This document shows positions 1-64,000 of a stretch of DNA of 64,000 nucleotides, piece by piece. The stretch's first letter is position 1; each line of letters begins with the position of its first letter. The DNA is taken from the NCBI RefSeq assembly GCF_029873635.1, contig NC_080423.1, positions 101,680,991 through 101,744,990 of the forward strand, in the 5' to 3' direction. Position numbers and translations under genes: made by a program. The notes under the pieces were generated by a model. That model was not told where the DNA came from and searched no databases. It saw only the letters and a list, made by a program, of their open reading frames with translations. This DNA is from Malania oleifera. Its lineage: Eukaryota > Streptophyta > Magnoliopsida > Santalales > Ximeniaceae.

Positions 1-641
1 TTATATAGAAAGCTAGAAAACAATAGGCTTTATTTTTTTTCAATATAAGTATCAAAATTTTTAAAAATAATGTGATATTTTTAAATTATTTGAAAAGCTA
101 GAAAAAAAAATAAATTTGTTATTCACAATTGAATTGGCACATATAAACTCATTTTAATTTTTTTTACACAAATATTGAAAATTTTTAAAAAATAGAGTAA
201 TAATTTTTTTAAAAAAAAAGATTAATTCCTACGAGTCAATTGTCAAAATGCCCACGTGAGACTGCCTTGTGAGACTATGACCTTGACTTTCTCCGAAGAT
301 TCATAGAGATAGTCAAACTGTGCCACCACATTTCCCGAGAAAATCCATTCAATTCTATCTAATTTCAAACCTAAGAATTGATTAATTGGTCATTTTAAAT
401 TAGGGTTTTGTAGACTTGAAAGAAATTTAATATTATTTATATTGTGTTATTTAAATTTATGTAAATTTAAATTTAAGATGCAAATTTCAAACTAAAGAAA
501 AACTACCTTATAAATTTTATACACTTCTTTCCTCCATTAATTTCCATCATCCTGTACAGAGATACAGGAAAGTATTACGTTTCGTTGTCCAAAAATCACA
601 CTCATACTTTTTTCGGGCTTCATATAATTGTACCATACGGG

Positions 642-706
<65 letters not shown>

Positions 707-1057
707 TTATATGGTTGTTAATTTTGGAATTTGCGTGACATTGTAACATATTATTTCGGCAATTAGATTACAGTTTCGTAATCAAGTTTGTTTATATTAA
801 ATGGATTGTGATCAATGTGATCAAAATTTTGATTTTATTTGGAAGTTTTAATATTTTTAAAACGCTATAATTTGATTCCACCAATCGAGCACAATTCGAT
901 ATTGGATTTTGGACCAGTTAGATGATTTCATGTTGACTCAAAATCTCTTAGCAAGCAACAATGAATACTGAAAGGAAAAGAGCAATACAACATGTTCTTT
1001 CTTTTGGGGAGGAAAGATTAAGGTGTACTAAAATTTAATTTGTATGAGTAGATTGTG
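1..1057. other. AT-rich flank downstream of ENH1
   Basis: No gene is visible. The stretch is AT-rich with poly-A and poly-T runs and one long dinucleotide repeat. The last few hundred bases before 1058 are the expected place for the ENH1 3' UTR on the minus strand, but I see no decisive polyadenylation signal. Confidence 0.6.
645..706. repeat. (AT)n(GT)n compound microsatellite
   Basis: About 20 AT units run directly into 11 GT units. The short reading frame across it is a repeat artefact (alternating Tyr-Ile and Thr-His). Confidence 0.95.
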
Positions 1058-3612
1058 TCATTGAAGACCATAAACAAGCAAAGCTCCAACAGCACCAACA
1101 CCAGCAAGCAGCCCAACGATGACTCCTATGGGAGGCAATCCCCCACCTATTGCTTTTCCGGTGTTCACGTCGTATCGAGCAAACCTCTTCTTTGGGGCTG
1201 TGCATTGAGGGCATACGTAGGTATCCGGCTGCACCGAAAGAAGAAGTCCTCGGTTGCATCAGAAAATGAACAACATAACTATAAGTAGAAAGATAACCAA
1301 GTCTATTGATCAAAAGAATTAGAAGTTCAAATCGCTCAAGACGAAGAGAATGAATCAGCTTGCCTGCTCTTCGAAAGGTTTCTGTAAGGTGTAAATGTAA
1401 CCACAGTCGAGGCATATGTGAGTTGCTCTAGCCTGCATTGTGGTGAAACATTAACAATAGTGTGGGTGGACGATATGTAAAGTTTTAACCTTATGGTGAC
1501 TATGGAAGCATGCTTGCCTTTTGAACTTCGGTTAGCTTCCTCCCGAAGCGAGGAGGAGCTGGGCGCTTTGGTAGCCGTTTTACATCTACTTCTGCCCCTC
1601 TGCATCAGACGGTGCATAAGTTAATGGTCGATAAGGAAAAAACGATCTTCAAAAGAATCAAACTAAACATCAGAAACCCAGCAAAACCACCGAATTTTCT
1701 TCATCCTTTGCATAATTGTTGAAAGAACTAAATAGTACATGACCAAAGTTTTGAGTCAAGCAGGTGACACAAAGGCAATGCAAGTGAGAAAATGAAACTC
1801 AAACAGAAGAGAACCAGAAACATTCAGTCTAACAAGTCACATTTAAGCTATACCCAAGAGGCCAAATGGCAAAATATTTGTAAACAGTGACAAATGCTGT
1901 GGTACAATGTTAACTAGATGCAATCCTTTGTACATTAGGATCTCTTCCCCGCAGGGTTTCCTGTTGGAGATTTTTATAGTCCTTGTCTAACAATGGATTA
2001 CCGATTTCTTACTGACTAGGGCTTTCAGTTTGAACCATCTAATGAAGGATAATTATGTTGACTCTGTTGATCGCTAACAATAACTTTTTTTCTGGTAAGC
2101 ATGACAAACAATGACTTAAAGTTGCCAAAATGATTGTGAAGGCAAATACGAATCAGAATGAAATGGATTGGATAAACCCTAAAAACTACAAGTGGACAAA
2201 CCCAGTGCTTAACTACCCCAGCAAGTTAAAAATTAAACTTCGCAGTTTTCTAAATTTAAAGTTCATATGGGTACTAAAAATAGGAGTCACCTTCTATACA
2301 AAATGACAAGCTCTTTGAGAACATCACACAGTTCAAGATCCTATATGGAAGTCTGAGCCCAATTTGAACTGTCAGCTGGAATGCCACTTATTAGGGCTGG
2401 GGAATTTTCATGAGCAAGCTTGATATATATATATATATATATATATATCTATGTATAAATGTATATGCATATGAGTAAGCATCAACTCAAGCTAAAAATT
2501 AAATCAGGCAGTAGATATAAGCACTCATTATCTACTCAATTTTTCAATGTGGGATGAACATAGAAGCAGTATTCTCAATGATACCCCCCCGGGCTGCAGG
2601 CGAGCGAATGAACAATGCATGGGATATGCATCCAGAGCTAAAAACTGGAAAACAAAGAAAGGGAACTTCTGCTGATAAAATAATAATAATAATAATATGA
2701 AGCTTGAATGAGTACATTGGAAATGCCCATGAAGTCTTGAGTAAAGGAGCAGAACCATAATAGAGAGAAGAAAATAAAGGAAGATATATTATACACTCTA
2801 AATGTTATACAGAGAGTTTTCTCTCGATCACATGGCTTCGTTTGGATGAACAATTTTGTTAGAGAAAAAAAAAAGGAAAAAAATAATGAGAAAATCAATC
2901 TTCTGTTATACTTCCTTCTTACATCACATACTGTTAAGAATAATTTTTTCTCAATATGTTTAAAAAATGAAAAAAAAAAATCAAAGACTAATGATGTCTA
3001 AAATTAAATTTCTTTGGATTGATTTACAATATATCATACTTTCTTTACTTGATAACCAAACATTAAAAAGTCGATTCCTTCAATTTTTTTCCCTTTCCCT
3101 ATTGCTTTTCAAGTTCCAAACGGGATGAATGGAAGAAGCACAATGAATAAAGAAAGATGACAAGGACAGAGAACCTGCTAACAACAAAGTAGACAGAGTC
3201 TGGCTTTGCTTGTATTGCAGTTTTGGTAAATCCTAGCTTATCTGCAGGCCAAAGTTCATCTCCAAAGAAGCTGCTGGTGTAGAGCACCTGGTCACCCACC
3301 TTAAGTCCTGCTCTTGCAGCATTACCACCTCTATCTACGCCCTATAACATCGTCACACATTTCCAAGAATAATCCCTCAAATTCAGAACCAAATAACTAT
3401 GTTTGAATTGAAATTGAGGTACTGATGCAAGTTATTCCTTCGGAACCAAATAGATTCACATCGGAAAAAATTTGACAATAAGTTCTTTCAAAATTAACTA
3501 TTCATCCCTCCGTTAGAGGTTTTGCATAAATGTCTGCAATCGAGTAAATAGTTCTCCGAACGAATGGATCAGTACGAATTGGAAAATGAAAAGATTTGTA
3601 TCTACACACACA

Positions 3613-3669
<57 letters not shown>

Positions 3670-3964
3670 ATTCTATTATATGTTTTTTGGAAAAAAGTGA
3701 AAGAACGTAGAAATGGATCACAGAACTCACAGTGATGACTACACCACCACCTGACTTTTGACCCAAAGTGAGGCCTAAAGGCTTGTCAACCTCAACCTCT
3801 ATGCTCTTTGAAGCCCCGGCTGTCCTTGCTGTAATCTCAAGAACCCTTCTTGAAAGGGTCAAATCGGTGTTCTTTTTCTCAGCTATGAAAGAATTGGAGA
3901 AACCCCTTTTGGCATCCTGAAGTGAAAGGCCCTGGAAACTGGTTTTCTGCACTCAATGAGACAC

Positions 3965-4016
<52 letters not shown>

Positions 4017-4209
4017 TTCTGTATTAATGGGGATATTGAGATGAATGCAAGATGGGGCTAGCAGAGGATTAATTCATATGCACCTGGATTTGTGAGGCAG
4101 CAGGGTATGGCTTTGGTGCTGCATTCAATGGAGTAGCTTTGGTGGAGTGGCTTCTAGTGAACGCAGCAGAGCAGGAAGAGGAGGCACCAGCAACCACAGC
4201 TGATGACAT
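1058..4209 (-). CDS. ENH1: ENH1-like chloroplast PDZ-rubredoxin protein
   Basis: Six exons on the minus strand: 4209-4084, 3946-3731, 3341-3175, 1599-1518, 1432-1364 and 1228-1058. They total 831 nt, or 276 aa. Residues 1-60 look like a Ser/Ala-rich plastid transit peptide. A PDZ-like domain spans about 85-170 ([10 protein letters not shown], then [10 protein letters not shown]). A rubredoxin domain follows with CxxC at 204-207 and CPQC at 226-229, the four iron ligands. A membrane helix lies at about 252-273, two residues from the C-terminus. The order PDZ, rubredoxin, TM and the length match Arabidopsis ENH1 (At5g17170, 271 aa), a plastid protein linked to redox and salt tolerance. The start at 4209 is chosen because the transit peptide begins there. 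Exon phases all agree. Introns 4 (1517-1433) and 5 (1363-1229) both begin with GC, hexamer GCAAGC, rather than GT. Intron 5 separates the two cysteine pairs. Intron 3 is long (1575 bp) and holds no recognisable element. Confidence 0.93.
2421..2448. repeat. (AT)n microsatellite in ENH1 intron 3
   Basis: About 14 AT units, within intron 3 of ENH1. A short TAA/AAT run lies at about 2680-2698 in the same intron. Confidence 0.9.
3615..3668. repeat. (CT)27 microsatellite in ENH1 intron 2
   Basis: Pure CT tract of 54 nt on the plus strand, so an AG tract in the ENH1 pre-mRNA, 63 bp downstream of exon 2 in gene orientation. Confidence 0.97.
3969..4013. repeat. (AG)22 microsatellite in ENH1 intron 1
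   Basis: Pure AG tract of 45 nt on the plus strand, so a CU tract in the ENH1 pre-mRNA, 22 bp upstream of exon 2. It is complementary to the tract in intron 2. Confidence 0.97.
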
Positions 4210-4842
4210 ATTTGAGACCAGTGAGAATGCAATATCTGCAACACTCAGAGGAAGAGAGAGAGAGAGAGATATTAAATTAAGGAGGAAGAATGGGTTTGTG
4301 TTGGCACAACATACTAGTTGCACTTGTGGCCAGGAAAGGAAGAGCAGATAACCTTTTACAGAAAAAGAGAATGGACCAAACCATGAGAACCACACGCCCC
4401 CTTGAGCCAAGTGTACAAGCCAGTAGCCACCTATTCTAAACATACTGTGGTGTGGTGAGAAATCAGCTCTTCTTATTCTTCTTCCTCCCAACATTTTAGG
4501 CCTCACTTGGCCCAAACTACAAATTGTTTGCTTTTTTTTTTAATCTATTCTGAACTGGTCAGTGATTAGAAAAGAAAATAATTCCAAATTACCATGCAAT
4601 TCAAAAAGGAGATAGCTTTGAAATCGTTAGGAAACTTCTCTAAGGAGTTGTTTAAGATTTTGAGAGTGAAAAAATATTTTGTATGGCATGACAGGAATGA
4701 TTGGGAATTTAGGATGCGTGAGTGCTATATAATTTTAATCATCTCCTTTGTATTCTTCCATTATAGGAGATTTATTTTGCTCATTGCAGCGCCCACGATT
4801 ATAGGCTATGTTGTCATACCACATTTTTGTGTGTAATTTATT
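4210..4842. promoter_or_regulatory. ENH1 5' UTR and upstream region
   Basis: This is the 633 bp between the ENH1 start codon and the first Copia LTR base. It holds a short GA run near 4253-4270 (part of the leader on the minus strand). No clear TATA box was identified. The Copia insertion caps the promoter at this distance. Confidence 0.5.
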
Positions 4843-5367
4843 TGTTGGGGACGTGATTCATATTTCGAGTGGAACACATACACCCGAGAAAGTTACGTAA
4901 AGCGAGGAATAAGAGCAAGAGAGAAGGCTGCGGGAAGAGGGAGGTTTTAGGCATAATACAAAGGACTGCTTCTCGGCTTCAAACCATCGACGGTTTTGGT
5001 CGGCTTACGTCACATAATTTAAATTGAGAGGCCATTAGATTGGGTAGATCGGAGGTTTTTCCTCCAAAGATCGCTACAGGGATGGTTTAGATAGGATCTA
5101 AGGTTCATGTACGTTTAGAGTTCATATATAATCAATGTTTTGTAACCCTAATGTGAGCCTGACATAATTGATAGTGAGAATTGCTCCCGTGGATGTAGGT
5201 AAATTTTTGAACCACGTAAATCTTGTGTCTTTTTATTGTTGCTTTCATTCTTCTCATTATTGAGTGTCTGCTTCTTAGTATTGTTCATCATTGAGTGATT
5301 GTACTGATTGTTTGTTGATTAATTCGTGAGTGTGTGAAAGGCTTCCGTTGCGCATCCGCGAACAACA
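4843..5367 (+). repeat. 5' LTR of the Copia element
   Basis: Begins TGTTGGGG and ends AACAACA, followed by the primer site. It carries a GTCGAC-type near-palindrome (about 4979-4996), a GGAGG-N5-CCTCC hairpin (5051-5065) and a TATATAAT box (about 5125). Confidence 0.9.
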
Positions 5368-8300
5368 AGTGATATCAGAGCTATTGGTTCACAATGGCTG
5401 GGGTCTCTTTGATGAAGTTCAATGTTAACAAGTTTGACAGAACTGGGAGCTTCAAACTTTGGCAAAGGAGGGTGAAGGACTTGCTAGTGCAGCAAAGGAT
5501 GGTGAAGGCTCTATATAGAAAGAAGTCACACGATATGAACAACGCAAGTTGGAAGGAGATAGAAGCAAATGTTGTGTTCATTATCAATTTGACTTTGTCT
5601 AGTCGATGACATGATGTATCACGTCATAGATGAGTAATCGTCGACTACAGTTTGGCTGAAACTTGAAAGTCGGTACATGTCCAAGTCGCTTACGAACAAG
5701 TTGTATTTTAAGCGAAAGCTTTATTGGATTAAAATGGCAGAGGGTTCGGACCTGACTCAACACATCAACACATTCAATCGGATCATTAGTGATCTAAAGC
5801 CAGTTGATGTGAAGTTCGAGGAAGAGGATAAAGCATTGATGCTACTGAATTCCCTACTTATGTCTCCTACATATGAAAACCTGGTTACGACATTGACTTA
5901 GGGGAAAAAATCCTGGAGTTGGAGGACATAACGGGGGCAGTGTTGGGTTCCACCAAAAGAAGAAGGCTAGCAATGAGGCTTCACATGCTGAAGGGCTTAT
6001 GGCAAAGGGGAATCGGGATCGTGGGGGGAGCAACTTCTAGGGTGGATTGAGCAACCATAGGGCTTGGTCCAAATCCGTGAAGAGAAAGGACATACGGTGT
6101 TTTAAGTGCGGAAAGATAGGGCACATAAACTCGAGTATCCAGAGAAGAGGAAGGGGGTTGCTGAAACCAAAAAGGTTTCATCAAAAACGGCGAATGTAAT
6201 AAAAGAAGGAGACTTTAGGAGCAGTGATGGTGATATGCTCTCGGTTTCATTGGGGTTGGATGAGTTTGCAAATTCTTGGATCTTGGACTCAGTGTGTTCT
6301 TATCATATGACGCCCAACAAGGATTGGTTCACTACGTACAGATTGGTTAGTTCTCGTTTCGTTTTAATGGGGAATGTGCAAAGTGATCAGGATGGGGAAT
6401 GTCAGAATCAAGATGTACGATGGTGTGGGAGGACGTTGTGTGACTTGAGACACATACCAGAGTTGAGGAAGAATCTGGTTATATTAGGCACAATGGATTG
6501 TAACAGGTTCAGTTACAAATCCAAAGGTGGGGTAATGAAGGCGAGCAAAGGCGTTTTGATCATAATGAAGGGAAGAGAGTGTCAAATAATATATACACAT
6601 TGCAGGGTACCAATGTAACGACCCGAATTTAAAAATGAAATTTAAATAATAAGGAAAGGGAAATGGAAACCGGAAACAGAAGGAAGCCGTAGACTTCACA
6701 TTGCATTTCGGAAGGGAAAAAAAACAAAAAGGGGGAGTTTTAGGGCTTCGTCGACGAATCCCCTATATTCGTCGACAAACACAGGGGGCTCATCGACAAG
6801 TAAATACCGAGAGAGGTTCTGAGGCAGCCTGAATTTCATCGACGAACACAGGGTCTCGTCAACGAAATTTGTGAAGGACTCGTCGACGAAGGTCGGGCTC
6901 GTCGACGAAATCCTATTTTATAAGAATGAAAAATCCGGGAGAGATATTATTTTTTTACGAAACCTCTCTCTCTCTACGGTTCTCTCTACATTTTCGGCCC
7001 CACCAGTCGTCAGATCGATGATCCGAAGTCACCACGACGCTCCTGGCGGAGTTCTCTCCAAATCTGCTGGAGTGGATCATGGGAGAAAGCTAGTTGGAAA
7101 TCATCCCAAAGTTGAGTTAAGGCTTTTTAAGCCATATTTGGTCTTGCGCTAGTTAGAAGAAATGTTGTGCGCATGAAAATACTGAAATTTAATACTGGAG
7201 GTTTTCAGTTTTAGAGTGTTGGTCAGGGAACCCCTTAGGTGTTAAACTTGAACGCTTTTGGGTGAAAACTTTCTACCCAATATTTGGGTTTTTGGCAGTT
7301 GAGGAAAATATTGTATACTTTGAAATACTGAACTTTAATTCTGAGATTTTTCATGTTTAGGGTGTTGAGTTAGGAACCCTGCGGGTGCGGGACAATTTTA
7401 TTAGGGGCTTTCCAGGAATCAGGTAAGGGGATAAACTAAGCTAGTACTGTTTTTGGAAAATGCTTATACATATATATAGTTATCATTTGATTTATGAAAA
7501 ATGTATATGTTTATATATACGTATGTTTTATATTTGCAAATGTGACGCCCCGACCCGCCAAGTGGGGCTCGAGTGCCACGTGTTCCAATCACCTGTATCT
7601 GATACCATAATTAACATACATGCAGCAGCACATGAATAAATAACCTCAAATAAATACCAGAGTTCTATATAACAACTAAAAATCAACACTATAACATCCA
7701 AATATCTATATCCACAACCAGCATTTAAAACGTAATTCCGTACAAATATATCTATACATATATTAGTATCTCACAATATCCCAAAAAGAAACTATCACAA
7801 ACAGTCCCAGCCTAGGCCTTCAAACCCGGTCTCCAGAAGAACCTGAAAAATTGTTAATCCACTAGGGTGAGACACTTCTCAGTAAGGGTGGAATAAATTA
7901 TAACAGTGTGTGACAAATGAGTTTTAATATTTATAACTCAAAATAAACTGCTTCTTATATAACATCAATAACAACTGAGAAAATGTACCATTAATAACAT
8001 TCCCGACATCCAATATCACACACACATTCAATATGCACAAGTACATAATTTTTATGCAAGCGAAAGTCCCCAAGGATAGGGAAGATTACCTGCCCATACA
8101 AGTAGCTTCCCTCTGCTCTGGTACTAAAAACTACCTATCAGAGCACTCACCTTACTCAGTAAGCCCTTAGGTGAAGTATTACCTCGCCGCTAGTCCACAG
8201 ATAATTATTATTTTAAAGGCGAAGGTTTCCAAGGATCAGGATGTCTACCCGCCCATACAAGTAGCATCCCTTTGCACTGATACCAAGAAACTACCTAACA

Positions 8301-8454
8301 GAGCACTCGTCTTTCTCAGCAAGCTCCCGGTGGTATGTTTACCTCGCCGCATGCACACACATGCATTCACAATATGCTATATCATTATTTTTATGCTATA
8401 ATTAAATTCACATGCACACAACACATCCACACAGGAATCATGCATCTCATACTT

Positions 8455-8700
8455 CATCTTCCAATGTCCTCAGTACATGGCCCACACAGAGCAACTGCGT
8501 ACATGTCAATACGTGGCCCACATAGGCACCTACGTACTTCTTATCTACACATGGCCCACACAGGTACCACTAACCGCACAGGGTACATAACATGGCCCAC
8601 ACAGGCGCTATTATCCACACAGGATATAACGTGGCCCACACAGGCACCACTACCCACACAGGGTATATAACATGGCCCACACAGGCGCCATTATTCACCA
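8455..8700. repeat. Minisatellite in family Y LTR (TGGCCCACACAGG units)
   Basis: About seven imperfect units of roughly 30-40 bp sharing the core TGGCCCACA(C/T)AGG. Spacers degenerate around TAxxCACAxAGG. Confidence 0.85.
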
Positions 8701-9881
8701 GTATCCAATCCCCATGACCTACCCGTCATACATCAGTAGAACAAGCTCCTCGACCTGCCAATGTCCTACCCCATATAAATAACGATATGACGAGCTCCTC
8801 GACCTGCCAACGTCACATCATCATTTATATATAGGCAATATAACAACCTCCTCATGCCAACGTTATATTGAGATGCATACGAATAACCACACAGTTAGTT
8901 CACACAAACGCATTAAATCATTTCCACACAGGAATCAAACATAACAACTCATTCATCTTACCATAATCATTTCAAACACCCCCACATGCAAACCCAAATA
9001 CCACAGTAATTCATATCCAATTTATTAGGAAAATTACTCCCATGTCACACGAATTTAATATCATAAACAATTATCCCAAATATAACCGTAAACCAAATAA
9101 TCATTTTTTTTCCAGTAATCAAACTATTCTGAAAATCATATAAATAAATAATAAATTTCGTATGCTTGTAAATAATTGGTTCACTTTAATAAAATACTGA
9201 TATAATTTTATTCCCCCTTACCTGATTCCCTGAATTACGCTTGCAGGGCTCCCAAACTTATACCCGTGACGCTCACCCGAACCCTGATTCAATCAAATCA
9301 ACCCCAATAAAATATTATTTTAACATTTCCTAATTTATAATAATTAAATGATAATTAATTTCTAAATAACACATTTATCCTAATTTTGGACTATTTCTAC
9401 AATAACCCCACGAGAATTTCATTCCGCTAGACTTGTAGAGAATCATCCCTAGATTCTCGTGGTGGTGTCCGATCGCCCATTTGGCTTAAAATTTAAGAAA
9501 AATTGAGATAAGAATGAGAATTTGGCTTACCCCACGAGATATTCCCACGTTACTCCTACGACAAATCCACTTCGGTAGATATATCGGTGGCGAAGAATGG
9601 AGTTCGGTGATATCTTCGGATTTCCAATTGGGCGAGAATCGGCCGTAAAATCGTAGAAGAAAGAGGAGTGGAGAGTGAGAGAATATATTTAATTTTTTTC
9701 TTTCTCTTTCTTTCTTTCCTTTCTTATCTGTTCTGTGTGCGTGAATTTTTTTTTTCTCCTCTTTCCTTCTATTTTGTTCCAGCAAGAAAACTTACACACT
9801 AGGTTTTCGTTTTTTTTTCTTTTCTTTTCTCTTTTTTTTTTTTCTTCTTTCCTTTATCCTTTCTTTCTCCTTTATCCATTC

Positions 9882-9885
<4 letters not shown>

Positions 9886-9917
<32 letters not shown>
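9886..9917. repeat. (TA)n tract near the end of the family Y LTR
   Basis: TA dinucleotide run followed by TA-rich imperfect sequence to about 9980, after a long T/C-rich leader. Confidence 0.85.
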
Positions 9918-9919
<2 letters not shown>

Positions 9920-10251
9920 TTACTTATATATACTTTTATATATATATACTTACATATATACTTTTATATTTATATATATATCCAAAATCCTTAAATTTAT
10001 TAATTTAATTAATTTTCTTAATAATAATTAATTAATAATAATAATAAATTTTTTTTAATTAATAATTTATTTATTTTATTTATTTATTTTTTGGGTCGTT
10101 ACAGCAAAATACTGTAAAAATGATCGTATATTGAGTATGTGAAAAATCTACTGTGTGGCATGAGTAAAAATATTGTGTAATGTTGTTTTCCGGGAACGTG
10201 GATGATGTGAATTTTTATGAGGGAAAATCGGCGTACAGGCCGAGATGTTTT

Positions 10252-10255
<4 letters not shown>

Positions 10256-10330
<75 letters not shown>
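10256..10330. repeat. (AT)n(GT)n compound microsatellite in family X LTR
   Basis: AT units (about 14) pass into GT units (about 22) with one CT interruption. Confidence 0.95.
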
Positions 10331-10332
<2 letters not shown>

Positions 10333-10505
10333 ATATGTTTGCCGGCGTACGGGCCATGCTATGTGATTTTCTAGTGTATGGGCCGTGCTATGTGATTTGC
10401 CGGTGTACGGGGCGTGCTATGTGATTTTCTGGCGTACGGGCCGTGCTATGTGGTTTGCCAGCGTACGGACTATGCTATGTGATTTGCCGGTGTACGGGCC
10501 GATGA
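10331..10505. repeat. Minisatellite in family X LTR (GCCGGCGTACGGGCC units)
   Basis: Six imperfect units of about 30 bp with the core GCCGGCGTACGGGCC plus ATGCTATGTGATTT. The centre CGTACG is palindromic. The sister LTR at 28227-30397 carries the same array at about 29110-29395. Confidence 0.9.
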
Positions 10506-13500
10506 TTTTTATGATACATGTATATATGTGAAATGATACGATTGATGTGAAAATAAATGAAATGAGATATTTATGTATCATGGTTTCAGTATATGTATAT
10601 GATATCAGAACCTGGTTGACTTGGTTTAGGCTAGCACCTGCATGGTACTGTTGCTATGTGTCTATGATCCCAGTGATCGTGATATCTGTGTTAAAGCCGC
10701 TGTATGGAGTGGTGTGAGATTGGATGGTCGATGTGGTTATTTTCGAGAAGTGTGCTGTTATCGCCCCTGGTGTACGGACTAGTTTGGGTGGACCCATCGG
10801 ACCTATAGATTAGACTATCGACTTGGCAGTGGTCGGCTAACCATTGTCAGGTCCCGCTTTCGGGCCACACAACCCAGTCAGTGGGGGTAATACATGACAA
10901 CAGCCAGCTAACCCACCAGGATGATTTTTATGTTATTATCATTATCATGATATGAGATGAGAAATGTTTATGAAAATGCAGTATATTCTGCCATGTTTTG
11001 ATATACATATGTTTTCCCAGATTTGATAAACAGTATTGAGTATGTTATGTATGGTATATGTAGAACACCATATACTCATGTTGCCACACACTAGTATTAG
11101 TTTATTTCCCTTACTGAGAGGTATCTCACCCCTAAATTTTATTAACTTTTCAGGAGCCCCGGATAGGAAAACGGGAAAAGCCCCGCAGAAATAGTGTTGT
11201 TTATCTGCCCTCTGCGAAGGGTAAGTTTTTGGTAAGGACAGTTAGGTTTTTGTGAGAATTGTCCCTAGATTCCATTTTTGGGATGTATATATATTGAGAG
11301 TTAGTGTTTATAGTACTCTGGTATGTATTGGGCACATTATGATGAGATGTATATAATTTTATACTTTCTGCTGTGTAGGCTTCTGCTAGATGTTTTGTTA
11401 TATCCCTGGTACCCACGGGTCCAGGTGGATGGTAACCTGCTGAGTTGGATTGTGGGATATGTAGTATTGATTTTATAATGTTGATCATATAAAAAAAAAA
11501 AAAAAGTAAAATGAGCAGGTCGTGACAACCAAGTTTGTCGGTGGAGCTGCAACCGTAAAGTATGAGTCTAACAATACAGTTTTATGGCATATGCGTTTAG
11601 GGCATATGGGTGAGCGTGGAATGAAGGAGCTTCATAAGAGAAATATTCTAAAGGGGGTCAAATCATGTGAGTTGGAGTTCTGCAAATACTATGTGTTTGG
11701 GAAGCAGAATCAAGTTCAATTCATGACAGCCACACACAAGACGAAGGGAGTATTAGACTACATTCGTTCGGACATTTAGGGACCGATGAGAGTGGTATTA
11801 CGAGGGAGACATGTGCATTTCGTGAGCTTCATCGACGATTACTCACTAAAGGTCTGGGTTTACTTCATACGACACAAGTCAGAGGAGTTTGCCAAGTTCA
11901 AACTATGGAAAGGTGAGGTGGAAAACCAGACCAGGAGAAAGATCAAGTTCCTCAGGACAGACAATAGAATTGAGTACACAAACTCGGGTTTCAGAGAGTT
12001 TTACAAGAAACATGGCAGAAGGAGGCATTTTATAGTACACCGGACACCGTAACAAAATGGTGTGGTGAAAAGGATGAGTCGAACCTTAGTTGAAAAGGCT
12101 CGATGCCTTAGGTTACATGCTGGGCTTGCCATGAATTTCTAGGTTAAGGCGGTTAGTATGACTTGTTTCTTGGTAAATAGATCATTAAAGGCATCACAGA
12201 ATAGGAAAGTTACTGAGGGGGTGTGGACAAGTAACGAGGTAGACTAATCTGGATCGAGAGTATTTGGGTGTCTAGCCTATGCGCACATTCCTGGTGAGGC
12301 GAGATCTAAGCTTGAGGCGAAGTCTAGATGGTGTATCTTTCTAAGATATCAGATTGGCGTGAAAGGGTTCAAACTGTGGGATCCAGTGGCAAACAAGGTG
12401 GTGATCAGTAGGAACTTAGTTTTCGATGAGAAAACTATGTTGCGGCGTACTCAGGAAGAATAAGAGAAATAAGTGCTAAAAAATCGCAGCAGCAATGAAC
12501 ATGCAATTCAGGTAGAGTTGGAGACTCAGGGTAGACATGTAGGGAGTCCTAGCCCGAGAGATCAATCAGTGGTTCAGGTGGAGTCAAAAACTCAAGGTGG
12601 ACATGACGGTGTTTAGAAAAGGATGAGTTTTAGCTCAGATGACCAACAATTGCGTCGTAGCATAACTGTAGACAGACCCAGATGTGTTTTTAGGCCACCC
12701 CCCAGGTACGGTTTTGACAATCTGTTGTCTTATGCACTTATCACTAGCAGCAAGGATCCTACTACCTTTCAAAAGGCTGTGCATAGCCAGGAGAAGGGTA
12801 GCTGGATAGGGTGCTATGGTAGAGGAGATGGAATTATTGCATAAGAACCAAACGTGAGACTTAGTGGAGCTTTCAGGTGGGAAGTGGGCGATTGGATGCA
12901 AATGGATATACAGGAAGAAGGAAGCATTTTTAGAAAGGGAAATAGAGAAGTACAAGACTCCCTTAGTAGCAAAGGGACACTCGTAGAGGAAAAGAGTAGA
13001 CTATGAAGAAATATTCTCCCCTGTGGTTAGAAACACTTCCGCTAGGGTAGTGTTGGGACTGGTGGCGCAACATGATATGCATCTCAAGTAGATGGACGTA
13101 AAGATGGTGTTCCTCCATGGTGATCTATAGGAGTTGATTTACATGACATAGCCAAAAGGGTTTAGCCAACCTGAATAGGAGCACTTAGTCTGCAAACTGA
13201 AGAAGTCACTGTATGGGCTAAAGAAGTCTCCAAGGCAGTGGTACAAGAGGTTTGACGCCTATATGACCTGTATTGGCTACAAGAGGTGTGAGTACAATTG
13301 TTGCATCTATGTAAGGAGTCTTGTGGATGGGTCACTCATATTTCTACTGTTGTAATGTTGACGATATGGTGATTGCTGCTAAAGACATGATCGAGGTAAA
13401 TCGATTGAAGACTTTGTTGGGATAAGAATTTGACATGAAAGACTTGGGTGCCGCCAAGAGGATACCTGGCATTGAGATTCACAGAGATAGAGCTGCAGGG

Positions 13501-14410
13501 AGACTATAGATATCTCAAGGTGGCTATGTGGAGAAGGTGTTCGAGAGGTTTAGCATGGCTAATGCTAAGCCAGTGAGCACACCTTTGATGACTCATTTTT
13601 GGTTGTTTACTGTCCAATGCCCAAGGACAGACGATGAGGTTTGTGATATGTCGGAGGTCCCCTATGTTAGTGCAGTGGGGTGTCTGATGTATGCCATGGT
13701 GTGTACGAGATCGGACCTGGCACGTGCCGTTAGCGTGGTGAGCAAGTTCTTCACAAATTCGGGGTTAAGCATTGGGATATTGTCAAGTGGATTCTTAAGT
13801 ACATAAAGGGTACACTCGGATATGACATCATATTTAGTGGACAACATAGTAATACGTCGGTGGTAGGGTATGTGGATGCTGACTACGCAGGAGACTTGGA
13901 TGACATAAAGTCTACCACGTGGTGCGTATTTACCCTTGTCAGAGGACCTATTTGTTGGAGGTCTGGTGTTGTCACTCGTAACTTTATCTACTACTGAGTC
14001 GGAGTATATGGCAGTGGCTGAGACTGCCAAGGAAGCATTGTGGCTTACAGGATTGGTCAGAGAGCCGGGTGTCCAGTAAGATGGAGTTCGGTTGTAGTAT
14101 GATAGTTAGAGTACCATTTACTTGGTGAAGAATCAGGTGTGCCATGCGATGACAGAGCACATTGATGCGCGGTATCACAAGGTCAAGGAACTGATTGCTT
14201 CAGGGGAACTTATACTTGAGAAGGTTCAACATCTGACAATGCAGCTAATATGCTAACGAAACTGGTCACAATAGACAAGTTCAAGCATTGCTTGGACTTG
14301 ATCAACATCTCCAAGTGCTAGACGGTAGACAGTCTCAATCTACTATCCTAGGTGGAGCAGCGGTTATACTTTTAGATTTCTTAAGTGGTGAATATTCGCT
14401 AAGGTGGAGA

Positions 14411-14992
14411 TATTGGGGATGTGGCTCATATTTTGAGTAGAACGCATGTACCGGGAAAGCTATGTGAAGCGAGGAACAAGAGCAAGAGAGAAGGCTGTAG
14501 GAAAAGGGATAACCATCAATGGTTTGGGCTGTAACCGTCGACAGTTTCAGGTAGAATGTAAGGGACTACTTCTTGGCCTCAAACCGTCAACGATTTGGCT
14601 TAAACCGTCGACGGTTTCAGTCGGCGCATGTCACGTAATTAAAATCGGGAGGTCAGTAGATTGGGTAGATCAGAGGTTTTTCCTCCAAGAATCGCTATAG
14701 GGACGGTTTAGATAGGATCTAAGGGTCCTGTACGTTTAGGGTTCATATATAGTCAATGTTTTGTAACCCTAATGTAAGCTTGACATAATTGATAGTGGGA
14801 ATCAGAGTTGCCGTGGATGTAGGCAAATTGTCAAACCATGTAAATCTAGTGGCTTTTGATTATTGCTTTCGTTCTTCTCATTACTAAGTATTTGCTTCTT
14901 TAGTATTGTTTATCATTGAGTGATTACACTAGTTGTTTGTTAATTAATTCGTGAGAGTGTGAAAGGCTTCTGCTGCGCATCTGCGGACAACA
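14411..14992 (+). repeat. 3' LTR of the Copia element
   Basis: Matches the 5' LTR along its length with clear divergence. It contains the perfect 16-bp palindrome AAACCGTCGACGGTTT at 14602-14617 and two related copies upstream (about 14530 and 14580). It ends in CA next to the TTATT duplication. Confidence 0.9.
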
Positions 14993-17900
14993 TTATTTAT
15001 TTTATTTTCTTTACTTTTCTACTTGTTATATTGTTGTATTTTGATCCGCTAGCTAGTATCAATCATTCATTCCATTTTACCATTCCTTTTACGATCAAAT
15101 TATAGGAAATATGAACTTTTATGAGATATACATCTTTCCTTGGTATCTCCTTTGTCACCAAGCTTAGGTTATGGAATAAGGAGAAGAAGGAATCGAGAAG
15201 AAGGTATTAGCAACACGTGCACATACACATGCACGACTTATCTATATTTGTAAATAGACAAACACTTTTAAATTAGGATTTCGACAAAGACGCATAAATT
15301 TCTCCTAAGGTTTTAAAAATTTTCTGAGATTTGACCGAAAAAAAAATATAGTCTTCTCCTTGCTAAGTTTCAAAAATACCAAGAATCTCTCCAACAACTT
15401 GATATTTGAGGTACTTATACTCCCTCCTTTGGCTTATTATGAAAGATTAGTACTTTTAACCAAATCTCTAAAAAAAAAAAATTTTAACACTATTTACTTG
15501 TACAAATAGTTTTATTTTTTATTTTTAAATTTTTAAATACTTACAAGCACACCATCTTGTTTTTTAATTTTCTAAATTTGTATTAAAAAATTAAATTTGT
15601 ATTATTTTCTAAAATTTTGCTTTCTTTTATAAATTTTTAGAAATTTAAAAATGTTTTTTCATAATTATTCAGAAATCTATAAATAAAAAATATTTTCACA
15701 ACTAACCAATCCTTTATTTTCTAGGTTTTTCAATACAAATATTAGAAAACTAAAAAATAAATTAGTATTTTATAATTATTTTAAAAACTAAAAATAAAAA
15801 ATAAAAACTATTTAAACAAGTCGTGATTAACTTTTATTTCCTTTTGTCACATTTTTATTAATTCTATCTTATTAAACCAAAAAAGTGTAAAAGAAATATT
15901 AATTTCTTTTTTCCTTTTACACCTTATAAGTTTCATTTCAATACCAAACAAGCTTGGATATCTACATGTGTATATTATATATATGACTATCAATTTGCCA
16001 CAAAAATGCACAATTAGGAAGTAGAAATGGGAAGAAATTATATTCTAATTGATTGATTAAACTTTTTCCTTTACATAATTGTCTACTTATTTAATGTCTA
16101 TTAATAGAAGAGATTATGATACAGTAATGTTATATGACACGAGCTCGTGTCATCATGAACCCATACAATAAAACCTGACAGAATAAACAACATGAACTAC
16201 TATCTCATCCCATTAGTACCTACCATGTGGGTCCGTGATGACACGAGCCCACGTCCTCAAACATTTTCCATCAAAATAAGTTTGACCCCCCTTTTCTTGC
16301 AAATTTTTCTTTTTAAAAATAAAATTCAGCTATGACTTATTTGAAAAGTAGCTTCTTCAACACTTAAAAAAAAATCAATTTTTAATTTTTTTTGAGTTGT
16401 TTTTAGAATATATCAACTTAAAACTTTTAAAAGTTAAAAATTAGTTTTTTCTCTCACAAATTGTTAAATTTTCTTATTGTTAGTTTTTTCTCTCACAAAT
16501 TATTTTATTTCCTTATTGTGTTTAGCCTTTTTTTTTTTTTTCAAATATTACAAAATTATTATCCATTGATTACATTTCCTAAAAATACATATCCATTTAG
16601 TAATTTTAAATTCTCTTAACCAACTTACAACCTTTTTAACTCTTTTTTTATAGGGCGACCAAATTATTTTTATAACATCTCAATTAACTCTTTTCTAAAA
16701 ATTCCTTTTTAAAAGATTCTTTAAAGTTACAATTTGTAAGGGTGAGTTTGGCTTTCCTTTTTCGCCTCACTTTTTACTTTTTAAAAGTAAAAATTGAATC
16801 TATCATGTTATGTAAATAATTTTTTTAACTTTTAAAATTAACTTTTAGCTTTTTTGGGAAGCTTTTAAAAGTTAGGAATTTAAAACTTTTAAAAGCAAAA
16901 AGTTAAAAATAATATTATTTTATGGATATCCCTAATAATTTTTTAATATTACAAAATTACTTGCTCACCTCTCCAGCCCTCTCCCGGTCATATTTTTTCC
17001 CTTTTTTTTATTACTCAAATAAAAAACTTAGGGTTCATATTGGAAACGATATCGTTTTTCTTAAAAATATTTTTTTTTATAATGGCCCTTTAAAATCATA
17101 TTATTCATACATATTAATTTCTAAAATTTATGTTACTAATATTAAATTTATTTTTTGATAAATAATTCAACAAAAATACTCATAAATTGGTATACATATT
17201 TTAGTCATTTCAAATATTTTAGTCAACTTATAACTATTTTACAAAACATTAAACACTGGTTTTTTTTTTTTTTTTTTTTCAACAACTTCTCTTTCACAAA
17301 GAGGTCAAACGATTTTTACAATTACTTGAAAAGTTTCTTTTCATGAGATCCTGTTAAAAAGTTTCGTTTAAAAAGTCATAGGAGATCAAATTAAGCCTAA
17401 GTCTTAACAAATAGTCTAAATATATGCTTAATATTACAACTAAAAATTTGAGTGATGATTCCCAATGCATTTGTATTTTTTTTATTGTAATCGCGATTGA
17501 ATATTGTGATGAGAAGAAAGTTCTAACTTGAAACTTTTACCACAAATAATAGAATCACTTTTAGCACTTCTAGTCGTGAAGGGTTATCCAAATGCTTAAA
17601 GTGTTAAAATATTAATCTTCAAAACATTCCACTAAATACATTATAAATTTTATCTGTTTTTTTGTAAATAGAGAGAAAATTGTAGAAATACTCACTCTTT
17701 TCTTTCACAACTACACAAATTAAAAAGAAAAAAGAAAACTAAAATACCCTTTTACAAAGTATTTGTGTAAGGCATATTCTTGTAAATAAAAAAAAGGACA
17801 TGTTTAGTTATGTAAAATATTTTTTATTATAAATTTTTTAAATATTACCAAAAAAACTCATTTTTAAGTCTTACAATATTCATATAAAATTTAGAAAACA

Positions 17901-18940
17901 ATAAAATATTTAAATACTATTCACTTGTAGAAATAATTTTATTTTCCAATTTTAAATTTTAAAATATTTAAAAGCACGCCATCTTGTTTTTTCATTTTTT
18001 TAAAATTGTATAAAAAATTGAAAATCATTTTTATTATTTTCTAAATTTTAATATTCTCATATAATTTTTGAAAAATTTTAAAATTAGGTTTTTTATAATT
18101 ATTTGGAAATCTAGAAATAAAAAAAAATATATTTTCACAACAAACCAATCATTTATTTTCTATGTTTTTAAATAAAAATATTAAAAAACTGAAAAATAAA
18201 TCAAAATTTTATAATTATTTTAAAAACTAAAAAAAAATAAAAATTATTTAAACCGGTCGCAATTAACTTCTATTTTTTTTTCTCACATTTTATTTTTCAT
18301 TCTACCTTATTAAACGAAAAAAGTTTAAAAGAAAAATTAAATTCTTTAGACACAATGATGTGGCACCAAACGCGACAAGTGAAAGTCGCTCGCCCATTGA
18401 CGCGTGCCCTTGGTAATTTACCGGCATAATAATGCCTCAATGGAGAATTGAATCCGAGACTTTGAAGTCACCAAAGTCATAAGTTACCCTTACCACTTGA
18501 GTTAGTCCGATTAGGTCACAATAGTGCACAATTAGAAAGTAGAAATAGGAAAGAATTGAATTCATATTGATTGATTAAAGTTTTTCATTTACATATATAG
18601 TTATTTATTTAAAGGTCTTCATCAATAGAAGGGATTAACGTGAGTAATACTAACACAAGCTCAAATAATCATGAGCCAAGTATCAAGCCTATCAGAATGA
18701 AAAACATAGACCTTATACTATCTTATCCCATTAGGGTTTGTCACGTGGGCCTATGATGACACAAAGCCGCGTCATCGAGCATTTTATATTAAGATAAATT
18801 TGAACCCATTTTTCTCGTAATTTTTCCTTTTAAAAATAAAAGTCAAGTATAACGTGTTTGGTAGGGTAAGGAGCATCCAAAAATAGAGAAAAGGCATTTA
18901 AAAAGCTACTTATATTCATAATCATCTAGGGTTTCTAACC
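14993..18940. other. AT-rich intergenic DNA with a diverged direct duplication
   Basis: No gene seen. Two stretches repeat in the same orientation: about 15480-16330 and about 17900-18850 (shared anchors: 'caccatcttgttttt', 'ttgattgattaaa', 'catcccattag', 'gatgacac'). The DNA between them is very AT-rich. The copies differ considerably, so the duplication is old. It could be a remnant of an element with long terminal repeats, but I found no TG...CA ends. Confidence 0.6.
18345..18530. mobile_element. Short unclassified insertion inside the second duplicate copy
   Basis: About 185 bp of higher GC sequence interrupts the second duplicate relative to the first. It contains 'ttaccacttgagttag' and 'gaatccgagac', wording common in short repeated plant elements. 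I cannot classify it and see no clear inverted repeats. Confidence 0.4.
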
Positions 18941-19320
18941 ATGCCAAAAGTGGTAATGCACAAAACTTCTTGCCAAGTTGACGCCCAATTGGAATTTGGG
19001 ATGTGTCGCAATGGAAAAAGAAAGAAAAACTCTTTTTATCAGTTACGCAAACACGGTTACGCAAACGCGGCCTTCCTCGGTTCCACTCGCAATGGATCAT
19101 CGTTATCCAGAGAGTATGTAGGCGGAAGTTGGGGGCGATTTGACGTCAAACCGGGTGCTGCCTCGACCGACTACTGCCTACCGGCCAGCAATTGCGGCTT
19201 AAAAACTAAAGCTGATCAATAACGAATACGCAAACCGGAATGGACTTTTGCAGGTCAAACGGAATATTCCGTCATTATCCTCGTCAAGAAAGTTAACGCC
19301 GTTAACCAACTCTTAATTGA
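18941..19320. other. GC-richer island of unknown nature
   Basis: Embedded in DNA of roughly 25-30% GC, this stretch is near 50% GC and has a 93-codon open frame on the plus strand (18941-19222, opening MPKVVMHKTSC). I do not recognise the peptide. The repeated 'ttacgcaaac' (about 19041 and 19056) and 'gttaacgccgttaac' (19291-19305) suggest a transposon fragment or an old promoter rather than a gene. Confidence 0.35.
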
Positions 19321-20076
19321 CAATATATATTTATAAATATTTTTTGATGGAGACTTAATACAATTTTAAAAGAATTTGATGTGAATGACAAGTAATTTAT
19401 TATATTTAATGAAACTTTTACTATGCTATTGTTTTAGGAATTATACTTTTTTTTTCAATTATAATTGGGGAAATTTATTTTAAAAGTTTAGATCTTAAAA
19501 TTAAAATTAAGTAAAAACAAGTAAAATGTTTAAGTCCTATATATATATATATATGATAATTTCTTGTCGATGCAATATTTACACTGATTTTTTAAAGTAT
19601 TCATTACATGTGTAATATTGATCCCAAAGATTGTCCGACTCTTTGCAAAAAATATTTTTTATTTTTTATTTCTAATTTTTATAAATTTATAAAGACTTTA
19701 GTTTATTTTTGAATTTTTTAATATTTATATTAAAAAGATAGAAAATAAATAATTTGTTTGGTTGAACAAAATAGTTTTATTTTTTATATTAATTTAAAAA
19801 CTATTATTAAAAAAGACAACTTTTTTTTTTAAATTACTAATATTCGATTTCGGAATTTGAATTTGGATTTGAAAATAATTGAGTAAAATTTTATACTATA
19901 TTTTATCATAATCAACATAAATCCAGATCCTAAATCTAAATTTTATCCTTCCAAACGCAGAGCCAAAAAAAAAAAAAAATAATAATAATAATAATAAAAA
20001 AATATTTTTCATTTGGTTTGCGAAATAAAATGGGATAGAAAAAAATAAATGGAAAGAAAATTTAAAAGGGGAACAT
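19321..20076. other. AT-rich spacer
   Basis: Nothing identifiable. Simple AT-rich DNA with short (TA)n near 19540 and an (AAT)n run near 19978-19995. Confidence 0.6.
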
Positions 20077-20970
20077 TGTAGTGCCTCGAACCCGGTAGGG
20101 CCCGAAGTGCTATTATCTATACATATATCTTTGATACCATTACTATAAAGACCCAAACCCGAAGTGGGGTACCGGGTACACCTGTCCATAATTCAATATA
20201 CAACAAGCGGTGGAAATATATATATTATACCTCAAACACTATACCAAAGTTCTAGTACCACCATATTTACACTTGTATTCCCAAGCATTCATATTACATC
20301 CTAGATCACAAAACGTATCTATGTATATATATATACTCACAAAACTTACTTCAACCCAAAAACTATCTAGCCCTGCCCCAAGAACTTCCTAAGATCGGCT
20401 CCCTAAATTTCTTGAAATGTTAAAATGTTTAATGAGGCGAGACACTTCTCAGTAAGACGAAATAGATTATCATTAGTATGTGACTGTCATGAGTTTTAGT
20501 GTGAACAAATGATCTTCATATACTTAATTGTAAGTGAAATGGCATTTGAAACTATACTCACACCTGTACTATTTAAAATACATACATTCAGCTCAATATA
20601 ACCCATTTATCTTAAATCTACATTTATGCATAGAAGGACCTTCTTGACCGGATACTATAGCATATCATGTATAAACCCTCATGATCGGGTTGTGCGGTCC
20701 GAAGATTGAACTTAACCATGGCTGGCCTACCACCAGGCTAAGTCAAACTATCGCCTGAAGTACGATTTGCCTGCCTAACTGGTCCGGACTCCAAGGGGTA
20801 CTTTACTCTACTTTGGCCAAATCGACTATCTAATAGCAACACTTTTAGAATAGTGTGGTTGCACTTACTATATCACTGTAGTTATAGTGTGATATCATGT
20901 GGAAGAAAGGCTTAAAAAGGATTTGATGTTACTACCCATATCAACAAGTTGCACCTTTCTTTCCGAGAGC

Positions 20971-21045
20971 CTTCTCATAAGAACTCCACGATTAAGCGTG
21001 CTTAGTTTGGAGTAATTTTGGGATGGGTCACCTTCTAGAAAGTTT
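20971..21045 (+). other. 5S rRNA-like core in Cassandra 5' LTR
   Basis: Shares 'gaactccacgattaagcgtg' and 'ggatgggtcacct' with the plant 5S rRNA 3' two-thirds (internal promoter boxes). It is diverged and lacks an intact 5S 5' end, so it is not a functional 5S gene. Confidence 0.85.
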
Positions 21046-21363
21046 TCTCAAGAAGTGTGTAAGTGAGAACAAAACACACTGAATCCGATAAGGCCCGCCC
21101 CCTGTTGTCTGATCCATGTGGAGGAGGAGAGACGCTGTGCTCCTTGGCAGACCTAGGTTGGGGTGTTACAAAAATGGTATCAGAGTCATTATCCAACCGA
21201 AAGTGTGATGAGATTCACATTGTCTGGGTTTGGAAATGTGGGTTTACAGCGAGGACGTTGCGTTCTGTAAGTGGGAGAGAATGTGATACCTCGCGGAAAA
21301 AAGACTTAAAAAGGATTTGATGTTATTACCTATATCAACAAGGTGTACTTTTCTTTTCTAGAG

Positions 21364-21440
21364 CCTTCCCATAAAAACTCCACTGTTAAGCGTGCTTGGC
21401 TTGGAGTAATCTTGGGACGGGTGACCTTCTGGAAAGTTTT
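21364..21440 (+). other. 5S rRNA-like core in Cassandra 3' LTR
   Basis: Contains GTTAAGCGTGCTTGG and GGGACGGGTGACC, nearer to 5S rRNA than the 5' LTR copy. Confidence 0.85.
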
Positions 21441-22073
21441 CTTAGGAAGTGTGTGAGTGAGGACAAAACACTTTAAAAATGACACGTGTTGGTCTGTGGG
21501 CTAGTCATTAGTCCGATAAGGCCTGCCCCCTGTTGTCTGGTCCAGGTGGAGGAGGAGAGACGTTGTGCTCCCTGGCAGACCCAGATTGGGGCGTTACAAA
21601 AAGTATCGAGCATAATTATGCCATAATACTTGTTCTCATGCCACACAATTTTGACTGATAAATCATAATATAATAAACTGCCCGACAACATGTAATTTGC
21701 TGAAAACAAGGGTATGATCATCTCTAGGATTTAATTTAACTCAAACAATATGTTTTACTGGAAAAAGGAGATGATCAACCCATTCACTTTAGTTTTTCCC
21801 AAATATGTATAATAATCAAAACTATCATTTTCATATGTCTTATTTGTTTAGAAAACCATATATACTGTTCCTGTAATCATATACTTCAATTTAATTGGTT
21901 CATATTTCAAAAATAGCTGACATGATCTAGTCTTCTCACCTGTTCTTGAAAAATCTGCCTAAAACCTTTGAAGAACCGAAACCCTAACTTCTAAACCGGC
22001 CGAGGAACATGGACCTGCAAGTCGGGAGGAGGGAGAGAGGATCGGAGAGCAAGAGGGTGACCCGGGGGAGCTT

Positions 22074-22076
<3 letters not shown>

Positions 22077-22131
<55 letters not shown>
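22077..22131. repeat. (AG)n microsatellite in an LTR leader
   Basis: About 22 AG units then imperfect GA-rich sequence, in the antisense leader of a gypsy LTR. Confidence 0.95.
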
Positions 22132-22136
<5 letters not shown>

Positions 22137-22944
22137 GAGAGTGAGAGAGAAAACCCTAGGAGAGAGAAAATGTGAGTTGAAATGAAATATTATAACAAAC
22201 ACTTAACTTATAAGCCCTTACCCGTAGAAAAAAACTATCGACGGTTTGCTCACTTACCATACCCAAACATACAGTCAATGTCGTCACACTAAGCACCCAA
22301 TTACCATGCAATAATCGAAGCCTCACAGCGATAACATTGCCAATACGAGCACCCAATAACCGTAGCCTTACAGCGATATTGTTGCCACTACGGTGTAGCG
22401 CACACCCATCGGTGACCAGCCGAAAAGAACAAGTGATATTTCACACCCTCGGATATAGAGCCAGATACTCTCATCCACAGTAATTAGTCGAGACATGGCG
22501 TCAGTGTACAGTAATTAGTTGCCCCAAGCTAATTCAGCGTACGGTAATTAACCGCCCCTAGCTGATTTATAGAATTTGGAACAATTTTGGAACTCATGTC
22601 CCTATACTCATCAGCGTACAGTAATTAGCCATCCCTAGCTATTTTTACAAAACTTGGAACATTTTACATACAACAGTTCATTCCACACTTATTTGGTATA
22701 CAGAAAATCATATCATTTTCAGTTTAAGAATACAGTTTAATACAAATATGGGTACGGTCATCTCAATACTACAGTTTTAATACAACATACGATTTCTCCA
22801 ACAAAATAGAGATGATACTCAAAACCCCCAAATTTTCTCGAAAACTGTAACTCGAAAATTTCACATTTTCACCCAATAGATTTTCCCAAATAAGTGACCA
22901 AAACATACATATGATCATAAACAACAGGTTTATCGATCCCGAAA

Positions 22945-23446
22945 AGAAAAGTGTACCTTATTGATATGAGTAGTAACATCTAATCTTTTTTAAGCCTTTC
23001 TTCCATGGGGTATCACATTCTCCCCCACTTACAGAATGCAAAGTCCTCATTGCAAACCCACATTTACAAACTCAGGCGATGTGAATCTCATCACAACTTC
23101 TGGCTGGGTAACTGCTTTGATACCATTATGTAACGCCCCAATGTGGGTCTGCCAGGGAGCACTGCGTCTCTCCTCCTCCACCTAGACCTGAAAATAGGGG
23201 GTGGGCCTTGTCGGACTAATGACTGGCCCCATAGACCAACACGTGTCATTTTCAGTGTGTTTTGTCCTCACTCACACACTTCCTGAGAAAAATTCCTAGA
23301 ATGTCACCCATCCAAAGATTACTCCAAGCCAAGCACGCTTAACTGTGGAGTTCTTATGGGAAGATTCTTGAAAAGAAAGGTGCATCTTGTTGATATGAGT
23401 AGTAACATCTAATTATTTTTAAGATTTTCTTCCATGGGGTATCACA
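22945..23446 (-). mobile_element. Second Cassandra element, opposite orientation, incomplete
   Basis: A complete LTR lies at 23129-23446 (318 bp, minus strand) with its 5S-like core at about 23298-23362. The primer site reads antisense at 23114-23128 (gctttgataccatta). A shorter second LTR piece lies at about 22945-23017 after the purine tract (antisense ttctcccccactt). Family and parts match 20888-21598. Confidence 0.9.
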
Positions 23447-25612
23447 GAATGTATATAATCCGTCTTGGACTTTGTGCTCTTTGTCCCTTATGTGTGATCT
23501 CAATCATAGACCTGTGCACATGGTAAATACATACATAAGTTCCCGGTGTTTCATTAGCATCAAAACAGAGATCAGACTCACAGAATCAACTTTTCCCCCC
23601 ATGACAGGTTGTGCGGTCGTAGGCTGAACTTAGCCCTAGCCAGCCTGCCACCAGGCTAGCTAAGTCAACTATACTGTATGACAGTTAGTACGAATGACCA
23701 TCCCATAGCTAGTCTAGACTCTAGGTGGGAACTCTACACTTCACTGACCCACTCGACTATTTAATACCAACACTCTCCCCGAGATGTGTGGTTGCACTAA
23801 GCTGTTCATTACATTAATTGCGGTACCGAGCGATCTATGGTCCATCAGAGTTCTAAACCATACATTATAATTTAACAATACTCGTGGTCTATAGGCCACC
23901 ATAATTATTTACTATATATGCATTCTTTTCAACCATTCCAGAAAATAATATATCATCAACACATTTCCAGTAATCATTATATCAAACTATAAACTCATAA
24001 CTTTAATTAATCAATAAATATCTTTCTCATGCCACATGATTTGAGTGTTTCTCATAATTATATAAACTACTGGAAAACGGGTCATTTTATACCCAATATC
24101 TGTTTTACCAAAAATACAGGTTTAATTATCTCCATCATTTATTTAACTCAAAATATGTATTTAAAGGAAAAACGGAGATAACCAACCCTACTCACTTTAA
24201 TTCTTTACAAAATACGTATAATAAATCAAACCAATAATTTTAACTGGTCAAATCATTCAGAAAATCTACTACAATAATCCAGAAATCAAATACTTTAATT
24301 CAATCGATTCAACTTTAAAATAACAATCATTTAAAATTCCTAAGCTCACAAACACCAATTTAATTAACTTATAATAATAATAATAATAATTCAAAATCCA
24401 ATTTCCATATGCCAGAATATTCAGAAAAATGTGTATATAATTCCTGTAATCTCATATTACAATTTAATCAATTAAATGATAAAAAATTGCTGACATAATT
24501 TATTCCTTTTATCTTATCCTAGGAGTGGTGCCTACGACGCTCCTACGACAAATCCACTTTGGTTAAAATGTTGGTGGTTGAATTTGGAACTTAGGGATAC
24601 TTCCCGTTTTTCAATCTGCGCATGATTCGCTGAGAAATCTTAGAGAAAGAGAGAGAGAGAAAGTTGGACGAAGGAGAGAAAGTGGTGAGAACTGAGAGAA
24701 AGAGACGAAGAGTGCGCTGGGGGGTTTTGTTTTGATTTATTTCAAATCATCCTGAAAGTTCAGGATGACTCGTCTTCTTTTCATACATATATATCAATAT
24801 ATATTATAACCTTTACTTATATATCTAATTTATATTATATTATTATATACATATATATACATATATATATATATATATGTCATATTATTCGTTTAATTAA
24901 TTCAATTTATTAATAATTAATTAATTAATTAATTTTTTTTCTAGGTTACTACATTCTCCACTCATAAAAATTTTGTTCTCGAAATTTGCTAATCAATCAT
25001 TTTACATAACCTTAACATTACTTGACCTTCATTATACGACAAATTCAATATACTCCACAGATATGCATAAATATGTTACGTAACATTCAAATCCTCAATT
25101 AAAAACATCAAACACTCAAATTGACCACAAATCGTCAAATTACAACACCTAAATTACCAAGATTCTCCTTCAAAAACTTGTCTCCACTATCAACTAACCT
25201 AATCTTCGAGTTCAAATTTCAAGTTCCAATCTCTCTGCTCGAAAACATCACCATTGATGGGTTTACCATGATTTTCTAAAACTCGCGACTAATTCGAAAA
25301 ATCACAAAAGACCATCAAAGAGTTTCTACCTCTAGGCCACGAAACAAAACTCAAAATTTCTTACCAGTATCCTAATCTACCCATTCCTATCCTCGTCCTA
25401 ACTCAAACCTATACTCTGGTATTAATCTGCCCTAGAATCTGTAGAACCTAACAACCTAAAGCTCTGATACCACTTGTGATGCCCCAAACCCGCCAAGTGG
25501 GGCACGGGGTGTTATGTGTTCCATTCACCTAACTCTGACACCATAAATATCATTCAAGTAGCAGAATATGATTAAACATCCTCAAATAAAATACCAGAGT
25601 TATAAGGACCCG
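23447..25612 (-). mobile_element. Gypsy-derived element with very short internal region (family Y LTRs)
   Basis: Minus-strand order: 5' LTR from 25475 rightward (TGTGATGCC end, recognisable to about 25612), primer site at about 25460-25475 (antisense gctctgataccacttg), about 520 bp of non-coding internal sequence, a polypurine tract (antisense attctccactcat at 24953), and a 3' LTR ending at 24952. No gag or pol is present. This is the layout of a non-autonomous derivative relying on proteins from a relative. Its left limit is uncertain because of the neighbouring Cassandra. Confidence 0.7.
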
Positions 25613-26760
25613 AACCTGAGTGGGTTCTTACATATAAATTTTTCAACAGACGCATATAAATCTAAATTATTTTTATTACTAGAGCACTAATTAGCTTTAT
25701 TTCAAATATATGTCTCAACTATTAAAATGAAAATTTCTAAAATTCTAAAATACACAAACATAATTCTAAATTGTATTATACTAAATTTTTTATTCTACTA
25801 TACTCTTTCTACTCCCGCTCTTGCACTACTATACCAAATTTTAGTACCCTATTCAAAATGTAAAGTAATAATTGGGGTAAGTCAACGCTCAGTAAATAAA
25901 TAAGATTATTATTAGTGCGTGGCCAAAATGAACTTTCATAATATTTTAATTTCGTAAAACAATATTTAATACTATAACTTCAAAACTACTTTTAAAATAA
26001 ATGTAAATTTAAAAATTTCTGTATAAAGCCTTTACTATCATCTATAGCAGTAAAATTTTATAATCATATACTATAACTGTTAAACTGAACTTTTTAACGT
26101 TTAAAATTATAACTATAATACTCAATCATGTATATATATACTTTTCCTTATTAATTCATTATCTAGGTACAAAAATGTCTCTGTTCACATAAACATATAA
26201 TTTTCCTTCAATTCATCAATAGCTCTGTATACGTAGTTAAATATGTATATACACGTATTGTAAAAACCACCCTTAGGCTTGTTAATCGTAAGTCATGTTT
26301 ACCCCCATGACTGGGTTGTGCGGTCCGAAGACTAGACTTAGTTGACTGGCCGGCCAAACTAAATCAACTTACATTATCATTAAGTGAGATTTTCCCTAAT
26401 AAACTAAGGTCCAACCCAGGTGTGCACTTAGGAGAAATCTACTACCATATAAAATCATTCTACCAACAGTGTGGGTACACTATGATTCGTTTAGAGTTTA
26501 AGCTGTGGTATCGAGCATTCGTAATTTTCTGTATCGTTTGTGCCATAAGGGGGTTTGAAAACATCTTATTATAGAATTTATAAAATTACAATAATATCAT
26601 GAAAATCTCATTTTTACTCATTTTTCGTGAAATACGCAACATAAATATCAACTCATGTGATTTTTACTCATATTTTTGTGAAATATGCAACGTAAAAATA
26701 AGCTCATGCCACATAATTTTCATGTTAAAAATATTTTCTTGAATAAAAATCAATACTGTA
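25613..26760 (-). mobile_element. Gypsy-type LTR fragment, minus strand
   Basis: Antisense LTR landmarks: 'aaggacccgaacctgagtgg' at the start, 'caacgctcagtaaataaata' (25884) and 'ctgggttgtgcggtccgaag' (26313). It belongs to a family unlike its left neighbour. The junction with the plus-strand pol region near 26760 is abrupt. Confidence 0.65.
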
Positions 26761-28226
26761 AAATATATTCTCTTCCTCCTCTCTTGAGTTGTTGTCAGGG
26801 ATTCATGGCCTTTGTGACGGAAATGTCAAGGAACAAACTGAAGCTCACTAGTACGCCAGTGGTAAAGGAGTTTACAGATGTTTTTCCAGATGCGCTACCA
26901 AGCTTGCCACCTGATCGTAAGGTAGATTTTCCTATTGATATGCTTCCAGGTATAACGCCAATCTCTAAAGAACCTTACCGAATGACGCCCGTAGAATTGG
27001 CAAAATTAAAGAATCAGTTGCAAGATTTGCTTGATAAGGGTTTTATAAGACCCAGTGTATCTCCGTGGGGAGCTCCAGTGTTATTTGTGAAGAAGAAAGA
27101 TGGGTCCATGAGGATATGTATAGATTATAGGGAAATTAATAAGGCGACAATCAAAAATAAGTATCCTTTAACCCATATAGACGACTTATTCGTTCTGCTC
27201 CATGGTACACAGGTTTATTCTAAGATTGACCTCAGATTAGGCTACCATCAAGTGAAGATTAGGGCGGAAGACGTCTCGAAGACAACCTTTAGAACTAGGT
27301 ATGGGCATTATGAGTTTCTTGTTATGCCTTTTGGTGTGACGAATGCTTTTACAATATTCATGGATTTGATGAATAAAATCTTCCACCAATATTTAGACTA
27401 GCTTGTTGTTGTTTTTATAGATGATATACTGATCTATTAGAGGAGCTATGAGGAGCATGAGACACATTTGAGGCAGGTGTTACAGACGCTAAGAGAAAAG
27501 AAGTTGTACGCCAAGTTTAGCAAATGTGAATTTCGGTTTGAGAAGGTTGCGATTTTGGGGCATGTCATCTCAAGGGATGGAATTTCTGTGGATCCTAGTA
27601 AAATTGATGCGGTAGTGAATTGGGTTAGAATGAGGAACGTCCAAGAGATCCGAAGTTTCTTGGGGGTGGTGGTTATTACCATCGCTTTGTTAAGGGATTC
27701 CCAACGTTATCAGGACTTTTGTCGTGACTGACTACGAAGAACATCAAATTTGAATGGGATGATAGCTGTGAGCAGAGCTTCTAGGAATTGAAGCAAAGGC
27801 TTGTCGTGTCACCAATGTTGATCATTCCATCAGGGAGTGAGGGTTATGTTATCTAAAGTGATGCGTCCTTGAAGGGACTTGGCTGTGTATTGATGCAGCA
27901 TGGTAGGGTGGTAGCGTATGCTTTCAAGTAGTTGAAAGAGTATGGAAAGAACTACTGTACCTATGATCTTGAATTGACTGCAGTAGTATATGCATTGAAG
28001 ATTTGGAAGCATTACCTGTATGGCGAGCGATGCGAAATCTTCTCCGACCATAAGAGTTTAAAGTACTTTTTCACTCAAAAGGAACTGAACATAAGGCAGA
28101 GAAGGTGGTCGGAGCTTATTAAAGATGTTGACTGCAGAATCAGTTACCACTCAAGGAAAGCAAATATGGTAGCTGATGCGTTGAGCGGGAAGTCTATGGG
28201 ACCAGCGCTAGCAGATATAGAGATTC

Positions 28227-30397
28227 TGTAACGACCTGATGAATAATGGTATTTAAATAATAAAAGAAAGGGAAATGGAAACCGGAAACAGAAGGAGGCA
28301 GTCGATGACATTGCATTTTGGAAAGGATAATCCCGAGAATTTTTCAGCTCCTCGTCGACGAATACAGGTGACTCATTGACGAGGTTAGGATTCGTCGACA
28401 AGAAGATATCAAGAGAGAGAATTTTTGGAAGCTTGAAATTTGTTGACGAATTTTCTATAGGACTCGTCGACGAGATGACGTGGCACATCGACGAATCCCG
28501 CAGTATAAATAGGGATTAAACGTGATTTTCAGTCATTTTTCCTGTGCAGAACTTCCCTCTCTCTTACCCTTCGGTTTCTCCACCTTCACTCTTCGATTTC
28601 AGGCCGAATTTTTACCAATTCGACAATCTGAAGCCACCACGACGCTCCTGGGAAAGTTCTCTGCAAGTCTGCCAAAGCGGATCGTCGGTGGGGCTGAGTT
28701 GGAAACCATCCCAAATCCAGGGTAAGACTTTCTACTCAGTATTTGGTTAATTGACAGTTGTAGGAAGTGATATACGCGTAAAAATACTAAAGTCTAGTAC
28801 TAGGAGTTTTCATTTCCAGGGTGTTGAGTTGGGAACCCTGCGGGTGCGGGACAGATTTTCTTAAGGGCTTTTCAGGAATCAGGTAAGGGGATAAATTAAA
28901 CTAGTTCTTTTTGATAAAATGTATGTATATATAGCATTTGATTTCAGGAAAGTAAATATGTTCATATATATGATTTATATTTGAGAAAACACTGTTGAAA
29001 ATGATGGTATATTGAATATGCGAAAAACTTGTTTAGTGTGGCATGAGTAGAAATTGTTATGAAACACTGTTTTCTGGGAATGTGTTAATGATAGAGATTT
29101 TTATAATGGAAAACCGTCATACGGGCCAAGATTTTTATATGTTTTGCTGGTGTATGGGTCGTGCTATGTGTTTGATTTGCTAGCGTACGAGCTGAGCTAT
29201 GTATATGTTTTGTCGGCATACAGACCGAGCTATAGATGTGATTTGCCAGCGTATGGGTTGTGCTATGATATGATTTGTCAGCATACGGGCTGAGCTATGG
29301 ATGTGATTTGCCAGCGTACGGGTTGTGCCATGATTTGCCGGCGTACGAGCCGAACTATGGTAAAATGTGTAATACCGGCGTACGGGCCGATGATTTTCAT
29401 GATATACATACATATGCAAAATGATATGATTGATTTGATAATTAATGATATGAAATATCCATGTATCACAGTTTCAGTATATCTTATATGATATCAAAAC
29501 CTGGTTGGCTTGGTCTAAGCTAGCACTTGCACGGTACCGTTGCTATGTGCCCATAGTCATCATGATCATGATATTTGTGTTAACGCCGCTGTATGGAGTG
29601 GTGTGAGATTGGATGGTCGATGTAGTTTATAAGAAGTGTGTGAGTGCCCCTGGTGTACAGACCAGGTCTGGCAGACCCATCAGACTTACAAACTGTACTT
29701 TTGACTTAGCAGTGGTCGGCCAACCATTGTCAGGTCCCACCTTTGGGCCACACAACCCAGTCATGTGGGGGTAATACATGACAATAGCCAGCTAACCTAC
29801 CAGGAATGTTTTTGTATTATTATTATATGAGATGAAATATGTTTATGAAAATGTAGTATGTTCTGCCATGTTTTGATGATATATATGTTTTCCTAGATTT
29901 GACAAAATAGTTACTGAATACGTTCTGTATGGTATATGTATAACACGGAATACTCATGTTGCCACACACTGATATTAGTTTATTTCCCTTACTGAGAGGT
30001 GTCTCACCCTAAAATTTTATAAACTTTTCAGTAGCCCTAGATAGGAGAGCGGGAAAAGCCCCGCTGATCTAGTGTTGTTTGCCTACCCTCTTTGAAGGGT
30101 AAATGTTAGTAGGGATAGTTGGATTTTGTGGGAAATGTCCCTAGATCTTGTTTTTGGGATGTATATACTGAAATACAGTGGTTATAGTGACTCTAGTATT
30201 TATGGTATTGCAATGAATGTTTTCGTATTTATGATAATGTGAGTGTATGTTTCTTGCTGCTTAGGCTTCCGTTATGTGTGTTGATGTATCCCTGGTACCC
30301 ACAGGTCCAGGTGGATTATGATCTGTTGAACTGATATTTGTGATATTGATTTTATTATATTTTTTTAAAAAATATGGAAATTAAGCAGGTCGTCACA
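28227..30397 (+). mobile_element. Gypsy-type solo LTR (family X)
   Basis: TGTAACGACC to GGTCGTCACA, 2171 bp, with a perfect target duplication GATTC (28222-28226, 30398-30402). Same family as 6614-11527. It holds GTCGAC palindromes (about 28350-28500), TATAAATA at 28504-28511, a GCGTACGG minisatellite (about 29110-29395) and the conserved 'cttactgagaggtgtctcacc' block (about 29988). Confidence 0.93.
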
Positions 30398-31036
30398 GAT
30401 TCAGTATCTGATCATGATGGATTTGGAGAGACTCAACATAGAGTTGGTCAAAAGTGATCCTCAGTTATGTACTACTAGCTTAGTGGTGCAGTCTACTCTA
30501 TGGGAAAGGCTAAAGCTGCTCAGAAAGAGGATCTAGAATTAGTAAAGGTAATGGTCAGAGTACAGGGTGGTCAGGGTGAGGTGTTTTGTATTACAAATGA
30601 CGGGGCTTTACGGTTCCGTTTTAGATTATGTGTTACTACTGATACTGATATTAGAGGACCGTCCTAAAAGAGGCTCACAGATCTTTATAGAAAGTTCATC
30701 TCGGTAGCACGAAAATGTATAGGGATCTGCGAAAGTCTTATTGATGGAGTGGTATGAAGAAAGAGATTGTCGAGTACATAGCACAGTGTTTGACGTGCCA
30801 GTAGGTAAAGCCTGAGCACCAGAGGCTAGCAGGCCAGTTGCAACCACTTTTTACCCCAGAGTGGAAATGGGATCACATATTTATGGATTTTGTTTCAGGG
30901 CTGCCGTTGGCATTGCATGGCCAAAATGCAATCTGGGTGATTATCGATCGTTTGACCAAGACTGCCCATTTTCTTCCCATCAAGATCAGCTACTCCATTA
31001 ACAGACTGGTAGAGATTTATATTCAGGAAATAGTCC

Positions 31037-33096
31037 TGTAACGACCCGGCCCTTTATATGGACCCAAGTGTCACTCACTTATTTCAAATACCTATACCTG
31101 TTCAAGATATGGAAACAACTCGTCCTAAACAGGGACATTCGGGTATAAATCATACATAATCATGATGTAAATGTCACGGAAAAACATAAACATCCATTGG
31201 GATTTCTACTAGACTTATACCAGAGTTTGCTAATACATCCATAATTTACATAAATTCGGATACAGAATAATTCTCATTATTACAACCCTCTAAAAAGAAA
31301 CTTCATCTAAGTTTACTACAAGATTCATATGCTTACGTAAGCTGACCAAAATAATCTCCCCAGTCCCTTTAGCTACTAGGACTGACGCACTGATGAACTT
31401 GAAAACAAAGGTTGTATGATAGGGTGAGACACCTCTCAGTAAGGAAGAAAGAGTTACAACAGTGTGTGATTGCATATATGCACATTTTTATAAGAACTCA
31501 TACATTCAATACATTTGTTTATAATACTGTATCATATAACATTTGTTTGCACATAAAGTATTTAAATCATGCATATGACTATCTAAACAACTCCAGCTTG
31601 GTATGACAATTTGCCTATTTTACCCCGTGGCACGAGTTGTGCACTGATTGCCTTTGACAGTGTCCTATTCGTCCAGACAAAAGCTGAGCATCTTTTATGA
31701 TTTGACCGCCCCTAGTTTATTTTTACCAGCAGCTTACTAACTCCTCGCAGGCATCTAACGTACCCATACTGATTTCTCATGTATGGGTCCATTGCACTGC
31801 CAGCATCGTTACCTAGCCCTAAGAGTTTATTTCAACCCCCGAACTGGAGTATTTTTCAACCCCTCTTTACTGAAGTTTCTTTCAACCTCTTTTAGTCACA
31901 AGTTGTAGTTCCAGTATCATATATATAATTTATAGCAAAACAATAACCTGTGCAATTTTAGTATTTTTCACAAATTCAAATAATCACATTAGGTTCAAAC
32001 CGGTGCCTTTCCACTCACTTTACCCCTCTTTGTTTACTGATTCAACTCAGTGTATCACCGGCCTCCGTTTATCACATTCTTAGTATAACAAATTGGAACT
32101 TCGTTCCCATATTCTATATCAATAGTATAGAAAATCCATTCATTTCCATGTCAACATATATCACACAAGTTTAATCCAAAAACCCGCTAAATGATGGAAA
32201 TCAAGTAAACATCATTTAAATGAATAAGTAAATGATTCGAACATCTCCTACTATAGTATAAATGTAAATAAGTGATTTTCGTAGGATTTGGAGATCATAC
32301 GCCCAAAATCCTTGTTTTTACCAAAAACTATAAAATCGTAAAACTGACATTTCTATTTGGTAAAATTTAGAAAATAAGCAGTTAAATCATACATAATAAC
32401 ATAAACTAGCTTTTTAGCGGTTTAATTTTCTAAAAACGCTGTTGTAATCAAATTCCCCTTACCTTATACTCGAAATGAAACTTCGTACAAACACAGTCCA
32501 AATCGACAACCCGGGATGCTGAAAACCTAAAATCACAGAACGTAACCTTACTATGTTTTCTATTTTTATCTAAATATTCAATCAAAACTAAGATCAGATC
32601 CCTACCTTGACTTTTGGGAAAAACCCGAAAATCTTCGAAACGACGATTCGATCCGCTAAACTTGTAGAGTTTTCTCTTCTGATCCATGCAGTACCCTTCG
32701 TTTTTGGAAACGGACGACGAAAGGTGAAGAATCCTAGAGAGAGAGAGAGAGATTCGTAGGTTAGAGAGAGAGAGAGAGAGAGAGAGAGCCTTTGGGAGAA
32801 GCTTAACCCCTAAGCAACTCAAATGGGATATTTATAAGGCCTTTGACCCGGTCCAATTTGTCGATGAGGTGGCATCTTCATCGATGAATCCACCACACTA
32901 ATCATCGACGAGGCTCTAAATTTCATCGATGAGGATTTCCCGAGAACCTCCCAAAACCCCTCGGCATTCTCTCGTTGACGAGGCTCTGAATTTCGTCGAC
33001 GAGGCTCTGAAGGACTTCGTCAATGAATGTGATCCTTCGTCAACGAATGTGATCCTTCGTCAACGAATCCAGTTTTTGAAGGTTTGGGTCTCTACA
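31037..33096 (-). mobile_element. Gypsy-type solo LTR (family Z-like), antisense
   Basis: Plus-strand ends TGTAACGACCC and GGTCTCTACA, 2060 bp, with a perfect target duplication AGTCC (31032-31036, 33097-33101). On its own strand it opens TGTAGAGACC, carries GTCGAC/GTCAACG motifs (about 32860-33070), then TATAAATA (32829-32836), an AG-rich leader (32732-32788) and the conserved 'cttactgagaggtgtctcacc' block (31422-31442). Confidence 0.92.
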
Positions 33097-34259
33097 AGTC
33101 CATTCTCACGGTGTGCCAGTGTCTATAATCTCAAATCGAGACTTGCATTTTACGTCACGATTTTGGAGGAGTTTGCAGGAAGCTCTAGGGTCTTAGTTAT
33201 TTTTCAGAATGATGTTCCATCCTCAATCAGACGGTCATACTGAGAGGACGATCCAAATATTAGAAGATATGCTTTGAGCATGCGTGCTCGATTTTGGGGG
33301 TAGTTGGACTCAATTCATGCTGCTGGTGGAATTTGCGCACAATAACAGTTATTAGGCTAGCATTGGCATGACACCCTTTGAAGCGCTCTATGGTAGAAGG
33401 TGTCGTTCTCCTCTATATTGGGATGAAATAGGAGAACGACTAGTTGTGGGACCAGAGTTAGTATAGCAAGCGTATGATAAGGTTCGTCTCATTAAAGATA
33501 GAATCAGTGCAGTTTAGAGTCGACAGAAGAGTTACGCCGATACCCGCCGCAAGAAATTGAAGTTTGATATTGGTGATCATGTGTTTTTGAAAATAGTTCC
33601 GTTAAAATGGGTTATGAGATTTGGATGAAAAGGTAAACTTAACCCTAGGTTCATTACCCCATTCGAGATTCTAGAGAAGGTGGAGCCGGTTGCCTACAAG
33701 TTAGCTTTACTACCTGTGTTGTCCAGGATACACGACGTATTCCATGTCTCCATGTTGAGGAAATACGTCACAGACCCTTCTCATGTAATCAGTTATAGTG
33801 AATTAGAGTTCATTGATTCACTAGTTTATGAGGACGTACCAATACAGATTATGGACAGGAAAGAGCAGGAATTGAGTAATAAGAAGATTTCTCTAGTAAA
33901 ACCCTGTGGAGAAATCACGCAATAAAAGAAGCTTCTTGGGAGCTCAAGGAACAGATAAGACAGAAATATCCACATTTATTCAGTGGGGTTCAATTATAAT
34001 CAGAAAAGTGTAAGTGGTTATGAAATGTTTCTTTTGCAAGTTAGTCAGTACATGTAGTAATTTAGTTAGTAAGTAGTATTTTAGTTTTAGGGGAATTTTA
34101 TTTTATATATGTAATCTCCTAGAACTCTGAATGTAACTACGGTATTCCTCCGCCACAAGTGTAGGTACGTAATAAATAAGAAAACTGTTTGACTTTAGGG
34201 GATGGTGAACCACATGAATAGTAAATTTCGAGAACGAAATTTTTATAAGGAGGGGAGAA

Positions 34260-36287
34260 TGTAGAGACCTAGTGAATTATATTAATTAAATAATATGAGG
34301 AGGAAAGAAAATGAAATTGTAAATTTGGGCTGCGTTTGTCGACGAACACGCTTGATGGGATCGTCGATGTGGACACGTGTCTCGTCGATGAGAAGTTATC
34401 GAGGGGCTATTTTCAGTTCTGAATTTCGTTAATGAGGAATAAGTGTTCGTCGACAAACTCGCTTCGTGGTCTCGTCGACGAGGTGACGTGTCTCATCGAC
34501 GAGTGCAAGTGTATAAATAGCTTGAACTCGATTTTCACCGTAGAACTCATGCGAAAAACTTCTCTCTCTCTCTCTTTCCTCTTCGGTTCTCCTTCCTTCT
34601 CTATAAGATTTTGGGTCCGTTCTTTGCCGGATCGACGATCTAAAACCGCCACGCTACTCTTGGGGAAGTTCTCTTCAAGTCTGCTGGAGTAGATCGTTGG
34701 TGGGGCTAACTTGGACTCCATCCCAGGTTCAGGATAAGGTTTTTCATTGAGTATTTGACATTCCTACAATTGTAAAAAAGGTAGCATTTGAAGAAATACT
34801 GAAGTTTTATTTGGGGCAATATTGTTTTCAGGGTGTTCAGTGGAGAAGCCTGCAGGTGCAAGACTAGTTGTTTTATGGGCTTTCCAGTAGTTAGGTAAGA
34901 GAGTAAACTAAAGTAGTAATTTTTTATAAAAATTATTATTAATTAATAGCAGATTAATTTTCAGAAAGCACGTATTATGTATGAGTATATTTGGGAAAAT
35001 ATTGTTGTTACACAGGAATATGTTTTTAGTGTAAAAATGTCAGAAAATGTGATTTCAGAACAGAATTCATGATTTTATTCAATTTGTGTGGTATGAATAT
35101 TATTTCATGTATATTGTATTATGTTAAGTCCGATTTACAGAAAAAACATGTTTACAGTTATTTTCAGAAATAACATGAATAATACAAGAAATTATGATTT
35201 CAGAATATATGATAAACAATACATATGCTCAGTTCAATATCTATGTGATTGATAGCCAGCATAAGGCCACAGTTATGTATGTTATTCGGCGCAAGGTCAT
35301 GATTATTTATGTTATAACAGAATTCAGAAAATGCTATCAATATATTTATATTAAAACAGTATATGATCATGTACTATATGTTATTAGAACCCAGATGATA
35401 GTTCAGATTAGTTTTCAAGAGCACGGTACCATAGCTATACGGTTCAGTTCAGATTTATGCTAACTACCCTTACTAGTAGAGGGGGTGGGAGATAGATAGT
35501 CAATGTGACTTTCAGTGTAGAGTTGTAGACATCCACCTAACAGTCAAGACCAGGGTGTGGCGAACTCATCGTACTTACAGACATTTTTAAATTGGCAGTG
35601 GTCAGCCAGCCATTATCGGGTCCCACCTTTGGGCTACACAACTCGTCATGGGGGGTAATACATGACACTAACTAGTTATTCATCTCGGGTATATTTCAGA
35701 ACTATTATTTATAACAGATGATTTTATGAACATTGAGATACAGTATGATTTAGTATGACTATGAAATTGTATGTTTATTCAATTATGATATTATCAGTGT
35801 TTTGAGACATGTAATATGTACTGTATATTTATTACATCATGCAAATATTATTGCTATCACACAACTGTTTTTAGTTTATTTCCCTTACTAAGAGGTGTCT
35901 CACCCTAATTTTAAACCATTTCAGGGAACCCAGAAAGACAGACGGACCGAGCTCCGCGCTGTTGAGGCAGTTGTTCTACCCTGCTAGAAGGGTAAGTTTT
36001 GAATTAGGGTTAGTAGATTTTTGATGTAAGATCCTAGTTTTATTTCTTGGTGTTTTTGAGGATTGTATATATATCTACATAAATATGGTGGAATGTAAGT
36101 AACTTTGATATTACATTTTATGGTTGGGTGGATGAAATTTATATTTACTGCTGCTGAGGTGTCCACTGTGTATGACAAATGTGTCTCCGTTACCCACGAG
36201 TTCAGGTTGACTTTGTTATATTATAAGTTAATGGTATCAGGGTATTTTATGTGGTTGATTATGTAGTAAATTAAGTAGGTCGTTACA
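34260..36287 (+). repeat. 3' LTR of the Tekay-like element
   Basis: TGTAGAGACC to GGTCGTTACA, 2028 bp, directly after the polypurine tract. It has the GTCGAC-type motif cluster at about 34336-34505, TATAAATA at 34512-34519 and the 'cttactaagaggtgtctcacc' block at about 35884. Confidence 0.9.
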
Positions 36288-36878
36288 AAAAGTATCTGTT
36301 GTCCTGAAAAAAAGTAAAAATACAAATTAAATATAATTTGTAAAACATGAAATTTACAATAATACCTTCCAGAAAAACATACACAAAGTTGACCCATATT
36401 AATGGTTGAATTAAAGGATAAAATTTAAGGATGAATTTCACAAATTCTCAAACCCTTTCAAGCTTGAGAATTGTAAAAAAAAAAAAACAATTATTTTAAA
36501 TACGTGCCTTCCTCGTGCACTTAAAAAATTAGAAGAAAAGGAATTTGGAAGCCCGTATCATTTTTCACAATTTTTTTTAAATAAATAAATAATAATAACA
36601 ACAGGGTCCGGTCCTCGTGTTACCCACAACGGTAAACGTCTAGACCGCACGGTTCCGTCGGGACGGACCACGGACTGCCCAGTGGGGGGGTAGGTGCGCA
36701 CCTCGGCAGGCTAAACGCGAACCTCCCTCTCCCTCTCCCTCTCCCTCTCCCTCTCTTCTCTCGCTTTCTCTGTATATAAGTTGGCTTTGGCGACACGGAA
36801 GAAACCACGCCCATTTCTTACTCCTACTTCTCTCTCACTCTACTTTCGCCCGCTACTTTCTCCTTCCACAGATATTGC
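36288..36878 (+). promoter_or_regulatory. Promoter and 5' UTR of the LEA gene
   Basis: This is the 591 bp between the gypsy LTR end and the LEA start codon. A TATA box (tgtatataag, about 36770-36779) lies about 107 bp upstream of the ATG. Just before it is a hexamer repeat. The leader is C/T-rich, as in many plant 5' UTRs. Confidence 0.7.
36723..36757. repeat. (CCCTCT)n hexamer repeat upstream of the LEA TATA box
   Basis: Five to six units of CTCCCT, 15-20 bp upstream of the TATA box. Pyrimidine patches are common in plant core promoters. Confidence 0.9.
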
Positions 36879-39559
36879 ATGGCCGCCAATTCGCAGAGTC
36901 GGGGACTGGCGAGTTTCGGGAAGCGATTCGTGAACCAGATCCGGAGCGGCAACTCGCGCGATCCGACTCGGCTTGCCCCCGTCTCCGCCTCTGCTCATAG
37001 TACCACTGTTAGGTAAAATCAGCTCAGCTTTTTGGTTAATTAATGCGAATTAATTCCTGTTTCCTTGGGGAATTTTGCTGCCTGTGCTGCGGTTTTTCCT
37101 GCGGACACTTGAGCTTTTATGGGTTTCTAATTTGCTTAATCAGGTGATTTTTTTGAGCTAATTTTTCTGGAATTCGACTGAATTTTCCTGGGAAAGGAAA
37201 TCTCTGTTCCACCTCCTGCCGTGTTCAATGGTAAATGGTATTTTTCTAGGGTCTTAACGCCTTTCTCAGCGGAATTTAAGACATCACTTCGCTATATCTA
37301 AGGAAAAAATATCTAAGATTATTTGGGTAAGATATTATGGTTGATTGCTGAGGAAAAGCCCAAAAGGGTGATTTTCCCCTCTCTTCAATTTCCTCCTTTT
37401 TCTCAGCCGCCAAACAGGGGCTGGGAAGATGGTTGTTTCGAGACAGTCATATCAATGGCGATCTGAACTTCTGAACGCCTTTGAGCCTTTCCATTTTTGT
37501 AATCCAGAAGATGGGTCTGCGCTTGCTTTCTCTGGTACCCTTTATCTTTATTTTTATTTTTATTTTTATTTGTTTTTTGGAATTAAAAAAACACTTTTTT
37601 TTTTTGTTATTATAATTTCGTACACGGTACTCGGTACCCGGTACCGTACTTGGTGGTGCCTGGATAACAGGATTAGGACAGGTTCACGAGAAAGCAAAGC
37701 GCAAATTCCCGGTTGCCCCCCCACGGACAGCTGTCCGTCAGGGGTATTCCCGTAATTTAAGGCTGCAATTTTCAACTATTTATATATATATATTTTTAAA
37801 ATTGGGTTTTCTTAATAGACTATTCTAGGCTTTAAGCTGGACCCCAAGTGTTGTTAGCTTTGAACAAGTCTCTGCTGCTTGCTGATGTGAATTAGCTTTC
37901 CTTTCAATTTGTGATTCCTTTGTTTGGGGGAAAATGGAATAAGGATTTGGAAAGAGAATATTTTGAAAAACTTGAAAGAGAAGGAGGAGGAAGAATCTAG
38001 AGGGACGCAATTCTCATAATTCAAAATCATTCTCGACTCCACTCATGATCATATTCGGTCAAACATTCTCTATTCTTTCTTTTCACTCCATACTTCTGTT
38101 TGTTTTTGTGTGGTTGCATTAATTCGATGGAGCTGAACTGTAAATCTATCAGAAGTCATCCCAAAAGAGGACCTAGACAGGGCCACCCCACCATGTCTGG
38201 TTAAGTTGATCCATTGGCAAATGTTCACTCTAGAACACGAAACAGAATGTTTTTATTGTTTTGTTTTGACTGCTTTCAAAAATCAAAATCGTATCATTGT
38301 TTCTTAATATTTCATTTGGTGTGCGACCGATCTAAGTAACACATGCCAATCACATGACCATCGGTCGCCGGTGGGTGGGTTGAATATCTACCCACCTCAT
38401 GTCACATGCTTCACACCTAACCCTAGCTAGCTAGTCAATCTCTTTGGGCTTTCAGAATGAAAGCATTATTGTTCTTTGTTGCAACATTCATGTGATTGTT
38501 GGAGGAAGGGGACAGGCAGAACATGGTGGGCCTTTGCCATTTTAAAGGAGGTGATGATGGGCATTAATAGACCTAGCTAGGGCTTCATTGAACATGAAAG
38601 GCTTGAGTTCCCAAATTTCATAAAGTTCTTGTTTTCTTTAGATGGTTAAATCCAAAGAGTCATCCTTTCTTTAGAAGAGCCTTAATTGCCACCTTCTGGA
38701 ATTTAGGGTCGGTTTAGTTGTAGAAGCCCGTTTTCATTTCATTTCCAATTTTTATTTCTGTAAAATTACTAAAAAAGTGCAGTGTGTTTTCTACTTCTCA
38801 ACATTCAATGAAAGTACTCGGAAAAGTACATATTTTATCTGCTTTTAAGTTTGCATATTATGCTAGAAATTAGATCCTGAATCCAAACCTTGGTATAGTA
38901 GGTGAGAAGAGGTATGAGATGAAGGATGAGTTATCTCCCATGTTAGTAGTTTAAGCAGTAGAAAATGAGCACAGTTACAGCACCAAGTGATGGTTAAGAA
39001 AAATGGCTGTGTTGAGTATTTTGGTTAAGGAAAATTCAAAATTTCTGAATGGTAAATGTGTAATGATTAAATTGTCAAATTTCTCTTGGATCCTTTGTTG
39101 GTTCTCTCGACTATATATTCTTTGATTATTTCTCAAAAAATTTTCATTCCATTACGTTCACATTGTTCGCTCATTGATCATATTAATGGTTGATAGTTGA
39201 ATGGCCCGCCAGCCAGCAAGGATCATACTTACATAGGGGTGATACTAAAACCCTGTGCATGCAGGAGGACTGTCCACTTCTCTGCCTACGACAAGAACCT
39301 GGACGATCAAATCCGCCCAACCATCGTCCCGGATGATGTGATCCAGCCTGGGCAACCTGAAAAGTACTGGGCCCCGCACCCTCAGACCGGGGTCTTTGGC
39401 CCTGCCCACACCGAGCAGGTTCCGGTGGCGGGTGGGGGCAGCAGTGAGCGTGGCATCCACAGCTCTCTGGGGAAGGCAAAAGGTGGCGAGGACTCGGTGC
39501 TGGAGCAGAGTGCCTGGTTCCGCCCCCTCGAGGATTTGGAAAAGCCTCAGCAACCCTGA
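36879..39559 (+). CDS. LEA protein, At5g17165-like
   Basis: Two exons, 36879-37012 and 39265-39559, joined across a GT-AG intron of 2252 bp in phase 2. They give 142 aa. The N-terminus (about residues 1-45) is rich in Arg and Ser with few acidic residues, compatible with an organelle presequence. The conserved part follows: VHFSAYDKNLDDQIRP at 48-63 and W-A-P-H-P-Q-T-G at 80-87, which echoes the W-A-P-D-P-x-T-G signature of the LEA_3 family. The tail is hydrophilic and Gly/Ser/Glu-rich, as in disordered LEA proteins. Length and motifs match the small Arabidopsis protein At5g17165. Function is not known in detail; LEA proteins generally protect cell components during drying. Its neighbour in Arabidopsis, At5g17170, is ENH1, the first gene in this window. 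The intron holds a 'ggtacccggtacc' palindrome near 37636 and no recognisable element. Confidence 0.9.
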
Positions 39560-40517
39560 GAATATTTTTAAGGTATAAACCGTTTCTCAACAAGATCGAC
39601 TACTATAGAACTTACGATTTTGAGGAGATCAACGGTTAATTAGCTAGTTTAGAGCAGAGCAGTGCTAATTAAATAAACACTTAATTCTGTATGTACGAAT
39701 GCACGTATTCTGTATGAACCTGGTCTGCTCGTACCGAGTACTATTGGGTCAAGTATATGTATGGCATGTATATGGAATTTAGCTGGGTCTTGAATGTATT
39801 ATGCGAGGAGCTGAGATCAGGTGGTCTGGTCATTGTGTATGTATGGCTGTATTTTGTGCTTCTCATGATGAGTTGCTCAACTATGGTAATGCGTATGTAC
39901 GTTTTGGTAAGTTGGTTCATTTGTGATTCTTCCTCTTGTTTTAATATTGGGAAGTTGGTGAGTTCTTGAGTGTGCACTGCATGTTCTCTTTCATTGGGCT
40001 AGCTTTGGTAGATATAGATGTTTTTTTAAATGTTTTTTTTTTTTTTGGTAGGATGGTGTTCGGGATTTTTTTTGCATTTGACCACTCCATGTCAATTGGG
40101 ATGATGTAGTCTGCCCTTCCATCCCTTCATTTTTTCCTATTAGGTCGTGTTTGGTTTAGAGAATGGAATGTAGTTTATAGACCATTAAGAAATCTGATAA
40201 AATATTTTTATTTCATTTCGTCCCTTTCTATTCTATTTTTTGTGAGCAGTTGAACACCTTTTATATTTAACAATTGAATAATTAATCTCTATTTTAAGGG
40301 GTTTTTTTAGAAGATTGAAAGTAATAATTTCGACAGCTATTTGTTTGCAGATATGGAAAGAGAGGAATGAGAGAATCTTCAGGAGAAATATTTCACGGTC
40401 TTAATTATGTGTGATGTATGTTTATTAAATCCGTTCTATTGGATTAGATCTAATATTTCTCTGTCTAATCTAAATTGGGAGGAGTTCTTTTATATTTTTC
40501 TCGAGATGGGAGGGTAA
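39560..40517. other. LEA 3' UTR and spacer
   Basis: No gene seen. The first few hundred bases are the probable 3' UTR. The rest is T-rich spacer up to the TRIM element. Confidence 0.5.
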
Positions 40518-41109
40518 TGTTGAGAATTTCATTTGTGAGTTTGTTTTGCATTGAAAATTTTGAGTAGATAATAGATGCTTATATACATAGTTGGACCGAA
40601 AATTTAATAGGTTTAAGCTTTTGGGTCAAGTTGGTGTTTACCCATGTATATCAAGCCCACCCATGGGCTCTTTTGGTGTTAACAAGTGGTATTAGAGTTA
40701 ACGGTTCATAATTCTAGGTTAGCAACATCGTAAAAAGTTGAGATATGAAACTAATTCTACTGACGTGCTAATAGTCGGAGGATCAAGTGTGTGGTCGAGA
40801 TCAATAAAAATTATCTAGGCTGAGGATGAATCCGAATTGGGTCAAAACGTGAGAGGTAGGATTGGTTTGGAAGCACGTGCAATGCAATCCTATAGTTTCC
40901 GTTCAAGGGGGAGTCTTTGAAACTCACAAGCGAGGGGGAGATTATTGAAAATTTTACTTGCGAGTTTGTCCGATATTGGAAAATTTGAGTGGATGATGGG
41001 TGCTTATATACATGACTGGTCTCAAGATCCAATATGCTTAAACTTTTAGGTCAAGTTGGTGTTCACACATGTGTATCAACCCCACCCATGGGCTCTTCCG
41101 GTTCTAACA
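40518..41109 (+). mobile_element. TRIM (terminal-repeat retrotransposon in miniature)
   Basis: 5' LTR 40518-40684 (167 bp, TGTTGAG to TTAACA), internal 40685-40953 (269 bp) and 3' LTR 40954-41109 (156 bp, ending TAACA). A primer site resembling the tRNA-Met complement (gtggtattagagtt) follows the 5' LTR directly, and a polypurine tract (cgagggggaga) precedes the 3' LTR. Flanks GGTAA and GGTGA match at four of five bases, a slightly decayed target duplication. It encodes no protein. The LTRs share long blocks (atgcttatatacat; cccacccatgggctctt) but are diverged. Confidence 0.88.
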
Positions 41110-42780
41110 GGTGATGCTTGCTCTCTTCCATTCTAGCTCTTCTTTTCTTTTTCTTGTATTCCCTTTTAGAAGTTTCAACTTGCTTACTTGTCTCTTTTCT
41201 TCCAATGACGTTGCCTTTTCAAAGTAAATAAATAAGATCTTAATATCAGTCTTAATGGTTGGATGTATGGGAAGAAAAATACTGTTTAGTTAAATCATAT
41301 TAAGATTTTTTTTAAAAAAAAGTTCAAGCTTTCTACTTACTTCCATTATTTCTTTTATGTAATTAAAAGTTTATGACTTCTTGTTAAATTGTGGTCTTAC
41401 AATATGGATCAAGTTCTAATCATATATATACATGTAGCTTGATTAATTTAACGTGGAAATGTAAATCAAAATATGAAACTTTCATAGGTAGGTTATAAAT
41501 GCGAGCAATAATAATTGAACTTTTATGATGTCTTGACAACGAATGGATACATATTATGTTAAATTTTTGTTTCATTTAAAAGCTTAAGTTGTTATATTAA
41601 GATATTTATAATTTTTCTAAAAAATATAATATACATAAATGAGATTTTATTTGAACATTTTTTTTCTTTTTCTTTAAATTTTAGAAAAATATTTCAAAGA
41701 CTTTGTGTCTGTTGTATTTTTTCTTTTCCCTTAAACTTTTACTAGCGATGAGCAGGTACTACGTGCGTATTTTTTTTTTTTATAAAATTTTATATTTATT
41801 TTAAAAAATAACTATGAAAAAAAGTAATCAGGTATTGAAAGGTATTTAAATTTATTTGAACAGTGAAAAACTCCATACGGAACTTTTAAATGTTGACGTT
41901 GTGCTTTTTTAGGAAATAAAAGAGAGGGAAAAAAAAGTGCTTTTTTAGGAAATAAAAGAGAGGGAAAAAAAAGTACGTGTGGGGAAGAAAAGGGGAAAGG
42001 AAGTTTGCTTTTCTTTTCCTTTTATGGCCTAGTTAAATAAAAAGAATATAAAGAAAATTTAGGAATAAGTATTGCTTAAATTAGTGTACAAGCATCCATT
42101 TTCTCTATTTCTAAATATTGATTTGGTGAAAATAAAAAAATACTTTCATTTTCTTCATAAGTTTTTTAGTCGAGTAGGAAGAATTTCACCATCCACATTT
42201 TACGTTCTCTTCTTTCTCCTATCTTTCTTTATTTTATAGAATGTAGTGTTTTGTTAGATTCAACTTTATAACTTTATCTCCTATAAAGAGAAAAGATTAA
42301 TTATATTGACACATCCCCATGAGTTTATATTTTATATGAGAATGGACGCTACGAATTATTTTTATTACAAATAGTTAAATATTTCACAAAAATTATTTCT
42401 TAGTGATAAGTTAGGGATTGACTTAGCAAATGGGAACAACAATAGAACCAAAACTAAAGATTTGAACTCGATTTGATTTTGCACTTGTTCAAATTTTGTT
42501 TAGCTTGTATTTTTCTCATTTTTTTCTTTGTTTAGCTCATTTTATTTTTCAAATATGTTATATAACTATTCCAAGCTTGAATGAAGGATCGGCCTAGCTA
42601 AAACCAAACCAATGACTTAGATTTGGTAGTTTACTTGCTCAAACTTTGTTAATTCATACTTCTCAAATTCTTTTTAGGGTTTTCTTTTCTATGGCTAGGT
42701 TTAGCTCATATTTTCTTTCCACAAATATGCTATAAAACTATCCCGAGCTTGATCAAGGAATTGGCTAAAGGACAATTAAA
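41110..42780. other. AT-rich spacer
   Basis: No gene seen. It contains one exact tandem duplication (listed separately) and two related stretches at about 42470 and 42620 ('acttgctcaaactttgtt'-type wording). Confidence 0.55.
41901..41972. repeat. Exact tandem duplication of a 36-bp unit
   Basis: Two identical copies (41901-41936, 41937-41972) of a unit starting GTGCTTTTTTAGG and ending in eight A. Identity suggests a recent event. Confidence 0.95.
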
Positions 42781-42837
42781 GAAAAAAAAATGAAAACCAA
42801 GCCAACAAATTCGATTTGCACTTTTTTTTTTTATTAC

Positions 42838-43235
42838 ATTGGAACTCCAGCCACCAACAAACCCTTCGGATCCCCTGGTGCGGTACCAAACCTACGGATC
42901 GGCGTTCTCCCCCTAGGTCTCGCTGATCAGGTAAAGTTCGGAATGCGGATACGACTTCTATACATCAGTTTGACGTTCGGCCAACTCGACCCTCGGGACA
43001 CATCTCCATTATCATCTACGGTGCCCGCTAGCTCACAGAAAACTCTCACCATATACGGTCCCCCGCTGGCTCACAGAACGAATTCTAACCATTCATGGTC
43101 CCCGCTGGCTCACAGAGTAAATTCTCACCATCCATGGGTACCGCTGGCTCCGTAAGTGTATTTACCTGAAATTGAACCTCTAATACTCCTTCTTACGTGC
43201 TGATGCCTTTTCATTGCGTCATGCCTGTGGGGGCC
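42838..43235. other. GC-rich island with a short tandem repeat, unclassified
   Basis: About 50% GC in an AT-rich setting. Between about 43019 and 43150 four imperfect units of about 36 bp share CCCGCTGGCTCACAG and TCTCACCAT(A/C). Sharp borders on both sides suggest an inserted element. No LTR ends, inverted repeats or coding similarity are recognised. Confidence 0.5.
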
Positions 43236-44488
43236 AATTTGCACTTTTACTAGTGATGAAACGTAGTTTAACTCATACTTCTTGAACTTATCCTCTTAAT
43301 TAATATGTTATTTATGAGTCTCTTAACATAGTATGTTTTTATTAAATTTAAATTTTATTTTTTGTAGTTATTTTATGTAAAAAAAAATTGTCATTTTATA
43401 ACATTTAAAATTAAAAAAAAAATTCAATTATAATAACTATTTTTTGTCTAAAAATTCTTATTGATAAGTACTTTTCAAAAAAAAAATGTAAATTATGCCT
43501 CTGTGTTGAAACTCTTGAAGGATAACATCATATGATAACACAACATATTTTTATTATTTTAAAATATAACGAATGCCATTGCTAGAGAAGAAAGTGTGAA
43601 AGAAGCATTGAAGGGACAATGTTTCAGCAAAACAAAACAGAGTGTCAAAATCTATCAACAAACCTTATCCCCTTATCTCCACATTTCCTTCATTGGGTGG
43701 CAGCCACTGCCAGTGACAAAAGCAAAACCCCACCCTCCCCGTCCCTTACTTCCTTATTGTATTTTTTATTATTGTTCTATAACTATTCTACTTTGCTAGC
43801 TCAAATCTATCTTTCATCTGACAAATCAAAATATAAATAAATTTTCAAATGGTTTGACAAGTCAATATAAATTTTACAATACTAGTTGCAAATTTAATTC
43901 AACCTAATTTAAGTTTTATGATAATATTATTTTCTGCGATACATAGATTTCGTTCTATATACATGTATTATACATATATTTCTTTTATAACTAATTCAAA
44001 CCCCATTAAGTCAACCTTGAGAACAATTATAATAAGATTGACCTACTTCGGTACAAGTTTTAAATTGATGGTGTATTATAATATCGCGTCAACTCGATTC
44101 GGAGAGGGTTGGTTTTTGGGTAGAAGGCATTGGGCTGTGCAATACACTAAAGCCAGTCCATGGCATGATTCATAATGTCCTCCTTTATTCCTTAAAACTT
44201 TGGACTCCAAGCACAATTTTTTCATAATCAAAATGGTAGGGCAAAAACCTATACCAATCAGGAATTGAGGCAACTCACTCAAGTTCTTGGACACATTATC
44301 GAAAGAAATAATCTTTAGAAACAAAACATATAACAGCACAAATTTGAAATGCATCTGTTTTTCAAAATATCGAGAGTACATATTACAGCCAGGAGCTAAA
44401 AAAATAGCCTTGATGTATATATACACACCCTTTCTTCTTCCTCCTCCTCCCATTCTCCTTCTACTGCCTTTCTTTGTCTTGTTTTCCT
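43236..44488. other. AT-rich spacer
   Basis: No convincing gene. Short open frames at 43596-43840 are unrecognised. From about 44170 to 44488 the sequence could be the 3' UTR of the putative minus-strand exon that follows. Confidence 0.45.
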
Positions 44489-44755
44489 TCATTCTGCAGA
44501 CTTGAGCAATGCAATTCTAAATATAGTCAAACAAGTTGATGGTCTCATACCACCTCTTGAAGGGCTTGCAAGTCTGGGCAAGGAATCAATGGGTCGATCA
44601 ATAGAAGTCGATCTCTCAACTTCTTCCTTTACATGAACTGAGAATCCAGCTAAGCTAAGTGTTTGTACTTCATAACTCGAATGTTCCTCAGGTCCCCGCC
44701 TGCTTAATCTAAGCTTTAGCACAAAAAATCTCTGTTGTCCATCAACTCTGGCGTT
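44489..44755 (-). CDS. Putative terminal exon of an unrecognised gene
   Basis: An open frame on the minus strand runs from a possible acceptor (ctgctgtcaag, near 44756) to a TGA stop at 44489. It encodes about 88 residues, opening VNARVDGQQRFFVLKLRL and continuing SRRGPEEHSSYEVQTLSLAG. The composition (charged, mixed, no repeats) looks like genuine protein and differs from the low-complexity frames nearby. I do not recognise the family. No upstream exon is evident between 44756 and the PPR gene, so this may be a gene fragment or the last exon of a gene whose other exons I missed. It may end earlier at a GT donor. Confidence 0.35.
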   Translation of the reverse strand, partial: NARVDGQQRFFVLKLRLSRRGPEEHSSYEVQTLSLAGFSVHVKEEVERSTSIDRPIDSLPRLASPSRGGMRPSTCLTIFRIALLKSAE

Positions 44756-46457
44756 TACTTGACAGCAGAATTAGGGAAATAACATGGTGTTGGTGCCACC
44801 CTGTGCCACAAAGAAAGGTAAAAAATAAATTAATAAATGAACGCTCCTTCCTAAACACGCATATCTTATGTGTGGGAATTAATGTATGGATTTCAGATCG
44901 AATACTAGCAGACAAGTGCTCTGAACTCCCTACTTTTTAATTTCAAAGGATGACTGCATTTTTATTTCTACTATTATTACCCTTGTCGGTTTTTTTCTTT
45001 TTCCTCTTTCCCTGATGGCACGGAGGTAAATGACCTGTTTCTTTTGGCACCCCCTTATGAGACAACAGCACTAATTTCCCATTTCCCCCACATCTGATGG
45101 AGCAAGAGAGATTCAGCATTCATCTAAAGGTGGAAAACTATAAACCTTGGAAGGGTTATCTCATTTAAGGAATGTAGATTAATGAATGGGAATGACCAAT
45201 ACAGGCAAAAAATAGAAATAGAAATAAAATAACAAAATAATAAATTAAATTTGAAAAGGTCCCAATTGCATTGGCCTACATGCATGGAAAAAATATAGAT
45301 TTTCCAAGTGTTACACGCTTCCAAGATTCGAACTGAAATAGTCAAGAAATATGCATGGAGGTGCTATTGGATATGGTGTGCATACATTATGGTCGCAATA
45401 AAATTATGCAAGCGCTTGGAATGTCATTCGATCAAACATGGCAGTTAAGTTATGTCATTGCAACATTTTATGGAAAAATAAAGCTAATTGTTCTCCTTTG
45501 TCATTATAGATTGCACAATTTTTGAACTGTGTCAAATTTGCATGCTTATAACATAAAAGCAATGGAAATGTTCTAAAACATAATGTTATTAACATAAAAA
45601 CAATGGGAACTTACTAAAACATTGGATTAGTGTCCCTCCTTTTTTCAACTTTATTTCTTTTTCAACAGAGAAAAGGCGACGCTAAAATGAAGCCCCAAAC
45701 AAACTACTATTTTACTAAATTTTTTTAATATGGAAAACAACTATGAATATGATACACACATACCCATAAGATGCATGCATGCACATCTTTCACATATGCC
45801 CTAAGCATATATATACAATTTATGCTTGAATATCTTGAACCAAAATACTGTAAAAGGTAAAATAAATTCAGAACAAATGACTCTGAATTTTACTTTTGAA
45901 GGCAAGTTCTTCTATCAAAATTATCCAGAAAAACGAAAATATTTTACCCAAAAACATTGCTTCATACTCCACATCACTTTGTGATCGTAATAATCAGCAT
46001 CATATCCTTGGATGCTTTGAACTAAGTGAAGCTTCTGCAAGTGAGCCAATGCTTGAATGCTTCAAAGTATACACTCGTACATGTCAGAAGTCTCCACCTT
46101 GCATTACAATTACTCCTGTAAAAACCCCATCTTTATAAAATATATCATATTCATATCAATTACCAAAGCATCTTTCCCTAAATCTGAGGTATCAGAGGGT
46201 GGCCATGCAAGAACATGAAGGCCAAATTTTCCAAATAAATAAATAAATGAGGCTATTCAAGCATATGGGGAATGTGAAGGGACAAAATGTACAGAAACAC
46301 ATCAGAAGAGGGAATATATCATAAGCAACACCTACAAATCAATAAACAATTAGAGGGAAGGACAAAATGCATACATGAGCTGTATCATCATAACAATGAA
46401 CTCCTACAAAGATCATAATTATTGCGAGTGTTAGATGGATTCTAGACTATGTAATAC
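44756..46457. other. Spacer and PPR 3' UTR
   Basis: Mostly AT-rich DNA without a recognisable gene. The part nearest 46457 is likely the PPR 3' UTR. A possible extra terminal acceptor of the PPR gene lies at about 46116. Confidence 0.5.
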
Positions 46458-49400
46458 TTACAGACATGACAGATGAAAATCAAAGATAGGCATGCTGCAG
46501 ACTGGGTAGTACTTACAAGATCTCTGTTGCAGAATCATTAATGCAGTTTGCAGCAACTCCCGAGCCTTCCTATCAGGAGTACATCCTGTGGATTCCATTT
46601 CCTCGTAAATCCCTTGTACCTGGTCAACAAAACATATGAATGATATAGAGTCAAATGGCTACATGAAATATTTGGCTTTGATTTATCATTGATCAATGTT
46701 TCACTTGACTGCTAAAAAGTAATAGGAAAAGAAACTTGGAATTAGAAAACCAACTGTCTGTTATAATAGTCCAACTTTTCACTTTTCCTTTTTCTGTGTT
46801 CTCAGCATTCAAAGCATAAATGAAAAAATGAACAATGGCTTGAGAGTAGAGGGTATATATACCTGATCAAACTTCTTTGCTCTCATAAGTGCCTTCATAA
46901 GTGTAGTGTAGGTAACTACATCAGGAGTTATACCCTTTGGAAGTAACAAGATCCTTGTTAAAAACATAGAAATAGAAGTATCTAAAGAAAGAATGGAACA
47001 AAAAGTCCAAAGGTCCTACAACTCAACCTTCCTTGCTTAGTCATATACATAAAATCCAAGTGGAAAATGCTTACACTTTCTTTCATATGGTGATAGATTG
47101 ATATTGCCTCCAAATGCCTTCCAGCAATGCCAAACGCATTGATCAAAACATTCAGAATTACAAGGTTTGGTTCAATACCTTCTGCTTCCATGAGCTGAAG
47201 AACCTTCACTGTCTGCTCACAGAATCCCTGCATGGGATACATAATTACAAACCATTATTGGAAGTTTTATGTGTTCCTACAGTAGATAGCTACAAACATC
47301 TGAATGGAAGCATAATTATTTGCATATAACAGAATCAATCTTAACTACGTGTACATTGGTTGGCCAGACTATGACGTCCAAAGGAAAAAACCGTCATTGT
47401 TGTTGTATTCATTAATTCAGGAAATCTGACAATTGTTTCAAGCACAAGTTATCAACTAGCCAGATGAGGCTCAAATAAAATAAAAATAAATAAATAATGA
47501 AAGGAGGTTCATCTACTATTATTTTAGATGTTTGGCATTATCATATTTCATCGGGTTAGTTTTCCAACATGCATACTCCATTCTTCAGTTTTGAAGCACA
47601 CACATACAACCCATGACCCCCACCATCCCAAACTTCTAGGTACCATGATCATAGATGCTGAGATGTAACACAAAATAATGCTATTTTCCACGTCATATTT
47701 TTACCTTATTCGGATTTCTTAAATAATGATGATGATAATCATAATCTGAAAGATGATTGGATGTTCTACAGAGAAATATCATTGCGTAAGCAGTCTCATC
47801 ATAAATTAGTTTAACATTAAGAGTCCTGTTAACAGATGTCCATTACCTTTAGCATTACCACTTTAAGCAGTTTTCACTTATTGCTATGTAAATAACTTTT
47901 ATAGTTCCTTAACAAGTGACCCTTTATTAGAAAAATGTTGGGGACGTGGCTCATATTCTGAGTGGAACGCATGTACCGGGGAAAGCACCGTGAAGTGAGG
48001 GACCAAGAGAGAGATGCAAGGAGCAGCCTTGAGGGCAAACCGTCGACCGTTTGGGGTGTAACCGTCGACGGTTTCAGGCAGTGTTGCAAGGTGTTCTTCT
48101 CGGCTTCAAACCGTTGACGGTTTCACTCGCGGATGTCATGGATTTTTGAATGCGAGATCAGTAGATTGAGAGTTTTTGGAGGAATTTCCTCCGGGGGATC
48201 GCTACAGAAGTGTTTTAGATTAATTATAGATCTTCTATACACATTAGATCATTATATATTCATTATTATATAACCCTAGATTGATTAGGGCTTGTGAGCT
48301 TCATTGAGATAGTGAAAACAGCCGCTGCTCTTATGGACGTAGGCGAATTTCCGAACCACGTAAATTCTTGTGTTCTTTGGTTATTACTTTCATTGATTCT
48401 CATTGTTAAGTGATTGCTAGGTTCATATAGTTCATCATCGAGTGTTTGCTTGCTTGTTCCATTAATTGTTCGTGAGAGTTCGTGTGGTTATGTCTGGCTG
48501 ATGATGTGTTGTATCACATCATGGATGAGGACTCACCTGCAGCGGTTTGGTTGAAACTAGAGCGCCGTTACATGTCCAAGTCACTGACGAACAAGCTGTA
48601 TCTTAAGTAAAAATTATATTGCCTTAAGATGGCAGAGGATTCGGACTTAACTCAACACATCAACACATTTAATTAGATCATTAGTGATCTGGGGCGAGTT
48701 AATGTGAAGTTCGAGGAAGAGGACAAAACGTTAATGCTACTGAATTCCCTACCTACGTTGCCTACATACGAGAACTAGTTACGACGCTGACTTGGAGGAA
48801 AGAAACCCTGGAGTTAGAGGACATCATGAGTGTATTGCTGGGGTTCCATCAAAGTAAAAAAGGCCAGCGATGAGGGTTCACATGGTGAAGGGCTCGTGGC
48901 GAAGGTTAATCAAGATCGTGGGAGAGGCAAGTCCTAGAGTGGATCGAGTGGTAATAAAACTCAGTCCACAAGGAGGAAGGATGTTTGTTGTTTTAAGTGA
49001 GGAAAACTATGGCACATAAAACCGGAATGTCTGGAGTGGGAGAAGGGAAAAGGAAAAACTCAAGAGGGTTTGTCAAAATCTGCGAATGTAGTTGAAGAAG
49101 GGGATTCAGGGAGCAGTGATTGTTAGATGCTTTCTATTTTATTGGGTTTAGAATGCCTCACGGGTTCTTGGATCCTAGAATTGAGATATTTTTTTCACAT
49201 GACACCCAACAAAGCCCGATTCACCACTTATAGATTGGTGAGTCCTGGTTCCGTTCTGATGGGAAACGGTGCAGTCTGTAAAGTTGTCGGAATGGGGGAT
49301 ATCAAGATCAAGATGTATGATGATGTGGTAAAGACATTGTGTGGGGTAAGACATGTACTCGATCTATGAAAGAATGTGATATCATTAGGTGCTTTGGATT

Positions 49401-52400
49401 GTAACGGGTATAGTTACAAGTCTAAAGGCGGGATGATGATGGTGTGTGATAGCGTATTGATAGAGATGAAGGGACAGAGGATAGCAAGGAATCTCTATAC
49501 ACTTTAGGGTAACACAGTTGTAGGTGGAGCTGCAGCTGAGAGTTCTGAGTCAGATAATACCGTTTTGTGTAATACAACCACACACAAAATGGAGGGTATT
49601 CTTAACTACATTAATATGGATGTTTGGGGACCAGTGAGGGTAGCATCATGGGTTGGACATGGGTATTTCGTAAAGTAATCACGAAATGTTTGGGGGTATC
49701 TCATGCGGCACAAGTTGGAGATGTTTGCTAGGTGTAACTTGTGGTTGAGGTGGAGTACCAGACTGGGAGAGAGTTCTTCAGGTCAGATATTGGTGTTGAG
49801 TACACTGGTGTTCAAGGAATTTTGTGAGCAGGACATGGTGTTTGTAGGACTTGCAAGAGACTTCTAGGTAAAGTCATTGAGTATGACATTATTCTCGATT
49901 AATCGATCGCCAAAGGTATCAGTAGATGAGAGAGTTGCAGGGGAGGCTTGGACAGGTCGTGTGGTAGACTTCTCTGATTTGAGAGAGTTTGGAGGTCAAG
50001 CCATGCACGATTCTAGTGAGGTGGGATCTAGGTTTGGTGTGATGTCTAGACAGTGCATCTTTCTAGTATAAAAGAAAGTTGGGTTCAAGTTGGGTGATCC
50101 AATCACAAATGGGGAGGCAATTGGTCAGGACATGATTTTCGGTGTTAAACTCATGGGACAGCAAACTCAGGTAGATGAAGAGAAACGGGTGCCAGAAAGC
50201 TGCAGTAGTAGCAACAAGCATGTTGTGCAGGTAGAGTTGGAGACTTAGGGCAGAAGTGCAAGAAGTTCTAACTTAGGAGACTTGCAGTATCACATGATAA
50301 ACTGGAGCAAAAAAGAGATTGTGATGCAGGTAGAGTTTCAGACTTAGGGCAAAGATGACATTGGTCATGATGTAGGGAGTTCAAGCTCAGGAGAGCAACA
50401 AGATCACAATGGGCTTAGAGGCACTATTAGGCCACCGCCCAGGTTGATCTGATGTTTTATTCAACCATCACTATTAGAAAGGATCCCATTACCTTTCAGG
50501 AGGCAGTGCACGGCCAAGGGAAGGGTAGGTGGATAGGTGCCATGGTGGAGGAGATGAAGTTATTGTATAAGAATCAGACGAGGGGGTTGATGGAGCTCCC
50601 AGAGGGTGAGAAGGAGATAGTCTGCAAGTGGGCAAGTATTCTATTGTTTTATGTGAGCGACATGCCGATTGTTGGGAAGGTTCCGATCAAGGTAAATCAT
50701 TAAGGGATTCTATTGAGAAAGGAAGTTGACATGAAGGTTTTAGGTACTACTAAGAGTGTTCCTGGGTTGGAGATTCTCAAGGATAAAGCTGCAAAGAAAT
50801 TGGGGTTATCTCAGGGTGGCTGTGTGGACAAAACTATAGGGAGATTGTGATTATCTCAGTATGGTTTTAGGGATCAGGTGTTGGAGAGATTTAGCATGGT
50901 TGATATTAAATTGGTCACCAAAACACCGTTGGTGAATCTAAGTAAACAATGTACCGCTCAGTACTCGAGGACGGACAGTGATGTTTGGAACGTGTCAAAG
51001 GTTTCCAATGCCAATCCAATGGGGTACTTTGGCAAATAACAAAGTGATCCGTTTGTTGCGAGGTTCGTGGATGGAGGCTACACAGGAGACTTGGATGACG
51101 GGAGGCTTACAACGGGGTACGTTGTGGGAAACCTACTTGTTGGAAGTCCAGGGTACAGTCTCAGGTCACACTGGTTACAACTAGATTGGAGTTCTTGGCA
51201 GTGGCTGAGGTTGCCAAGGTAGCATTGTGGTTTAGAGGATCATTCAAGGAGTTGGGTGTTCAACTAGGTGGAGTTCCTACTACAACGCCCAAACTTGGAC
51301 TTGGTTTACGTCTCCAGGTGTTAGACGAGAGACGAGTCCCAATCTACTAGCCTGAGTAGAGCAGTGGGGATTATGTTTTCAGATTTCTCCTAAGTAGTGA
51401 ATATTCGCCAAGGTGGAAATTGTTGGAGATGTGGCTCATATTCTGAGTGTAACGCATGTACCGGGGAAAGAACCGTGAAGCGAGGGACCAAAAGAGAGAT
51501 ACAGGATGCAGCCTGGAGGGCAAACCATCGATGATTTGGGGTGTAACCGTCGACGGTTTCAGGCAGTGTTGCAAGGTGTTCTTATCGGCTTCAAATTGTC
51601 GACGGTTTCACTCCTGGATGTCACAGATTTTCGAATTCGAGATCAGTAGATTGGGAGTTTTTCGGAAGAATTTCCTTCAGAGGATCGCTACGGAAGTGTT
51701 TTAGATTAACTATAGATCTTCTATATGCATTAGATCATTATATATTCATTATTATGTAACCCTAGATTGATTAGGGCTTGTAAGCTTTATTGAGATAGTG
51801 AAAATAGCAGTTGCTCCCGTGGACGTAGGCAAATCACCGAACCATGTAAATTCTTGTGTTCTTTGGTTATTGCTTTCATTGACTTTTATTGTTGAGTGAT
51901 TGCTAGGTTTGTATAGTTCATCATCGAGTGTTTGTTTGCTTGTTCAATTGATTGTTTGTGAGAGTTCGTGTGAGATTTTCCGCTGTGCACACTCGCACCG
52001 ACAATTGGTTTCTGAGGGCTAATTGTTGGTGATCAACAATTGGTACCAAACCTAGGTGATTGTTGGTGTGGGCAATTAACAACAACAAAAAATACTAAGA
52101 GTAAACAATTATTGGACTCATACCACCGACTGCCATAAACACGCCAAGCACTTTCTTTAAGCATATTGAGAGAGATGTGGACTCAAGAGGTAGAAATGAA
52201 GGGAGAGCACAGTAGCACACCTGTTGAGCATAAGCATTTGCTAACACACAAAACATGCTAGCTGAGGGTTGAAGACCCTCCACCTTTAAAGCACGTACAC
52301 ACTCTTCAGCATCCTGAAAACTCCCATATTGCCCATAAATATCAACCAAAACTGCATAAATCGCCCCACTTACTCGGTGCCCTTTACGTTTCATTTTCTC

Positions 52401-53465
52401 AAAATTCTCATTTATCATAGCCCACTTCCCTTGCTCGCCCAAACGGCTAATGATGGTAACGAAAACTTTTGGGTCAGGATATAATCCTTGTTCTAGCATC
52501 TCAGTAAACAACTCTAGAGCTTTAGATAGATCCCCAGCCTGACAATGCCACCGAATCAAAGAATTCCATGTTGTTATATCAGGCTTTATACCTTCTTGCT
52601 GCATTTTCTCAAACACTTGTAAGGCTTGACCTAATTCACCATACTTCCCATATGTATCAATTATACTGTTATAAATCCGATTGTCCAGTGAAACCCCCAT
52701 CTCCTTTATCTCTTTTATTATCCCAATCGCTTTCTTCCACATCCCATGATCCCTATAAAGACCAATAACCTTACCATACACAAATGAGTTCATCGGAAAC
52801 CCTTCCCGCTTCATACTACTGATAGTAGACCATGTATCTTTCAACCGCCCAGCATGGACGTGGTAATTCAGCAGTATCTCATATGTTTCCTGATTCCTTC
52901 TAATACCCAAATCAGCCATTACAGTCAAAACCCTGTCCGCAAGCCCTAAGAGGCCTTTTCTCAAATACCCTCTGAGCAAGGCATTACACACTCTCTGCGT
53001 TGGCATAATCCCAGAAGAATTCATTTCTTGAAAGATTGCTTCAGCTTCCCAAGTCCTGCCCGCAACCCCAAGAGCATCAATCAAGCAAGCGTAAGATACA
53101 GGGTTGGGATGAAACCCCAGAGCCTCCATTCGAGCAAGACACGCCATAGCACTATCAATGTCCCCTGCTTTGCAAGAATTGCTAATTGAGTTGTTATAGA
53201 AATCGTAAGAAGGCTCCTCTCCGATTCTAGTCTTGTTTGGGAAATCATTCGAGTTGTTTATGCTGGTTGAAATTGAAACGTTAATGTTCTCTTTTGCTAC
53301 CGCAACGAGTTCTCTGCTGCGCTGCATCTGATGATGCAGGGCATTGAAGATCTTGCATTTCACCGGACTTCCAAGAGATTGGAAACAGAAGGTGGGAAGC
53401 GGAGAGATGGCGTGAAGGAAAGGAATTAAAGGAGATTTATCAGGATGCTTGAGTGGAATCTCCAT
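46458..53465 (-). CDS. P-class pentatricopeptide repeat (PPR) protein
   Basis: Four exons on the minus strand: 53465-52221, 47227-47075, 46934-46863 and 46619-46458. All junctions are GT-AG and in phase 0, giving about 543 aa. Residues 1-85 are a non-repeat N-terminus that could target an organelle. Twelve consecutive PPR motifs of exactly 35 residues follow, ending TGCTPD, then a short tail (RKARELLQTALMILQQR). No E, DYW or SMR domain is seen, so this is P class: organelle RNA binding, usually stabilisation, splicing or translation. Residues 5 and 35 of the repeats read NN, AT, NN, EN, GD, ND, ND, VS, AS, CN, ND, TD. By the known code ND favours U, NN favours C/U and TD favours G. The last exon may instead splice at a strong TCTT|gtaagt donor (after LQQRS) to an acceptor near 46116, giving an immediate TGA. 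Intron 1 (4993 bp) holds an antisense Copia element. The motif order and tail recall CRP1-type P-class proteins, but I do not assign an orthologue. Confidence 0.88.
47936..48492 (+). repeat. 5' LTR of the intronic Copia element
   Basis: Shares nearly its whole length with 51421-52003. It carries TAACCGTCGACGGTTTC (about 48059-48075), two related palindromes (about 48036 and 48105), and a GGAGG-N5-CCTCC hairpin at 48178-48192. The inner boundary is approximate. Confidence 0.8.
51421..52003 (+). repeat. 3' LTR of the intronic Copia element
   Basis: Begins TGTTGGAGATG and ends CGCACCGACA. Palindromes at about 51543-51560 and 51594-51610. Confidence 0.82.
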
Positions 53466-55347
53466 GGTCTCCCCTGTTTCGCTTTCGCTGCAGCAGAAAA
53501 TATGGAGTATAGCAAACGTTAAAATGGATTATACCAATGTAGGCGAAAATTGATTCATATAACTTATTTTTTTATATTATTTAAAATTCATAAACATAAT
53601 TGATTGTTCAAAATAAAAACCTAATTATATTGTATACTTTAATAATTTTTAATTTTATATTTCCCGATTTGACATATGACTCAAATTGAGCTGAAAGTTG
53701 AATTGAGTTGAATAGTGAGCATGTTGGCTCAGATCAAGCCAAATAATGAGGAAGTTGGCTCAGATAAAGTTAAACAGTGTGAGTATCGGCTCGGTATAAG
53801 TCATATTATTTTGCAATCAGCTCAGTTGAGCCAAAGTGACCCCTTCATCGGCTCAGGTTAGGCCGATAGGTTTTGGGGGAGGGCTATGAAAGCCTATAGC
53901 TGACTTCGATAGAGCTAAAATACCTAGGGTTCGGTTCAAATTATAACTCTCAAATGAAATAAATTTATTTCGAATATTTGAGAGTGTAGGGGGCAACTAA
54001 TACACCAAAAATTGATAAATACGCTCATAGGTTAAACAACTATAAGAACACAATTTGATGCATCGCATAATTGCCCTTAAGTTATCTGTAACCCTTGGTA
54101 CGGTTATAAGAGCTACTATTGATATCATGCATAATCGCCTTTAAGTTACTCATAACTCTACTAAGCATAATGACACTCTCATAAATTCTAAGTTGAAGGA
54201 GGATCTGTCTCCACCATTGTAAAAAGGTGATCTCACGGGGAGGTAAGGATTTCATTCTCACTTACTCTTTACTTACTGTTGTAATATGTACCTCCCATCC
54301 CCTAACTTTGGCATCGGAGTGATTCCTCGGAGTATACCCCAAGTCGTCCAAGTCATCCTCATTTGGCTCTTTTTAGGCGATTGCGGTTGAATGACCGTTT
54401 ACTAAAGTGGTTCAATTTTTGGCAACAACAAATTGTAACAAGAAAGGTAAAAGATACTAACATTTCTTGAGATTTGACAAAAAAAAAACAAAATGTTGAT
54501 CTTCCTTAAGATTTCAAAAATCATACCTCTCCAGAGCTTCGAGAATTCTAAAAACCTTTCCTGAGATTTGTTGAAAAAAAAAAAAAATATAAATCTCTCT
54601 TTATATTTTGCAAAAAGATAAATATTCTGAGGGAAGATTTGTATTTTTTTGGTAAATCTCATTGGAGGTTTGTGACATTTTTAAAATATCAAGTAAGATT
54701 AATGAGATTTTTAAAACTTTAGGACATATTTTATTTTTTTGTCATATTTAAAAGGAAGTCAATAATTTTGCCTTAAAAGAAATATAGTCACTTAAAGTAA
54801 TGTTTTGTTTGTGAATTGGAATGAGACAACGGATGAACAAAATAAAAAGTTGAATAAAGTGAATGATGAAATCAAGTGATAAATTCGATTTCATTCTTCT
54901 AAGCAAATGCTAATAATTGAAAATACATAAGTAAAATATAATTTTTTTTTGGTTAAAAAACAAATTCTAGTTTCCAGCCATTGATTTTTTGACCAACTTA
55001 ATTAGATAGTGATTTGATAAGTGTTGATTCACACATATATTTTTAAATGAATACAATATGTGGGTTATGAAATGTGAAAACTATAATAAATGCATATTTA
55101 TCCTATAAATTAACTTTAAGGGTCCATTTAAAATTAAAAATTTTGGTTAGGAAAAGAAAAGAAAAAAATAAAAGAAAATTCATTTTTTGTTAAATTTTCT
55201 CTCTATATCAAATATTACTAAAAAAATGAAATTTATTCTAATAAGATAAATTTTTTTAAAAAATATTAATGGTGCAAATAATTTAATTTATGTTTATTAA
55301 TTTAATATATATATATTTTTTATTTTTCACTTTCTTTGATAACCAAA
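53466..55347. other. PPR promoter side, then repeat-derived DNA
   Basis: The first 100-150 bp should hold the PPR 5' UTR and core promoter; no clear TATA box was seen. From about 53650 to 54410 the wording (gttggctcaga repeats; 'aaggtgatctcacggggagg'; 'ctttggcatcggagtg') resembles the LTR and leader of a plant retroelement, but I cannot set its ends. From 54420 to 54780 A/T-rich sequence with repeated 'gagatttg' resembles 15290-15420. The remainder is AT-rich. Confidence 0.45.
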
Positions 55348-55942
55348 TGTTAGGAAATTTAATAAAATAAAAATAATAAAATTTAAACACAAATAAAAAT
55401 AAAATATAAACACGATTTACAAATAGGCTGAGATACGAATATCTCGCTCTCTTTAAGGAAATTCAAGCCCTCTGTAATTTTTTAACTCAACCCATGAATC
55501 GGTGCAGGAGAACTCCTCAAGACTTATCTCCCCTAAGATACAGTAACCCGATTTGAATTGTATGATTCTTTCCAATTTTGCACAAATGGAGGAGTTCAAA
55601 GCTACACAAAAAAACACTTTTCTTCACTTGTCAAACTCTCTAAAATTGAAAGAATGATGACATGATGAATGATGTAAAGAGAGTGGTGTGCAATTCTAAT
55701 GCCTTAAGATTCTATTTATAGACATAAAATGACTTTTCATTCTCCTTGCACTTAATAAATAAGATGTATAAATATTAAATAAGTACACACCTAATTTTAA
55801 GATATACTCTCATAATTAATCTTATGAATTTATAAGATACATAAATGAATGACCTAATTAAATGTAAATACATAACCCATTCCAATATACATAATCTTTT
55901 CCAAGATAATATATAAAATAATAATATCAAAATATACTAACA
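55348..55942 (-). repeat. 3' LTR of the minus-strand Copia element
   Basis: Ends are inverted (TGTTAG...CTAACA) and the inner edge abuts the polypurine tract. It has no obvious palindrome cluster. Confidence 0.8.
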
Positions 55943-58700
55943 GTTCCCCCCTCATTTTAATATTATGTATGTACCATGCACGTAGAGAATTTAACAATTC
56001 AAGATGAATAATTATGCATAATGAAGGTGTGCTTTACATTAAACTTTCACTCAATGAACAATAACCTTTACTCCAGAGCTAGTAGTGGCCTCAGACTTGA
56101 ACAATGATCGCTTAAGGGAAATAAGTATTACAACTCACACAAAATCATATAGGTGTTGACATGAGCTTTAACAGTCAACACGTTTCGACCTTGTGTTAAT
56201 CCTGGTTTCATGAGCATATTTGAGAATAAGCCCAATTCTAATAAAGAGCGGCCCATTCTTATGCTCATATAAGTGAAATTTGTTAAAGATGCTCTTGTAA
56301 CTCTAACACCCCACTCATAAGAGGCACATATTAACATTAAGAGTTTTAAAAACTCAGTGTCCTCCGTTACAAGATAAATGCACTTACACTATAGGGATGA
56401 GTTTAAAAATAATAGTGCATTTCTTACAACCACCATATGATTCGTTCTTCCCATTGAACCTAATTACAGGATCCATGGTCCTTGGGTTGGGTATCCTCAT
56501 GCATGGTTCATAATTTTACGGGCTTTAATTTTATCCCCTTCGATGTATTCTACATTCTATCTTTTACTAAGGCCTTAGTTAATGGATCTGCAAGATTCTC
56601 AGAAGATTTTATATAACTCACATTAATGATATCACAACTCAAATATGATCTCATAGTATCGTGTTTTCTTATTATGGATCTAGATTTACTGTTATAATTA
56701 CGAATATTCACTCTACCAGTTGCAGCAGTATTATCACAATTAATTATGATAGGTGGTATTGATTTTTCCCAAAAAAGAAATTTCATGCAATATATCTCTC
56801 AACCAACTTGCTTCCTCACTAGCTAACGCTAAAGTAATAAACTCAGCTTACATAGTTGAGTTAGCTATTATTGTTTTTTTTTTCTTAGATTTTTAGCAAA
56901 TAACACCATCACCTAAAGTAAAAATATAACCAAAGGTAAAGAGAGAATCACCTCACAAAGCATTCTAATTAGCATCACAAAAACCTTCAAGTACAGTAGG
57001 ATACTTAGTAAAAAACAAGTCATAATTTTTGATATCAACTAAATATTTCATTACACTTTCAAGAGAATTCCAATGTTCTCTACCTGGCTTGATCAAAGAT
57101 CTACTAAGTATTCCTACTGCATATATAATGTCAGGTCTAGTTAAATCAGTTGCATATCTCAGGCTACCAACAATGCTATTATATGTCTTTTGATTAACCA
57201 CTCCATTTTCATTCTCAATAGAAGATAAGTGATTACTTGAATCAAAAGGTGTAGTAACATGCTTGCACTTATCATAGTCATATTTATTCAAAAAAATTTC
57301 AACTAATGAGACTAATCAAGAAATATACCATCGTAAGATCTTGTAATTTTCATGCATACAATAACATGAGCCTCACTTAAATCTTTCAACTCAAAATATT
57401 TTTTGAGCATAGTTTTTGTTTTATTTATGACATGCAAATTTGAACAAAAAATGAGCAAGTCATTTACATAGAGACTAATAATAACATGTGAATCTTCCCA
57501 AGATTATGGTAGACACACTTGTTAGATTCATTTATTTTATATCCATTCTCAATCATGTAGGAGTCAAATTTTTCATGTCAATATTTTGGTGCTTATTTTA
57601 AGCCATAAAGAGACTTATTTAACTTACACACTTTGTTTTCTTGGCCAGACTCCATAAAGCCTTCGGGTTGGTCCATATAAATTTCTTCATCTAGGCCCCC
57701 ATATAAAAAAGTAGCTTTCACATCCATTTAATGCATTTGTAGATTATAACTTGTAGCAATCGCAATTAACAATCTAATGGATGTACTTTTGAAAACTGGA
57801 GAAAAGGTATCAAAAACATCAAGATCTTCTTTTTGTTTATAGCCTTCAGCTACAAGACAAGCCTTATACTTGTATATTGACCCATCCGGTTTGAGTTTCT
57901 TTTTAAGGATCTATTTGTACCCTCTGGTTTTACAACCCGATGGTAAATATACTAATTTGAAGTGGGCAAATAAGGTTGAGTAACTTCATGGATAATTCCC
58001 AAGGATTCTACAAATGAGTTGAATTCTAAAGATTCATACTCACGACTTCTGTCACTTCTAACTCTCTTAATTTTTCTACCGAACTGATTTCCAACCTCGA
58101 GGCAAAAGGTTTTAAATTTTACAAAAGCATCACTTTTATTTTTCAACAAATAAACATGCGTAAATTTTGAAAAAAAATGCCAATAAAAGTGATAAATATC
58201 TATTTTCTCCATGAATTAAAATTCCTTCAAATTTACACAAATCTATGTGAATTAAATCTAATAATTTGATATTTATTTCAATGCTTTTATGAGGCCCTTT
58301 TATTATTTTAGCTTTACTACATGATTCACACTTATCAAAATCCTTATCAACATTTGGAATTAATCCCAAACCACTACCAAGTGCATGAGTGGTATGTGAA
58401 TCACCAAGTATAATCGTTTTGGATTCTTTAAGAGGAGTGTACATTTTGAACCAAGATTTATCATAACAAACATGTCCATTAGAATTTGAGTTTGCCCGCC
58501 ACCCCTCAATATTGTAGACCATATTTATATCAGTAAGCATAGCCACAAATGGTTCCTCAACTATATTAGATTAAGGAATAGGTCGACGTTTTCGAAATTT
58601 GTAAATTCAAGTAGTATGCCCACTTTTGCCATAAACATAACAAATATTGTTGTTTTGCTTGTTTTGATTGGCCTTGGTGGCTACATAATCATGTTTAATG
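55348..58700 (-). mobile_element. Copia LTR retrotransposon fossil, minus strand
   Basis: A 595-bp LTR (55348-55942, TGTTAG/CTAACA ends) is followed by an antisense polypurine tract (gttcccccctcattt). Minus-strand domains then run from right to left: zinc-knuckle region (about 58640), GAG-pre-integrase (about 58300-58500), integrase (about 57960-58210), reverse transcriptase remnants (about 57300-57950) and RNase H (about 56550-57290, with DPLTKAL). It is broken, with many breaks, and no second LTR is seen at the right end. It is a different Copia family from the other two here: its LTR lacks GTCGAC palindromes. Confidence 0.85.
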
Positions 58701-60936
58701 TGTTTTGAAGATATTAACCTATTTATTGTTGCCAGTGCGTTCCATCTTTGCAGATCATGTTTAGTACAAGTTCAAGGGATGAATACATGAAGTACTGGAT
58801 CAAAGGAAAAGATTGGACTGAGTAGATGTCGAGTAGGAAAGATCAAAAGGACACTCCCTCGAAAGAGCCCAAGCACTATTGATTATGCGCCGAAACTGCG
58901 TAATTGGATGTTTAACCCGGACTTTACGGTTTTTATTTTTAATTAAATATCCAAAATTGTCCAATATTTTAATAAAGTGCCAAAATCATCATTCTTGAAC
59001 TTTATTGCACTATTTATGAAGTTTTGGTAATTTGTTGTCATAGGAAAATTCCCGGGAATCAAAACCGACACCTGTTCGTATTTCATGAATAACTTTTCCG
59101 TCGGAGCTCCGATTGAGACGATTCAAATTTTTGGAGAAAGAGGAAAGGATTATCTACAACTTTTGTGTTTTGAGTTTTTTGAGCTATGAGCTCCAGAAGA
59201 GTCAGATTTGCGATGAACAGAAAATAAAAAAAATAAAAAAATATAGCAATTCGGGTCAACTCCAATTGGTCAAGTTGCCGGGTCGGGTCTCCTATCCGGG
59301 TCTAGGGCTTTCCCCCCTATCCTATTTAACCCTTCTCTTCCTCTTTCTGAGGATGCAGCCCCTAGGGCTCCCCATTCTCCTCTTCTCCATTCTCCTCTTG
59401 TCCTTCTTCTTCTTTAGTTTGTTTTTTTTTGTTCTTTTAAATTCTACTTTGCTCTCTTTCTCTTTTCTCTATTCTCAATTCTCCTTCCCTTTATCCCTCT
59501 CTCTCTCTCTCACTCAAACCTCTTTTGCCCATTGTTGCAGCAGCACAAAAAGCTCCTGCTACACTTTGTTGCTCTCTCCGGCGGCCGCCAACAGCACCAG
59601 CAGATCCGTGAGCCACTCTCCCGCTGTTCCTTGCTCCATGCCACAGCCACGAACCAACCCACACACAGCTGCAGCTGCTGCCACGGCTCCGTGGATTTGT
59701 TTCTCTCTCTCTCTCTTTTCCTTTCTTTCCTTCTTTTATTTACTTTTCTTTGAATCTTAGAATATTGAAGAAAGTTTAGTTTTTTTTTAATGTTATTGGA
59801 GTTTTCTTTCCTTTTGTTTAAGTTGAGTAATGTTGGGTATTTCATTATTATTAAATTAATCTCTTTGTTTATCTAATTGATAGTTATTTTAATTTAGCAT
59901 TCTTAATTAAATTCAGATATTTTTTTTGTCGAAATTCGATTTAGTTTGGGTCTATGATTAATAAAGGTTGTGTTTTTATTGTGTTCCATTATTGTTTACG
60001 TTTTTTTAAATTTCCGTTGAATTCATGTTTGCATTTAAATTGTGAGTCTTGATTTGATCTCTTAATTGTGCTAAAGGTTCGATTTTTAGTAGGTTCGGTT
60101 TTTTTTAGTATGTGTCTAGTTTAGTTTCCATTGTGTGTTTTTAATTCCATGTTTTAGGTTGCCATTTTTAATTAACGCGTGTCCCAGTGTTTCCTTAAGT
60201 AGACTAGGGTTTTCATTATTGTTATTTTAATTCCATGTTTAAAGTTTTCATTTTTAGTTAGTATGATCTAGTATTTCCTTAAGTAGACTAGGGTTTTCAT
60301 TATTGTTATTTAATTCCGTGCGTGATAGTTTTAGGACTTTAATTTGTGTTTTCATTTAAGTCTCCAAAATCTTGAAAACCCAAATCTGAACTGAGTTCAG
60401 TGCTTTTTAATTTCAATTAGAAGAAAGTAAAATCTGAGATTAAAACGCATTCCCTGAGGAGACGATCTAGACCTTAGGCTTAATATTACACGATAGAACT
60501 CCTATACTTGGGATAGCTTTCGAGCTGCTCATTTTTCGAGTGAGTCAACTACCAAAGGAAGCTTAATGTAGAATTATTTCTAATAGGGTGTGTTTGAGGT
60601 AGTATTCGTTGTAACTCTTGCAGTTTTGTTTCATACATAATTTCTAAGAAAGAGTTGAGCAAAATGCACATGCATACTAGGACACATGAGTTTATAGGAT
60701 TTCACCTAAAGTCACAAACTCAACTTTCATAGTTTTCAAAGTTAAATCAAAGAGTTTGACAAAAGAATCCTAAACTCAAAATATGTTTTCATAAGGGACA
60801 AGTTTTTAACATCTTAGTATTATAGACTTTCACATACTTAGTCCCAATTTTGTCAAAACATGTTTTATGTCCTAAAGTCTCAAGAAAAACAAGTACATTT
60901 TCTATATAGGGCATATAAGCATATGAGCATATAAGA
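58701..60936 (+). mobile_element. Putative LTR/leader segment of an Athila/Tat-like gypsy element
   Basis: Features in order: a promoter-like zone with 'cctatttaaccc' (about 59321), a C/T-rich leader (59330-59530 and 59700-59760), and a 3' block 'gaggagacgatctagacc' with 'tacttgggatagctttcgag' (60455-60540), wording found at the LTR end of Athila/Tat gypsy elements. The open frame at 59113-59760 is low-complexity (Leu/Phe/Ser) from the pyrimidine tract. The limits are not defined and no pol is seen. Confidence 0.4.
60138..60318. repeat. Tandem duplication, about 84-bp unit, two copies
   Basis: Both copies contain 'ttccttaagtagactagggt' and 'ttcattattgttatt' followed by TTAATTCC, at about 60191 and 60275. 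Confidence 0.8.
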
Positions 60937-61243
60937 TGTAGAGACCCGAACCCGTAAAAATAAGAAAAGGACAAAAAGGGATTTTGCAGGCTTCGTCGAC
61001 GAAGCTAATGTTCTCGTCAACAGATACCCTTCGGCGCTTCGTCGCCAAAATTCAGAGTCTCATCGACGAATAGATCCCGACCGACATGAAAAATATTAGA
61101 CTTGGGTTTGTCAACGAGGGAGGAGGTTCGGCGACGAACAACCTTCTACATCTCGTCAATGAGGGACCAATTCGTCCATGAGTCTGACCAGGTCAAAAGG
61201 CCTATAAATATCAATTTTCATTGCTTAAGGGTCAAGAAACCCT

Positions 61244-61246
<3 letters not shown>

Positions 61247-61290
<44 letters not shown>
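61247..61290. repeat. (CT)22 microsatellite in LTR leader
   Basis: Pure CT tract just downstream of the TATA box of the LTR starting at 60937. Confidence 0.96.
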
Positions 61291-61296
<6 letters not shown>

Positions 61297-62170
61297 CGTT
61301 TTTCGCCATTCATCACCCCGTTGCGACGATCGAAAGTTACTGCGAGGATCAGGGAGCTAGGGTCTATAGTTCTAGCAGATTAGATTTTCAATTTGGTGAA
61401 AAAGGTTGGGATTTGGTTTTCAAACGTTTTGGTTTCTATTTCAAAATCAGGTAAAGGGATTATGTTTAATGTAGTGTTTTATCGTTTTTTACCGGTGGAT
61501 ATGTTTATGGTGTGAGTATGTTTATGTTTTCAATCGTTTTTCTGAAAACCAACCATTCAAAAGGTTTATTTCTAAAAACTAGGATATACGATATGATATT
61601 TTGCGTAGAAATGAACGGTAGAAAGTTCGATTTGATCCTACAAACCATTTATTCAGTATAGTCTGTAGTTGCCTACAAGCTATGTTTTAAATATGGAAAA
61701 TTATGTAACATGAGAATATGAGTTTTAGAATGATGGAAATTATAGGATGGATATGTTTGTGTAATACTGAACTGTTAGCGAAAATACTGGAATTGTTTTG
61801 AGAAATGCAAGAACTTATGAGAGGGCCGAGGTCGAGTTTGTATTAAATAATTGAGGTCGGGTTTTATGAGTAACAGAGTTTATTTTGAGGTTGGAGTTTG
61901 TATTAAATGGCCGAGTTGTAACAGAGGGGCCAAGGCCGAGTTTGTACTTTATGAGAGGGTTGAGGCTCAAGATGGTATTAAACGGCCGAGGCCGGATTTT
62001 ATGAAATGAGTTTTAAAGTACAGTTTTATTTCCTTAAATTGCATGATATGCTTTAGGAAACTTGTGAACCCAGTGTTGCGAGCGTGGTACCGTTGCCAGA
62101 GAGAGTTTCACTAGTTGACCGCGTGCGCCCACATTTACAAGCGTGTGGTGTTGGGTGGTCCTAGCCGATT

Positions 62171-63030
62171 GATCTAGACAAACAGCACCTTCTGCTCCTC
62201 TGAACACTGCAATACTGCAAATATTTTCTCCATCTCCTGCACCCAATTCTCAGTGACTGTAGGATCCGTCCTTCCTGAGAAAGCTGGAGGATTCATCTTT
62301 ATGAACTTCTCAATCGTACAACCGTGGCCTACAGACAGACCACCCTGTTCTCTCGAACTCCTGGCAATTTCTACCATAACCTGCTGTGCTACGCTGCGTA
62401 AGACTGTATCTGAATCACTACCCGCAGCGCCTGAGGGTCCAGCACCCTCACTCCCACTGGCGTGGGCACTATTTCCACTGTGGTCCATCCTGAAAGAAGA
62501 AATAACTTAACTCAAAACCTCTTTTCCTACGTGTATCCCCCAACTCATATAGTATATTCTCCTAATTAACTTATCACTCCTAATCTTAATTCAAGGTTCA
62601 ATCCTGTAACCTAGATACCCAACCCGACGATAGTTTACAATGAATTTCCTGAAATCGTCACCCCAGGAAAATCATACAAACCACCACGGAAGTCTTGCAT
62701 CTAGACTACAAAACCAGACCTTAAATCCTCTTATCCTATACTCTGGTATTATTACTGCTGCACTCTAGAGTCTACAGAACCTAGTATCCTAGGCTCTGAT
62801 ACCAAATGTAACGTCCCTCAATTTCTTAACATAAAATATCACATAATAAATAAAATGGTCAACCCAAACCCGTGGGTAGCGGGGACACCTGTCAAACACA
62901 GCGGAAAACCTAGCAGCAGTAAACATAAAATCTCAAACATCCAATCATAAAACATAATACCAGAGCATTCTACACATCCTCACATACATCCAAATATCTT
63001 TAGGGTCAAACACAAAATAACTTCAGGAGG

Positions 63031-63085
<55 letters not shown>

Positions 63086-63374
63086 TATATTTAATTAATA
63101 TTAAAAATAATATATTTTATTTAAAATAATAATAAAAAAATAAATTTTAATTATTATTATTTTTTTCTTTTTTTTAATATCCATTTAATTAATTTATTAA
63201 TATTTTTTAAAAATTTTTTTTTTCTTTCTTTTTTCTTTTTCTTTTAAATCCAATTAATTAATTAGTTAATTAATTAAAATTTTAATTAATTATTATTTTT
63301 ATTTATTTTTTATTTTTTTATTTTTTTGGAAATCAATCCACTAATTGTTATATCTCTTTTTGGGGGTTTTTACA
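62171..63374 (-). mobile_element. Gypsy gag/leader/LTR segment, minus strand
   Basis: Minus-strand order from the right: LTR 63374-62817 (TGTAAAAACC to GACGTTACA), primer site at 62816-62802 (antisense ggctctgataccaaa), leader, and the start of gag (62488-62174, opening MDHSGNSAHASGSEG, with MNPPAFSGRTDP). Only the 5' portion of an element is present. It lies within the plus-strand LTR that starts at 60937. Confidence 0.75.
63031..63082. repeat. (AAT)n microsatellite
   Basis: About 17 units of ATA/AAT inside the minus-strand LTR, followed by about 250 bp of A/T-only sequence. Confidence 0.95.
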
Positions 63375-64000
63375 ATGGAAGCCTGCTGACATATATAGAA
63401 AGGAGTTGACTTGGCTTGGGTTGATCCCCTGGGTTTTTGTCTAGCCTTCGGGCCACACAACACTGACCACGGGGGTTTATACATGGCGAGTAGTTCCAAG
63501 GTGTATCTTTTATGCATATCTAAATATTTATGTAATGATGTAAATGTTTTCCCAGTATTGATATATGTTATGAGAAATGAGAAATGAGAAATGAGAAATG
63601 AGTATACATACTATGTTCAGTAAGAGAAAGAGGTATAATTTTAGTATACACTGAAAAGCATACTGTCACACACTGTCATTAACTTAATCTTCCTTACTGA
63701 GAGGTGTCTGACCCCGTTGTACAACATATCTTTTCAAGGAACCTCGGAGATCGAGTTTAGCGGGAACTAGGGGGTGGAGACTAGTGTAGTTATTTTGTTA
63801 GTGTCTTCAAGAACTTAGATATGAGTAGTTATTGTAGTATGCCTTCGAGCTTGTATTTATGGTCATGTGGACCGAGTTTGTGAACTTATTAGATTGAGAT
63901 GTAATATGAGTACGTAAAGACTGGGATGTATGTTGATATTTAGACTCTGGTAATGGATTATGGACAATTTTTTGTTTATTCCGCTGTATATTTTATATAT

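Follow-up and report, generated by a model that had tools for sequence, protein, structure and literature searches.

Introduction

Deltaretroviruses (BLV, HTLV-1) carry 21-bp Tax-responsive repeats in U3, whose CREs bind CREB/ATF and in which a methylated CRE hinders these factors (passages of PMC7601775). In plants, ONSEN/COPIA78 and other Brassicaceae COPIA elements bear clustered host-factor sites in their LTRs that were gained independently across families (passages of PMC5059998 and PMC3907296), and the ONSEN LTR is described as lacking symmetrical C (PMC3907296, in part). The VANDAL/VANC system has been described as having a single short motif in dense arrays that evolve by tandem repeats (parts of PMC5735166).

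Here, we analysed arrays of near-palindromic sites in retrotransposon LTRs of Malania oleifera. The window, i.e., the whole stretch of DNA analysed, spans 64 kb (36% GC), and the dataset comprised nine U3s (2,585 bp) from five Ty3/gypsy LTRs (G1–G5) and four Ty1/copia LTRs (the 5' and 3' LTRs of copia A and copia B, the 5' ones termed CA5 and CB5). U3 ends vary by up to ~20 bases at either end between analyses. These arrays would work most like the deltaretrovirus 21-bp repeats and the ONSEN-type heat-shock clusters, although by motif they belong to neither. As in deltaretroviruses, U3 contains repeats of a dyad site for a dimeric host factor, here predicted from sequence; deltaretroviruses have three repeats with TGACGTCA-type CREs, whereas the gypsy arrays hold 6–9 sites at fixed steps. 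A scan for the exact letters of TGACGTCA found it in none of the nine U3s, and TGACGTG occurred once each in G2 and G4. We know of no Tax-like transactivator for these gypsy and copia elements. The likeness to ONSEN-type elements lies in the clustering of (predicted) host-factor sites within plant LTRs. The heat-shock pattern TTCnnGAA was absent from all nine U3s and GAAnnTTC was present in one, so the arrays were not assigned to the ONSEN type; furthermore, unlike the ONSEN LTR without symmetrical C, the U3s hold 14–23 CGs each. A dense array of one short motif is shared with VANDAL/VANC, but that system consists of a transposon with its own binding protein and a same-orientation 9-mer, which is missing from the nine U3s. 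The Su(Hw) array of Drosophila gypsy, with about a dozen short host-protein sites inside a Ty3/gypsy element, differs from the present arrays in its motif, its place outside U3 and its animal host element.

No prior description of the motif array in LTRs was found in the literature searched by titles, abstract starts and passages (including PMC10794571), a scope that leaves out many subscription papers. Among the matches listed for the motif letters in text, none had an LTR subject in its title, and the abstract, early Discussion and passages of Horvath et al. (PMC11656987) contain no word beginning with "palindrom". The two-site gypsy pattern was found in 32 stretches of viral contigs, all 32 with start-to-start distances of 18, 21 or 24 bp; because these are whole codons, the stretches were taken, by distance alone, to be coding repeats from other organisms. 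No match to the two-site copia pattern appeared in viral or genome contigs, which are viral and microbial collections, so that misses say little. A protein search with the gypsy RT and copia integrase pieces against the viral contigs, a non-plant collection, confirmed no relative.

Results and Discussion

Nested LTR retrotransposons were abundant in the window, which also contained a PPR gene. Copia A (about 4843–14992, plus strand) retained copia gag, gag-pre-integrase and integrase pieces, and its domain matches (Retrotran_gag_2, 1e-19; rve, 2.5e-8; Pol_BBD, 5.1e-15; gag_pre-integrs, 3.8e-15) place it in Ty1/copia. Its 3' LTR (about 14411–14992, plus) carried four sites, starting at 14511, 14533, 14582 and 14603 (array 14511..14616). 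The 5' LTR (about 4843–5369, plus) carried one site (4982..4995), the remaining three sites of the 3' LTR falling in alignment gaps. Copia B (about 47937–51972, plus) had an LTR pair of 89% identity, with sites at 48038, 48060 and 48109 in the 5' LTR (about 47937–48486, plus; array 48038..48122) and at 51523, 51545 and 51594 in the 3' LTR (about 51422–51972, plus; array 51523..51607).

Two of the gypsy LTRs were solo. G1 (6614..11527, plus) lies within copia A, is flanked by the target duplication ACCAA (6609, 11528), is homologous to G2 and was later interrupted by an insert from about 7541 to 10105; the sites of its array (6747..6909, plus) start at 6747, 6768, 6789, 6835, 6855, 6879 and 6898, followed by TATAAGA at 6919. 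G2 (28227..30397, plus; target duplication GATTC at 28222 and 30398) has gypsy RT and RNase H pieces directly before it, and its array (28351..28495, plus) has sites at 28351, 28372, 28391, 28439, 28463 and 28484, with TATAAATA at 28504. G4 (34260..36287, plus) was taken for a 3' LTR because it is preceded by a purine-rich tract, an SH3_Tf2-1 domain and a chromodomain match below threshold. The element before it matched RVT_1 (1.1e-16), RT_RNaseH (4.9e-18) and SH3_Tf2-1 (1e-20); the Chromo match was weak (E 0.059, under its cut-off), and DUF3425 scored higher. The G4 array (34335..34503, plus) comprised sites at 34335, 34360, 34381, 34425, 34446, 34471 and 34492, with TATAAATA at 34512. For the other two gypsy LTRs, only the start was located. 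G3 starts at 33096 (minus); its nine-site array (32857..33067), the strand of which is corrected here to minus, has left ends at 33056, 33036, 33016, 32992, 32971, 32922, 32901, 32877 and 32857, and TATAAATA from 32836. G5 starts at 60937 (plus), and its array (60992..61182, plus) has sites at 60992, 61013, 61038, 61059, 61107, 61127, 61152 and 61171, with TATAAATA at 61203.

All five gypsy LTRs started with TGTARNGACC, and G1, G2 and G4 ended with GGTCGTNACA. In alignments of at least 100 bp, G1, G2 and G4 were 65%–77% identical to one another, G3 and G5 73% and the four copia LTRs 68%–89%. The self-comparison of the window gave no match of at least 100 bp joining G1/G2/G4 to G3/G5; the U3s of both subgroups had in common the LTR starts and short matches, several of them at sites. 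By these comparisons, the arrays belong to two superfamilies and, within gypsy, to two subgroups built on one array plan.

A preliminary description of this DNA had pointed to clusters of GTCGAC-centred palindromes upstream of the TATA box in unrelated LTR families. The observation held and is stronger than first claimed. GTCGAC occurred 21 times in the window against 3.8 expected from dinucleotides, the highest over-representation among the 64 palindromic hexamers; 18 occurrences fell in the nine U3s and three in the other 61,415 bp. While this enrichment stands, the actual common core was longer than proposed, namely the octamer CGTCGACG, found 11 times in the window, always in U3s, against about 0.05 expected, and in eight of the nine U3s (CA5 being the exception). 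When all 4,096 palindromes of 12 bp were scanned with up to two mismatches, a ranking independent of the earlier motif choice, TTCGTCGACGAA headed the list for the five gypsy U3s with 22 sites and ACCGTCGACGGT that for the four copia U3s with nine. Across 60 dinucleotide-shuffled sets per group, no palindrome exceeded 4 sites, so that in this pooled scan the real counts exceeded the shuffled ones. The two site types were also written as the patterns TCGTCGACGA and AACCGTCGACGGTT.

A site was present within a few bases of each near copy first listed, and 14602–14617 and 60990–61005 were the only perfect 16-bp CG-centred palindromes. The clusters in the gypsy LTRs were likewise real, but "three to seven" copies per LTR was too low a number: at up to three mismatches, a threshold chosen post hoc after inspection, G1 to G5 held 7, 6, 9, 7 and 8 sites. 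Taken singly, some U3s did not exceed shuffled sequence. When up to one broken pair was allowed in 12-bp palindromes, these were G2, G5 and CA5 (169, 118 and 257 of 1000 shuffles); for GTCGAC they were G3 and G5 (136 and 145 of 1000), and CA5 has none. Perfect 12-bp palindromes were in excess only in CB5 (45 of 1000 shuffles), with no lower value elsewhere. Outside the U3s, the strict motifs gave two near-sites, at 11828 (within copia integrase codons) and at 22234, and the looser gypsy pattern added one at 12980. R-U5 was free of near-sites in G1, G2 and G4 (three of the five gypsy LTRs), and in these LTRs the sites were thus confined to U3. The LTR-like stretch 55348–55930 lacked the site, as had been reported.

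Each full site holds three symmetrical CpGs. The outer gypsy letters (Y...R) were complementary in 21 of 37 sites against 17.3 in shuffles, a symmetry not above shuffle, and the gypsy dyad was therefore taken to be 10 bp long. This result also bears on the earlier idea of a hairpin in the LTR, here taken as adjacent sites pairing at the 3' end of the element's RNA or in extruded DNA. Two adjacent G1 sites do form a 10-bp stem around a 7-nt loop (z −4.4), both 16-bp palindromes fold alone (z −2.9 and −2.0), and the G1 array as RNA gave z −2.2; such z-scores, however, follow from repeating any palindrome. Complementarity of the outer letters was no higher between neighbouring sites (27/64) than within them, so the variable letters lend the hairpin no support, and the fold of an isolated 12-bp G1 site is weak (−1.4 kcal/mol, z −0.7). 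A role of the arrays as nucleic-acid structure is thus highly improbable.

Spacing in the gypsy arrays was regular. The steps between site starts were 21, 21, 46, 20, 24 and 19 bp in G1; 21, 19, 48, 24 and 21 in G2; 20, 20, 24, 21, 49, 21, 24 and 20 in G3; 25, 21, 44, 21, 25 and 21 in G4; and 21, 25, 21, 48, 20, 25 and 19 in G5. Thus, 32 of 32 steps fell in 19–21, 24–25 or 44–49 bp, with the long class represented exactly once in every array. When as many sites were placed at random over an equal span, the classes 19–25 and 44–49 captured on average 9.5 steps and at most 20 in 20,000 trials, an optimistic comparison given that the classes were derived from the very data tested. No extra palindrome was seen by eye inside the long step; its first 14 nt were 61% identical between gypsy LTRs, and its start may be a second element. 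The copia steps were 22, 49 and 21 bp in the copia A 3' LTR and 22 and 49 in both copia B LTRs, the copia A 5' LTR having a single site; by itself, this spacing was not significant (random P 0.08–0.18).

The claim that each gypsy cluster ends close to the TATA box was borne out: the last site lay 8–20 nt before it, with TATAAATA in four LTRs and TATAAGA in the fifth. In all four copia LTRs, a common TATATA stretch lay 129–131 nt past the last site, and shorter TATA strings were closer in three of the four. The arrays accordingly have the layout of U3 enhancer repeats, that is, repeated U3 sites upstream of a TATA box.

The sites were conserved, whereas the spacers mostly were not. Spacer identity between LTRs at the same slot was 0.23–0.53 over the first 7 bases (between-slot background 0.25), the highest value being at the start of the long step, and 0.24–0.34 over the last 7 bases (background 0.30); G2 has one fewer site past the long step, which may shift its slots there by one. 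Between sites, identity at the four non-CpG letters was 0.93. As a block, the array was not better conserved than its flanks, with G1 and G2 68.5% identical inside, 80.5% before it and 71.8% after the TATA box, and G2 and G4 0.614 within the array and 0.675 after it. These values bear on the notion that the arrays are functionless leftovers of slippage that multiplied a unit of ~21 bp (or one of 46 bp holding two sites). The 8-bp spacer of one G3 unit recurs unchanged in another, which shows that local duplication does happen, and the two slots before the long step showed some spacer likeness (0.41–0.44 vs. 0.25 between slots). Yet the spacers have diverged while the non-CpG site letters have not, the slot spacing is kept across five LTRs, and Tandem Repeats Finder reported no array in 6600–7000, the only stretch scanned. 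We therefore regard tandem-repeat leftovers as a very unlikely explanation.

Changes within the sites were concentrated at CpGs. Across the 37 gypsy sites, with the outer Y and R letters omitted, 5 of 148 non-CpG letters and 41 of 222 CpG letters were changed (Fisher P 8e-6), 40 of the latter by transition, so that CpG transitions made up 40 of 46 departures. Among the CpG dinucleotides, 71/111 were intact, 38 had become TG or CA and two were altered otherwise. Two G3 sites lie in a duplicated unit and are not independent; without both, the counts were 39/210 CpG and 5/140 other letters. The copia sites showed a like trend (11/66 CpG vs. 3/88 other letters, P 0.009), with LTR pairs that are not independent.

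The copia LTR pairs provided a yardstick for this decay. In copia B, 38/463 non-CpG and 13/45 CpG positions differed outside the sites, and 2/24 and 5/18 inside. In copia A, the corresponding values were 61/460 and 17/50 outside its one common site, and 0/8 and 1/6 within it. Halved, the outside-site rates were about 4%–7% (non-CpG) and 14%–17% (CpG), and the gypsy sites showed 3.4% and 18%, a rough comparison in which copia elements serve as the measure for gypsy sites. Choosing sites by similarity favours few changes, and the regular spacing fixes the slots partly independently. Changes in the sites were near half of the copia B outside-site divergence, as would be expected of sites that were near-perfect at insertion and neutral since; they probably entered in that state and then decayed like methylated DNA. 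The plain reading of the sequences is that selection held the sites in active lineages while spacers drifted, with ordinary methyl-CpG decay following insertion. Since decay is about as fast at CpGs in other parts of the LTRs, methylation would account for the decay and not for the existence of the sites. The earlier suggestion of a CG-rich methylation target thus fits the CpG-specific decay but leaves the sites themselves unexplained.

The most interesting rival comes from VANC-type arrays: the array might bind a protein that keeps U3 unmethylated, like VANC on VANDAL transposons, rather than act as a classical enhancer. Dense short-motif arrays in non-coding DNA resemble the VANC21 targets described in parts of PMC5735166, and CpG observed/expected was high in the U3s (1.26–1.96 in gypsy and 1.02–1.11 in copia, against 0.65 for the window). 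However, the VANC21 motif YAGTATTAY occurred in none of the nine U3s, although other VANCs may use other motifs, and in a limited search of these broken copies, the 11 retroelement pieces scanned gave matches of gag-pol type, weak ones or none. The decay pattern also suggests that the sites were methylated after insertion. Such an anti-silencing role is unlikely.

We consider it reasonably likely that the arrays are U3 enhancers, i.e., rows of predicted dimer-binding sites for a host DNA-binding protein. This reading was adopted because the sites are near-symmetrical over 10–14 bp, are spaced by about two helical turns, are separated by mostly free spacers and, in gypsy, directly precede the TATA box. 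Several dimers would cooperate across sites at about two turns (19–21 bp, mixed with 24–25 bp) and would bring the transcription machinery to the TATA box beyond them; the gypsy row abuts this box, and the copia row stands about 130 bp upstream of a TATATA stretch. The protein would thus bind the sites, be a host factor and act as an activator, and CG methylation, through the three symmetrical CpGs of each site, would cover the array and could block binding. Among 11 known-factor patterns tested, none recurred through the arrays; the nearest, the IDD-like TTTGTCG, was found in three gypsy U3s at sites with one or two CpGs lost. The hexamer CCGAGA was present in some U3s and was too patchy to be informative. 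The interpretation in the preliminary description was partly supported, and of its three ideas, the dimeric host-factor site has the best support.

Whether gypsy and copia came to these arrays together is a separate question. The half-sites differ around a common core, as first described, with the flanking letters AAC in copia and YT in gypsy. An exchanged segment was rejected as the source: the self-comparison gave no copia–gypsy match of at least 100 bp, and at E ≤ 1 the U3s gave only eight matches, each of 10–18 bp (best 11 bp, E 0.17), with no segment common to both. The core and the spacing suggest, without proving, a link between the two groups, whose arrays may answer to the same or related factors. 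Alternatively, each lineage might have its own factor, the common CGTC half-site reflecting chance or a general liking for CpG-rich dyads. Such a coincidence, which bears on the gypsy–copia link alone and is compatible with the enhancer explanation, is a serious possibility that falls somewhat short of an even chance. The differing flanking letters, the differing distance to the TATA box and the few copia steps fit it; against it, both groups have the same four innermost letters in the half-site (a simple count puts this at about 1 in 256), and the copia steps of 22, 49 and 21 bp fall within the gypsy classes or next to them (about 0.05 under a rough, simple uniform model with widened classes). 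With few copia steps and a four-letter core common to the half-sites, convergent capture is plausible but unproven. More tentatively still, and with rather low confidence, copia and gypsy elements of one plant lineage might have independently adopted one cis-regulatory grammar (CGTCGACG-centred dyads, about two helical turns and one 44–49 bp break) read by one host dimeric factor, in which three symmetrical CpGs per site would turn the promoter into a dense methylation switch, a strategy opposite to that of CG-poor ONSEN.

Conclusions

If this is true, two retrotransposon superfamilies would have in common a readable regulatory code of site, spacing, break and TATA box, and sequence alone would predict which elements a given host factor can wake. 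Because the sites of old copies seem to be lost mainly through methyl-CpG decay, the arrays would also provide a natural series for following the loss of promoter sites to CpG methylation. Existing DAP-seq libraries would allow a direct search for the factor.

Sequence between and around the palindromic sites

The single long step (44–49 bp between neighbouring GTCGAC-centred sites) of each gypsy array opens with a similar sequence, roughly ATAYCGAGRGRG, seen at 28403–28420 and at the equivalent place in each of the other arrays. Identity among the five gypsy LTRs over these first 14 nt was 61%, exceeding that of the other spacers; the opening may be a second, non-palindromic element. The bZIP-like string TGACGTG was also found between array sites, toward the TATA end, and was confined to the LTRs G2 (28476–28482) and G4 (34484–34490). 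Within the G3 array, two units share both site and spacer (33028–33067; GGATCACA), a match that indicates local duplication inside the array.

Features outside the arrays

The gypsy solo LTR G1 carries an additional insert (7541–10105, starting TGTGACGCCCCGACCCGCC), which was related to 25475–25604 in the window self-comparison and contained no GTCGAC hexamer. An isolated AACTATCGACGGTT at 22233–22246, with two mismatches to the copia site, falls in no LTR recognised in this analysis. On the minus strand, 52095–53525 holds a long open reading frame that encodes pentatricopeptide repeats (PPR; PPR_2 match, 2.9e-55) and is probably a resident gene flanked by retroelements.
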